64,000 nucleotides of DNA, taken from Sphaerolaimus hirsutus (Eukaryota; Nematoda; Chromadorea; Monhysterida; Sphaerolaimidae). The DNA is taken from NCBI GenBank assembly GCA_964036195.1, contig OZ038457.1, positions 19,185,147 to 19,249,146 of the forward strand. The letters are read 5' to 3'. This document shows, one piece after another, positions 1 to 64,000 of this stretch. Below the pieces are notes generated by a model that made no database searches, was not told the origin of the DNA, and was given only the letters and a program-made list of their open reading frames with translations. Every line of letters begins with the position of its first letter. Positions within the stretch are counted from its first letter, which is position 1. The position numbers were made by a program, and so were the translations under genes.

Positions 1-194
1 TTTTCATCATTATATTTTGTTGTTATTATTTATTTAATAATTAATTACAAAGTTTATTACAGGATTTTCATCAATTTTTGGTGTAACTTATTTATCACAA
101 ATTTTATTCTATAAATTATTGTACAATTCTGCTCAAAGTATGCGCTCCAGGAATAGTTCACATCAAGTTTTATAGGATGTCAATTGCGCCAACT
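1..194. other. AT-rich spacer
   Basis: Low-complexity AT-rich DNA with no coding or repeat structure that I can support. Confidence 0.5.
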
Positions 195-360
195 GGTGCC
201 ACTCCCAGACCCTGTAAAAAGCCCTGCAAAATGTAAAATGTCATGCATAGTGTCAAAAGTCATGGAAAATGCCCTGCAAAATGGCAAACGTACATACTTT
301 TGACACTTTGCATGGTATTTTACATTTTACAGGGCTTTTCACAGGGTCTCGGAGTGCCCC
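195..360. mobile_element. GGCACTCC-ended inverted-repeat element, copy 1
   Basis: The ends match as inverted repeats around GGCACTCCCAGACCCTGT. The interior is alternating TGTAAAATG and CATTTTACA words with TGTCATG and GTGTCAAAAG, forming a near-hairpin. Relatives lie at about 2188-2340, 47645-47870 and 54930-55052. No clear target duplication was found. Confidence 0.6.
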
Positions 361-847
361 CTGGTCAAGATTAAGATTTGAGTTGATAGTCAGTGAATTC
401 ATGCTCAAATTGACATGGAAATAGTGATTGCTTTTTGACAAATCGAGTTGACACTCAATCCAGTTGGCATCCAGTGTACATGGCACGCAAAAATATAAAC
501 ATGCGGAAAAAAACTTGAATGTTCAATAAAGAATTGCGATTGATCGTTAAAGCGATTGCAAACACGCAGCCAATTTTATGTGCCAATCCTTGTGATGCTG
601 TTAAAATGATTAGGATTATAGCTTGTAAATATTATTCATCAATATAAAAATATATCTTTCACTAGACAGCACAGCACACACAAGTTAGCAAATATATTAG
701 TACACATGACTAAGAAGATAAGAAAAATTGATTTGAGGGTTTGATTTGTGCGCATGAACGCGCATAGAATTCACACCTTGACAAACATGATGATAATGAT
801 CAATCACTGATAACTTTTTCACATGCATGAGTTACAACTTGCGACCA
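361..847. other. Spacer, nothing recognised
   Basis: AT-rich DNA with no gene, repeat or RNA signature that I can support. Confidence 0.4.
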
Positions 848-1030
848 CATGTGCATGACATGTTACTTTCACACTTTGCATGTTACATTCACCTTTGGGC
901 TGTGGCATGTTACTTTCACGCTTGACATGTTACTTTCACTTTTTGGCATGTCACTTTCCTCATCATGTAAAATTCCCATGATGGCATGTTATATTCCACA
1001 ACATGTTAAAGTACACAACATGTCAAAGTG
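848..1030. repeat. Degenerate array of CATGTTACTTTCAC
   Basis: About eight diverged direct copies of a 14-18 bp word (GCATGTTACTTTCAC and variants), with inverted forms towards the right end. It resembles the motif arrays inside the elements elsewhere in the window, but no terminal repeats were identified here. Confidence 0.5.
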
Positions 1031-1044
1031 GATTGACCCGTCTA

Positions 1045-1228
1045 TTTGTACCTGCAATGTAAATTAGCAGTAATAAATACATCATGTACATTGCATACAT
1101 GACGTATTTATTCAGTACATGACGTACATCATTCCGAAGGGGGGGGGGTATTTCGAGGAGGGGGGTATTATTTCCCCAGTCCGTTTTGAGGGGGTTAATT
1201 CGAGGGGGGATAATTCGAGGTAATACGG
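1045..1228. mobile_element. Truncated CCGTATT-superfamily element
   Basis: Reverse-complement copy of the left part of the intact element at 43684-44121. It shares the CATGTACATAATAAATACG-type core, the TTCGGAATG word and the G-run array, and ends GGTAATACGG followed by TA. The other half is missing. Confidence 0.7.
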
Positions 1229-1382
1229 TAACTCCTATGAGCTCCACAAGCACAAGTGCAGTTTAACGCACAAAGAATATTGATAAAAAAAGTATTTCCT
1301 CATAATAACTCCCACCCCCTTGAATATAAATGACCTCCAAAAACATTGCAACCCTCCAAAACGTATCCAAATGGGCTACATA

Positions 1383-1770
1383 CACTAGTTGACATCGAAA
1401 ACTCGTGTCAAACGAATGTCAACTAAACAACAGAAAAAAATAACAAGCATCGCACTTACAGAAACGATGAAAATTAGGTGTCACGATTAGTGATGGAAAA
1501 GCGCCATGGCGCTGGCGCTTGGCGCTAGCGCCTAAGCAAAGTGCGCCATGGCGCTTTTGGCGCTTGGCGCTATATTGCTCTGGCGCCATTGGCGCTATGC
1601 GCTGGGGTTCCGAAAAGCGCCAGGGCGCTTTTTGCGCTTGGTGCCAATGTCCTGACGCTTTTTCCACCACTAGTTACGATATAAAATTAGATATGCTCTA
1701 TCACATAAGAAAGTTGAAATCACATAATTTACCGAAATTTAGTTGACACGAATTTTGATGTCAACTAGTG
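1383..1770. mobile_element. CACTAGTTGACATC-ended element carrying a nested GGCGCC element
   Basis: Terminal inverted repeats of about 29 bp begin CACTAGTTGACATC and differ at three positions. Between them sits the 8-bp-duplication element at 1488-1672. The right terminal repeat overlaps the 3' end of the ZIG-like reading frame. A related TTGACA-rich inverted element lies near 51537-51770. Confidence 0.65.
1488..1672. mobile_element. hAT-like GGCGCC-array element (short form)
   Basis: Ends are TAGTGATGGAAAAGCGCC and the matching inverted TTTTCCACCACTA. The interior is an array of GGCGC/GCGCC words. Flanks gtcacgat and gttacgat agree at 7 of 8 bases, as expected for a hAT target duplication. 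Confidence 0.8.
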
Positions 1771-4700
1771 TCAACTGTTTGCCCAAACGAACCAAAACAT
1801 CGACCAATATGATATCGCGCCTGTCGACACCAAATGGATTTTCCACTTGGCACACGTAGTGCCTGCCAGCCGGGCCGGATGTTCGCCCGCCCTTCACGAG
1901 CAAATCGCCGTTGTGCATTCGCTGAGGGGATGTAGGGTTTTTATAGGGTGTAGGTAGGGCGTAGGGCGTAGGGCATAGGGCGTATGGCGTAGTGGTTGGG
2001 TGGGCAGACTGGCATTTTGTGTGTTGAGGTTTTGTCCACCGAATTTACAGAAGAATAACACTCCTCTCGAGTGTCTTCACTTTCTAGAACGTCCCAAATG
2101 AAAGCACCAAAGTCACCAAAATCTGACGTTGGTTTTTTTACTTTATGACGTTCGTTTTTTACTTCTTCACTTGGAATTGCCTACGGGAGGCAGTCCCGGA
2201 CCCTGTAAAATATCAAATGTCATGCAAAATATCAGAGTCATGTAAAATGCCATGGAAAATAGCAAACGTACGTTTACCAGTCTGCAGAGCATTTTACATG
2301 ACTTTTGCCACATTGCATAACATTTGACCTTTACAGGGCATTGTACCGTATTTCTCCATGTAAAGCACCCGGGTGCTATACAAAAATGAGAACCTTTTTT
2401 CAAACTTGTATAACACCCGGGTGTTATGTCAGGGGGTGTTATACACGGAAACATATCGAGTGTAAAAATGCATGCTTCCATTTTCTATGTATGATACAAG
2501 TCCTCAAATATTTAGTCTTTTTTGGTTCCCAGTGTGCAGCAATTCAATGAAAAAATCCGTGCCGCGGAATTACAATGAGTGGCGCGCGCCATGCACAATA
2601 TTTAACCAATTTCAAATCGGGTGATCTTTTCGAAACCTAGCATAGCACCCCGGGGTGTTATGCAGCTGTGTAACACCCCGGGTGTTGTGCACGGGGGGTC
2701 CTTTACACGGAAAAATACGGTACAAAGTCTGGGATAGGGTCCGCAACGCGCACTCCACCGACCACGTGTTCTTCCTGGTCGACGGGCCACTCGTTGTCCT
2801 CGTCGTCGACGAGCATCCAGTCGACCTTGTCGGGCGCCTCGCCCTGCTTGGGCTGGTCGACGCGGCAGAACAGCTGCGCCGCCGCGTCGTTCCGCTCGAT
2901 GCGCGTGTCCGTCCACATGATTATCGACGGCGGCTGCCGTGTGGAGGTTTGTGAATTTATCGGGGTCCTTTGAGTTTTTGGTTTAAAAACATATTTATTT
3001 TGGTTTTATCCTCTGATTTTAGTCTATTCTTTTTCGAAAGACACTAAATTATGGATATTCAATTCAAAGAGAAAGTGGCATGCGAAAAAGATCGAAAATT
3101 CGGACATGAAAAAACTGAAATCCTCAATCGTTCAGCCCAGTATGTACCGTTTTACCTCGAATTATCCCCCCCTTGAATTAACCGCCCCCCTCGAATTAAC
3201 CCCCCCTCAAAATGGGCTGGGGAAATAATAACCCCCCCCCTCGAAATTCCCCCCCCTTCGGAATGATGTACGTCATGTACATAATAAATACGTCATGTAC
3301 GCAATGTACATGATGTATATTACTGTTAATTTGCATTGCAGCTACACATAGACTAGTTTGTGTAGCTATCTACGTTTTTATGTCCAAATAGCATTGAAAA
3401 AATCTCTGGGAGATTTATATTTAGAAAATCTCAGAAAATATAAGATTTTTAGAGATTTATATTTTTTCCAGGATTTTCCAGAGAGATTTAATTATATTTT
3501 TTCCTGATTGAGAAAATCTCTCGAGAAAATCTCTCTATATTTGTCAATGTTCAGTGTTCACCTTCAAATTCACTAGTTCGTGTGCTTTTTTGCTTAAATT
3601 CAGCTATTTTTAACTATATATGTGCTAATATACCCATTTTTGGGTTTTTTTGCACCTATTTTAAATTTCTGCTCTCCCTTTTTTTCTGTTCTATAGCATG
3701 AAAGAGCCTATAAAAAGTCTACCTGAAATACAGTCTCTCTACTCGAATACTTTCAAAAAGAATACATAAGAGAGAGTACTGGTATTTACTTTTTCAGGGG
3801 AAATGTAAATGTATTTACTCAGTACTCTATTCATGCATTTATGAGTAAATATATACATGGAAGCAATGTATTCTATTATGAGGAAAAATGTACCTAAATT
3901 TTATTTTTGTTGATTATTTAGATAAAAAGGTGGTATTTAGTATGTGGCAGTAAAAGCTGAAACAACACATATGTAAGTTGCGTAATATCTACTCAAACAG
4001 ACGCCTCCGGTTCAAACACCTTGAGATACCTATCGATTAAATCATAGGTAATAAAGGTGAGAGATTTTATGAGATTTTTCGAATGGCAAGAGATTTTCTC
4101 AGAGATTAAATTATATTTTCGAAAATGACCCAAGAGATTTAATTATATTTTTTTCTTGGGAGATTTTCTGAGATAATATTTAATTATATTTTCTCAAAAT
4201 CGGCCATTTTTTTCAATGCTATGTCCAAATATATCCTGTTTGGACACATTTATTACCTATTTTGGGTACGCAAATGCCTACTATTTACTACGATCCTTAC
4301 GAAAATTTCTGACGAAATAATAAAAAAAAACCTCGAATTAACCCCCCCTCAAATTTTGCTGGCGAAATAATAAACCCCCATGGGGTTATTTCGAGGTAAT
4401 AGGGTATAATCAAAGTTCAGCCCTAAATCCTATCAATTATCAATCCAAAAAGCACACCCACCGTATGAACCTCATCACCAGCCCTGCGGCTGCGATCTTC
4501 CTCACTAACGCATTTGACCTGCTCGTCGGGGTCGACCTTCACCTCGATTTGCATCAACTTGGACACGCACCCGTTGTCCGCCACGCACGTGTACATGCCC
4601 GCGTCGCTGGCGCTCACGCACGGCTTGCTGAAGCGGATGGGGGTGAATTGTAGGATTGTAGGGGGGCTATTTATTCAGGTAGGTAGGCTGGTAGGGTTGA

Positions 4701-5979
4701 ACGTTTCTAGGGTTGAAGTGTTGGAGGGTAGAATGTTTGTTGGGTTGAAGTGTTGTAGGGTTGTAGATTGTAGGGTTGAGGGTATGTAGAGTTGAAGAGT
4801 TGGAGGGTAGAATGTTTGTTGGGTTGAAGTGTTGTAGGGTTGAAGAAGGGTTGTAGGGTTGAGGGTATGTAGAGTTGAAGAGTGATAGGGTTGAAGCATT
4901 ATAGGGTTGAAGTGTTGTAGGGTTGAAGGGTTGTAGGGTTGAGGGTATGTAGAGTTGAAGAGTGATAGGGTTGAAGCATTATAGGGTTGAAGTGTTGTAG
5001 GGTTGAAGGGTTGTAGGGTTGAGGGTATGTAGAGTTGAAGAGTGATAGGGTTGAAGCATTATAGGGTTGAACGGTTGTAGGGTTGAAGGGTTGTAGGAGT
5101 GAAGGGTTGTGAGGCTGAAGGGTGCTAGGCTTGAAGTGTTGTAGTGTTGTATGGTTGTAGGGTTGAAGGGTTGCAGGATTGAAGGGCTGTAGGGTTGTAG
5201 TTGTAGGGTTGAAGAAATGACCATAAAAATACCCCCCTCACCTAAACCTGGCCATGACAATACTGGCGCCCACCACGGCCATGCCCCCATTGACCTGTTC
5301 CTCTGCGGGATCGTTGGAAAGCGCCCGTCGGTCGGACAGACGACGCCCATTGAACACCCAGTGCACCGTGGCTTGGGGTGCGCCGAAAGCCTCGCACTGA
5401 ATGGGGGGGGGGATGTGTGAATTGGATAATGGTGAGTGAATTGGGCCAGTTTTGAATGTAAGTAAGGTTGTTTGAGGATGCTTTTAGGGAAGATGAGAAT
5501 AAATGAATGATGCTTCAAATGAAGCGGGGTGAACGTGTGTTGTGAGCTTTGTGAGTGATTCTGCGAGTCACCTATGGACTATGGTCATAGATTGAACGTC
5601 GGAGGGAACACTGGGAGTAGAGACGGAACAAAATTCAAATAAAATAACGAATATAGATTGAAAAGTTCACCATATTTCACCAGGGTTTCAGAGCTACAAA
5701 TTGAGAAATGGTCAAAATCAAAATAATCTCAATCTAAATAATAACAACGAGATAGTAACGACCACAACTGCATTTTAAAAGAACTGCATGTCCACTCACA
5801 CTCAAATCAATTTTCCCGCCAGTTGGCACAGTGCCATCATTTTCTGCTTGAATGGTCAATTGTATCCTGGGCGTTTCGATCACATTATCGCACCCTGCAG
5901 GCCTGATCATACTCCTCCCTTTTGCGGTATTTGTTAAAAGAAAAAAAATGTAAAAAATGGTTGTTAGGGCGAGTAGCAT
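1739..5979 (-). CDS. Secreted two-immunoglobulin-domain protein, ZIG-like (5 exons)
   Basis: Exons on the minus strand: 5979-5800, 5396-5242, 4627-4462, 2933 to about 2754, 1921-1739. The first four junctions fit GT..AG and phase. The predicted protein is about 287 residues, near the size of nematode ZIG proteins. It starts with a signal peptide (MLLALTTIFYIFFLL); an upstream in-frame Met at 6039 is less likely because it would bury that hydrophobic stretch. Ig domain 1 joins KIDLS to CEAFGAPQATVHWVFNG and closes with SASDAGMYTCVADNG. Ig domain 2 begins PPSIIMWTDTRIERND, has Cys in QLFCRV and Trp in KVDWML, and ends MHNGDLLV...HYVCQVENPFG. There is no transmembrane helix, so it is probably secreted and adhesive or axon-maintenance-like, as known for ZIG proteins. 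The donor of exon 4 is ambiguous (2766 or 2754). The last ~20 residues fall in a transposon end. Confidence 0.85.
2030..2345. repeat. ZIG intron 4 sequence with a partial GGCACTCC-type repeat
   Basis: The stretch from about 2188 has the GGCAGTCCCGGACCCTGTAA end and the TGTAAAATG/CATTTTACA words of the GGCACTCC family. The right end is not preserved. Confidence 0.45.
2346..2720. mobile_element. CCGTATT-superfamily element with AACACCCGGGTGTTAT array
   Basis: Starts TA-CCGTATTTCTCC and ends AAAAATACGG-TA. ATGTAAAG just inside the left end mirrors CTTTACAC at the right. The interior has four or five copies of the palindrome CACCCGGGTG in the context TATAACACC...GGTGTTAT. It lies in intron 4 of the ZIG-like gene. 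Confidence 0.75.
3147..4404. mobile_element. CCGTATT-superfamily element interrupted by a hAT-like insertion
   Basis: Left part 3147-3388 and right part 4230-4404 together match the uninterrupted copy at 43684-44121, including the CTACACATAGA and GTCCAAATATATCC core words. Ends carry C-run arrays with CTCGAATTAAC. It lies in intron 3 of the ZIG-like gene. Confidence 0.85.
3389..4221. mobile_element. hAT-like element with GAGATTT arrays
   Basis: Terminal inverted repeats TAGCATTGAAAAAA and TTTTTTCAATGCTA. The perfect 8-bp duplication tgtccaaa is at 3381-3388 and 4222-4229, and the empty site (one tgtccaaa) is preserved near 43924. Both flanks inside the ends hold arrays of AGAGATTT/AAATCTCT with the word AATTATATTTT. 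The centre is unique AT-rich sequence without a transposase frame. Confidence 0.92.
4676..5216. repeat. 80-bp-period TTGTAGGG-type minisatellite in ZIG intron 2
   Basis: The basic 8-9 bp words GGGTTGTA and GGGTTGAA are organised into an 80-bp higher-order unit. GAGGGTATGT recurs at 4861, 4941 and 5021. The G-rich strand is plus and the gene is minus, so the transcript is C-rich. It is telomere-like in composition but is intronic. Confidence 0.9.
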
Positions 5980-6044
5980 TTTTGAAGATTTTTTGGGTAA
6001 TAGGTTGTTTTGGACGAGCGGAAATTGTTGTATCAGCATTTTTC

Positions 6045-6239
6045 AGTTTTTCGTGTCTTTGTAATTTTTAGTGCATTTAGTTGTACCTTTGAGTTGGGTA
6101 TTGTGAGGAGATTTTCTGTATAATGCAAGTTTGTGGCATAATTGTTCTGCCAAGGTTTTGCACATGTAAATAAGTAAATATGTAAAAAATGTAAAGTGGT
6201 GATATGGTAGAAACGTCAGAGAGAATGGATGAAATTTTT
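6045..6239. other. Presumptive 5' flank of the ZIG-like gene
   Basis: AT-rich sequence upstream of the first exon. No promoter motif could be assigned. Confidence 0.3.
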
Positions 6240-6600
6240 GCTCTGAAATACAGCAAAAGATGGGTGTGTGCTGCGTGGTGAAGTGGCTTCACACATGTGA
6301 AGTGTCCAAACGAAGATACATCACTGAGCATCCAAATGCTTCACGATGGTGCTACACGAACCATGCAGAGTATGCTTCCAAGCCAATGTTCATATTGTGC
6401 ACTTCACAAATTGTCCGCCAAGATGACAGGTGAGGTGTGTGGAAGGAAGACACTTCACCTCAAATCCCATGAAACGTGTGGGAGTGTGTGGAAGTGTCTT
6501 CACAGAGGCCGTTCACCAGCATCCAGTTCACAATCCTATTTATTGCAGTGCGAGTTTATGAGGCAGTAAGTGCGTGGGTGATTCGTGAAGGGCTATGAAG
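6240..6600. repeat. GAAGTG/CACTTC-rich degenerate repeat
   Basis: Many direct and inverted copies of GAAGTG, GTGAAG and CACTTCAC in mixed order, similar in style to the motif arrays of the other elements. No terminal repeats were delimited. Confidence 0.4.
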
Positions 6601-6815
6601 TACACGTGTAGCATGTGCATGAAGGCACTTACTTCACTGGGATTCACAGCAGATCACAACATCTATTCTCCTGTGTTACTAGTTACTATTGGCTGGTTTA
6701 TGGAGAGCATATTTTTTCAAGGTGTTTATTTAACCTGTGTATTATTCATATTATTTAACCTGTGTAGTTATAGGTGAAATATATTAACAAAAAGTCCATA
6801 TGCGTTTTGTATATA

Positions 6816-7680
6816 CCGTATTATCTCGAAATACCCCCAGGGGGTTTATTATTTCGCCAGCAAAATTTGAGGTGGGATAATTCGAGGGGGGGTTATTCGA
6901 GGGGGGTCTATTATTTCGCCAGAAATTTTCGGAAATTCCCCATACGCAGATGTAGAAAAATCAAACAATTACATAGATGTATACCGTATTACCTCGAATT
7001 ATCCCCCCTCGAATTAACCCCCCCCCCTCGAATTAACCCCCCCCCTCGAATTAACCCCCCCTCAAAATGGGCTGGGGAAAAAATAACCCCCCCACGAAAT
7101 ACCCCCCAAATACAGTGTAAACAGCATGTACACAACAAATAACACAGTGTGTGAACTGTATTATACAGAACACACGTGAAAACCGATGACTGAGTGATGT
7201 TAGGGGACGGTTTATGCCTATATACAGTAGTATATGCCTATAAACACTCATACGCCTCTGACAATGTTGTATTTTTCCACTTCTGAATACGGGGAATTTT
7301 GTAAACTTTCTGGCGAAATAATAGACCCCCCTCGAATAAACCCCCCCCCCAGTCGAATTACCCCCCCCCCCTCAAAATTTGCTGGCGAAATAATAAACCC
7401 CAATGGGGTTATTTCAAGGTAATACGGTATGTGTTTATAGGCATATATAACTGTATATACACAAAAACCCTTCCCTAACGTCACTTAATCATCAGTTTTA
7501 ACGTGTGTTCTGCATTGTACAGATCACAAACTGCGGTATCTGTCATGTAGGTTCACGTTACACTCAATTTTAGGGGGGGGGGGGTATTTCGAGGGGGGTT
7601 ATTACTTCCTCAGCCGAAATTTAGGGGAGTATTTCGAGGGTGGGGTTAATTCAAGGGGGGGTTAATTCACTGTAATACGG
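6816..7680. mobile_element. CCGTATT-superfamily element (family A) with a second family A copy nested inside
   Basis: Left half 6816-6983 and right half 7430-7680 together match the intact copy at 50986-51409. TA flanks both ends (6814-6815, 7681-7682). The arrays are C-runs separated by CTCGAATTAAC. The interruption is a reverse-oriented copy of the same family at 6984-7427. Confidence 0.88.
6984..7427. mobile_element. Family A element nested in another family A element
   Basis: CCGTATTACCTCG to GGTAATACGG flanked by TA at 6982-6983 and 7428-7429. Removing the element and one TA gives gatgtatatgtg, exactly the sequence in the uninterrupted copies at about 34470 and 51155. This fixes a 2-bp TA duplication. 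Confidence 0.9.
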
Positions 7681-7714
7681 TAACCAAATTTTAATTTGAT
7701 ACCTATTTTACACT

Positions 7715-7835
7715 CCGTATTTCCTCGAAATACCCCCCCCCCTTGAAATACCCCCCCCCCCCTCGTTTGACCCCCCCCCCTCTCGGGACCACTATGAAAC
7801 AATCACCCCCCGGGGGGTATTTCGAGGAAATACGG
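7715..7835. mobile_element. Short CCGTATT-superfamily element
   Basis: A 121-bp deletion derivative. CCGTATTTCCTCG and GGAAATACGG ends surround C-runs, and the right end is followed by TA. Confidence 0.75.
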
Positions 7836-8327
7836 TATCTTAATATGAACACCTACCACACTCACTTTCTGTCAATACATAAGAAGATATACCTAGCAAA
7901 ATTGCTTGATAAAGTAGAATTGTGAAACATCCAATGTAATGAGTGTTTCAGTCAACATTTCAATGTTTCATCAGTGGGCACTGTGCATTTGACAACCATT
8001 TCTGCATGCTCAATAAATGTATGTGAAGACCGAATGACTAGCTCTATATGCACGATCAACCTTCTCAGCATGCATTAAGTTAGGATATATCATAAAATGT
8101 CCAATATCCAACGCATAATCTCCAGCGGGCCATTCACTTCCAAGCTAGAAAAAGGCATTACAATGTTGTGCTGGTCAAAATGTTTGCAACTAAAAACTGG
8201 AAAAATGGGAAACTTCGTAAAGTAAGTCTGTATATTCCGGTGAGTTTTACACTGCTTTTAACTGTTTAAATTTGTAGCTCCAGGTTTCGAAATGTTAAAA
8301 CCAACACAGCATATAAAGACTGTAATC

Positions 8328-9145
8328 CAAAGTTGTTAAAAGGTACGTACGTTTACTCAAAAAATACGCGTACGCGAGTACGCGGTAAATACGTTTACAT
8401 ATACTTTTTAAAAAAGTAATGTACTCATGTGTACGCGTACGTTTTTGAAGCATACGATTAAAGAAAACGTATTTCTGTGAAGTCAATGTGGAACATATTG
8501 ATAAGGTGACTACACTGCAATGTACACTATTTCCTTGAAATACCCCTCGAAATTGTTTCATAGTGTTAATTTTGAGGGGGGGGGGTTAAACAAGGGTATT
8601 TCGAGGGGGCTTTATTACTTCGCCAGAATGTTTTAGAACTATCAGTGCTAATTCATTGTTTGTCATGTACGCTGAGGTAGAAAATATTCACCATGTACAA
8701 GAGTATACCTATGTATTTATAGAGTTACCTAAATAAGTATGTAGGTATTTATGTAAATATAGATGGTATATAAACCCTGTTCTAACGCGACTCCGTCATT
8801 GTTTGAACGTGTGTTCTGCATTTCACAGAACACAAACTGAAGGTTTTGTTATTTATGTTCTTTTTACACTCAATTTGGGGGGGGGGGTTCGACGGGGGTC
8901 TATTAGGTAATTCGTAGTGCCCATTTTGAGTGGGGTACTTCGAAAACGTACCCAGTTCTACATATTCTATACAGAAAAGTGCTCGCTTTTGCAATTTACT
9001 GGGAATAAATTTTGTACTCGCATTTACGCGTACGTACGAGTAAAATAAAAGTATTTTACGTTTTCTATACTTTTTGATGCGTAAAATAAAAACACTTTAC
9101 GTTTACATATACTTTTAAAAAAGTTCACTAATTCTAACAACTCTG
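8328..9145. mobile_element. hAT-like CAGAGTTGT-family element, with a degraded CCGTATT element inside
   Basis: Ends CAAAGTTGTTAAAA and TAACAACTCTG. Perfect 8-bp duplication ctgtaatc at 8320-8327 and 9146-9153. Subterminal arrays consist of ACGTAAA, GTACGCG and TTTACTC words. Positions of about 8525-8948 are a worn C/G-run element of the CCGTATT superfamily. Confidence 0.88.
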
Positions 9146-9159
9146 CTGTAATCATGACT

Positions 9160-9970
9160 GTGGTGTTGCAATAATTTTGTCGAGAAATGTATTTGAGGGA
9201 GATGAAAGGCGATGACAGGCAATTTTTATGTGCCGTTTAATAACTTTCATGTGCAAAGTTATAGGGCATTAAACAAGTATAGGATTATATGACTAAACTT
9301 TTTTGTGAACTTGAAATTGATCTGAGAGAACTAGCATATAAAAAGTTATTGAAAGAAAAGGCGCCGTAAAAGAAAGAGAAAGAAAAATGTAGTGGTGTTG
9401 CATAGCTGATATTCACGATATCATCAATTACAGTTTAATTACATTCTACATATAATTACCCGGTAACGAAGATATCATTGCCTGATGCAAACTTGTTCTA
9501 GAGTTTTTATTTCTTTTCAAAATTTGCTTTAATAAGCAATGGCGTTTAGTTTCTCTGGAAAGTCCTATAGGATGAAATGCAAACTTTTTTCAGATAAAGC
9601 CATTTGAAGTACCTAAATATCTTTACAGATCTTGAATAATTCCTGATTTTGGAAGGGTACATCGCTACAAGTGCAATTGATATTGTTAGCGATGTTTGAG
9701 TGATAAAATTCTGCGTTTCCTTACTATTTGTGGTCAAAAAACACAAAAATAGCATTTGCGGTTCCTGTCCCAAATTGGACTTGCATAACGTGCACTAACA
9801 GCTATCTTTCGTGGGTAGGTAGCCATTTCTTGGAGAAGCATGCACCATGCTTACACAAAGCCCCTGGGTTTTTCCATCACTTATGAAATCAAAAATGAGT
9901 TTATGCATGTTCAAGCAGCGAGATAGAAAAGTGGCTTATCTTCTCAGATGTGTTTTGTTTGACATTGGCG
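9160..9970. other. Spacer without recognised genes
   Basis: AT-rich sequence. A 75-codon minus-strand frame (9546-9773) has no recognisable domain. Confidence 0.4.
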
Positions 9971-10182
9971 CTGCACACACTAGTTTACTAACGGTAAACT
10001 AAAAATTTGTTAAACTCATTTTTCGGCTTCTGAGCGCATCTGAGTTTACCGAAATGAGCTGTTCGTCAACTACAGTTGACGGAGATTGAAAATAACACAT
10101 TCCGGTAAACTCAGATGCGCTAGGAAACTAAAAAATGAGTTTACCAAATTCTAGTTTTCCGTTAGTAAACTTGTGTGTGCAG
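9971..10182. mobile_element. CTGCACACAC-ended palindromic MITE
   Basis: A 212-bp near-palindrome. Ends CTGCACACACTAG and CTTGTGTGTGCAG are inverted repeats. The arms hold repeated GGTAAACT/GAGTTTACC words and meet near 10070 at an internal GTCAACTACAGTTGAC palindrome. No matching flanking duplication was found. Confidence 0.75.
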
Positions 10183-10721
10183 TGCATCATGTTAAATTAT
10201 TTGAATGTTTGTTGAGTCAACATGTTTGGGTATCAAATAAATACAACCAATGTGGTGATTACATATTCATATGAATTGTTTTTTCTATCGACCAACTCAA
10301 AACAATGCATAGATAATATGCCAACAATGCCACAGGGGTAATTGTCATAACAATATCATTACATAATGACAAATGAAGGGTCACTCAATAAATACAGCTA
10401 TAGTGTTAAGGTGCGAAATCTAGGCCAAATGTGACTTCTTAATTTGATTGAAAGATGTAATAATTCATGAATAAGTTCAAATGAGGCAATGTAAATTCAG
10501 TTTTCCATTGTTTCATTTTCCGCTTGTCATTGCATGCAATTATACCTAAAAATATATTTTAGATACAATGGCTAGAATAACAAATCAACAACTGCACCTG
10601 AAAAATTCAGCAAATTATTTTGGGCCAAATCTTCGGTGCATGATGCCTGAACAAGGTGCAAAGTTGTCAAAACTAAGAATTGTTGCAAAATAGTGTGAAA
10701 TAACACAGGTATACTCGGCGG
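10183..10721. other. Spacer, nothing recognised
   Basis: AT-rich DNA between two elements with no supported gene. Confidence 0.35.
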
Positions 10722-11661
10722 TAGTGATGGAAAAAGCGCCAGGCTTTCGGCGCCAAGCGCCAAAAGCGCCATGGCGCTTTTCTGACCCCGGCGCCAAGCG
10801 CCAACGGCGCCAGAGCAAAATGGCGCCAAGCGCCAAAAGCGCCATGGCGCTTTTCTGAACCTCAGCGCCACGCGCCAATGGCGCCAGAGGGTAATGGCGC
10901 CAAGCGCCAATAGCGCCAGCGCCAAAAAATTAGTTCTACGATTTGATGGTAGAAAACTGAGTGCACTACTGTGAGTGACGTACCGCCGAAGTCATAGTTG
11001 TCTATTGAACTTTTGCCCACTCAAACAACCACTAAATCGGGGCAAAATTTCTCAAATAATCGCTCTGGAGAGATACATATCTGGTCGATTTGAGGGGGTG
11101 GGGGGGCTCGAGGGATAGTAGCGTAAAATTTAGCCTCAAGTCAGATAGATAGCTGAGCGGCCCCGGGGATAGTTAGATAGCTGGAGCATTTGTTGGGGGG
11201 GTAACCCACCCTCCAACCCCCGCCAGATTGAACCCCTGATTTAGACTGCAAGAAAGAACTGGGAGCAAAGCATAAAAGGGGATTTACCTCGATTTTAACA
11301 CCCCTGCTTTTATTCGATGTAGGCATCTATTTATATATAAAGCCTACCCTAATATAAAATCAATATTTATTCAGTTGCCTCAAAATTGATCAACTGCAGT
11401 GTCGATTTCACCCTATTATAACAATTTTTTGTTATCATGGTTGGCGCTTTTTTGGCGCCATTTAAAATGTCGGCGCCAGGCGCCAATAGCGCCACCAGAA
11501 AATGGCGCCAAGCGCCAAAAGCGCCATGGCGCTTTCTCAGACCCCAGCGCCAAGCGCCAATGGCGCCAGAGCGTTTTAGCGCCAAGCGCCAAAAGCGCCA
11601 TGGCGCTTTTTGCTTTGGCGCTAGCGCCAGGCGCCAGCGCCATGGCGCTTTTCCATCACTA
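10722..11661. mobile_element. hAT-like GGCGCC-array element, full-length form
   Basis: Terminal repeats TAGTGATGG and CCATCACTA with a perfect 8-bp duplication ctcggcgg at 10714-10721 and 11662-11669. GGCGCCA arrays occupy about 10740-10930 and 11440-11650. The 500-bp centre is ordinary AT-rich DNA with no transposase. Host length is 940 bp, close to the ~933 bp of the copy at 21855-23802. Confidence 0.93.
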
Positions 11662-11669
11662 CTCGGCGG

Positions 11670-13210
11670 GCATCACACTTAGTATGGAAACCTACTATAA
11701 CCCATCTCAATAATGAACCAAAATTATACAGTTCTTCATCATAATAATTCGTTTTTTTACTATGGAATAATTGATTACGAAATTTATCACAAGATTTTAT
11801 TCATTTAATTATGGTAAGATTCTGCACATTCTTTGCGGTCCGCTGAGTATATTTACTAACTATTATTTCTAACTAAAATGCATTGGCATCTCGAATCAAA
11901 GATGCTGAGCTTTTGCAATAAACAGACAGATTGAAGGATGACGGAAATGAAATTGTTAAATTGCACACCATAGTTGTGAAAATGTATCTATTTTAATTCA
12001 AAAAGTGCATGTTTACCCATGTATAATACCTCGAGTACTTCAAAACTTTACTTGAAGTTTTACACTTTAGACAAAAAGTGATATACGTGACGAGTTGACA
12101 GAAAAACTGGCACTTGTCTGATAGACCTATATAGGTATGTTCACTGAACTATATGTGGTATCTTTTGTAAAAATGATTTAAAAACAATGAGGTTAGGTGA
12201 CCCACGCTAGGCGATTCACTATGTATTCATTTGGGATAAAACATAAAAATTGTAATCACCCTCAAATATTCCCTTTTAGAATTACCCCTTAAGCTTTGAT
12301 GGTTAAAAAGCAACCACTTGGGGGTATTTCAAAGAAATGCAATATTTCTGGGTCAAACCTACTTTTACCTTCATTTTACATTTGCATAAGCAAAAATTTT
12401 CATTCTATGTTTTAAGTTCTGCGCAGTTGAGAAAAAAAAAAGTTTTATAAATTTCAAGAAGAAGAATAAATAATTGAATAAAATAATTAAATACTATATG
12501 CATACTTTGAAAAATATTTGGTAAATGTACCTAATTGACCATTCTGCTGTACAGGAAGCGAGTTCATCAACAAGTTATTTTTATTGCAGTTTGACACTAG
12601 CCAGATGTAGACAATTAATTTCCTTGTCAGGTACAAGTGTACACAACCGATGAAAGAAACTTCAATAAAATAGCCTCGCTATTCGAAAGGAGGGACTCCA
12701 ATCAGCTTCATTTCAAATGCTAGTCATTTCGTATGCTGCGGAAAAGCTCACTTCGAATGCTGTAGTGCCTCATTTCAAATGCTACTGTGCTACAGTGTAA
12801 ATGCGCATGAAATTTTGTCATTCCACTCATCCTACATACTTAAAAAGCGATATAGTGCCATATTAAAATGCTCAATCATGCTTTCTTTTGTCATGAATTT
12901 CACACTTTCATATACATTTTTTAGGTGAGATACCATGAGTGCACTTAAAGCACAACTTTGTGCAATATGGTGATGCAAATTTGAGGATTTAATTCTGGCC
13001 AGGGTTTGTGTAACATTATCGTAAAATGTAAAACCTTTAATATTTAAGTTGACGTTCTCATGTTCGCTTTTATATTTAATTAATTCAATTTATTAAGATT
13101 CCATTTTATTCACATTCCATTTTTTAACATCTTCACATTCGTCATTTAATATCTCAAGCGACGTTGTTTACAACGTCCGCTTCACATCGCTCACATATTT
13201 AGATCTTAGT
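11670..13210. other. Gene-free AT-rich spacer
   Basis: Low-copy-looking sequence. No coding exon, RNA gene or delimited repeat could be supported. From about 12670 it has several TTTCAAATGCT/TTCGAATGC words. Confidence 0.4.
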
Positions 13211-13842
13211 CATTGCTCACATTCCGCCACATTTCCTTGACAAGCAGCACGCAAATACGCCGTCATGTTTATGTTAAGCGGCGGGCTCGCCCCAAGCGGG
13301 GGGCCGGGCCCGCGCGCCATTTCAAATGCTGTCTGGCTTGTCTCACATTTTCACTATCTTGTCAGTTTAGCTCGCTTTTCATCGGAGAAGCGAGCGGGCA
13401 AGGATTGAACTTTCACAATTGGAAATGTTGGGTAAAAAATCGGAGATTAGAGCCGACCGATTGGCGCCAAGTCAATCGCCATCGGTCTGGCCCTTAAAAG
13501 CCGATTTCACAGCTAGAATCGGCAGTGTTTGCAACCTCGTCAACTTCACACGAATCTCTTCCTAGGATCTAAATAAGCGCCGTTGTCACTTTATTAAGTC
13601 GCTTGTTTTTGGTGCTAAGTTTAACTCTTGGTGCTTTAAGTCACCTCAGTGCTTTATTTCACACCTGCGCTGTTTAAGGTGCTTTCCTCACAACCGCGCC
13701 ACTTAATTATCGCCTTTTGTCGTAATTAAGTGCCTTCTTTAAATTGCCTTATTTCTACGGTAATTAGAGTTTATTTTACGTTTTATTTAAGTAATTAATT
13801 TAGTTGAAAATTAATTCCTTCTTTCACGTATAATTTTATATA
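13211..13842. other. Low-copy segment with a 94-codon open frame, not recognised
   Basis: A more GC-balanced patch around 13250-13520 with an open frame (13213-13497, +) lacking any family signature, followed by sequence rich in TAATTAA. Similar TAATTAA-rich sequence occurs at 39060-40230, so it may belong to a dispersed element. Confidence 0.25.
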
Positions 13843-14260
13843 CCGTATATCCTCGAATAAGTCCCCCGGGGAGTTATTTTTTCGTCAGTGTTTTTGAGGG
13901 GGGAGTTATTCAAGGGTGGGGAGTTATTCAAGGGAGGGAGTTATTTTTTCCTCATAACTTTCAGGAAAACTTGCAGGTAGGTAGGTGTGTATACACTGCA
14001 TAAAATACACACTGTGTATGTGCTTTCGCTGCTGTAGGCTAACATTCTTTTGTATTTTTGTCTCACACACTGCACTGCATTTGCATTACGTTTTTTCACT
14101 TGTTGCACCATCTTCCACACTCATCACAGAGGGGGGAGTTTTTCAAGGGTGGGGAGTTATTCAAGGGGGGGAGTTATTTTTTCGTCAGCGTCTTTGAGGG
14201 GGGAGTTATTCAAGGGTGGGGAGTTATTCAAGGGGGGGGGTCTTATTCGAGGATATACGG
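13843..14260. mobile_element. CCGTATT-superfamily element, family B
   Basis: Ends CCGTATATCCTCGAATAAG and GGATATACGG, flanked by TA. Arrays are of the GGGGAGTTATTCAAGG type (complement CTCGAATAACTCCCC). About 180 bp of unique centre. Confidence 0.85.
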
Positions 14261-14525
14261 TATATTTTATTTACACTTATTTCTTTGTATTTAATTGTCT
14301 AAATAAAAACGTTCATCAAAACCTTTGGTAAACAATCTAAATTTGCTTCACACTAACTCACGTCAATTCACTTCAACTCAACTAATCACATTTTGATAAA
14401 ATAACGGAACGTCAACTAAGAGACGACGCTTCACGTCAACTTTCATACGTTCACATTTGTCCTCTTCCTCGGTTAGGAATAGGAGCTAGTTCACAAGTCA
14501 CTTCAAAAAGTTCCGTATTATTTTA

Positions 14526-15769
14526 CAGGGTTGGCAAAATCTCAGAAAAGAATAAAAATAAAATAAAAATAAAATGGAAAATTGAAGAATAAAATAAAAC
14601 AGAAAATTTCAAAATAAAACTAAAAATTGTATAAAAATTCGAATTTTTGTAAAATTGTATACAAATTCATATTTTTGTAAAAATTGTATAAAAATTCATA
14701 TTTTTTGTAAAAAAAATTTTCTGTTGTTTATAGTTCAACCTGTTCATTCGCATAGCTGGGGCAGTCCCAAGCCATGTAAAGTGTCAAAATGTTACATGAA
14801 ATGGAATGCAAAGTGTCAATTTTCATGAAAATGTTAAGTAAAGTGTCAATTGTCATGACAAATATAAATTAAAGTGGAAACTGTTAAGTAAATTGTATCC
14901 AAATCTTATCTTTTGTATCCAAATCTTAGCTTTTGTATCCAAATCTTGTTGTTTTTGTAACCAAGTCTTATGTGAACATTTGGATACAAAAACATAAGAT
15001 TTGGATACCAAAACATAAGATTCAGATACACCATTTAAACTCTGCATGACATTTGTCATGACAATTAAAAATACTTTGCTTGACATTTGAGATGCCAATT
15101 GACTCTATAGTACATTTGTCATGTAAATTGACACTTTGCATGATGTTTTACTAAGGCGCAGCACACTCCAGTCATCCTTCTACTAAAATGCAAACCATTC
15201 TTATCGATTATTGTAACTTAACACTTGTGACTATTTAGCTAACAATACCTACTGCATGCAACTTTTACAAAGTATACTCGATGAACTTGATACTCTGCAC
15301 TCACACTGATTTATGTCTCTCCTTGGAAGTGTGCCAATAATAATAAAGGCATGCAATCCTTGTAAACAAGTTAAAAAAATAATTGTTGTGGATATGTTAC
15401 ATATCGCGTTATTACATGAATGAATTTCATCAACTTTTTATGGCAATCGCATGCGTTACACATTGTTGGCATGTTTCCAGTGGGAACCACTCGTGCAAGG
15501 TGTAAAGTAACTGGGGTATAATGGAAAAATTTGTCACACGTTTTTCATGTTTAGGTCTAATTATTACATTTTTCTGACCTTGCATGCAAGATTCTGATTT
15601 TTTTGTAAAATTTCTGTAAAATTTTTGTAAAATGGTCCATTTTATTATTTTATCATTATTTTGGAATAAAATAAAATAAAATGAAACAAGAATAAAATTA
15701 AAATAAAATACATTTTTATACAATTTTTATACAATATGTATACAAATGATTTTTATAAAACCAACCCTG
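14526..15769. mobile_element. hAT-like CAGGGTTGG element with a nested TA element
   Basis: Inverted ends CAGGGTTGGCAA and CCAACCCTG. Terminal arrays of AAAATAAAAT and TTTTTGTAAAA, with an inner block of TTTGTATCCAAATCTTA repeats and CATGTAAAGTGTC words. It is colinear with the 1007-bp copy at 21994-23000 apart from the insertion at 15275-15518. Flanking octamers (ttatttta and attctggc) do not match. Confidence 0.8.
15275..15518. mobile_element. 244-bp TA-duplicating MITE, copy 1
   Basis: TA at 15273-15274 and 15519-15520. The sister hAT copy at about 22735 has the empty site (caaagtaatgg). The internal sequence matches the 245-bp copy at 44789-45033. Confidence 0.88.
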
Positions 15770-16276
15770 ATTCTGGCATGTGAAGTTATGCCTTACGGCA
15801 TCCGAAGTGAGCTTTTTGGTAGCATATGAAAGGACTAGCATTTGAAGTGGTCTGGGCCTATTCGAAAGCACTTACCAAAATTGTCAGTGTCCAGAGAAAA
15901 ATCAGTTTTCACTGTGAGCTAACGCAAGCACCTTCTTTCCACAGTTTACAGGACGCCTTTGGCGCTTGTTTGGGTTTAGACAAAGACTTTATTTGGTTTC
16001 AATGAACCAACAAAGTAAGATTAATTACAAAAGTAACTCGAGAACAATATTTTGGCCGTTTTAAATCTCCAAGGGCAGATTAACATTTTCAATAATCATC
16101 CATAACTAGGCTAATGGAACCACATGCAGAGCATTTCAACGCTAGACATTGCATTTTTCCAACAAGACCGGAGTTTAAAGAGGACGTAATAACTCACATA
16201 TATGCAAAAATGACATAATTGTTCTGAAATAATGTCAATAGATAATTAATGTTCCAATGGAAAAAAGTAGAGAATA
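15770..16276. other. Spacer, nothing recognised
   Basis: AT-rich DNA without supportable features. Confidence 0.35.
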
Positions 16277-16389
16277 CTGTATTTTTATCATAGAACGGCA
16301 TACCTCCAATAGAACAGCACCTCCAATAGAACGGCAGGTAAAAAGTTGATTAAAAAAAGGACGGCGCTCTTCTATATAAAGAAATGCGG
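16277..16389. mobile_element. CCGTATT-superfamily element, family C (short)
   Basis: A 113-bp element with worn ends (CTGTATTTT, AAATGCGG, TA flanks). The interior is AATAGAACGGCACCTCC repeats and their inverse. Confidence 0.75.
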
Positions 16390-17323
16390 TATGTTGTATG
16401 AGTGCATTCGAAGTTCGAACCCGTGAGTTACACGGAGGTCAAAAAAGGGATACGTAACAGTTTTTCAACGTATGCCCTTTCTGATGTGACACAAAATCTA
16501 CCTGTATACTCTGGCGGAGAGCATGCAATGCATGACGTCATCGTTAAAAAATAAAAATTGTTCCAGCAGGAAAATGAAATAAGGTTTCGAGAAAAAGGTT
16601 CGTCGCTTCTTCTACTCGACTCCGCCTTTTTATTTTGAAAATATTTTTCTTTTTGAGAAAGTGCGTACATAAGTATCCTTCTCGCGCGACTAAGACATAA
16701 GTAATTTCGGCACATACTTCGCGGTCTGTCGAGTAAATATAAATACATCCGGTTCGATTTCAACAAGTGCTAAGAAAGCATTCACATTCAGAACACCTCA
16801 CAGAAAAGTCATTCAATTTCAGTGCATGGTCTTTTGCAGGCAGTTGTAGAGGACTGATTCTCACGTTACGCGGGAAAAACACTACTACAGGGTGATGTAA
16901 TATACCATAGCCATTTTACAAAAATGGCTCAATTTCTCTATAGTCTGTGGTGCAAATTTGGCATTAGACAGAGAGAATCAAGTGGTACACCCGCTAGATT
17001 CTCAGCTAAAAATAACACAAAAATGTTGTCAATTAAGCAATTCCCACCCCAGCAAGCTACAGGTGGAAAAAGGTAGTAGTAGTTCTTCACTCACAGTTCT
17101 ATATATGGACAGATATGGTTTGATTTTGAAATAAAATGCGAACAGGTGATGACAGTTTACAGTAAAGGATACACCCCTCCGAGTTTATTTTTGACACCCT
17201 ACTCTAGAGTTGTCAAATATACTGAACTTATGTCAAAGTAGGTGTATGTAAATGCAAAACATTTTTTACTCACCCCAATGTACAGAAAATGTAAAGTAAA
17301 TTTTTTTCACGTGTTCGCATCTG
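16390..17323. other. Spacer with fragments of dispersed repeats
   Basis: At 16390-16800 there are words shared with the inverted element at 19417-20065 (CTCGCGCG, CATAAGTA, CCGCCTTTTT). At 17204 is a partial CAGAGTTGT-family end. No gene was recognised. Confidence 0.4.
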
Positions 17324-18003
17324 TAGTGATGGAAAAGCGTCAGAAAACAAGGGTGCGAGTAGGGTGTCAACAAAAACTTTTTGGCGGAAAACGAAAACGG
17401 AAACGGAAAAATTTTTGCACTTGCCGGAAAACGGAAACGGAAACGGAAAAAATTTTGCACTTGCCGGAAAACGGAAAACGGAAAAATGAAAGGCCGGAAA
17501 ACGGAAACGGAAACGGAAAAATTTGCCAAATATATGCCGGAAACGGAAATAATTTGCTGAAATGTTGCCGGAAACGGAAAAAATTTTGCAGAAATTTTGC
17601 TAAAAATGGGCAAAATTCACATAATTAAGAGCCTGCATGCATGTTTACCAGTTTGGCTGAAACAGAAAACAAAAAATTGAGCTGGAAAGTGAAAAAAGCT
17701 GGAAAAACAGATAATTGAACCGGAAAACGGAAAAAAGGCGGAAAAACCAAAAATTTAGTCGGAAAACGGAAAATGAGCCAGAAAAACGGAAACGGAAAAA
17801 AAATTTAGCAGCCGGAAAACGGAAACGGAAACGGAAAAAAATTTGCCTGCGGAAAGCGGAAACGGCAAACGGAAAACGGAAAGTTGACACCCTAGGTGCG
17901 AGGCGCCTTTCAGAAAGTGGGCGCCAGGCGCCAATGGCACCATGGCGCGGCACTTTTTGGCGCCTTCAAATGGCCCCAGCGCCATGGCGCCATTCCATCA
18001 TTT
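17324..18003. mobile_element. GGCGCC element interrupted by a GGAAAACGG element
   Basis: Starts TAGTGATGGAAAAGCG and ends GGCGCCATTCCATCATTT. Only short GCGCC stretches remain on each side of the insertion at 17360-17894. The outer flanking octamers match poorly (5 of 8). Confidence 0.75.
17360..17894. mobile_element. hAT-like element made of GGAAAACGG arrays
   Basis: Ends TAGGGTGTCAAC and GTTGACACCCTA. Perfect 8-bp duplication ggtgcgag at 17352-17359 and 17895-17902. Nearly the whole 535-bp interior is degenerate GGAAACGG/GGAAAACGG repeats. The open frames across it (Lys/Arg/Asn-rich or Phe/Pro/Ser-rich) are repeat artefacts. Confidence 0.93.
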
Positions 18004-18115
18004 CTCATAAGTAAATATGGGTAAAATGTAAGTACTTGTTTAAAAAAATGTAGAAGTGGGACCATGGGTACTTTTTCATGAAAAATGTAAATGTACATAT
18101 TTTTAGCATTTTTAG

Positions 18116-18740
18116 CATAGTTGTTAAAACGTATTTACGTTTACTCGATAAATAGGTATACTTGAGTACTGCGTAAATACGTTTATGCTTCCTAGCGAAA
18201 AAAATACCGGTACACAATTATTCGCGTACTTTCTGAAAGTACGCGAGTACAGAAAACGTATTTTTGGGGACGTAAAATGCATAGTTGTTAAACGTATTTA
18301 CATTTACTCGATAAATACGGATACTCGAGTACTGCATAAATACATTTACGTTTCCCCCCGAAAAATACCTGTACTCACTCACTTGAATACTTTTTTGAAG
18401 TACGCGAGTACAGAAAACATATTTCAAACAGGCTCTATATTAGCTTTTTCAAAACATTAAGGAAACAAAGGGTGAGAAAAGCTAATAATAGGGCAAAATA
18501 TCCAAAATAGCATAAAAGTAGGCAAAACACATCAACTACTGAATTTGATAGCGAAAAAGTTTGAAAATTAGTTTTTTTGAGCGAAAATTGGGGTAAAATT
18601 TCTCAAAAATACCCAGTTTTACATTTTCCGGGGCCGAAAGTAATTTACTCACATTTACTCATGAGTAAAAGTATAAAAAAATACTTTACGTTTTCTGTAC
18701 TCACTTGTGCGTTAAAAAAATAAATACTTTGACAACTCTG
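18116..18740. mobile_element. hAT-like CAGAGTTGT-family element
   Basis: Ends CATAGTTGTTAAAACG and GACAACTCTG. Flanks atttttag and attcttag agree at 7 of 8. The interior is arrays of AAACGTATTTACG, GTACGCGAGTA and TTTACTC words, including an internal repeat of the left end near 18287. Confidence 0.8.
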
Positions 18741-19416
18741 ATTCTTAGGATGGCCTTGTATCAGCCACTCTGCTGCAATTTCATAGGTGTTAGATGCATC
18801 CACTCAACTTAACTTGGGCTGCACTTTATTGTCGTTGTCCCTACTCATTCCTATTTCGACCATTTTACACAAACTAGACACTTCAAAATGTCATTTGTTG
18901 CATGTTCAAATTAAAAAGAACCACAGTTCAAATATATTTAAAGAATAAAATTGCGCCTTTTTCCGTATTGTTCATTTCCGCAGGAAGTAGAAATTATCAG
19001 CTCACAGGCGAGCGCCCTGAATAGCTTCAGAAAATAAATATTTGCACCTGTCAGCTGTCACATTTGTGTTATCTAAATTAGTTTTATGACGTGACGTCAT
19101 AATAAAGCGCCCAAAAACATGTAAAGCGTAAATATATTGGTGGTGACTAACTAGGTAATGTATGCCATAATAAATAGAAGCGCATAACGCATGTATCATC
19201 AATTATATGCATAATTGGAACTGAGTGCTCCATTTCTAGACTTGATATATGTGATATAAAGAGCTATTTACGTGATCCCTATATTTATGTAGATTAAACT
19301 TACGTGCATAACTAATGATGTGCCACTTTGATTTCATTGGGAACATTTGAGGTGGGGTCAGTATTACATTAAATTAGGTATCATTAAATGAAAGTTACTC
19401 AAATTACTTATGTTTC
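18741..19416. other. Spacer, nothing recognised
   Basis: AT-rich DNA without supported genes. Confidence 0.35.
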
Positions 19417-20065
19417 AGTCGATGGCGCGCGAACAGGATACGCAAAATTTTCACACAAAAAAGGCGGAGCCGAGTACAACCAACATATGTACGTTCGTAC
19501 CTGAAATAATTTTTGGAAGAAAATTGGAATAATGATGAGGTCATGATAGAGGGAGTGTTCAGAAAAAAATGCATAGCTTGCGGACCGCGGAGTATACAAC
19601 GATATGGTAACTCAAAAACAAATCTGTACCAAGGTATCGCACTTACAGCTTCAAAAGTACGGTATTTTTCACAAAAAATCCACCCGAAACCGTTACCGCA
19701 ACTTTGATGAGAAAATCAGTGTCAAACATTTTCGGTCTAGTGGCTTTTCATATCGCGTTTTGGCATCGCGTGGGCGGCCTGAGAATATACGTAGCCTCGA
19801 CTCAATTGGCCATTCGTTCATCTACGTGACTATGTTTTTGGGCAGGAAGCTTTCAATACCGTAACCGCTGGATTACAACTCTTTCAAACCGTACGATATG
19901 GTTTTTTCTGAAGGAAACACTCCACCATGACGTCATTGGTATTAAATATCAAAATTGTTTAAAAAAGAAGAAAAAATGTTTAAGGGAAAAACATTGCGAA
20001 TCGGCCTTTTTAACATTTTTTTGTGGAAGTCTGTCCATAAGTATCGTGCTCGCGCGCTATCGACT
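19417..20065. mobile_element. AGTCGATGGCGCGCGA-ended inverted-repeat element
   Basis: Inverted ends AGTCGATGGCGCGCGAAC and GCTCGCGCGCTATCGACT. Subterminal blocks are also inverted copies: GGCGGAG/CCGCCTTTT words and GAGGTCATGAT versus ATGACGTCATTGG. Length is 649 bp, with no coding region recognised. Confidence 0.65.
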
Positions 20066-20085
20066 AAGAGATGCTGTATCACTAC

Positions 20086-20196
20086 TAGTGATGGAATGGC
20101 GCCATGGCGCTGGCGCCATTTGAGGGCGCCAAAGGGCGCCGTGCCATGGCGCCCTTGGCGCATGGCGCCCTTTTTTCTGGCGCTTTTCCATCACTA
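20086..20196. mobile_element. Short GGCGCC-array element
   Basis: TAGTGATGGAATGGCGCC to CGCTTTTCCATCACTA with a GGCGCC array between. The flanking octamers do not match. Confidence 0.7.
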
Positions 20197-21245
20197 AAAG
20201 AGGTGAAATTTTCCGCCTTTTTGAACATGATGATATAAATGCCATATTCATCCAATATAATGGCATATAAAGAAGAATCAATAGAAGGGCTCCTTCAACG
20301 GTAGTTTCTGGCACTTGTTTCACCCATGAACATAACATCACCAGACACGCCATGTCTTTTACAATTCACCGATTACGGTAAAGTGATGGACTTTGTGTAA
20401 GCTACCGTGAATCTGAACCAGATCATAAATATATATCATGTGGCAATGGGAAGTTTATTTAGGAGTCCCATGGGCGCGGTACAACATGCCGCCTTACTCG
20501 TGGGTTGTTGCAAAATGAATGATCATTTTTACATTTTCTCACGTGAAAGATATTTCTATGTTTCTTTTGCCATACTTTTTCACCTTACTTCGAAAATATG
20601 GTTTACGCGTTCTGTGAGTGGCACTAAGTTGCGTATGAAATTGAATCAACGGCCATATTTTCAACATTTGTAAGGATCGCTTAAAAAATTCCACATTAAA
20701 CTGGTTGGGAAATCGCAAAAGGAAACGAAAGGGTCCTGGATCCTTCAAATATTCATTGTGAGAAAAAAATTGCGGTTAACACTAGTACAGTTGTAATGAA
20801 TAAATCAGCAGAAACAGATAAACATGGAGTTTACATGGGTTTTATCGTTGTGCAAACACATTGAACGCTGTGCTGTGCACCACAATGAGTCTTCAAACCT
20901 AATCTTTAATTGAAACACTGGAATATTTGCATACCTAAATTATTTAGTGCAATGTGATAAAATCCGGAACTTATAGGAAGAAAAGAAACACCATCACAAC
21001 TGTGATCTATTCAATTGACAGATACAGTACGTCGGTTCTACCATAGACCTTTTTATGCTCGGTTTATTATTACGGTAAAAACGACAAGATGGTAGCTTTT
21101 TGTGCAACAACCCATTTTGAAGGTATATGTAGAGTGTCATATATATAATATGGATATTAACTCATAAATCACTCTGGGATAAGCGATATTCACTAGCCAA
21201 AAATAGCCCAACACAAACCTAAGGTGTTCCGGATAAATTTTTTTA
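20197..21245. other. Spacer, nothing recognised
   Basis: About 1 kb of AT-rich DNA. Short open frames have no family features. Confidence 0.35.
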
Positions 21246-21466
21246 CCGTATTACCTCCAATTGTAGTTAGAAATGATTTCTAACTTTTTCTGCACCTTCT
21301 ACAATTAAAGGGTACCTTCTCTATGAGGATACTAAGTAAAATTTTAAGTCAATAAGAGAGCAGAATAATTTTAAGTTTCTCTTTGAGTGGATGGTGTCAT
21401 GTCACCTGAACTGACTGGTTTATTTTATTAGAGACTAGAGTGAACCTTTTATTGGAGGTAATACGG
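21246..21466. mobile_element. CCGTATT-superfamily element, divergent interior (family E)
   Basis: Ends CCGTATTACCTCCAAT and ATTGGAGGTAATACGG flanked by TA. The 221-bp interior has no C-runs, but does have AATTAAAGGGTACC-type words. Confidence 0.75.
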
Positions 21467-21854
21467 TATTTACCTAAGGTTTTTGTCCCGTGCAAATACG
21501 TAATTGTGTTTGTAAATGATCGTTTTTAAATCTGTGTCCGCTGTGTCCCGTTATCCACGAATCAAAAAAAGAAGGTGGAAAAAATGTCTGTGCGAGAAGA
21601 ACATTGCACCAAAATTTAAATGAGTGAATAAAACACAAAATCGTAGTAATTAGAAGGTGGATAAGTATGTACGTAACCATCGTACCGTATGCTTTCAACT
21701 CATTTGAGTATTCTAGAAACACTCATTTCTAATCTCCATCAACTGTAGTTGACGCGACGGACGTTCCGCGCACGTCAAAAATAAATAAATAAAATGTTTT
21801 CTGAATAATGACGTTTTATGGCCACCCCCACCATTCATGGCGAATGGCTATCAA

Positions 21855-23802
21855 TAGTGATGTAGAAGCGCCATGGCGCTGGCGCCTGGCGCTAGCGCCA
21901 AAGCAAAAAGCGCCATGGCGCTTTTGGCGCTTGGCGCCTTTTTGCTGTGGCGCCATTGGCGCTTGGCGCTGTGCTATGTAAAAGCGCCATGGCCAGGGTT
22001 GGCAAGATCTCAGAAAAGAATAAAAATAAAATAAAAATAAAATGGAAAATTGAAGAATAAAATAAAATAAAATAAAATGGAAAATTTCATAATAAAAATA
22101 AAAATTGTATAAAAATTCGAATTTTTGTAAAAATTTTTGTAAAATTGTATACAAATTCATATTTTTGTAAAAATTGTATAAAAATTCATATTTTTTGTAA
22201 AAATTTTTTATGTTGTTTATAGTTCAACCTGTTCATTCGCGACGCTGGGGCAGTCCCAAGACATGTAAAGTGTCAAAATGTCATGAAATGGGATGGAAAG
22301 TGTCAATTTTCATGAAAATGTTAAGTAAAGTGTCAATCGTCATGACAAATATAAATTAAAGTGGAAACTGTTAAGCAAATTGTATCCAAATCTTATCTTT
22401 TGTGTCCAAATCTTGTTGTTTTTGTAACCAAATCTTCTGTGAACATTTGGATACAGAAACACAAGATTTGGATACCAAAACATAAGATTCAGATACACAA
22501 TTTACACTCTGCACGACATTTGTCATGACAATTATACTTTGCTTGACATTTGAGATGCCAATTGACTCTTTACTACATTTGTCATGACAATTGACACTTT
22601 GCATGATGTTTTACAAATGCGCCCAGCACACTCCAGTAATCCTTCTACTGAAAATGCAAATCATTCTTATTGATAATTGTAACTTAACCCTTGCAACTAG
22701 CTAACAATACCTACTGCATGCAACTTTTGCAAAGTAATGGAAAAATTTGTCACACATTTGTCATGTTTAGGTCTAATTATCACATTTTTCTGACTTTGCA
22801 TGCAAGATTCTGATTTTTTGTAAAAATTCTGTAAAATTTTAGTAAAATTTTTGTAAAATGGTCCATTTTATTATTTTATTATTATTTTGGAATAAAATAA
22901 AATAAAATAAAATGAAACAAGAATAAAATAAAAATAAAATACATTTTTATACAATTTTTATACAATTTGTATACAAATGATTTTTATAAAACCAACCCTG
23001 GCCATGGCGCTTTTGGCGCTTGGCGCTATGATGCCGTGGCGCTATTGGCGCTTGGCGATGGCGTTTTAAAAAGCGCAAAAAAAGCGCCAAGGAGTTCAAA
23101 AAATAGATCATGTTTTTATTTAGAAAGACCTAGCGTGCAAAATTTTCACAAGTAAATGTGTTACTGTACGTGTATCCCAGGAAGAAAAAACCCTGCACTT
23201 GCTTATTTTGGAAACCATGTCCATGCAATTGCAAGGATATTCAAACAAATTTCCCAAATAATGGGCCTAACGGTTCCCATTGCAATTCAAATCTTGCTCA
23301 CGAGCCGTCGAGCGACGTTCAAATGCATAGTGTAGCATTATGTCGAATTGAAGTTGTTTTGTTGTTGTTGAATAAAAAGGTACCTAAATATGTACAATGG
23401 TAAAATGTCTTAAAACTTCAAACTGTAGAGGAGCCAAAGTAAATATATGTCCAAAAGCTGTCTGGAAGAATCGCATGGTGCACTCCCAAGCACCTCCAGA
23501 CAGAAAACCCTGTTTCGATCCTTTGAACAGACAGGGGTTGATTTTGGGGCGGGTACCAAGCTATCATCAGTGCTCAGCACCCTTAGCCTACAAAACCTAC
23601 TACAAAACCTAACCGAGAGGACTTAACCAATAGCTGCATTAGCATGGATGCACTTTATGAGCAAAATTTTTTTGGCGCTGGCGCTATTGGCGCTTGGCGC
23701 CAACATCCTCTGGCGCCATTGGCGCTTGGCGGCGTGTTCTAGAAAGGCGCCATGGCGCTTTTGGCGCTTGGCGCCAAAAGTCTGGCGCTTTTTACATCAC
23801 TA
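21855..23802. mobile_element. GGCGCC-array element with a hAT-like element nested in its left array
   Basis: TAGTGATG to CATCACTA. Perfect 8-bp duplication gctatcaa at 21847-21854 and 23803-23810. Without the nested 1007 bp plus one octamer the host is about 933 bp, with GGCGCC arrays at both ends and an unrelated AT-rich centre (about 23090-23670). Confidence 0.93.
21994..23000. mobile_element. hAT-like CAGGGTTGG element inserted in a GGCGCC array
   Basis: CAGGGTTGGCAA to CCAACCCTG with a perfect 8-bp duplication gccatggc at 21986-21993 and 23001-23008. Ends carry AAAATAAAAT and TTTTTGTAAAATTG arrays. The inner part has TTTGTATCCAAATC and GTCATGACAATT repeats. No transposase frame. Confidence 0.95.
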
Positions 23803-23954
23803 GCTATCAAACAGCAGCTAATTTTGAACTGTGTATAATATGTGACCAGACCAGATCCACCTACACATGCAAAAGTGATGGCAAAAACTTTGAAGAAGGT
23901 GTTTGAATTTTTCGGATGTTTTAAAATAAGTACCTATAAGTAATCCTTATATAC

Positions 23955-24518
23955 CCTATCCTTATATACCCATAGGGAGAGGGAATTTCGAGCAGGGTTT
24001 TTTCAGACGGCACATTTTGAGGGGGTTATTTCGAGAGTAGTGGTATTTCGAAGGGGGTATTTGGAGGGGGTATTTTGAGGTATTTTGAAATACGGTAGAC
24101 CGGGTAGATTGGTATCCCTATTTTTCAGTGTTTTCAGAACTTTGTGAATTTTTCAGTCTTGATATTTTTTATGTTTGAAGGATTTTCAAAGATTTAATTT
24201 TTTGGAGTATTTACCTTTCATTAGTCTTCTCATCGGAGTATAAGAAATACATTCTCGGATGCAAAGAATTTATGAACTATCAAAGTTTTCATGAAGTATG
24301 GGCAGCGAAACTTTTAAAAAAACAAAAATTCTACAAATCCGTAAAACAAACTGGCCTTTTTTCCATCGTTTACCTACGCACCAGACTTCCACGTAATTGT
24401 AAACATGTTCAACATGACATCAAGCTTGGTGGGCGCCCATCAATTGCAGTGCACGGCTCCGCACGAAAAGACACCCACACTTTTACGTATGTACGTATTT
24501 ACAAGCATTGCTGTATGG
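23955..24518. repeat. CCGTATT-superfamily fragment and spacer
   Basis: About 23965-24092 shows GGGGTATTTCGAGG repeats ending TGAAATACGG-TA. The left end is not recognisable. The remainder is AT-rich. Confidence 0.45.
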
Positions 24519-24933
24519 TAGTGTTGGGAAAGCGCCAGAAAAAAAGGGAGCAAGCGCCAATATGGTGCTGTGGCGCCATTTGGATAAAGGGCGCCACAGA
24601 AAGAAGAGCGACAACCGCCAAACGCCAAGCGCAATCAAAAAATAATGCCGGGTACCAAAGGCGCCACAGAAAGAACACACCAGCTTTGTTATTAGGTATT
24701 CAGAAAACAATAGATTTCACTGTCAAGTGTTCGTTCAGTCAGTTGACTTTGTACGACATTCAATTTAAAAGATTCAAGCTAAAAATGGTCCATCACATTC
24801 AACAACGAATTCGCAACGGGCATAACACACAAAAATACCTGACAATAAGCAGCTATAACAACGCCACGGACAACGGCGCCATGGCGCGGCGACCGCAAAT
24901 GGCGCCAGCACCTGCGGCGACATTCCATCACTA
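24519..24933. mobile_element. Diverged GGCGCC-family element
   Basis: TAGTGTTGGGAAAGCGCC to ACATTCCATCACTA, with scattered GGCGCC words at both ends and a non-repetitive centre. No matching octamers. A 220-codon plus-strand frame crosses its boundaries and is not considered a gene. Confidence 0.6.
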
Positions 24934-25310
24934 AAGTACATGCGATGCAGTGTGATGCAACGCAACAAAGCTGGCAGATGAACTTTCAAGTAAATGTAGC
25001 GGCCAAATCAAACGTATGAAAACTAGTGGGGTCATTAAAATAACGTGAGCGTGAATACAGTGCATGGCGATGTTTCACGATTTGTTCCGGTCTTCACTTT
25101 CCAATTGTGACTTAAAAATCGCAAAAGATGTCAAATCAATATCAAATGGCCATTCCCAAAATTGGCTGTGTACGAAATTATACCGAAAAAGACGATCGTA
25201 TTACAAATACGGATTAAATTATAACATGTATTTATACGAATTTCTTTTCTTGGTGGAGAGAGGACACCATGCATAAAATGTGAATACCTCATCCCGCTCG
25301 AATGTACAGT

Positions 25311-25739
25311 TAGTGATGTAAAGGCACCGGGGCACCGCACCGGTCCCCGGTTCTGGGCACCGGAGGGCACCAGCACCGGTGCTGGTGCAATGACCTTGCA
25401 ATTTTCAGAGGTGCCTACCGATGTCGGTGTCATCTTTTCAGAATAGCACCGGTGCTGTGCGGTGCGGTGCTTTATTCCAGGATAACTTTAGGTGCTGTGT
25501 GCCAATAGAGCCAGAATTTAGGTGCCAATTCGTTGAAATATGCAGTGGCGAAGTGCCACTAAGAAACTAAACGATTATTATTTGGGAACCTCCAGCCCGG
25601 TGCGGTTTTTTTTTTTGGTGCCGGTGCTTTTTTTGGGGAATGGCATTCGGTGTCGGTGCGGTCCGGTGCCCTTTCTAAGGACTGGAAGAGGTGCCGGTGC
25701 GGTGCGGTGCCATATTTACCGGTGCCTTTAACATCACTA
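25311..25739. mobile_element. TAGTGATG-ended element carrying a GGTGCCGG array
   Basis: TAGTGATGTAAAGGCACC to GGTGCCTTTAACATCACTA: the same outer ends as the GGCGCC family, but the array motif is GGCACCGG/CCGGTGCC. The flanking octamers do not match. Confidence 0.75.
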
Positions 25740-25921
25740 TAGGTTGATATCTGTTTGATGGCATAAAAGCATGCAGAATTGCGCTAAGCAAACACTTCAT
25801 CACTGGTCAATTTCAACAAATTACAGTCAACACTTGTCAGCTGCTCAGCTGCACAGAAAATGACAAAGTAAGCAAGCATTTGGTAATAACATTGGTAACT
25901 TTTCAAAGTGAACGTGAATTA

Positions 25922-26354
25922 CCGTATATCCTCGAATAAGACCCACCCCTCGAATAACTCCTCCCCCTTGAATAACTCCCCCCTCAAAACCTCTGACGAA
26001 AAAATAACTCCCCCCTTGAATAACTCCCCCCTCTTGAATAACTCCCCTCTGGGTGAAAAATATGCTACAAAATTGATCGATGAAAATACAAAAGAATGTT
26101 AACGTATGGCAGCGACAGCAGATACATAATGCGTTTGCAGCGTATACACACTTTTTAGTTGTTATAGATAACTGCTAAATACCTAGATTACATGAGTTGA
26201 CAGAATGCATTCATACAATGAACCAAGTCCAAGTTTTCTGAGGAGAAGATAACTCCCCCCCCCCCTTGAATAACTCCTCCCCCTCGAATAACTCCCCCCT
26301 CAAAAACGCTGACGAAAAAATAACTCCCCTTGGGACTTATTCAAGGATATACGG
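25922..26354. mobile_element. CCGTATT-superfamily element, family B
   Basis: CCGTATATCCTCGAATAAG to GGATATACGG with TA flanks and CTCGAATAACTCCCCC arrays at both ends. The centre is shared in part with 13843-14260 (TGCATACAC and AGCAGCG words). Confidence 0.85.
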
Positions 26355-26711
26355 TATGTAAGTGAATCAAGTATTAACTATGTATTCATAATTTTCTACC
26401 TAGATAGTTTGCCTTAAAAAAAATTTACTTGAAGGCAAAGCTTAACTGCTGCGAAATCGACAAAAATTTCATAATCAGACAGATAACAACGTAAATTATT
26501 AACATATTTACGGTATGTATGATGGGATATGCAGTGTTATTTTTAAATATGCACGGCAATAATATAAACGTCCCCAGACGCAGACACCGTCGCTGACAGA
26601 GTAAACAAATTGTAGAATATTGGGAAAAATTACGCGAAAGATCTATTCTTAAGTCGTAAAAAAATTATTATAATTGTCTGCAGCATATACTCAAAATACT
26701 TCCAGGGGTTA

Positions 26712-27659
26712 CCGTATTTCTCCTAATAGAATGGCATACCTCCAATAGAAAGAACAACAGGTTTTGACATGTTTTTGCGCTCACGAAAACAATAGAACGG
26801 CAGCCTTCAGTTGAACGGCACCTCCGATAGAACGGCAGGTAGAAATTATGCTGGGAGTGTGCCAAACCACAAAATAAATCAAAAATGGATGATGAGAACG
26901 TTCAAAGTGTTCAAAGAGGAATTAAATCTCAAATTGATGCTCTGATACAAAAATATTGCTCAAGCTTCATTAAAAAATAAAGATACCCTAAATCCTCGAA
27001 TAAGACCCCAGGGGAGTTATTTTTTTCTCAGACGTTTTGGAGGGGGGAGTTATTCAAGGGGGGAGTTATTCGAGGGGGGAGTTTTTTTTCCTCGTAAACT
27101 TCCTCGTTACTCATTGTATGGGTGCAGTCTGTAAACTTGTATGATTCAGGTATGGAGGTGCTTGGGAGTGCACCATGTGAAATTTCCAGACAAATTTTTG
27201 GAACTTCTTTCCTTGCTTTCTAACTACAGTTGGTTTACGTGTTATTTTATGCCTTCTTACTAGACTTACATTTTAATTTAACTGTTCAACAACAATAAAA
27301 AGATGTGTATACATTGCATACACATAATGTACCTGCTTTCGCTGCTCTAGGCTAATATTATTTTGTATTTTTGTATTGTATCGTTTTCATCTAGAGGGGG
27401 GCGTGATTCAAGAGGGGGGAGTTATTCGAGGGGGGGAGTTATTTTTTCCTCACCTCGCAAACAGGGGGGAGTTATTCAAGAGGGGAGTTATTCGAGGGAG
27501 GGGTCTTATTCGAGGATTTGCGGTATGTTGAAATGAGAAATCTGTGGAAAAAATTGGTGGAATAAATAGAACGGCACCTCCAGTAGAACGGCACCTCTAA
27601 TAGAACGGCATGTAAAAAGTTGATGAAAAATAGAACGGCGCTCTTCTATTAGAATACGG
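26712..27659. mobile_element. Family C element interrupted by a family B element
   Basis: Left part 26712-26985 and right part 27526-27659 carry AATAGAACGGCACCTCC repeats and the CCGTATTTCTCCTAATAG and ATTAGAATACGG ends. The interruption (26986-27523) belongs to another family of the same superfamily. Confidence 0.82.
26986..27523. mobile_element. Family B element nested in a family C element
   Basis: CCCTAAATCCTCGAATAAG to GGATTTGCGG with TA at 26984-26985 and 27524-27525, and arrays of GGGGGAGTTATTC. Confidence 0.82.
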
Positions 27660-28837
27660 TAGCAAAGTAAGGGGTGGCTAATTTGAGCGGGTGATTTTTG
27701 GGGATTCATTATTTCGTCAGTATTTTCATGACTAATATATTGCATAAACATACTAAAACTTATATATAAAGTCGGCAGACGTATCGCCCTACAAACATTT
27801 GCGTCAGTCTCTCCAGTGGAGAGTGCATGTCGTCATTATTGCGAGCAATATTTTTATGATTGGAATGGATCGGGTCACGTATGAAAACTTGGCTCTTATC
27901 CCAGTTTCCAGTTGCGTATTATACAAATGCGAGTGAGAAGTCAAAGTTAGCTAAAAATCGTAAAAAGTTGCTCCACTTTGCCAATTTCCACCTTTATAAT
28001 CGCTATTTTTGTTTATATACATGGTTATACAGTTAGTGTTAGCCTTTTTTATTTACATTTATAGCGGATTTCGCAATTTTGGCTGGCTGCTAAGTGATCA
28101 TATGGGGACTCTTCCATTGGAACAGAGCCAACGAATGAAAAATTAACAAAAACGGTAAAAGGGTCATTAAAACAGTCAAATTTTTTCGCTTCCAACGGAC
28201 AACGTTCAAAAGAAACGTTGAAACGGGCGGCGTGCACGCACGGACACGGCGAAGTTTCCATTACTCTTTCAATATTTTTTTTCTTTTTCAATTCCGTGCG
28301 TCCGGGTGGGACCCAAGTTTTGTGTTCGCTCTATTCGCGAGCGAATTCTAACTCTCCGATTTTGTAGGGTGAAATGTCCGCCGACTTTATATAACATTGC
28401 CAAACATGAAAGATGTGTCGAACTTCCAACTGAAAGAATTTAGCTGCTATTACAGCCTGAAACTGGAACTGAATTTAGTGAACTGTGAGAAATGTTCCAA
28501 AAATCAGGTTAAAAAAAATAACTGAAAAATGATATGAAATATGAAATACTTCATAAAATAAATAAAGTTAACAAAATATACAAACAAAAAAATATTAAAA
28601 AACAACACTGATCTTGCAGAAAAAACACATCTAATCTGGTCCGCATCACCATTATTCACGGTTGACTGGCATAATGAGTGGGCGAAATATTGGAATAATT
28701 CATTGGATTAGTCATTATGAGCAATTTCGTCAACGTAGATGACGGTATTTACAAAAGAAAGTCTGATGAATGTCAGTCTTAAGAGCTCATTTAAGAGAAC
28801 TCGCCCGAAATTGTGGTGCATGTGTATTTTTACCAAA
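27660..28837. other. Spacer with one unassigned 80-codon frame
   Basis: The minus-strand frame 28049-28291 has no family signature. The sequence is otherwise AT-rich. Confidence 0.3.
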
Positions 28838-28975
28838 TACCCTATTTCCTCGGAATACCCCTAGGGGATTTATTTTTTCAGAGTGGAAATTTTGAGGGGG
28901 GGTATTTCGAGGGGGCTTATTCGAGGGGGGTTTATTATTCCGCCAGAAATTTTCGAGAAGGATCGTAGTAAACAA
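28838..28975. mobile_element. CCGTATT-superfamily fragment
   Basis: CCCTATTTCCTCGGAATACCCC followed by GGGGTATTTCGAGG-type array. The right terminal repeat is missing. It resembles the left halves of family A. Confidence 0.6.
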
Positions 28976-29091
28976 TGGGCTATTTCATACCCCAAACTGT
29001 TAATAAATGCAGCAAACGAGGTTGTACTTGGATCACTAGTTTTTTTTTCTTCCCCACGCAGTCCGATGTTACAATATCCTGTGCAGTACGA

Positions 29092-29900
29092 CAGAGTTGT
29101 TAAAATACCGGTATTTTTGGAAAGCGTAAGCGTAAGCGTAAATACACTTTCCAAATTTTGAGTATGGATACTAAAAGCGTAAGGTATTTTTAAAATACCT
29201 AGGAAAGCGTAAAATAAAGCGTAAGCGTAAATTTTTTCTTAGAAAGTGATCTTGCTGTTGAGGATCAAAAAACACATTTGCGTTCACTTTACTGATAAGT
29301 TCATTCGTTGTTTCCATTCATTTTCACATTTTTTTATCAACACAATTGAAGATCACGATCAACGTAACAAATAAACATTGTTCAACACCAGGGGTCTAGT
29401 AGGACACCCACTTGGTAGTCTGCTCCAGGATGTTATGGCATTTCAAAGGCAGCGGCACTCTGATCTGCGTTATCTTCTAACTGAGACTTAGTGCTGTCAA
29501 TGGTGACAACATCGTCATCAGAATCAATTATGGCACCAAAATTCCGAATTCAGAAGCCGCAAAATGTCTAGACTCTATATTTAGCCAGTAGGTACATTGT
29601 GCTCATATTTTCACAGGATTTGTACATGTGACGCTATTTTCAGAGCGTTTCTACACACACGCAGTTACTTTTTATCTCTACACGTTCTACTTAACTTTCT
29701 GTTTTGTAGTTTTATGCTTTTTTAAAAGCATTAAAATTGGCTATGTGAATAGTTTTTACGCTTTCGGTACCCGGGTATTTCGGCCAGGAAAGCGTAATAA
29801 AGCGTACGGTTATTTAATGAAAGCGTAAGCGTAAGCGTAAATATAAATACCCAGTTACCTGGGTATTTCGGGTAAGCGTAAATACGCTTTCGCAACTCTG
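29092..29900. mobile_element. hAT-like CAGAGTTGT element with AAGCGTAA arrays
   Basis: CAGAGTTGTTAAAAT to CGCAACTCTG. Perfect 8-bp duplication cagtacga at 29084-29091 and 29901-29908. Both ends hold AAGCGTAAGCGTAA tracts. The centre is unique with no transposase. Confidence 0.94.
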
Positions 29901-30165
29901 CAGTACGATGCTCAGACTTGAGGTTACAATCTCACCTATTGGGACCGCATTTAAGGGTAGCCGATGGGTGTACGTTGTTATTTTTACTTGCATTTGACTT
30001 GAATAGTCCGCGCCGAGTAAACAATTTCATTTGATTTGATTTGATTTGGACGTATCAACGTGTATTGCTATACACGAACCAGTTTATGTGTATTTACCAG
30101 CGATGCAAATTTGTCCCAATTTATACATCATGTATATGGTATACATGATGTACCTTCTTCCAGAC

Positions 30166-30253
30166 GGGGGGTATTTCGAGGGGGAGGTTATTATTTCCCC
30201 AGCTCGAAAACACCTGGGGGTATTTCGAGGGGGGGGGGTAATTGGAGGACATA
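30166..30253. mobile_element. CCGTATT-superfamily fragment
   Basis: G-run array (GGGGGTATTTCGAGG) ending GACATACGG-TA, preceded by CATGATGTAC words also found next to the copies at 1045 and 43684. Confidence 0.6.
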
Positions 30254-30489
30254 CGGTAAATAAAATATATAAGTAAAGATGAAAAATGAGCAACACGCCA
30301 GTCAGCTATTAGGTAGGTATATCTGAAATAACGGTCGCATAATAAATGCACTCGCGCCTTTGTTGTGGCAACATCACGCATAATTTCCCTTATTTATAAG
30401 TACCTATTTATTTATGATGAAAGGCACTATTTACGAGTAAGCTGTATGGAAACTAGTCAGTTCATAGTTTTCGGCTACAAACTAGTCAA

Positions 30490-30779
30490 CTTGGAGCCAA
30501 TTCCCCAAAAGGAGAAATGAATATGGGAAGTGCGAAGTGAAGAGAGAAGTGAAAAGTGATGTGAAAGGAGAAGTGAAAAGTGATGTGAAAAGAGAAGTGA
30601 AAAGTGATGTGAAAAGAGAAGTGAAAAGTGATGTGAAAAGAGAAGTGAAAAGTGATGTGAAAAGAGAAGTGAAAAGTGATGTGAAAAGAGAAGTGAAAAT
30701 TGATGTAAAAAGAGAAGTGAAAAGTGATGTGAAAAGTGAAAAGTGAAGTGAAACGTGAAGTGAAAAGTGAAGTGAAAGT
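30490..30779. repeat. 24-bp GAAGTGAAAAGTGATGTGAA minisatellite
   Basis: About nine near-identical 24-bp units of GAAGTGAAAAGTGATGTGAA plus AAGA, so all frames remain open. It is preceded by TGGAGCCAATTCCCC, which resembles the terminal repeat of the element at 45570-45800. It is probably that family's array expanded into a clean tandem repeat. Confidence 0.88.
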
Positions 30780-31468
30780 GTGGATTGCAAGCACGCTTTG
30801 TCGAACATTTAACCGGATAGTCTGCGATGTCAATTGCGTGCGTAACGTAAATACATAAATAGTTCACTCAGATGCAAGGGAGGTAACTCCAGGAAGTATG
30901 TAAATTCAAAACGCATCAAAAATGGAAATTCAAAATTCTGTATCGCATTTACATACATCGATTAAACAATCGAAACTTTCGCTCAGTGAAAGATTAACAG
31001 TACCAGATTAATTACCCGAATTAGTACAAATTTGAAAAAGGAAAAAACCGGTTTATTTTCTGGTATTTACAGAGCAAAACGAGTTATTCACTCACTCACT
31101 CGAAAACTTTATGGGAATCAAAAATGTGTATTTTCTTCTACAATTTGAAACTTTCGGTATCTGGATGAACCAAAGAACGAAGTGAAATGTGTCGGAAAAG
31201 GTGGAAAATACAAAAAAAAACACTACAAAAACCACTGCCAAATTCATAATAAAATTAGATTTAGGTAGCTTGTTGCTCTGATTTGAGTAAAGATCAATAA
31301 AGTAAATTTGCGTAAGTCCATTTCTTAAGACGCTGCCAGTTTAAAGGATTATATAAAATTGCCGTTGTGGATGAGGCTTCTTCAAGTCCAGACGGTACAA
31401 AAAAAACCTTACAAAAAGTGCGAAATTTAAATGTTGCAAGCACGCGCATGGCGCCATTGCCGAAACTA
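30780..31468. other. Spacer, nothing recognised
   Basis: AT-rich DNA without supported features. Confidence 0.35.
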
Positions 31469-31832
31469 CCGCGTTTCTTCTAATAGAAGGGCGGGTCTCC
31501 AATAGAAGGGCGTCTCCAATAGAAGGTACACTAAGTGCTGAAATTGCGCCAAATGCATAAAAAAATATCAGCAGACGCTATGATTAAACGGCTTTGGTCC
31601 ATTGATTTTGTTCTATATTAACATCGAATGTTGAATTAACTCTATGTATCATCATTCTATGTCTGTGACGTAACACTTTGAAAAACCTCGGAGAACTAGA
31701 AAAAGAGCGGCTGAAAAGTTGACGAAAAAAATAGAAGGGCGGTCTCCAATAGAAGGACGGTCTCTAATAAAAGGGCAGGTAAAAAAGTTGACGAAAAAAT
31801 AGAAGGGCACCCTTCTATTAGAAGAAATACGA
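31469..31832. mobile_element. CCGTATT-superfamily element, family C
   Basis: CCGCGTTTCTTCTAATAG to CTATTAGAAGAAATACGA with TA flanks. Arrays are AATAGAAGGGCGGTCTCC, a variant of the AATAGAACGGCACCTCC motif. Confidence 0.8.
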
Positions 31833-31893
31833 TATTATCTTCAATAAACTCAAATGCACAAGTGGGTCAACGTTCTCAGCAGGTGGATACCTA

Positions 31894-32298
31894 CCGTATT
31901 ACCTCGAATTATCCCCCCCCTTGAATTAACCCCCCCCTAAATTTCGGCTGAGGAAATAATACCCCCCCTAAAATTGAGTGTAACGTGAACGTACATGACA
32001 AATACCACAGTTTGTGATCTGAACAGGCAGAACACACGTTTAAACTGATGATTAAGTGACGTTAGGGAAGGGTTTTTGTGTATATACAGTAATATATGCC
32101 TATAAACACATATAAATCTATGTGATTGTTCGATTTTTCTACGTCTGCGTATGGGGAATTTCCGAAAATTTCTGGCGAAATAATAGACCCCCCCCCCCCC
32201 CTCGAATAACCCCCCCCCCCCTCGAATAACCCCCCCCCTCGAATTATCCCCCCCTCAAATTTTGCTAGCGAAATAATAAACCCCCTGGGGTAATACGG
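31894..32298. mobile_element. CCGTATT-superfamily element, family A, intact
   Basis: CCGTATTACCTCG to GGTAATACGG with TA flanks. Same centre as 50986-51409 in reverse orientation (CATGTACGTTC, TATATACAG and GGGGAATTTCCG words). Confidence 0.88.
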
Positions 32299-32339
32299 TA
32301 TATACGTGTGAATGAATGGGGCATCATCAATATTATTAT

Positions 32340-32764
32340 TTTTTTTTGACAACACACTTATATTATTTGGAATCTTCGAGAAAAATCCTTCATTTTGATA
32401 CCTTTAGTCTGATAGAATTAAATATTTTACGGCCTTTATAACATGAATATAAATCGGCGATGACGCGTACACATTTTAGTGGGTAAGCATCGTGTCCTAG
32501 CAAAACGATCTGCACATGCAAATGGGAGGTCTGAACAATGTCCTCACCCAACCAGAGCTGTTAATAGTATTGAACTTTGTCAGAGTAAGCGTAAACGTAA
32601 AGTATTTCATTTTTACTCACCCCTCAGCACAGAAAGTGTAAAGTACAATTTTTACTTTAACACTGGATAAAAGGTGAGTAAACGTAAAACGTATTTTATA
32701 CCGCGAGCATGTAAACCGAGAGCATGTAAACCGCACGGGATGAAAAATGCAAATCGCTCACAAC
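32340..32764. repeat. Partial CAGAGTTGT-family repeat
   Basis: From about 32567, CAGAGCTGTTAATAG followed by AAGCGTAAACGTAAAG and TTTACTCACC words. The far end is unclear because the element at 32765 interrupts it. Confidence 0.5.
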
Positions 32765-33819
32765 TAGGGTGTCAACTTTCCGTTTTCTGTTTCCGTTTTC
32801 CGTTTTCCGGGGGAAAATTTTTACCCTTTCCGTTTTCCGTTTTCTGGCAGTTGAAAATTTTTACCCTTTCCGTTTTCCATTTTCCGGAAGATAAATTTTT
32901 TTACCCTTTCCGTTTTCTTTTTTCTGGACCATTTTTCCGTTTTCCGGCTAGATCCATTTCCGTTTTGACCAGAGCATTTTTCCGTTTTCCGGCTAGATCC
33001 GTTTCCATTTTTCCAGACCAATTTTCCATTTTCTGGCTAGATTTTCAGTTTTCTGACATCTTCCCATTATTTTTCTGCTCTGTATTTTATCTTATTCCAC
33101 TGGAAGTCGCACTTTCTTTGTAGCAATTTGAACACTGAAACAGCTTAGAAGTTGATCATGTTGCACCAACTGTTGCCTCAACTTGATTACCGTTACACCG
33201 TTTGATTTTGATGCAGTGATCTTTTGTGGCACTATGTGGCATTATATTGTATCATATACTCTGCAGACTGCATGCCATGTATTTTTCAGAAGAAAATGTA
33301 CCATAATGATACCATCTCCATGAAAGATCACTTGTATCCAACTCAGCCCTGACATTTTGGTCTGCTGAGTGTACTCTTATACTGTTTACTGTTTTGTTAC
33401 ATCACAGATCCGTTTTGCTAAATTCAGAGTATTGTTGTTACTTTGATCCTTTTGTAATTATTTTTGCTGGTTCAGTTCAGATGCTCAGTACAAGGTACAC
33501 TGGTACAATCAAACATTCAAAACTATACAGCTACCACAATCATAGCTAAACAGGCAAACCTGCATGCAGGTGTTTCATGTTAATTTTTCCATTTCTAGCA
33601 AAATTTTGTTAACTTTTTCCATTTTCGTGCAAATTTTGCTTTCCGTTTTCTGTTTTCCGGCGTTTCATTTTTCCGTTTTCCGGCCGATAAATTTTTTTAC
33701 CCTTTCCGTTTTCCGGCAGATGACAAATTTTACCCTTTCCGTTGTCCGTTTTCCGGCAGCTTTCAAATTTTACCCTTTCCGTTTTCCATTTTGCGTAAAA
33801 AAATTTTTATGACACCCTA
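32765..33819. mobile_element. hAT-like GGAAAACGG element, longer copy
   Basis: TAGGGTGTCAAC to TATGACACCCTA. Flanks ctcacaac and ctcacaca agree at 6 of 8. Arrays of CCGTTTTCCGG (complement CCGGAAAACGG) cover about 350 bp on the left and 180 bp on the right, with a 500-bp unique centre. Confidence 0.85.
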
Positions 33820-34297
33820 CTCACACACAACTACAGCCATCGGCTGTTCGATAACTTTCTGCAATTATCGAGGGGTTTTTTTTGTGAGAGAAGTGACCTA
33901 ATTTTATTGAACAGAATGCTAATACATCACATTTACACGCAACTCACACATCTCCAATTTGCACATGTAAATCGTTTTCGAACAGGCTCTACGCTTATTT
34001 ACGCACTCGGCTTATGACGCAGCGACAACAAGTGTTTTATTACGATTAAGAGTGAAATCCTTTGATAACCGTAACCGCATCCTACGGATAAACAAAATTT
34101 ATTTAAACCTGTGATGAGCACTTATCCTTCAAGTAGGTTTAATGTTACATTTGAAGGGAAAATATGTAATTTGACAGTATTTTTCAGAGTTGTTCAAAAT
34201 ATTGAACTTTTTTTCGAAGGTACCTAAATATATGCAAACTATATGTAAATGAAAAATATTTTATTTTACTCACCTCCTAGTATAGAAATCTAAAGTA
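33820..34297. other. Spacer with a partial CAGAGTTGT end
   Basis: At about 34195 CAGAGTTGTTCAAAATATTG is a left end of that family. The rest is AT-rich. Confidence 0.4.
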
Positions 34298-35229
34298 CCG
34301 TATTACCTCGAAATACCCCCAGGGGGTTTATTATTTCGCCAGCAAAATTTGAGGGGGGATAATTCGAGGGGGGGTTTATTCGAGGGGGGGGTCTATTATT
34401 TCGCCAGAAAATTTCGGAAATTCCCCATACTCGGACGTAGTAAAATCGAACAATTACATAGATGTATATGTCTTCATAGGTATATATAACTGTATATACC
34501 GTATTACCTCTAATATAAGGTATACCTTATATTGTTTTCGTCAGATTTTTCGAGCCAAAAGTTATGCCTTATATTAGAGGGTACCTTATATTAGAGGGTA
34601 CTTCAATTATTTTCACCAGATTTTAAAGAAATTTTACCAACAGTGAACAACGATACAATTCATTTTTTCAAATTGGAATGTAGGAAATTACAGAAGTTAC
34701 AAATTACAATTACAAAATATTATCAAAATATTATCAAAATTACAAATTACAAAATTACAGAAGTCGACGAAGAGTTATCGCAGTGCCCTTCGGCACCATT
34801 TTCATCATTTTCCGCCATGTTTGGCGACTGTTTTTATGATTTTGCGCGTTTTCGCACGCAGCCAGCTGTGCCTTATATCAGAGGTGTGCCTTATATTAGA
34901 GGGTACCTCATATTTATTTCGTCGCGTTCAAAATAGCCAAAAGTTATACCTTATATTAGAGGGTACCTTATATTAGAGGGATGCCTTATATTGGAGGTAA
35001 TACGGTACATATAAACCCTTCCCTAACGTCACTCAATCTTCAGTTTTAACGTGTATTCTGCAGTGTACAGATCACAAACTGCGGTATTTGTCATGTACAT
35101 TCTCTTTACACTCAATGTTAGGGGGGGTATTTCGAGGGGGGGGTTTATTATTTCCTCAGCCGAATTTTAGGGGGGTATTTCGAGGGGGGGTTAATTCAAG
35201 GGGGGGGGGGATAATTCGAGGTAATACGG
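34298..35229. mobile_element. Family A element interrupted by a TAATATAAGG element
   Basis: Left 34298-34498 and right 35008-35229 are colinear with the intact copy at 50986-51409. TA flanks at both ends. Confidence 0.88.
34499..35005. mobile_element. CCGTATT-superfamily element, family D, nested
   Basis: CCGTATTACCTCTAATATAAGG to CCTTATATTGGAGGTAATACGG; TA at 34497-34498 and 35006-35007. Arrays are of TTATATTAGAGGGTACC. Excision with one TA restores the family A sequence (gtatatacac type). Confidence 0.88.
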
Positions 35230-35481
35230 TAGGTGTTTTTTTAGCATAAATGCAAATAAAATTGTCATGACATGACATAACCCCACTGTCGTTTTTGGTA
35301 ATGTTGAAGCATTTATCTAATCTCAGTTGATTGATCAGAATGAAAAAATAACTATACAACAAATAAAATTAATCCAACGAAATGAGAATTTGAGACATAG
35401 AGTAAGTATTTGCAGCTAACTTTTGCAAGATTGAACAGTAATAAATCACTGGAACCAAGAAATTTCATAACCAATCAAATC

Positions 35482-38400
35482 TCAATCAAATTCATCCAGA
35501 TCAGAGAAGTCCTGTTCACCCAATTCTTGAAACCCACTGGCGCCAGCGCCAATTGCACTGGCGTAAACGCCATTCTCCAAACCAAAGCCATATCCCAATT
35601 CCGCGCCATTTTCTACTGGCTGATTTAACTTTTTATATTCCACCAATTGGTGGAAAATAAATTCCAAAATGTCACTGGCACCGCGTTGATTTTGCGGTAA
35701 ATGTGTGGTTATGTTGAGAATTTCACCGGCGGAAACTATGAGATATTCTATGTCCTCATCTCCTGAACATTTGTTGGTTACCTGGAAATTGCGGGTATTG
35801 AGGGTTTATTGACAAAGCATTTTTGAAGCGTAGAATGATTTGCATTATTTTTCCACAAAAATACAGTGCAATGAATTCATCAATGTTTTTCTTGTGACTT
35901 GTATGTATAACAGCAATTGAAATTAAATTTATACAATTATACTGACAATTTTCATTTTGCATGTGGAAAATTATTTCATTAATCATTTTTATAATGAAAG
36001 TTTTATTAAGAAAAACTATGTTGTCAGTGAAATACAATAATAATAAATTACAGATTCCATATTCATGAGTCATGGTTTCAAATGATGGAAGTACTGACAA
36101 ATCAGTGAATACTGTGTGTAAAAATCTATCACTGCAACCAACAAATGGACAACCAAAAAATGCCTCAAAGCAAACCTGTGCCAATCTAACTTTCTCACTA
36201 GAAAATGCCTCATCTAAATCAAATAATTCCAATTTGATGCCCCCAGGGTCTCTAAATCTGGGGGGAAATACTGCTGGTATCAAAGTGGGGAGTGGGGATT
36301 CAAATTGAGGGGGGATTAAACTAAGGGGCTCGTGTTTTAGGCCCAAGGTGTTGTAGGACCGCATGCAGGATGCTGTAGTGGGAGGGGGGTATTTTAGTAC
36401 AGGGTTTGGAACTTGGAAGGGGGAGCAGACTTTGACGTTTTGAGGAATTTTTTTTAGTGTTTGACAGATTTGGAAACTATTACTTTTTCAAACGTTCATG
36501 TTTGAATTATCCATTCAAAAGTCTGAAGTATTGAGATGATACATGCTTACAAGCTGAGTTTTTTGAGTATATTGAAAAAGTATAGCATCACATTTGGTTT
36601 AAGAAAGACTCCATGTGGAAATAACAAAACCTATTGATTAAGGAAATGAAATTGCACACGCTCACCCAATAATGACAAATCCATTGAATGCAGAGAAGAA
36701 TCGAAAAGTCTAGTTAGATCCCTTGGCGCTACATCGGCCGCATCGCTCTCATGCAAACAAGATTTTATCTGTGATGGTAAATATATCACCGGTAAATATA
36801 TAAATTTTTCAAGCTTAAATATTTTACCCAAATTAATGAATTCTGTTTCTCTTGAATAGATTTAATTTGAAAAAGCCAAAATATAAGCACAAATACTTGA
36901 ACACCTTGGGAAAGAGATGAACCTGGAGATTTTATACAAATGAACATAAATATGTGGCAGTTACATCCATCATTGAAGAACGTTTAAAACATCAATCTCC
37001 ATAAACTAAAAATACAAAACTTGAAAATTACAAAAGTCGAAACTTCTAGAAACTACCAAAAATCGAAAATTGAATCAACCTGTTCAGACAAATGAATGTG
37101 GTCAGGAATCGTGTGATAATCAGCCACATCTGGATCATCTGCATCAATTGAATTCAGCCGAAAATTGTCATCAGTCAAAAATTGCAACAGAGCATCCCAT
37201 ATTTTTGCATTATCCTCTTTGTCAATGTAATCATCGTGAAACATGTGCACTGAACCAACTACTGCCAGCTTGCCACCTGGGAATTTTGTGATTTTCCATT
37301 TTAATCATTCAAAATGTCTTGATTATTTTTTTGACAATGGGAGTGGGTTCAAACTTTTTGTATTAAATTTTTGATTTCATGCCTGCTGATTCTTCAGCCA
37401 ACAGCATGTTTGCCATATCTTGCAAATTAATTCCTATAGGGAATTATTTTTCCACAGAAGTTTTTGTGGGGGAACTATGTAAGAGTGGGAATTATTCAAG
37501 GAGATGATTATTATATTTGATAGTTTTTATGAGACTTTTTTCATAAAAAATACAATTTTTGGAATGCTGGGTACCTTAAGTAAATATGCCAGAGAAAAAG
37601 GAAAATTCCAGGCCTAAACAAACCCTTGCCCTGCAATTGTCCTCTATTCACAGCCACCACAGGTCTATTAATAGGAAAACACGCGCTTCCAGTGGACAAA
37701 ATGGGCACGGCTGGTCTGCCAACAGACAAACTTGCTCCAAACGGGTAGATAAAGTGCAAAAGGTTCTGGTGGGCGGAGTCGGAATCTGATTGGTCGGATG
37801 GAATGCTGGTTGGATGGCCGGTGCCTGTGGCTGAGCCAGTTGATGTGATGATTGCCCGATTTAGGACCTGTGTGTTTGTATTGATAGTGGTAGTCAAGTG
37901 TCGTGATGGAAAAGCGCCATGGCACTTCTGGCGCTTGGCGTCGTTTCTCTCTGATGCCATTGGCGCTTGGTGATGAAGTTCATAAAAGCGCTATGGCGCT
38001 TTTGGCGCTTGGGTCCAAATTCCTGACGCTGTTACCATCACTAGTCTAGCGTAGTTGTCTGAAATTCGTTGCATATACTCCCTTTTTCTGTGGCGCACTG
38101 GTGCACTGCATCTGGTGCCAGTATAATAACAAAAGATCTGGCACTTTTCCATCAAAATCTGTCTAAAAAATCACCAGAACCACACGAACCCCATTGGAAA
38201 CGAGTGCCTCTTTTGGATGGAAATACTTGTAGAACACTGTCCTGATTACAGTATCATTGTTCACCACAATGCCAAATTCTTCCAGGAAGAAATTTATGTT
38301 TGTATCCGCTGATAATTCGCCACCTTCACCCAGCATTACGAGAATACTGCCACCTGCGGTGATAAAGTTTTTTTTAAAGACGTTCTAAATATTTACTTGT

Positions 38401-41400
38401 AACTAGTGATGGAAAAGCGCCAGGAAAAATGGCGTCAGGTGCCAATGGCGCCATGGCGCTATTCAATCAATTGGCGCCGGGCGCCAAAGGGCGCCAGAGA
38501 AAATGGCGCCATCTGAAAAAATGGCGCCGGGCGCCAGAGGGCGCCAGGAACAATGGTGCCAGGCGCCAAAATGGCGCCAATATAAAAATTAACTATTTCA
38601 GTCTGTAAATCATCACAGAAGCATTGATAGAAGAGCAACGTGCTGTACTATTTTTCTGATGGTGACTCAAGCCATAAAACTCACCTAATCGTGAATATTA
38701 CCTACCGTGTTTCCTCGAAATACCCCTCTTGGATTACCCCACCCCCTCTAAATACACCGAGTGTTTTTGTGGTGGAAAAACCCTCGAAATACCCCCGTCT
38801 GAAACTATGTACATATTTATGTATTTATGTCATATACATATGTAGGTGGAAATATGGCTAGCCAATCATGCGTAAAAACGTAACGACCATTCTGTGCAGA
38901 CCCTCCGACGACTCGAGGACGACCATGTGTGACCGAATGACGGCCCGCGGTGCACAGGGAAGTCACAGTGAACGTGCGGTTCGCTGTGCACTGCAAATCC
39001 ACCAACGAAGCCGCAGCCCCAGGACGGTACGCCCGAATGGACACTACTGCGGCCATGAATTTATTAAGTATTTTTCTTTTCCGTTAATTACGTATTTTAC
39101 TTCCCGTGTGATGCTAATTTTTTTTCCATGTCATGTTTCATTAATTAAGCTAATTAGGTTACCCGCATTTTTATTTAATTAAGTGATTACTTTTGTTTTT
39201 CCTTAAATGTATTTTCCGACATGTACTTTCGAATGTTATAATTATTATCAAGTTTACATTATTTGGTCAAAAGGGTGCAGTGTCTGGGAATGGGTTAGAA
39301 AAGCTTTAAAGTTTCTTGTTAAGCTAAAAGGTGTTGACTCTGTTAAACGCCTAGACGCCCCGATAGATAACATTCAGAAATTTACCCGACCAAGTGCATT
39401 TTTATTTAGGACTAGGTAATGGGTGGAAAAGTGGCTAACGGCAATTATTGTCGACATGCGATTGCAAGACACATGCAGAGCACAGTTTACAGTGAAGAGC
39501 ACAGCAGTGCCAATTAATTATTCCCATCACCCAGGGTGATTGGCGAACTCACAAGTGCTGGTGTTTTTGCAGCGTGTGTTCAGGCCCAAAGTTCCAACCC
39601 TTACCCGGCAAAGCAATAACCTTGAACAACCCCCGCAAATGAGCGTTCTTTCTGTGGCCTTGGTCGGGCGCGCTATAAAATATTTTTTCAACTAAAGGGG
39701 CGCAGGTTGATAACACGTGTCACACCACCTGCTCTAGAATGTACCGTAATCTCTGAATAGAAACCCAGTTTGTGACACTCACCTTTGAGATAATTTGCAT
39801 TTTAATTTTGTCAGTGATAAGCGCAGTTACTTCACGTCTGGTTTAATTTACGTTTGTACCCCTTTTTATCTAATTATTTAATTTTTCCCGCATTTAATTA
39901 AATTGCTTGTGCCTTGTACGCTATGTTAACAGTTTTCCAGTGATCATTGAATTCGCCTTATAATTCGCTCATTACGGTTAATTGTTGTGTCTCAGATTTA
40001 GTATTCATCCCTCTTATGGTAGACTTTTGGTGATTATAAAACGCGCTGATTTTACATTTTTTCACCCACTAGAGGCTATACGACTCACTTGAGCTATTGT
40101 GAAATTGACTCTGATTATATTGCAAAATAAAGTTCCCGTGAATCCAACTTGGTCCCCCTGAAGCATACTAACTGCTTGAATTTTCATTTGAAATTTTATT
40201 AATTACGGCTTTATTTTAATTGCGGCTTATTAACAATTAATCGAAGTAAACCGCCGGCTGCAGTTACGAAAGGGATTGGTAAGTTGCCGTGTCCGTCCTC
40301 AGGAACTGTCAGGACCCCAAGGGGTACTGGCGCCGTTCCTGATTTGCGTGTAAAATCCCCGTACCATAAAAACAAACATTTATTCAATTACGCACGCAAT
40401 TAGAAGCGCAAAGGGACCGGAATTTACAATTCCCCGCCGCGGCAAAATTCGACAAGTGGCGTATTTTTGTGGTAAAAACGGAAACTAGTAAAATTAGTAA
40501 AAACGTAAAATATCTGACACATAATGTATAGGTAAATATTTATATTGCTCGCAGATTGCATCGCAGCTGTACCTACGTACTAGTTTGTGTAGCCATGCAC
40601 GTGGTAATGTCCAAATATTTGGACACATTGATGCTGGTTTTGGGTACATAAAAGCGTACTCTTAACTATGAATTTCACTAAAATTTCTGACGAACTCATG
40701 AAACCCCCCTCGAATAATCCCCACCCCGGAATAAGCCATCCCCTCGAAATACTCCCCTCATAATACCCCATGTCTGAACAAGCTGTGAAAATAATAAACA
40801 CCCCGAGGGTATTTCATGGACATGCAGTGCATTGTTAATAGGTAATCAATTATGTAATGGCTGTGACAAAATCATTTAAAATTGACATCTTTCCAATTGC
40901 CATATTTGATTAGGTATTTGCAGTTTATGTGATATAAAAGAATCAACATGAACCCAAACTTGCAATGGTGAATAATTTCAAAGGTGTAAGTGTTGAATAT
41001 CACCTAAATGACATCATTCAGCAGAAAAAAAAAACAGTTTAATATGGCCAAATATAACCATGCATCCCGGAATCTTGGCGCCATTTCTGGCGCCATCCAA
41101 AACAATGGCGCCGGCCGCCAAATTGGCGCCAGCGATAATGGCCAAGGGCGCCATGGCGTTATTCAAAATAATGGCGCAGGCGCCAGATGGCGCCACAGAA
41201 AAGGGCGCCATGGCGCTGGCGCCCTTTGGCGCCATTAGAGGGCGCCAGCGCCATCGCGCCATTCCATCACTACTTGTAACTGCAAAAAGTAGGTATTTTC
41301 GATACTTTTTTATCCTACATAAATAAACTGGTGGAAAATATAAATGAGAAAATCACTAAATTGTATTTTACAAATCCCACATGCAAGCTGTTAGGCTCTC

Positions 41401-44400
41401 ATCTTGTGTAAGGGTGCCCCCAAGTATTTAGTATATATACCCTAGCGGGCACACCCCTCAGGCGACCCTTGGTGCAGAAAAAAATTTTTCCCACATATTT
41501 TCTGGAAAATATAAATGAGAATTCCATACAAATTTTTGTTCCTGATGAAATTTAAATTTTTAATAAAAAATTTTCTGCACATGTTAGACTAAAAAGTTTT
41601 TTAGCATTGGTAGATAAAAGTATGTACAACTCTTCTACCCCCTCAGAACCCCCAGAATCCCCACACAATAATGGTGTTGTTGATCAAACTGAAAAAATTT
41701 TTTGGAGAAAAACATAGGTTTTAGAAAGTGGACAATCCACTATCACAAGCTATTCATGGAGCACATGGGGGCCAGAATTGGCTTGTTTGGTGTCAGGGGC
41801 AACATATGGCTGCTCCTGGGCCCCATTTTTGCGCTCAAGTATTTTTTATAGCAAATGATAAAAATGGCCCTGTGTAAAGAGGGCACTTGCGTGACAGCGC
41901 GTCCGACGCCTGCAATGTCGCAACACAAATCACAAAATAATTGTGCTCATTCAATGTGGGCACTAATTATGTGTAAAAAATCTATGGGGGCCAATGGGCA
42001 ATGTGCCATATATCTAGTTTGAATGTGCCATACAAACAACTAGGTCATGTCCAGAACGTTGAAAATCATGGTTTTTCAATTACAATCACAATTTGGAATA
42101 TCACAAAGTTCAAAATGATTGTTGAGATGGCTTCATAGTACATGTCTGCATATTGGGGGCCATTTTTATGTGGGGGTAGTGGAATGGGGTCAAAATATAC
42201 CCACAAATGTCCAGCGGGTCAAAATATGGCTTTTGGCAAGCCGCAAGGAATTTTTATTTTTTGAAAAAGCACCAACACAAGTGTATTCATCACTTGTGTT
42301 GTCAGCAAATCAAATAATGGCTGCACACTTTCCGGCAGCTATATTTTGTGTGGTTTTTTGAAAATTCTCATTTATATTTTCCGGGAAAAAATTGGCAAAA
42401 AAACTTCATCAATCTGTAGCAGCAAAACAGGGGGGAGCCATGGGGTGCCACTTGGCATATACATAGACAAATGTTGTGGGCACCCCCACAACAAATGGCA
42501 GCCATATTGGGCTGCATGTATCCCTGTGAGATTGTTGTGAAAAATGAGGTACCTGTTTTCTCATTTATATGTGCCACCAGTTTACAACGTGTTTCAATAT
42601 GAAATGCAACCGGCGTTATACCTAACAACAATCACGGTGAATTTCAGCAAACAGTCAATCAATAATAAGGTACAGACATAGGTAAATACCGTATTTGCTT
42701 GAATACTTCTCCCCTCGACTCGAATAATTCCCCGTCTTGAATAGTTCCCCCATGTTAGATGAGCGGGAAAAAATTATCCCACAACGAATAATTGAGGCTT
42801 CTAGTTCCGAATGTCGGTATCTCCATCATTTGTGTTTTTCCAAAATTGCATTTGAAACTTCAACGTTGCCCGAGCGGGCAATTTTCAAATGAGGACCCTT
42901 GCCCAAAACTTTTTGAAAAGCTTATTAATTTCTCTACATTTTCCATATTTACAACCCTGTGGCCGGCGTATATACCTAGAGTTATAATGATTTGATTGAC
43001 AGCAGGTCAGCAGACTCAGTGGAGATACCCTGTTTCGAGCGATTTTTTTCAAAAAAATCACTCGAAACAGGGTATCTCCACTGAGTCCTTGGGATCAACG
43101 CGACGCTGCGCGGCGCGGTTGTGCTGCCGTTCTGCTGGCCCATGGCCCCACTTAGAGCAAATTTCTTACCCAGAGCAGTGGAGATACCCTGTTTCGGACA
43201 AAGATTTTTTGGAGATACCCTGTTTCGGACAAAGATTTTTTTGGAGATACCCTGTTTCGGATGATTTTTTTCAAAAACTGAATGGGAATTCTATACCGTA
43301 ATTCGGATGATTTTTTCTGTTTTGTATGGGAATTTGGACTGATTGCTTCAAATCTATACCGTAATTCGGATGATTTTTTCTGTTGGTGGAGATACCCTGT
43401 TGCGAGTGAAATTTTTGGTGGCTCTTTTTGGAGATACCCTGTTTCGAGTGAATTTTAGCCAATTTGAGGGTGGAGATACCCTGTTTCGGATGATTTTTTT
43501 TTGTTTTTTTCTAAAAATCGACATATATATATCTCAGGAACGGTATAAGATATTGAAAAAATTCTTTTGCTATCACGAAGAAATAAGTGCACTTATCACA
43601 GATCCGCACTTGACTCACTTTTTTACACTTTGGTCTTTACCGACATTCGGAACTAGATGTCTCAATTCCCCTCTTTGTGCATACCGTATTACCTCGAATT
43701 ATCCCCCCCCTTGAATTAACCCCCCCCCCCCCCTCGAATTAACCCCCCCTCAAATTGGGCTGGGGAAATAATAAACCCCCCCTCGAAATACCCCCCCCTT
43801 CGGAATGATGTACGTCATGTACATAATAAATACGTCATGTACGCAATGTACATGATGTATATCACTGTTAATTTGCATTGCAGCTACACATAGAGTAGTT
43901 TGTGTAGCTATCTAAGTTTTTATGTCCAAATATATCCTGTTTGGACACATTTATTACCTATTTTGGGTACGCAAATGCCTACTATTTACTACGATCCTTA
44001 CGAAACTTTCTGACGAAATAATAAAACCCCCCCTCGAATTAACCCCCCCTCGAATTAACCCCCCCTCAAATTTTGCTGGCGAAATAATAAACCCCCATGG
44101 GGGTATTTCGAGGTAATACGGTATGATAATTTTTATATCCACCTTGAACAATAATTGCAGGTTATTTTGTTTATAAAGCAATTTCATGAAATTGCTTTAT
44201 TAGGTACAGAAAGTTAATCGAAACATTCTTGGGAATCACGTTGACAAAAATTTGTCCCTCCCTTGAATAATTCTTCCTATCGAATAGTACCCCCTCAAAA
44301 AGGTTGATGAAAAATTTATACCCCAGGGGAATTATTTGAGTAAATAGGGTAGTAGATTTATTCAAAAATGTGCATGTTTAACGTGCGGCAGATAATTTGA

Positions 44401-44686
44401 AAATCCCCGTATGGCAAAGTTTTTTGGGATTTCAGCCCACCATCCATAATCCCTTCAACTCTCAATCCTCCCAACAATATATCACACAACTACCACAAAA
44501 ATATAAGCAACCCAATCCAAATAACCTCCAGACAAAAACCTTCTCAAACTATCCAATTCATGACTTGTATATCTGGCCCTGGGCTGGGCGATGACAAAAA
44601 GTCGACATTGTGACTCGCTGCCATCATTTCCAGAAACTGTCAACGTGTCATCGTCAATGTTTTGGTCCGGATTTAACTGGGACACC
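35482..44686 (-). CDS. IFT52: Intraflagellar transport protein 52 (IFT52/OSM-6), 5' exon missing
   Basis: IFT52 is a core subunit of the IFT-B train that carries cargo up cilia; its N-terminal GIFT-type domain and C-terminal region bind other IFT-B subunits. Seven minus-strand exons join in phase: 44686-44526, 38353-38190, 37867-37624, 37276-37080, 36768-36666, 36372-36176, 35781-35482 (stop). Recognisable blocks in order: FVIAQPRARYTSHEL, ILVMLGEGGE, FFLEEFGIVVNND, FYKYFHPKEALVSNG, FIYPFGASLSV, STGSACFPINRP, VHMFHDDYIDKEDN, LHESDAADVAPRDLTRLFD, LKHEPLSLIPPQFESPLPT, LELFDLDEAFSSEKVRLAQ, FIFHQLVEYKKLNQ. The C-terminus ends in an acidic tail. About 454 residues are seen. The first ~50 of the family are not found and should lie upstream of an acceptor at 44687-44688. 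Intron 1 is about 6.2 kb because of inserted elements; exon 3's acceptor sits 33 bp from a GGCGCC element. Confidence 0.95.
37901..38043. mobile_element. Short GGCGCC element in IFT52 intron 2
   Basis: TCGTGATGGAAAAGCGCC to GTTACCATCACTA. Flanks gtcaagtg and gtctagcg agree at 6 of 8. It begins 33 bp upstream (in transcript direction) of IFT52 exon 3, beside the polypyrimidine/branch region. Confidence 0.75.
38402..38590. mobile_element. GGCGCC element fragment in IFT52 intron 1
   Basis: TAGTGATGGAAAAGCGCC left end followed by GGCGCCAGGCGCC-type array. No right terminal repeat. Confidence 0.65.
38704..40330. other. IFT52 intron 1: CCGTATT fragment, then a low-copy TAATTAA-rich segment
   Basis: 38704-38803 has CCGTGTTTCCTCGAAATACC and related words. 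38860-40330 is low-copy, with TAATTAA-rich stretches resembling 13700-13840, AATAAA at about 40127 and TGGCGCCGTTCCTG at 40328. It could be a degraded retroelement. No protein-coding domain was recognised. Confidence 0.3.
40690..40815. mobile_element. Worn CCGTATT-superfamily fragment
   Basis: CCCCCCTCGAATAATCCCC and CCCCTCGAAATACTCCCC words. The terminal repeats have decayed. Confidence 0.5.
41075..41275. mobile_element. GGCGCC element fragment in IFT52 intron 1
   Basis: A GGCGCCA array of about 180 bp ending CCATTCCATCACTA. The left terminal repeat is absent. Confidence 0.7.
41325..42583. mobile_element. AAACTGGTGG-ended inverted-repeat element (1.26 kb)
   Basis: Inverted ends AAACTGGTGGAAAATATAAA and TTTATATGTGCCACCAGTTT (about 26 bp). 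ATATAAATGAGAA recurs inside near 41510 and 42370. The interior has no recognisable transposase and no matching flanks were found. Confidence 0.65.
43018..43500. repeat. GGAGATACCCTGTTTCG repeat cluster with a perfect hairpin
   Basis: Seven direct copies and one inverted copy of TGGAGATACCCTGTTTCG, each followed by a T-run, alternating with CCGTAATTCGGATGATTTTT. The first two copies, at about 43018-43080, face each other as a hairpin with ~30-bp arms. Confidence 0.85.
43684..44121. mobile_element. CCGTATT-superfamily element, intact reference copy
   Basis: CCGTATTACCTCG to GGTAATACGG with TA flanks. C-run arrays sit at both ends and a ~200-bp centre carries the empty target site (atgtccaaatatatcc) for the hAT insertion found in the 3147-4404 copy. 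Confidence 0.92.
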
Positions 44687-44788
44687 CTGTACTGAGACCG
44701 TAAGGAACGTTGTAGGGAGCGGAGACCCTCGCCTAGAAGGGTGGGGTTTTTTCATTTGTTGTGGGACTAACAATGTGATGGGAAGGTA

Positions 44789-45033
44789 TACTCGGCGTAC
44801 ATGATACTCTGCCCTCGCACTGATTTATGTTTCGTGTTGGAAGCGTGCCAATGATTGTTAAATCATGCAAATTTCAAAAAAACATGAAAAAATTCATCGA
44901 TGTGAATATGTTAATGAAAAACATTATTACAACAATCAAGATTGTCATGTTTTTATGAAACTCGCGCGCGTTAACCATCGTTGGCACACTTCCAGCGGGA
45001 ATTACGTGTGCAAGGTGTAAAGTAACCGGAGTA
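44789..45033. mobile_element. 245-bp TA-duplicating MITE, copy 2
   Basis: TA at 44787-44788 and 45034-45035. Colinear with 15275-15518 (GATACTCTGC, GATTTATGT, GTGTGCCAAT, GTGTGCAAGGTGTAAAGTAA-type words). It lies in the spacer upstream of IFT52. Confidence 0.85.
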
Positions 45034-45569
45034 TATGTGTCTGTTGTTATGTAATGCGAGCACCGTGAATAGTCGTGAAGTTGCATTGTACTGGCAAATA
45101 GGTCTACTTTTTCTAACAAGTTTACACATTGAAAAATTTCCAGCTATAAAACGAAAATCGTATCTCACCTAAAGAGTAGGGTTGCGACTTGGTCTGATCA
45201 AAAATGACTGCATTTCTGGCATTTGAATTTCCATTTGACTGTGTTTTCGTCCCTTTGTGTGCATCAAAAGTCACCGGAGCCATGAGATTTTAATCCACTT
45301 GAAAATTTTAGTCGAAATTTTGTTTTTAACGAATTCCGCGCTTAGAAAGGTAGAATTTGACAGAGTGCGTCTATCGTTGCCATGGTAATTGCCAACGCAT
45401 TACAGTACTGCTTATTTTCAACATTAAATAGAACGTAAAATGAATAATAACGATATATATTTACCTGTGTGTGTGTGCGACGTAATTTGAGCTTGATTTC
45501 ATGTTAATCATTGTCGGTGCTGAATTCTCAAGTTAAATAGTAGGAATGGTTCCGGGATAAGCGGGTTAT
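45034..45569. other. Spacer between IFT52 and the membrane-protein gene
   Basis: The missing first exon of IFT52 should be somewhere in 44700-46600 but could not be recognised. No promoter motif assigned. Confidence 0.35.
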
Positions 45570-45800
45570 CTGGAGCCAGGTTCCGCAAAATGAGAAGTGA
45601 GAATTGAAATTGCAAAGGCGAAGTGAAACGGCAAATAAATTGGCAAAAGCGACTTAAAAAGTATAAAATAAAAAGAGTAATTTCTCTTCGCTTTCGCCAT
45701 TTCACTTGCCAATTCACTTGTCATTTCACTTGGCCTTTGCGCTTTTACTTCGCCTTTGCCATTTCACTTCTCACTTCTCATTTTGCGGAACTGGCACCTG
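45570..45800. mobile_element. CTGGAGCCAG-ended palindromic element with AAGTGAAA motif
   Basis: Inverted ends GGTTCCGCAAAATGAGAAGT and CTTCTCATTTTGCGGAACTG. The arms hold GCGAAGTGAAA and CATTTCACTTGCC words. Probable relative of the expanded repeat at 30490-30779. Confidence 0.75.
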
Positions 45801-45999
45801 AAAAATGTATGCGTTGTTATGTTTTGAGTAAAGACATTCGAAATCTTCATCTGCACCTGGCTACCGGGGACCGTGGTATTGAATTACCACCGGCGTTCAA
45901 TTTTACATTTACATGACATTTCAGACGGTCGAGTAAATTTTCTGTATTGTTTCTTTTAATCACTCGCGGACATCGATGCCGATAGGCAAATGAAGCATA

Positions 46000-46175
46000 G
46001 CGCTTTTGAGTAAAAGTGAGTATCTTTTCGCAACTGCGGGCGCTGGTGGGATTCAAAGGCGCCGTAAGGGCACCGCACATTTTTTTTGTTAAAATGGCGC
46101 CAGCGGTAACGGGACGGGAAGCCAAGGCAGACCAATTAAGTTACAGTGTCATTGCGGCGCCGCTCCACCACTACA
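46000..46175. repeat. Diverged GGCGCC-family fragment
   Basis: Scattered GGCGCC words and a CTCCACCACTA right end. The left end is not preserved. Confidence 0.45.
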
Positions 46176-46627
46176 AATCGTGAATACGATCGGCTGACCA
46201 TAATCCGCCAGAATAGAGCACGCGCACTAAGGTAAATTTTCACACGCATTTGGTATTGATCCATGCACTAATTACGCATTGAATACCGCACCCCGAGTGC
46301 AAATATTTACTATCGTTGAACAATGGGGGATCAAATTTCATGCACAGCTAGGTACCATTCTAATTACACATGGATTTTTGGGGGATTTTTGCGCCACTTT
46401 TATTGGCGCCATAAAAAGTTTACCGCTTGAGTCTTTCGCTGATGCGATTTTATTGTTGTGCACTTGGAAAGGCACTGATAATCACTTTCTTATCATGGTG
46501 ATAAGCTTTTGATGGGCGATTATTGAGCAAACAGAAACAACCTTTTGTCGATACAAAAGAGTGAGTTGAGAACCAAGTTCCAATCGTCATTCACAAAATA
46601 TCCGAAAAAAGTATCCAAAATATCACT

Positions 46628-49600
46628 ATGGATCTGCATTACATCGCCATAACTCTGCTGCTTCTTTGCGCGAAGTTGTCTACAGCGGCACCAATTCGAA
46701 ATCAGCCGATAAAATTAAAAAAATTTTCCGATGACAATGCGCACATTTTCGATGAAATCGCTGATTTCGATGCTGATTTGGTTGTCAGGGAGAAATCCAT
46801 AAAAATGGTTAGTCTCAGGTTTTCCAATTTTTTAAGGGAAATTTTTTTGGCAGCTTTTCAACGCTGGATATTTCGATAGGCATTTTTGGCGGGTGAATGG
46901 TATAATGCAGCGAGTAATAACTGACCATCTATAAAGAGTTACAGTATTTCCTCTAAATACCTCCGGGGGTTTATTCTTTCATAGTGGAAATTTTGAGGGG
47001 GGAGGACGGAGGTTAAACGAGGGGGATTTTTCGAGGGGGAAGGTTATTAATTCATAGTGGCCTGGCCACTTCGAGGGGGATATTTCGAGGAAATACGGTA
47101 TGTCAGAACCTGCCTTGAATAGAACCCCACCGACATCTGTGATGCATCGGCCCTTAAGAGCAGGAAGTTTAGTAATCCTGCAATGTTCACGGCTCAATAT
47201 GGAGCATTTATCACAAAATTACTCAAACTCACTTCAGTTCACCACTGAAGCTGTAAATGATGCTATGCATTCATTTTTCGAAAAGTTGCATCAGGCATAA
47301 ATTCACTGTGTCTGAATCTCGAACAACAAACCCCATTGTTTTTTCGCAGCACTGCATCGCAACAAATCGGACATTGGCGTCGAATCAAGACGAGGCCATT
47401 CATGCGGTCAAACTGCAGTTTGGCGGTCCATTTGAGGGTGCCGCAAATTTGACAAATTTGTGCTCGTTGGTGCTGAAAATTTATCTCGATTTGGCTGAGG
47501 ATGGATGGTGAGTAAGAGGCTTTTTTGACTTTTTGTAAATTTAGATGGGTGTGAACTGGCGCCATTTCGTGGAACTGGTTTCGTGACTTGGACTTGAAAC
47601 CACAGCTAAGTTGACCTGTCAGAAGCTGTGTGGTATGGTATAGTTTCATCCCCGTACACTGTAAAGTATCATGTAAAATGACAGATGTCACGTAATGTGT
47701 CAAAAGTCTTGAAAATACTCTGTAAAATAGCAATTTATATATATATATATATTTACTGCATGTTTGACATTTTTCATGGCAATTTACACAACTTTTGATA
47801 CTTTGCGTGACACTCGACAATACAGGGCACTTTAAAGTGTCTGGGACTGGGAGTGCCCCACATCTAGTCCTAGTGGCGCAATGGCGCTATCTAAGCCCGC
47901 TCAAAGGCGCCGCACGATGGCACAATTTGTTGCCATCTGTGCCATCTCATTCAATCCAAGCTATTGTAAAATCGAATGGCGCTTTTTCCGCGGCAGGGGT
48001 TTTAAGCTACGGGCGCTTTATCAAGTGCGTTATGGCGAAATTGGCGCTTTGCCAACACTTACACTCGCCCCACCAAATCACTAATAAGACTTTTTTTTAA
48101 TTTCAGCTGGGCACAAGGTCATTTTACTGCAATCCTGCTGGACAACGAAATTGAAATCACTGAGGAAGGCGGGGTCAACATCGTTTTGCTGCCTATTTGC
48201 GGCTCTGTGGGTGAGTTGCAATTATTGACGAGATTTTTTCTTGCGTTGAAATTGATGTCAGGACAAATGAAAGAAGCTTTTGCGAAACGTTTGCATACTA
48301 CTGTTGTAGTACTTGATTGAACTTAACTTGTAGAAAGTTCAATCAACTACTACACTGTGTGTGTCTGCTTTAAAAAGTCCCCAAAGGTCTAAGTTATAAA
48401 GTCCCAATTTTGACCGGGGGAGTTATTCAAGGGAGACTTCCGTCAGTATGTTCCATCGGAAAACGCAATGTCTAAAACTGTCGCTCAACTTGTAATACCA
48501 CACATTACCGGTAATTAGGCATATCTACCTAATAATTATGCCTATTTCGAGGGGGGGGGGGGTAATTCAAGGGGGGGGGTTAATTCGAGGTAATACGGTA
48601 GTTCGATGGAAAGATAGGTATTCTTTTCCTCACGCCGCTAACACGGGGAAATTTTTCAAGCGAGAGTTATCGAAGGGGGATTTATCCTGTTAGAAAATTA
48701 ATTATATTTACCCATCGTAATTACAATTTACCCGAACACAGAAAGTGGTAGTAATCTGGCGTGGTTGCGCGGTGTGCCTGGACCGCAGTCGAAATCAATA
48801 GCAACTGCGACGACGGCATCATCAACGCCCTCAACATCATCACGCGCAACAACAACTTCCACATCTACTGTAAACCCCGCATCGACACAATCGACATCGA
48901 CATCGTCACAATCGACATCGACATCGACGTCGTCTACATCAACATCGACTTCAAGCTCAACATCCACGACATCGACTTCAACATCAACATCCACGACTTC
49001 GACTTCAACATCAACATCCAGCACAAAGTCGACATCGACACAATTCGCATCGACATCGACAACATCAACATTCAATTTGGCTGTCAACGCAACATTGGCG
49101 GGAAATGTGTCGGATTTTAATGGCGGCAATGAGAGTGATGTTGGGAAATGTGAAAAGGGACATGGAAGAAAAGTTCTAAATAATGATGGAATTTATAGAG
49201 GGACGAGTGATTTGCTGGGAGATGGCAGTTTTGTAACGGTTGGTTTTTTGTTTTCTGTCAGGATATTGTCAATGAAATACTAACGTATCAAAATAAATGT
49301 AAAAATGGCAAAAAACGGCGCCAATTTGCAATTTTGACAGATTTTTTACCGCAACAGCACGAAAAAAATGGAAAACGTAAATACTGATAGCCGAGATAAA
49401 TATTTAGGTAAACAACGCCCAAAGACATCATTTCGACAAGATTCAAACTAGTTAATTTATCAGCCAGTGTGATGCCATACATAAATCCCCCCCCCCATTT
49501 CAGAGCGCCAGAGGCCAGGCACTAATTGTGGCTGTATTCATCATGCTGAGTATCATAGTTTCTCTGATTTACAAGAGACCATGTTCGTGGGCGAAAACGT

Positions 49601-50695
49601 TGCAAGTGGCCGAGCCTCCCAGGTACTTATTTTGTGATTATGTTGGAAAAATGGCTATTTTAGTGGAATTGCGAGATATTTAGCACAAATTTTGAATGTT
49701 TCCCGCATGATTAGGGTTGGGACGACAGTCCAATATAAAATAAAGGGCATTTTGCTTCCATCGAATAATAATATCGAAAATGCAAAAAATATCAGGACAT
49801 ATTTAGCATCGAATTTTAGATCAGAAGTTTGTCCATGTCCGAGCAGATACTTATCATCCCCTCAATACAAATTTCACAATCCAACTACAAAATTTCAGAT
49901 CGAGTCGATTCACGCGGCACAGAAAACGTTACGAAATCGGACCGGCGAGTAAAAGTGACAGTTTCAATCAGAACACTACAGATTCCATGGTCAGTTTCCC
50001 AAGTTGCAATGAGAAAAGGGGCAGATTACACTGGAAAAACTCTGAAACTCTGATTTTACTCCAACTCTTGTTATCGTACTTACTGTACATGGGAGTAGTG
50101 ATGGAAAAGCGCAAGAAAAAAGGGCGCCATGTACCGTTGGCGCCATTCGGAAAAAGGGCGCCATGGGAAAAGAGCGCCAAGCGCCAGACCTCGGGGGGGG
50201 GGGTAATATAAATAACGCTAAGTGCCAAAGTAGTGATGTCACATACCTATTTACAAAGTGGGCATATCATGCGGATGGATTAATGCTAATTTGCAGATTA
50301 AAAAGTTGTCAAATAATAAAAATCAAGATTGACGCACCTCCTCCCACCCCACGCCAGCAATGTGTTCCCCAAAATTATTTCAAAAAGCTCGAAAAATAGT
50401 TTTCATAAAGCTAGGTGAATGGCGGGAACTGTCACAACGGAAACTTTCCAAACAGAACTATTTAAACTTTTCGAAAAAATTTAAATGGATTTTAAAATGG
50501 AGCGCCAGGCGCCACGGCTTTTTTGGGGGGTTTGGGCTGCGATAATCAAAATCAACTGCACCAACCGCACGGCCATTATTTCTGCTTTCCAGCATACTTA
50601 ACCAGAGAAATTCGCAGATGACCGACTGCGACGACGTGGTCACCCTGAGCGACGTGAGCAGTTTGAAAACGGAAGCGAAAACGATCATTTTGTGA
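46628..50695 (+). CDS. Unrecognised type I membrane protein with mucin-like stalk (6 exons)
   Basis: Exons 46628-46807, 47350-47507, 48107-48210, 48742-49232, 49504-49622 and 50593-50695 all have GT..AG borders, and the phases close exactly to a 384-residue protein. Residues 1-20 are a signal peptide (DLHYIAITLLLLCAKLSTA). Residues 61-147 form a compact ectodomain with paired Cys (HCIATNRT, LTNLCSLVL, DGWCWAQGHF, LLPICGS) and N-glycosylation sequons (NRT, NLT). A Ser/Thr stalk of TSTST repeats follows, probably O-glycosylated, then more sequons (NAT, NVS, NES). The transmembrane helix is ALIVAVFIMLSIIVSLIY, followed by a Lys/Arg stop-transfer and a ~55-residue acidic tail ending KTIIL. I do not recognise the ectodomain family. 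A cell-surface or apical extracellular-matrix role would be inference only. Introns 1, 2, 3 and 5 hold transposon fragments. It is oriented divergently from IFT52. Confidence 0.82.
46942..47100. mobile_element. CCGTATT-superfamily fragment in intron 1 of the membrane-protein gene
   Basis: Cagtatttcctctaaatac at the left and TATTTCGAGGAAATACGG-TA at the right, with short G-run array words between. Confidence 0.65.
47645..47870. mobile_element. GGCACTCC-ended element, intron 2 of the membrane-protein gene
   Basis: GTACACTGTAAAGTATCATG words to CTGGGACTGGGAGTGCC, with TGTAAAATG/TTGACATT motifs and a TATATATATA core. Confidence 0.55.
48380..48600. mobile_element. CCGTATT-superfamily fragment, intron 3 of the membrane-protein gene
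   Basis: G-run array ending GAGGTAATACGG-TA, with TTATTCAAGGG words to the left. The left terminal repeat is missing. Confidence 0.6.
50095..50215. mobile_element. GGCGCC element left end, intron 5 of the membrane-protein gene
   Basis: TAGTGATGGAAAAGCGC followed by GGGCGCCATG repeats, then a G9 tract. No right terminal repeat. Confidence 0.65.
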
Positions 50696-50717
50696 TGTTT
50701 GAACGGAGAGTTCAAAT

Positions 50718-50985
50718 ACCGTAAATCCTCGAATAAGCCCGCCCTCGAATACCCCCCCCTGTTGGTAGCGTGAAGAAAACTACCCCCTCTATAAACTCCC
50801 CTCCCCCTATTTTATGCGTGGGATCGACGTAAATACATGTACAAAAACCGTGTAAGTAAATATGTAAATATTTATGTGTAAATACAGTAAAAATAATGTT
50901 TTATTTTGCAGCTGATGTTCAGTAGCATTAATTTCATTGCATTAAATAAGTATTTATGCATGAATTTATCCGCATTCATATCATA
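50718..50985. mobile_element. CCGTAAATCCTCGAATAAG left-end fragment and spacer
   Basis: A family B left end starts just after TA at about 50718 and its array is short. No right end. It begins 23 bp after the stop codon of the membrane protein, so it may lie in that gene's 3' UTR. Confidence 0.55.
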
Positions 50986-51409
50986 CCGTATTACCTCGAA
51001 ATACCCCCAGGGGGTTTATTATTTCGCCAGCAAAATTTGAGGGGGGGATAATTCGAGGGGGGGGTTTATTCGAGGGGGGGGTCTATTATTTCGCCAGAAA
51101 TTTTCGGAAATTCCCCGTACGCGGACGTAGAAAAATCGAACAATTACATTGATGTATATGTGTTTATACGCATATATAACTGTATATACACAAAAACCCT
51201 TCCCTAACGTCACTTAATCATCAGTTTTAACGTGTGTTCTGCATTGTACAGATCACAAACTGCGGTATTTGTCATGTACGTTTACGTTACACTCAATCTT
51301 AGGGGGGGTATTTCGAGGGGGGGGGTTTATTATTTCCTCAGCCGAAATTTAGGGGGGGTATTTCGAGGGGGGGGTCAATTCAAGGGGGGGTTAATTCGAG
51401 GTAATACGG
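50986..51409. mobile_element. CCGTATT-superfamily element, family A, intact reference copy
   Basis: 424 bp, CCGTATTACCTCG to GGTAATACGG, with TA at 50984-50985 and 51410-51411. The core is uninterrupted and includes both empty sites used to interpret the 6.8-kb and 34.3-kb nests. Confidence 0.92.
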
Positions 51410-51419
51410 TATATTGATC

Positions 51420-51517
51420 ATGCATTTTACTTCGCATAACTCCCCCTATATAAGTTCCCCCTCAAAATATTCTGACGAAAAAATAACTCCCCCGAGGACT
51501 TTTTCGAGGATATACGG
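51420..51517. mobile_element. Family B right-end fragment
   Basis: AACTCCCCCT words and GAGGATATACGG-TA. The left end is truncated at or near the family A copy. Confidence 0.6.
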
Positions 51518-51536
51518 TAGTCGCATATTTTGGCAG

Positions 51537-51775
51537 CCCACACACCAGTTGACACATGTTTGTCAACTGGACCGTGTCAACTCAGATTTCGGCCTCACGT
51601 GCCGCCGAGAGAACTTCCAATACACTTGACATAGTATTTGTTTTTCAACATGCGCATTTAGAAATCGCTATTGTTTTTGCCGCATGCGCATTTGGAGATC
51701 GCTCTGCGACACGTAAAGCCGAAATTCGAGTTGACACAGACCGGTTGACAGTTTGACACGCGTGTGTTAACTAGA
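51537..51775. mobile_element. TTGACA-rich inverted-repeat element
   Basis: Ends and arms share AGTTGACAC/GTGTCAACT and CGCATGCGCATTT words in inverted order. Related by end motif to the element at 1383-1770. Confidence 0.5.
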
Positions 51776-51877
51776 GCGCTGGCCGCCATTCGTAAATAAT
51801 AGTTTGGTTGTGAACAAGTGTGCGCAGCGTCTTTAGCAAATATTACCGTGATGTGATGAAACAGTAAATGTCGTGAG

Positions 51878-52121
51878 TCACGATGGCAAACGAGGCATTC
51901 GAAAATTCGAAAATATTTTCGAAATTTTTATTTCACGCTGGAAAAAAACACTTAAAAATCGATTTTTTTTTCAAAAAAATCGAAAACTGCCCAAAAAGAT
52001 TCGAAAATTTTAAAACTCAATTCGAAAATTAATTTAAGGAAAAATTCGAAATTTCGAAAATTCATTTTGGAAAAAAACACAAAAATTTTTTATACTTTTT
52101 TCGCAGGGTTTGCCATCGTTA
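51878..52121. mobile_element. hAT-like element with TTCGAAAA array
   Basis: TCACGATGGCAAACGA to GTTTGCCATCGTTA. Flanks gtcgtgag and gtcgtgac agree at 7 of 8. The 244-bp interior is almost entirely TTCGAAAATTTTCGAAA-like palindromic repeats. Confidence 0.88.
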
Positions 52122-52129
52122 GTCGTGAC

Positions 52130-53545
52130 ACATTGGTTTTCGTACAGACAGCAGTTTGGATCGACGGATCAATTTTATCCCGCGGATTTACCTTTTTCGT
52201 TTGTATACCACTTTCGATGCTAGTTCCAAAATTTGAAACGAATGTTTGTTTCATCTCGGGCGGTAAAATTGTGGATCGAAAAAGATTGTCCGTGGAATGA
52301 CAATTGTAAATAGATATTGTTTTTCACGTGTCTTCATTCATTCTTTAAGCATTCGACATTTTACAAATTCTGTAAATTCATTTCTAAAGGCATTTGACTT
52401 GACATCAACATATCTTGAAAGGAAAAAAAACATGAACGAGCACCTGTAAAAATAAATGCGAGACAATTTAACAATAATTAACGAAATTACACGATGAATA
52501 GTATTCTAAAATTCTCAAATAATGCCCAGAGTTATTTTTTTCTACCAAAAGTTTCCAGATATGAATGGCTAACGTTAGTTTGACTATATTCAAAGCTGAG
52601 CGTTTCTATAAAAGTGGGATTATTCAAGAAATTACAATCAATCGAAACGATGCTCTGATATTCTATGTTTATACAATTTACCTTGAGTACTCAACGTAAA
52701 GATCAATGTTTCGAATTATCGAAAAAAGCGACGAAAACAAATACAGAGGTATTTGGCAATAATGGAAACATGATAGTAGAATAAAAATTAAATAATAAAA
52801 ATATTTATTGAGAATAAAGCAATGGCAAGAATGAACAGCTGAAAATCGGCTTTTGTCATGCTCAGAATTGACTGCATCAAATAGACAACATTTTCAATCC
52901 GATAAAACTACATACAAATACATAACCTTCAAAATAATTTTGGATTTAAAATACAAATAAATTCATTTCGACAAAAAAAACTTTTCCTGAATACATAAAT
53001 ACACAATGCAGTTCGCCCAAAATATTACACTGATACCCGTGAACGCAGAAATTTGAGCCAGATTTATTTTAGCTAGCTCAAAAATCGTAAAACCGCACCG
53101 CTCTATCTTACGGCGCTAATCGATTTTATTCAGCCGCGAATCAAACATGTCGTATATTCTCGAAGAACTCCTCCTAAACATCGTCAAACTAAAATAATTA
53201 ATCCAAGTCAAACTAATGACTAAAAATCAGAGCTTTTTCAAGAATATACGACAATCATTTGAACTCTACAGAATCACCTATCTTTATCTCAAGAAAGTGC
53301 GCACGCAAGTCCGGATAACGTTTAATTTAGAATAAATTATATAGCAGTTACGATTGTATATATTTTTGCAAAAACTAAAAAGCTTGTCTGCGCACTACCT
53401 TTATAGGGTTGGCGCGATATATCGCATCGAATCGATTATTTTTTATCACAATCGTGATTACCTTTTCAAAACATCATCGAATAATCGATTGCGAAAATTA
53501 TATCCCTCCAACCCTAACTAAAAATAACACTCTAGACAAATATTT
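52130..53545. other. Gene-free spacer 3' of the phosphatase gene
   Basis: AT-rich DNA. An open frame at 52067-52300 begins inside the preceding transposon and has no family signature. An ATCGATT/AATCGAT-rich inverted patch lies at 53420-53515. Confidence 0.35.
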
Positions 53546-53826
53546 ACTTCAAGCCGTATCACACCGTTTCGCCTCCAAATGACTCCCAATGGAAGCCCCA
53601 AGATCGGCCCCAAGGGTGCCCACAAAATCGGACCCCCCTACAACCCCATTTTCAATGGTTTTCCTGCGTCGCTTCCTACCCAAAGGAGGTTGGCTCAATT
53701 TCAATACCGGTAGGGTATTCCAAGTAGGGCTGGTAGGGTGTAGGGTACGAGTGTGGTCTTTGTCCGTTCCGGAGGGAGACTGGGTTACGGTATCCGTACT
53801 TGTGTCCAGGTTACTGCTGGACGTGT
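53546..53826 (-). CDS. Possible alternative last exon of the DUSP6-class phosphatase
   Basis: A minus-strand open segment starts after a good acceptor (pyrimidine run, then cgcag at 53827-53828) and runs to a TGA, giving a basic, Ser/Thr-rich tail (DTSSSNLDTSTDTVTQSPSG, then GRKRRRKTIENGVVGG). Composition and codon use look coding. It would enter in phase 1 from a donor somewhere in 54000-54060, which I cannot choose. Splicing to it would remove the GGCGCC transposon fragment that otherwise ends the frame. Either this is the true C-terminus or both ends are used. Not proven. Confidence 0.5.
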
Positions 53827-53869
53827 CTGCGTGGAAGGAGGGATTTTGAGGTTTGAGTTCAACGCCATT

Positions 53870-53968
53870 TAATTTTTTGTGGCGGCGCCGTGGAAACTTA
53901 GCGCCAAGCGCCACGAGCGCCATCACAAGTTTTGCTTTGGCGTCAGCCATGGAGCTTTACCATCACTA
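53870..53968. mobile_element. GGCGCC element right end at the 3' end of the phosphatase reading frame
   Basis: GGCGGCGCCGTGG and GCGCCAAGCGCCACG words ending GCTTTACCATCACTA. Its last three bases (minus-strand TAG) are the stop codon of the long phosphatase frame. The left terminal repeat is not recognisable. Confidence 0.7.
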
Positions 53969-56865
53969 TTTCCGACCCAGACTCGATTCCGATAATCCAA
54001 ACGTAATCAACCAACCATTAGTTTTCCTCTGTACAGAGCCGGAAGCGGCCGCGGACCCGGAACCGGTCGGTTCGCAACCCGAATCGGAATACTGACCCGA
54101 GTCGGGACTGCCGCCTCTCCTCAATTCCTTTTCAAAATCCAATAGTTGGCCCATGAAATTGAAATTCGGCGCGATATTGGGTTTTCGCGTTTTCACAATT
54201 TCAAACGCGTCGTCCAGAGATTTGTTCAAAGTTCGCATTAGATAGGCTACTGTTACAGTGACGGACCTGCGTGAGGGGCGGTTTGCATTTAGTTTTGGTC
54301 TAGGGTTGTTTTGTCGGGAATTGGATGCTTTGGAAATAATTTTGTTTTGGTTTTGATAAATTTTGTGAAGTGTGAGTGACAAAAGTGAGTGTAAAACACA
54401 TGCAGAAGTGTCTAAGGTTCGAAAACAATCTGCTGAATTTGGAAAATCATAACAGCATACTGATTAGTACTTGGATGTTTGATTTTGATATATTACATTA
54501 ACACAAACAAAGAAAAAACACTTAGAAACAACAATTTCGGATGCCTAAAGTCTCTACACTACGATTATACAAATTCCTTTGCAAACCCCAAACAAAAATT
54601 GGCACTCTTCCAACTCAATCCTCACAAACCTGCTGATCCCAGCCAAGCAATGGACCAAAACGCCGCATCCATTCGCTCTTGCCTCGTCTATAAAAGCGAT
54701 CGCTTTCGGAAACCACGCGGCCACGTCTTGCGACAAGTGATCGTTGATCGGTATTTGCAAATATTTGAATCGATCGTCGTTTTCGAATTGATTCGGCAAA
54801 TTCGGAGTCACGTTGAGAATGTAGCTGTAATTTTTGGGGAGGGTTGATTTAATTGGATAGGTATGGTGTTGTGTTGTGGGGGTACAATGTTGCGCCAAAT
54901 ATAGGGTGTTAATCAAGGTATTCATCAGGTTTCAGTCACAGATCCTGTAAAATGTATGTTTCATTTTCCTTTCGTTTTTCATTTTACAGGGCATTTTCCA
55001 TGACTTTCGACAGTTTGCATGACATTTAGCATTTTACACGGTTTGGGAGTGCCTCAGTATTTGCTCACGAATTGTCGCTTCATTAACGACTTACACATTT
55101 CATTATCACCTATCACGGAACGGCAGTTGCTAAATAATTTTTCTAAAAACAAACCGAATATTATATCTTTCTAGTGTAGCCAAATCTGATGAGTTTTGAG
55201 CATTGCCCAGGAACAAATATGGTAAAATTTGCACTGGAAACCCCGTGTGTATCGATCCGGCCGGTCGACAGTATTCATGGTTCTGAAAAAATATTAATTG
55301 GATTAGTTCAATTATCGCAAATTTTAAGGGCGATCTGGGTTTGGCTCTAAAGTGGGTCCTTAAGCAGGGGTACGAAAGGAAAATAAAGTAAGTAAAGTGC
55401 TTTCAGTGACGCTGCTCAGCGAAAGAAGCATCACTTAGTACTCGAGATTACTAACTGATCCTGGCAATTTTACATTTTAAGACGTACGTACACACTTGCT
55501 GCAGCACTTCCCCGTCATAACCGCCATATTGGAAACGGGGGTGTGCCGGTGCGCATGTAAACCCGCTGCACATATAGCCCAACTTTACAGCACTTTTCCA
55601 TCACTCTGATATTTTATAAGTAAATCGGTCCCCGTACTGTCAATTCTCTACAAACACAGAATGGCGTGCCCGTCGCTCTATAGGTAGGTATGTATATTTA
55701 CATACATAAATATCAGTGATTTTTGACGCCAGTGACAATGGCGCCACTGCTATGACGCCATTCCGTCACCGCCCACCCCCCCCCCATTTATCGGTCTCAG
55801 TAAACAAGCAGCCCCCCCCCCCCGCTCAAAAATCCTGGGTATGTCCCTGGCCCCCGAGCACCGGGTCTACACGTGCACCGGGTTTATATGCGCACCGGGT
55901 TTTGGCCACAAGAAACTAAGCACTCAACCCCCCCCCCCCCGAACACCTCAAAGCAACTCACATGCACCCTCATAACATTCTCGCTGCCAGCCGCACTGAT
56001 CCCCCTGACGCCAAGAACTTCCCCCATGGCACTGGGCGTCATCGGAGCGCTAGCACTAGCAGTGGCCATGTTCCCAACGCTAGTAGCGTGCAAGAAAGAC
56101 GCCCTGTCCTTCCCCACGCAGTGTGTCGCTTGGGTGCGCGGGGGCGGAACCAATTGACCGGGGGAGGACACTAATAGGTCGAAGGTGCCCGAGCTGTCGG
56201 TGGTGGTCGTCGTGCCGCTGGAGGAGGACGGGTACAGGGGCAGCGGCGAGTCGGCCGTGTCCGATAGGCACAAGGTGGACAAGTTGGGCAGGGGGCCTGT
56301 GGGCGAAGGTTTTGGGGTGGAGGGGGTTTTTGGAAGTGTGGAAGGTCGAGTTTGTAGTATTTTCTAGCAAGTGACAAAAATTCAGGCAAAAATTCAGATT
56401 CTCTGAGATGTCAAAGAAATTGGCAAATTCAATGCGAAGTGACACGCGATAGAAAACCAAATTCTCTGCTGTTCATACAAGGTATTGGAGCACAACACTG
56501 CTCGGTTATCAATGAATGAACCTTTAATTAATTTTGTCACCTGCCGGTGAATGACAGGTTGCGTGGTGTGTCATACAATGAGTAAACGTGGTAATCTTGC
56601 CCTACATACAATAAATACCTACGTACAAAAGCTACCAATTATTAAAATTGAACGTCATGGGTTGCCCTACCTACACAACACAAGCAACCAAAAAATAATC
56701 CACCAATCAAAACGGAAAAAAAACCTGTCCACCCCTACCAACCAGCTAGTCCGAAATTGCACGGCCTCTCTGGACAACTAGCGTTCGAAATATGACTAGA
56801 ATTGGCTGCCCCGGTGCCGAACGTGCACAGGTCGGGGTAGCGCGCGCTGAAGTTTTGCACCGTGC
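53966..56865 (-). CDS. lip-1/DUSP6-like: ERK-type dual-specificity MAP kinase phosphatase, DUSP6/LIP-1 class (N-terminal exons outside or not found)
   Basis: This phosphatase removes phosphate from Thr and Tyr of activated ERK. Minus-strand exons: 56865 to about 56740 (end of the rhodanese/ERK-docking domain, [10 protein letters not shown]); 56296-55968 (Ser/Thr-rich linker, [18 protein letters not shown]); 55282-55155 ([20 protein letters not shown], start of the catalytic domain); 54824-54630 ([11 protein letters not shown], general-acid region PINDH, then VHCLAGIS); and from 54266 ([11 protein letters not shown]...[17 protein letters not shown]). Joined, the active site is HCLAGISRS, the intact C-X5-R signature. 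Phases of the internal junctions agree. The open frame from 54266 runs to a stop at 53966 that lies inside a transposon end. An alternative last exon is listed separately. The kinase-interaction motif and most of the rhodanese domain were not found between 56865 and 64000. An intron carries a GGCACTCC-ended repeat. Confidence 0.93.
54930..55052. mobile_element. GGCACTCC-family short element in a phosphatase intron
   Basis: CAGTCACAGATCCTGTAAAATG to CATTTTACACGGTTTGGGAGTGCC with CATTTTACAGGGCATT inside. Confidence 0.6.
55300..55967. other. Phosphatase intron
   Basis: Between the linker and catalytic exons. Contains a CATCACTCTG-type remnant near 55600, runs of C10-C12 at about 55780-55940, and CACCGGGTTT words. 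No additional exon recognised. Confidence 0.5.
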
Positions 56866-56999
56866 CTGCGTTGTGTAACGTTGCGACGTTTGCATGAATT
56901 ACGTTAACGTTACGTTGATATCGACAACGTTTCGTTGACAGAATGGACACTATGACACTATTTATGGACAGGTCGAAATTCAATCTAATAATGGGTTGA

Positions 57000-59900
57000 T
57001 GTACACCTTGGCTATATTAGCTTAAGACGTGTGGGGGTTGAGTGGCCAATAAACAAAATAATTGAATGTGAATGTGAACTCTGCTCTTTAATAAAGGAGT
57101 GCAGTAGCTGAGACATTACCGAGTCCCATAAATAGTTCGCACAGATTTTAATGAAATCTACCATATCCCACCTGAATAATGAAAAAATTAACACATTCAA
57201 TTTTATTGTAATTTTGTTTCTTAAATATGTCATTGAGGATTATTCACACAGAAATTACAATAAATATGATATATATTTACGAAAATTTTAAACAAAAACC
57301 TAACTTTGTGCCGCGTTAGATTGGATTAGCTTAGCGACCAGAAGAAAAAAAAAGAAAAAAATAGACAATCATTGTTCCAGACAGGTACGCCCACACACAG
57401 TAACAGTTTTTTTGGACAACCCCATGTCCATTCATAAAAGTGGACACAAGTTTGCAAACGTAGTAAATACATAAATGAATACATATACCTATGTGCATTC
57501 TCATCATCATATTTACACATTTCACCCAAATACAAGAGTAATAAATTGCTGTACCCAAACAACATAAGGTCACATTAATAGTAAACAATACCAGTTTACT
57601 TAATATTTATGTATGAAGTTATACGGTACTCTGGCCAGTACTCACTACAGAGTATACATATATAACTGCAGCCACCCACGCAAAGCCATGAATGAATGAA
57701 TTGCCATTTTCCCTCTGCTCAATGATTTATGTATGTGAAAGCTACCAATTTTTGTATGTTTGCTATGCAGGGCACACAGGGTAAAGGGTCGATTTTTCGT
57801 CGATTTCATATCATAAATTAATCTTATCAGATCAGTTGTTATAAGCTTTGTTGCTATTGTAGAGTGTCTGGAAAATAAAAAAAAGACTTGAGTCATGACG
57901 CTGACAATACGCGTAAAAATTGTAAAAATTCAATAAATGTAACGGCAAAAAATTTGTTATCTAAACATATATCATTTATAATATCACTACGCCTCGCGCG
58001 AACTAATTTGCATCCTGAAACTGAGGTGCATATTGGCTTAAATTTGTGTACTGGGTAAATCTTTTATGTAAGAGGATCTAAGCGATTTCTTAAGTCTTCG
58101 ATAGAACACTTAACGCACTTATCTAATTAACACACAAGTTTCAAACGGGACGAAGGATCACTCAATAGCGATTGCTAGTCAGGCGTCGAAACAAATCAGC
58201 TCGCATATTAAATACAGTTGCCAAACGGGTTAATATGTATAATTTCGCATCGCGTTGAAAAAGGGAATGGCAAAAAGCGGATGTTGGAAACAATAAAAGG
58301 CACTGGCGGCACACTTCAAAGGGCTTATGCGGATTTTTGCTTTTAGGCACATGATACTTTGGCAAAACTATTTACAATGAAATTAGCATACTTCCAACCC
58401 CAGGGACCCAATTTATTTAGTCGATTTGAGTTAATAAAACTACATAAACTGGGGCAAAAGAAATTACTATGCCTTGGGCAGCCCGGAAAAAAACGTAAAT
58501 ACGTATCGGGTTGGCAAAATTTGATCCCGATGCGGGAAATAAGAATCGCAGCGAGCTTCACATCATAAATATGTATACTCCAGCGAAATTACACCTTACA
58601 ATGAATATTACCATATCCCATCTGAATAAAAGAACAAACACAATTTTTTATTTCATTTTATTTATCAAATTGCTTCTACTTTGGGTGAATTTGGTGCAGT
58701 TTTTCATGCGACCTTATTCATCAAAATATGGTATCATTCATTGTAAGGTTGTCATTGTCTGACCAGTTAATGCTCAATTTCCGATCCCACTCGCAGATCA
58801 TTCATGGTAAATAAGCTGGGTGTTATTGCGTCACAGATTTATTATGACGCAAAGAACGCAATGTAGCAAAAAATCAGATAGTTTGCGTCACAAAATCAAA
58901 CAGAACAACTGTTTCTAGGTTTTTATGAGAAATACTAGAAATTGCACAGTATCGATAAATACGCCTGCACACAGAACAGGTGCAAAAGAAAACAATAACA
59001 AAAAAGAATTCTTACCAGTGGGATAAAAATACATAGCTACTTAAGCTAACATCCCAAATAAACAGCCTCCTCACAATACGCCATTATTTACCTACCTACC
59101 TAATTTAACAATATTTATAAACTCCCCAGAAAACACACCCACGCGTACACAAGAAAACTGATCCATGCACAACTTATCCAGCGAAAGCATGTGAACCCAT
59201 TCAGAGAACGTAATCCCCACTGCTACTGATATCATACCGCGGTATGCTATTACGGTATTACGGTAGCGGTGGAGTAGGGTGCTACCGTAATTTGATGAAT
59301 GAAGGAGTATGATGTTGATTAGTGAATGGAGTGGCTGATTTACGAGTGAAAGTGAAACTGCGAAAGTTTTGAGGGATTTGGTATTTATTACATTCGCGCA
59401 TTTTGTCAAGTCACGTGAAAACTTGTCAGTATTACGACAAAGCCAATGATTACATCAAATGTCACCGGCAACGAGCGGACTTTACTCTAGGTATTAAAAC
59501 TAGTTTTAACTGGAACGCTGTAAAACGTATACAAATGCTGAAAGTTCTGAGATCAGGAATCAAACATTAATTAATTGATAACAACCGCTGTGGGGCTGAA
59601 AATAGCATTTCCTAGAAGATTATCAATTGACAATGATAATGTATTCACAGAGAAACTGAGCACAGCGACTACTGAATGCTTTATGAATGAACTCTGCACT
59701 ATGTGGCGCTCGAGTATTTGCTTAATATATAACAAACTGCATATACTAAAAAAGGTGTGTAGGTGTGCAGGGTGCTCCACCTAAAATAAATGGGGAGAAA
59801 AATTAACAGAATACATTGCATACATTCGATGAAATTTCAAAACCTCACCCACACACTCTGCTATGCAAATATGTCATTCCCGAAATAAAAGTATTTATGT

Positions 59901-61454
59901 ATTATAAGTAAATACATCCAGCTTCACACCAGTCCTAAATTTGTTTAAACTTTCCCCACACAAAAGTTTTTTTTGGGTGGGCGCTAAACAAACAGATGGA
60001 TTTTTGGGATGGTTTTTGGAGTATTTCAAGCATTTTATATGATTTTGCATCTCTTAGATGGATTTTATGTTCAATCCTTTCACATCAAGAATTTATTTGA
60101 GCATTAGAAAAATCTCCATGCGTACAAAACCAAATCGGATAAACCCTCAATGCACTAAAAATTGAATAGCCATTATTCTAATCATGAGAAAATGTAAAAA
60201 TAGTACGTGGGAAGCATGAAAAATTTACATACATTATTTTTCCAGCAGTGTGCTTCCCACCATTTCTGCTAAAAGCCGTGGTTCCAATAAAAATTATTTG
60301 TGAATGGACATGCAAATGGAAGAAAAACGGGTTAAATTTACCAAAAATATATTTTAAAAATTGAGGAATTTCACAGAATTTTTTCATATTTGTTACGTCA
60401 AATACATATGAAACTGTGGTCCATAAAAATCAGAAAGTGATGGAAAACAACTTATATTATGAATCTGATATATTGTTAATGAACTACCATTAATTTATTC
60501 CCTTGTGAATAATGATGGATGTATAGAAAGATGCCAGAATACAATCTATATTACCAAAGTAATCAGTATTGAGAAAAATATATCATAATATTTATAACAT
60601 AGTACCCAACATTTATAAAAAGTAGGCTTCCTATATTTATTGATAAAATGTATAGCCATTCACATGAGAACGCATTCAATTTCACAGACCAGAATTCGCA
60701 AAACAAAAATATTCACATTTAAAGTTGAGCAAAGATTCAATCATTTGGCACATTTCCAACATCATTTCCATGCCATAGTAAATGGTATACTAGTACACAT
60801 GCACGCACACAGAATGAGCTGTATATTCTAACTGGAAAAGCATGAATACTAGCTGGAGAGAAAGTTTCACGTGACAGGACACTTGTGCTGCCACGGAATG
60901 CAGGGTGGCCCACTAAAAAAATTTAAGGGCATTTTGAATTGAATTGTGATACTGGTTGATATTTGGTTTGATAAATTCACATGAAATGAAATATTGAGAA
61001 TTTGTCAAAAACTGATCTTGCAAGAAATCTCACAATGAAGTAGACATATTTCTCCATTGAGTGTCTTTATTGGATTCAAGGCACAGCGCAAGGTTTTTCT
61101 GTTTGCATATTATGCAAAATGGAATTTTTTTAACTATAAGGAGTTCAATGAAACGGCTAAAATCTTAACAATAAAATTATTTTACATTCCTTGAATGATG
61201 TTTGATTTTTTAAATTTCAGTTTCCAAATCCAAATGTAAACTAGTTTGCAGAGGCACCTTGCACCCGGTGCCCAAATGGATTTGATCTACCCCTCCAAAA
61301 GAATGTTGCTCGAAAAATGTATACGGGGTAGGGATGAAAAAATGTGATTAACATACACTTAATTGCAATTCAGATTTAATGAGAAACAAATTCAATCTTT
61401 GAGCCTCAGTGCTCTCAAAAACTAATATGTAAATAGAACATGCTAGACCACCAA
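57000..61454. other. AT-rich sequence upstream of the visible phosphatase exons
   Basis: Expected to be intron or 5' flank of the phosphatase. I looked for the rhodanese and kinase-docking exons and found none. No transposon with clear ends, RNA gene or promoter could be supported in this 4.4 kb. Confidence 0.4.
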
Positions 61455-62935
61455 ATAAACACCTTCCCGATCAAGTCCGGCCGCCTATATTTTTTTTCAC
61501 TTCGCAGGCCATATCTCCAGTTGTGGGAGGGGTGGAAAACTAAAACTTGGGTGGTATATAGGCGCAACCCCCCACTACCCCGCATGAATAAATGGGGCAG
61601 CGGCGACTCACTATAGAGGGGGTCGCCATATACGTGAAAAAAATTTGGAGCGTTTTCACTGTCCCGCACAGGTCCGGCCCCCGGTTGATTTCTTACACTG
61701 CGGGTCCCGTATCTCCAGCTGTGGGAGGGGTATAGATCTAAAATTTTTGGGGATGTGTCGCCAACACCCCTCCCCTACTATACACTGGCCAGGCGGTTTT
61801 TGGCAACTCACCACAGTGTGGGGTGCAAAGTTTTAAATTTATTAAAATGTTACTGCCCCACACAAGTCCAGCATCCAATTGAATTTCAAAAAATGGACAC
61901 TTTTGTGTTTTTTAACACTTAATTTGGTTGACAATGTGAAATAAGCATGAAATAGCCTCTAAAAAATATCTTATCCAACCTAAAACTGGCCACCACATGA
62001 ACCCCTTCCCCAAGTGGGTGACAAAAAATCACTTTTTACAACTTTTTTATGAGACACTTGAATGGCTGGTTTACAATAATTTATAGGGGAGGGTTAAAGG
62101 TCTCAAGTTGTGTAAAAAATCTTACCTCAAAAATGCCTTCATAAGAAAATTTGCTGGGGGTGAATTTCAAATTGTAAAAATAACATCATTGCAGGAACAA
62201 AAATAGGCAAAATTTACAATTTTAAATTTACCCCCAGCAAATTTTCTTATGAAGGCATTTTTGAGGTAAGGTTTTTTACACAATTTGATACCTTAAACCC
62301 TCCTCTATAAATCATTGTAAACCAGCAGTTCAAGTGTCTAATGAAAAAGTGGTAAAAAGTGATTTTTTTGTCCCCCACTTGGGGGGAGGGGTTCGTGTGG
62401 TGGGCAGTTTTAGGTCGGATAAGATATTTTTTAGAGGATATTTCATGCTTATTTCACATTGTCAACCACATTAGTGTTAAAACAACACAAAAGTGTTCAT
62501 TCTTTGAAATTCAATGGGATGCTGGACTTGTGTGGGACAGTAACATTTTAATAAATTTTAAACTTTGCACCCCACACTGTGGTGAGTTGCTAAAGACCGC
62601 CTGGCCAGTGTATAGTAGGGTAGGGGTGTTGGCGACACATCCCCAAAATTGTAGATTTATACCCCTCCCACAGGTGGAGGTACGGCACCCGCAGTGAAAG
62701 AAATCAGTGGGGGCCTGACCTGTGTGGGACACTAAAAAAGCTGCAAAAAATTTTCGCACTCGGCGACCCACCCTGTAGGTGGTCGCCGCGACCCCTTCCA
62801 TTCATGCAAAGTAGAGGGGGGTTGCGCCAATATCTACCCCAAGTTTTAGCTTCTGGCGCGTCCTTGAACTGTAGATAGGACGGCAGAAGTAAAATAAAAA
62901 ATTGGGGGCCGGACTTGATCGGGAAGGTGTTTATA
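61455..62935. mobile_element. 1.48-kb foldback element (long inverted repeat)
   Basis: Two arms of about 720 bp are imperfect inverted copies along their whole length, meeting near 62195. Outer ends are AAACACCTTCCCGATCAAGT and its inverse. Matching interior words include TGGCCAG...TGGTGAGTTGC and ACCCCCAGCAAATTTTCTTA. No coding region or target duplication recognised. Confidence 0.9.
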
Positions 62936-64000
62936 ATCTAAAAAAGCATCCCCATCTCATCCAAATCTAGTCGAGAAAATGCGACAAAAAAAATCTTTGG
63001 CATAATTTTTATGTCCACAGAACAGCCCCCACAAACGGGGTACCCATTCTCAGTAGTACCCGCGAGGCCAGTAAAAACGAAAGTGCGCATTTGCAACTCG
63101 CGCAGTTGTCTAACGCCCACTCAAAATGGAAGTAATCAGAATGAGACTTGCCTGGTGGGCTAGAAGCTGATATCATGTCGCTAAGAAGCGTGTGGGCGCG
63201 GGGAAATGGACCAGTGTCAGATGATGAAAAGATTAGCCAAATGTGGGCACCTTTTAGTATCTTGTGGGTGATATGGGAATTGAAATGGACATGTGCTACT
63301 TTGCGACGTTATTTGTGTGACGATTTTTATGGCCGTGAAACTTTATGAGAGTGTATTATTACGCCAGACAAGGCAAAAACTTGACAGACAAGACGATGAA
63401 ATCCTACGCACACACTAAAAAAAGTTCCAATAAAAAAATGGAAAAATTGTTTAAGTAAAAGTTATTAAAAATGATTGTTTTAATTATTCATGTCGCATGT
63501 GGCATCCACTTGTTATAGCGTGCGCTACATCAAGCTTGTCTGTACGGAGTTGAAAAAAAAGTTACCACCAACGCAAATGATTACATAATCCAAACACGTG
63601 CCATCATAATTTATTCAACACTTTGAAAGGCATATTCAACACATAAATGTTTTACCTTTCAGTCGAGGCTGGGATTAAAAAGTTACACGATTTCGTGCTG
63701 ATGCTAGCGCGATAAAAATGTCAAAGGCACGAAAATTGAGACTAATTGACATTGATCAGCAGGATTCATTTTTGCCGGGTTAACCAAAAAAAATTTTATC
63801 TTTGACATTCAAGTGGGCCAAGGACGTAGCCAAGAGGGGGGGGGGCGGGGGGGGCGGCCGCCCCCCCCCCTTCCCGGGCCGGACCAAAAAATGTGCCAGA
63901 AATGGCACTTTCAGAGAACGATTTTGTCGACAGTTTGAAAAAAATTTGCGCGCAAGCGCGCATGTTCACTTCACAACATATATTTTCGGCTGACCGGTCT
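62936..64000. other. Terminal spacer with a GC homopolymer patch
   Basis: No gene recognised. At 63835-63880 a G9-G8 run abuts GCGGCCGC and a C10 run, preceded by GGACGTAGCCAAG. This looks like one end of another inverted-repeat element cut by the window edge. Confidence 0.35.

Follow-up and report, generated by a model that had tools for sequence, protein, structure and literature searches.

How do the short terminal inverted repeats (TIRs) of transposons come to be followed by arrays of a word private to each family, and how does a family acquire a new word? A 64,000-nt stretch of the Sphaerolaimus hirsutus genome (GCA_964036195.1, OZ038457.1, positions 19,185,147-19,249,146, forward strand; hereafter the window) raises this question, which touches on an open problem: a transposase recognises many dispersed sites, and for the partnership to change, all of them have to move with the protein. 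The genome abounds in short transposon remnants, each with rows of one short word at its ends. Our preferred explanation, to which we give a probability of roughly two in three, is that the arrays of the hAT families are subterminal binding sites that were recoded in place after the specificity of the transposase's DNA-binding domain had changed.

Elements and arrays in the window

The majority of the named arrays lie within elements that bear either 8-bp duplications or ends reading TACCGTA...TACGGTA. The elements of the hAT type, or candidates for it, are:

29092-29900, plus strand: non-autonomous hAT-type element, A version (see below), 15 AAGCGTA words, AAGCGTAA array, tips CAGAGTTGTTAAAA / CAGAGTTGCGAAAG, exact duplication CAGTACGA; reference copy in the recoding comparison
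10722-11661, no strand assigned: GGCGCC/AGCGCC arrays, exact duplication CTCGGCGG
21855-23802, no strand assigned: GGCGCC element split by 21994-23000, exact duplication GCTATCAA
21994-23000, plus strand: CAGGGTTGG element with AAAATAAAAT arrays, nested in the GGCGCC element, exact duplication GCCATGGC found by eye
14526-15769, plus strand: second CAGGGTTGG/AAAATAAAAT copy, pieces 88-91% identical, own 8-bp flanks mismatched; the alternative candidate boundaries 13000-15769 have ATTCTGGC on each side
1488-1672, no strand assigned: short GGCGCC element, duplication GTCACGAT/GTTACGAT (7/8)
38404-41272, no strand assigned: long GGCGCC element, exact duplication CTTGTAAC
25311-25739, no strand assigned: GGTGCC/GGCACCGG array (GGTGCCGG motif) with TAGTGATG at both ends, by eye
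17360-17894, plus strand: CGGAAA (GGAAAACGG) element, tip TAGGGTGTCAAC, exact duplication GGTGCGAG
32765-33819, minus strand: second CGGAAA element, flanks CTCACAAC/CTCACACA (6/8, by eye); 27 residues at 33122-33202 resemble the hAT dimer fragment of L034
3389-4221, no strand assigned: GAGATTT element, tip TAGCATTGAAAAAA, exact duplication TGTCCAAA; the interrupted host has an intact counterpart at 43682-44123
8328-9145, no strand assigned: TACG/CGTACG element, tips CAAAGTTGTTAAAA / CAGAGTTGTTAGAA, duplication CTGTAATC
51878-52121, no strand assigned: TTCGAA element (TTCGAAAA), tips TCACGATGGCAAAC / TAACGATGGCAAAC, duplication GTCGTGAG/GTCGTGAC (7/8)

The TA families of the window carry CTCGAATTA/CTCGAATAA plus C-runs, AATAGAAC/GGGC, TAATATAAGG or a CCCGGG palindrome, and their elements, all on the plus strand, are:

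43682-44123: F1, TACCGTATTACCTCGAATTA and C-run arrays, uninterrupted
50984-51411: F1, uninterrupted counterpart of 34296-35231
34296-35231: F1, broken by the F4 element 34497-35007
34497-35007: F4, CCTCTAATATAAGGTA motif
3145-4406: F1, broken by the GAGATTT element
6982-7429: F1
13841-14262: F2, TACCGTATATCCTCGAATAAGTCCCC
25920-26356: F2
31467-31834: F3, CTTCTAATAGAAGGGC motif, ends paired by eye
2344-2722: F5, ACACCCGGGTGT palindromes

A tip-plus-duplication finder made 32 element calls in 285 kb and none in the reversed sequence, a call being an exact 8-bp duplication, or one with a single mismatch and near-identical tips, at ends of the required C/TA..G form. These calls display the 8-bp target-site duplication that is a hallmark of hAT elements; the exception is the GGTGCC element at 25311-25739, around which a matching 8-bp duplication was looked for and none was found. 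The second hallmark, a short C/TA..G TIR, is seen in TAGTGATG, TAGGGTGTCAA, TAGGGTTCAAAC, CAGAGTTG and TAACGATGG, partly by the finder's construction, and the tips TAGCATTG (GAGATTT element) and TCACGATGG (51878 element) depart from it. The TTCGAAAA copies elsewhere (L025, L029 and L030) have exact duplications, identified by the finder and partly by eye. The best explanation of the 8-bp-duplication families is that they are non-autonomous or decayed hAT transposons. Among them, the CGGAAA family (TAGGGTGTCAA and AAACGGAAACGG) looks like Ac/Ds, its TAGGGTGTCAA resembling the Ac tip.

Matches to the Dimer_Tnp_hAT profile numbered 28, and nine of the ten examined lay inside array elements with paired ends: TTCGAA elements (L029, L030), AAACGTA elements (L031, L057), CGATAT elements (L033, with two matches, and L055) and CGGAAA elements (L034, L056). 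The tenth (L032) has arrays, but its ends are unpaired. Since the domain lies inside their elements, these four word families are hAT; GGCGCC, GAGATTT, AAGCGTA, AAGTGTA, AAAATAAAAT and others fall outside the four. The transposase remnants are C-terminal fragments only. Genome-wide, zf-BED gave eight matches, seven of them in one stretch of C1 (7.47-7.68 Mb); judged by match position, none could be linked to an element, and no DNA-binding domain could be paired with any word, which weighs against the preferred explanation.

The initial annotation had reported short-motif arrays in elements with 8-bp or TA duplications. This holds for GGCGCC, GGAAAACGG, AAGCGTAA, GAGATTT and AAAATAAAAT, all with exact duplications, and the TA families are present; it does not hold for GGTGCCGG, which lacks both duplication and enrichment (two occurrences as an 8-mer in the window against a shuffle mean of 0.78 and maximum of 3). 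The other motifs counted exceeded all 40 dinucleotide shuffles of the window; ACACCCGGGTGT occurs once there and CACCCGGGTG twice. With respect to placement, GGAAAACGG lies inside named elements in 18/18 cases (within 1,590 bp), AAGCGTAA in 14/15, AAAATAAAAT in 14/16 and GGCGCC in 56/78, so that four of the six words tested are mostly within elements, as expected if they are not ordinary microsatellites equally common outside. Shares are weaker for GAGATTT (12/23) and TTCGAAAA (6/21), which are therefore found outside elements too. Ordinary microsatellite or minisatellite growth inside MITEs, with no binding role, could draw on these last two words and on the low complexity and variable length of the TA-family C-runs and AAAATAAAAT; yet the motifs of the CAGAGTTG group are spaced, stand at both ends and are conserved above their spacers (see below), and we consider such growth very improbable as the source of the arrays.

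The claim that the ends are constant did not survive: what is common is the outer ~9 bp in the TA group or ~8-12 bp in the hAT group, and the next bases vary with the array. Family-private arrays behind related tips do occur in both groups and are, by analogy with known elements, most plausibly transposase sites.

Three versions of one word in the CAGAGTTG group

The best-resolved hAT group has CAGAGTTG tips and three versions of one word, namely AAGCGTA (A), AAGTGTA (B) and AAACGTA (C), which occupy identical positions at both ends, about 15 per otherwise homologous element. In one A-B comparison, all 15 sites show C>T at the fourth position of the motif, read in its own orientation and on both strands, and the 100 motif columns hold no further change; in an A-C comparison, G>A at position 3 is found in 14/14 gap-free aligned sites, together with one other change. 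Tips and spacers are largely retained in these comparisons. Within A, divergence is 0.009 in the motif and 0.087 in the spacers, and between A and B it is 0.148 and 0.135, respectively; the fetched copies were selected on the left triplet, a choice that pulls the motif divergence down at 3 of the 15 sites. Both ends were found at 14 of 20 places fetched, where 8/8 B and 5/5 A copies were coherent and the fourteenth was a decayed A; exact 8-bp duplications flank 13 of the 14, the right end having been picked among tip matches by best duplication. An old C copy, L031b, has mixed changes and the look of plain decay.

A single tree accounts for both motif version and tip/spacer sequence (split support 0.993). 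It is unrooted as to the direction of change and is a weak tree, in which the third-site hybrids are not united in one clade and A is not set apart from C as a clade. Wholesale replacement of arrays, as first proposed, is rejected in the CAGAGTTG group, the one group that could be resolved, because words and spacers follow one tree and the recoding is in place; the predicted disagreement between tip and array trees gave way to co-divergence, the outcome that the initial annotation had itself named as refuting. Gene conversion, hairpin-templated copying or local amplification could still be imagined to swap whole arrays onto constant ends. Words are uniform within each copy, array length differs among elements as expected of tandem unit duplication, and, in support of independence between tip and array, the tip TAGGGTTCAAAC stands before a CGGGAT array in L019 (opposite end TAGGGTGCAAAC) and, in L023, before an array of CGATAT, a word that also lies behind TAGGGTTGGGAC in L060, where one end was seen. 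Many A/B/C motifs are, however, single 7-bp words amid unique spacers, at two ends and in both orientations, and each word changes while the spacers largely stay; co-divergence and in-place recoding speak against hairpin-templated copying in particular. We regard motif copying as unlikely.

Genome-wide, the left-end pattern of the group gave 5250 matches in its NNN form and 2381 in its Y/R form, and none in backward controls. Pure triplets made up 80 of the first 100 matches listed for each pattern, all on one contig, against permuted means of 22.5 (Y/R) and 13.4 (NNN). Both recodings are C:G to T:A transitions, A to B being C>T within a CpG and A to C being G>A, that is, C>T on the opposite strand. 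In addition, two A copies have 35 and 43 CpGs and the B copy L017 only 5, so CpG loss touched B outside the motif too. CpG deamination or a RIP/APOBEC-like enzyme might thus be invoked for the conversion of AAGCGTA. Random deamination should, however, yield AAGTGTA and AAGCATA equally, as it does at single changed sites (6 CTC/TCC versus 6 CAC/ACC/CCA), whereas the pure classes number 38 and 0 (all among the first 100 listed). The CpG is retained in the C version, L017 has lost some non-motif CpGs but keeps others (including TACCGGTA, CCCGGG and that of the tip TTGCGAAAG), and CGGGAT to CGATAT would need a transversion, if the two are homologous. As a random process, mutation bias is largely refuted; a context-specific deaminase retains a small probability, and we give the mutational account as a whole very little credence.

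The versions could also be long-separated hAT families, perhaps acquired separately, recoded slowly elsewhere in unseen autonomous parents with spacers under selection. A, B and C all preserve the tips, spacers and palindromes, so spacers may be constrained, and a hAT dimer fragment is present in L031 and L057, both C copies, for which tblastn (E 0.01) gave no match in the A/B copies at window 29092, L024, L034 and L017. Against this, the A-B spacer divergence is modestly above that within A, indicating a recent split, and hybrids with one unconverted site are present in this genome; we find long separation improbable. Three B copies at independent sites, selected for that triplet, have one A-type motif left at the third place, as expected of a path taken one site at a time. 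Each of the three ACC hybrids is the downstream member of a same-strand pair, and they may for that reason be one special lineage.

A possible route to a new site word

In-place recoding, probably after a change in the transposase's DNA-binding domain, fits these results best. The arrays would be subterminal repeats, many copies of the site for that separate domain, and the short tip in front of them would be the part on which the catalytic core acts. Were the domain's specificity to change, the repeated site would be recoded in place, position by position, as the more mobile copies were selected; tip, spacing and spacers would largely persist, and the outcome would be a new family with a code of its own. 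A hAT domain in four word families, the array anatomy, three pure versions at the same positions and thousands of left-end matches are observed; from them we infer that the transposase binds at the motif, that the recoding was driven by a change in the transposase and that the sites were rewritten by selection. More tentatively, and at somewhat less than even odds, A, B and C may be three sister hAT families that arose by a recognition-code switch, with ~15 dispersed putative binding words, coherent element-wide, recoded stepwise after the DNA-binding domain changed, perhaps because MITEs of the older family would otherwise titrate the transposase. The many further private words of the two superfamilies may follow the same logic.

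The near-complete switch to one spelling hints at how one transposon may split into separately recognised families. Because three motif versions at matching positions, with thousands of left-end matches and rare hybrids, coexist in one genome, the recoding path is countable. The dozen or more site words form a natural set from which the DNA code of hAT DNA-binding domains could be learned, and the findings suggest that consensus-based repeat annotation could wrongly lump or split such families.

Known systems and the TA families

The arrays are best read, by analogy, as subterminal transposase-binding repeats of a known kind, that of Ac, Herves, Hermes and Kat1; the comparisons below draw on excerpts of the cited papers. 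In maize, Ac transposase binds AAACGG subterminal repeats, and Ac/Ds resembles the present families in its short tip of 11 bp, many short transposase-binding repeats and non-autonomous derivatives (PMC3260210); here, in contrast, a single genome houses many families with different words, and one of these words exists in three versions at the same positions. Herves transposase binds CGATTCAT repeats, different hATs using different sites (PMC3143072), and the BED domains of Hermes bind subterminal palindromic repeats (PMC10368747). Herves, Hermes and Kat1 (PMC4763223), as well as Tol2 and Tag1 as cited in those papers, share with our families a repeated motif particular to the family, to which the transposase binds directly or nearby; each is a single element, however, and the excerpts do not describe in-place recoding among sister families. 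Short subterminal tandem repeats of 9-15 bp occur in 10 of 12 long-TIR families of Aedes aegypti MULEs, and in Muta1 and Muta5 they sit behind a short terminal motif, but these belong to the MULE superfamily and a within-family comparison of word and spacer is not described in the portion seen (PMC5225508). A published system in another superfamily, as excerpted, has conserved TIRs and diverged subterminal words, two types in one species, for which coevolution with a binding protein was proposed; its words are too divergent to reveal steps. With family-specific subterminal arrays on record for hAT, CACTA and MULE elements, at least in such excerpts, the breadth seen here is less unusual than first thought.

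The TA families look like the hAT families in plan, a constant TACCGTATT being followed by a family word repeated inward. A TA target duplication is seen for one nested insertion (34497-35007, with its uninterrupted counterpart 50984-51411), and the remaining elements are assigned by their ends only. In F1-F3 the array unit is the TIR's own inner half, and TIR and array therefore change together; the same relation was weak or failed in F4, F5 and F8. The DDE_3 profile gave 23 matches, and none of the three inspected at 1.5 kb had TACCGTATT ends. In their TA target and inward-repeated word these families are like Tc1/mariner-like MITEs with TACCGTATT ends, a candidate naming only. Fish elements beginning TACCGTATTTTCCG may be similar to the TACCGTATT-ended TA elements, for which no transposase was found among the matches inspected.

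Family-private arrays and the elements that carry them

Genome searches covered 348 Mb in 762 contigs, the window belonging to contig C13. Elements were called by searching for 12-bp inverted ends of the hAT type bordered by 8-bp duplications, which made 32 element calls in 285 kb (the window plus loci sampled elsewhere in the genome, here numbered with L, without L006) and none in the same sequence reversed; some of the 32 calls are nested within others and the one at window 13000-15769 is doubtful. Locus L006, which overlaps L005, was excluded from most analyses and included to a differing extent in a few.

Array words and the tips of the elements that carry them
GGCGCC family: tip TAGTGATG, element finder
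CGGAAA family: tip TAGGGTGTCAA, element finder
CGGTAC family: tip TAGGGTGGCAGA, element finder
CGGGAT and CGATAT words: both tip TAGGGTTCAAAC, element finder
GCTTTT/AAAAGC family: tip TAGGGATGG, element finder
TTCGAA family: tip TAACGATGG, element finder
AAGCGTA and AAGTGTA words: both tip CAGAGTTG, element finder
CGTACG family: tip CAAAGTTG, element finder
GAGATTT family: tip TAGCATTG, outside the finder's calls
AAAATAAAAT family: tip CAGGGTTGG, outside the finder's calls
GGGTC word: tip TAGGGTTGGGAA, locus L031, outside the finder's calls
AAACGTA word: tip CAGAGTTGTGC, locus L031, outside the finder's calls

With the exception of GGTGCCGG, all counted words exceeded 40 dinucleotide shuffles. 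Counts inside and outside elements placed four of six words mostly within named elements, the less element-bound being GAGATTT (12 of 23) and TTCGAAAA (6 of 21), and on these counts plain microsatellites were rejected as the nature of the arrays, in agreement with the initial annotation. A GAGATTT element is nested in an element with TA duplications, and within the TA elements one of family F4 is nested in one of family F1; an uninterrupted counterpart of the host exists in both cases.

A Pfam search of the genome returned 28 matches to the hAT dimerisation domain. Nine of the ten examined, from nine loci, lie within paired-tip elements whose 8-bp duplications have at most one mismatch; at the remaining locus, L032, CGATAT arrays are present and the ends are unpaired.

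Duplications of elements containing the hAT dimerisation domain
L029: GGTATATA, read by eye
L030: GCAGGAAG, read by eye
L031: GCACCATG
L033: GGCGCTTG/GGTGCTTG, two domain matches inside
L034: CTTGTGCA
L055: TACTGTAC/TACTGAAC
L056: GTCACAAC/CTCACAAC
L057: CCCAAAAC

Fragments of the dimerisation domain from four word families, one from each, share 32-44% identity in the pairs that aligned, and to judge from this sequence divergence these word families therefore probably each had their own transposase. None of the eight zf-BED matches found genome-wide, seven of them within one stretch of contig C1, was linked to any word. Six zf-BED matches cluster at G000:C1:7466186-7488779 (G000 being the genome), probably as a tandem host gene array.

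Recoding of one array word

Elements with the tip CAGAGTTG occur in three word versions, AAGCGTA (A), AAGTGTA (B) and AAACGTA (C), whose ends were aligned using window 29092-29900, L024 and L034 for A, L017 for B and L031:1239-2504 for C. Between A and B, 15 of 15 sites carry the same C>T change at motif position 4, regardless of motif direction, and the 100 motif columns are otherwise without any base difference; the spacers differ at 5-7 of 95 positions on the left and at 17-19 of 103-104 on the right. Between A and C, G>A at position 3 is seen in 14 of 14 gap-free sites, plus one other change. Mixed decay is seen in an old C copy (L031:4979-5448). The end stretches of L057, another C copy, contain AAACGTA 11 times and AAGCGTA once. 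The initial annotation had arrays swapped wholesale behind fixed ends; in A, B and C the words instead change in place with most spacer bases kept, and the end alignments together with the tree described below led us to reject wholesale exchange for these elements. This coordinated in-place recoding is the notable finding, and a changed DNA-binding domain would be its driver.

Left ends of this group were also searched for genome-wide. The pattern GGAAAGYRTAAGYRTAAGYRTAA has 2381 matches (0 for the backward control), and the first 100 of these, all on contig C1, comprise 42 pure CGT and 38 pure TGT triplet sets and no pure CAT; the 80 pure sets compare with a permuted mean of 22.5 and a maximum of 40 in 20000 permutations. 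CpG deamination, considered as the source of AAGTGTA, was rejected in part on this imbalance of 38 TGT to 0 CAT. Over the whole element the B copy L017 has 5 CpGs, where one A copy has 35 and another 43, so that CpG loss reached beyond the motif too; TACCGGTA, CCCGGG and TTGCGAAAG retain their CpGs in L017. The free-triplet pattern GGTATTTTTGGAAANNNTAANNNTAANNNTAA, which keeps TAA after every free triplet and so shows only words with TAA, has 5250 matches (control 0). Its first 100, again all on contig C1, divide into 41 with three ACG, 24 with three GCG, 15 with three GTG and 20 mixtures or decayed copies, that is, three pure spellings at this place and no fourth, with 80 pure against a permuted 13.4 (maximum 26 of 20000). 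Hybrids among these 100 are two BBA and three ACC, and since all three ACC hybrids are the downstream member of a same-strand pair they may be a single lineage. In the same 100, C-version left ends form ten same-strand pairs 711-827 bp apart (for example G000:C1 5183434/5184157), with AAGCGTA as first site in three downstream members; whether the paired ends are double-headed elements we raise as a question only.

Twenty places from the GGAAAGYRTAAGYRTAAGYRTAA matches were fetched by left triplet (4 TTC, 8 TTT, 7 CCC and 1 ACA), the right end being picked from tip matches by best duplication. Both ends were found at 14 of the 20; the six with right end not found (L038, L043, L044, L045, L047 and L049) are uncounted in coherence and tree. 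Left and right versions agree in 8 of 8 B and 5 of 5 A copies, the remaining one of the 14 being a decayed A copy. Of the 14, 13 have perfect 8-bp duplications and one has a duplication with a single mismatch. A lone AAGCGTA persists at the third place in three B copies, each at a separate insertion site. A FastTree tree built after masking of the motif columns, from 8 A, 9 B, 2 C and 1 decayed A, splits B from all others with support 0.993 and groups C weakly (0.580) with A. The mean spacer distance is 0.087 among A copies, 0.055 among B copies and 0.135 from A to B, and the corresponding means for motif columns are 0.009, 0.023 and 0.148; within A the word is thus about ten times less diverged than the spacers, a value lowered somewhat by the left-triplet picking. 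A tree built without the motifs thus sets B apart from the rest, and words and surroundings have one common history. Co-divergence, which the initial annotation had itself given as grounds for refuting its proposal, is what the A and B elements display.

Shared starts with different words

Array replacement is possible elsewhere. Elements L019:6325-6914 and L023:8311-9064 have the tip TAGGGTTCAAAC in common at one end, followed by GACTTTTCG, and differ in their word (CGGGAT or CGATAT); their interiors align poorly, so that wholesale swapping, rejected for A, B and C, could apply to this tip. At L060, seen at one end, a CGATAT array lies behind TAGGGTTGGGAC.

The families with TA duplications (labelled F1, F2 and so on) have in common TACCGTATT (TACCGTATA in F2), after which the bases are family-specific, also in further families beyond F1-F5.

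Inner TIR words of TA families
F1: ACCTCGAATTA plus C-run
F2: TCCTCGAATAAG
F3: TCTTCTAATAGAAGGGC
F4: ACCTCTAATATAAGG
F5: TCTCCATGTAAAGCACCC

The TA arrays are repeats of the inner TIR word. In F1-F3 the TIR words of another family member cover 14-29% of the interior and those of other families at most 12%, a test with a clean outcome in F1 and F2 and a fair one in F3 (own words 0.17-0.18, F4 words 0.10-0.12). It was weak or failing in F4, F5 and F8: F3 words matched one of the two F4 elements where words of the other F4 copy did not, F5_L020 matched F1 words more than its own family's, and F8 scored 0 on its own ends. By eye, F1, F2, F4 and F6 also have in common a palindromic start and a TTTCG/TTTCC..CAG spacer. 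Private words after a common start are borne out, and the supposed constancy of the ends stops at TACCGTATT, the inner TIR word varying with the array in F1-F3. DDE_3 has 23 genome matches, and TA ends were absent at the three read (1.5 kb each). ISRm11, considered as a name for the group, led nowhere.

Known subterminal repeats and other features

The most likely reading of the arrays is as subterminal binding sites of hAT elements. In the portions of the published work consulted, Ac transposase binds cooperatively to AAACGG repeats (PMC3260210), Herves binds repeated CGATTCAT, with a site that differs among hATs (PMC3143072), several BED domains of Hermes act on palindromic repeats (PMC10368747), and the hexamer AATTCA recurs between the ends of Kat1 (PMC4763223). 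Private subterminal words are likewise described there for CACTA families, with coevolution with a binding protein already proposed (PMC2613891), and for Aedes MULE families (PMC5225508). Such arrays are therefore already known, and their breadth is less unusual than had been suggested; the initial observation was largely real and its interpretation partly right. Coral MITEs (PMC2872659), described in the portion consulted as piggyBac-linked, were rejected as the same phenomenon. TACCGTATTT was absent from the text of the ten listed papers out of 1,462, and in the portions of open-licence literature consulted we found no in-place recoding of all sites across sister families, which does not prove its absence.

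In the window, neither an Rfam nor a tRNA scan gave a match. Elements with CAGGGACGTATCCAGG/CAGGGGTCTCC in L024, L025, L027, L032 and L055, which are flanked by 8-bp duplications and have long runs of G following one of their tips, are possibly another array family. Further features of the window are as follows.

4683-5214: GTAGGGTTGAAGGGTT minisatellite, about 530 bp, higher-order unit 80 bp
13000-15769: tips CAGGGTTTG/CAGGGTTGG and exact duplication ATTCTGGC, enclosing a AAAATAAAAT element with its own left tip at 14526; a possible double-headed element
15269-15520 and 44783-45035: two copies, 74% identical, of a sequence of about 250 bp, one inside a AAAATAAAAT element
30534-30777: tandem array of GAAGTGAAAAGA, 12/24 bp
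48890-49061: ATCGAC array within a serine- and threonine-rich open frame of 193 codons (48702-49283)
within 53966-54463, minus strand: exon resembling the C-terminal part of animal MAP-kinase dual-specificity phosphatases
61455-62934: 1480-bp inverted repeat, 85.6% self-inverted along its whole length, perhaps a foldback element
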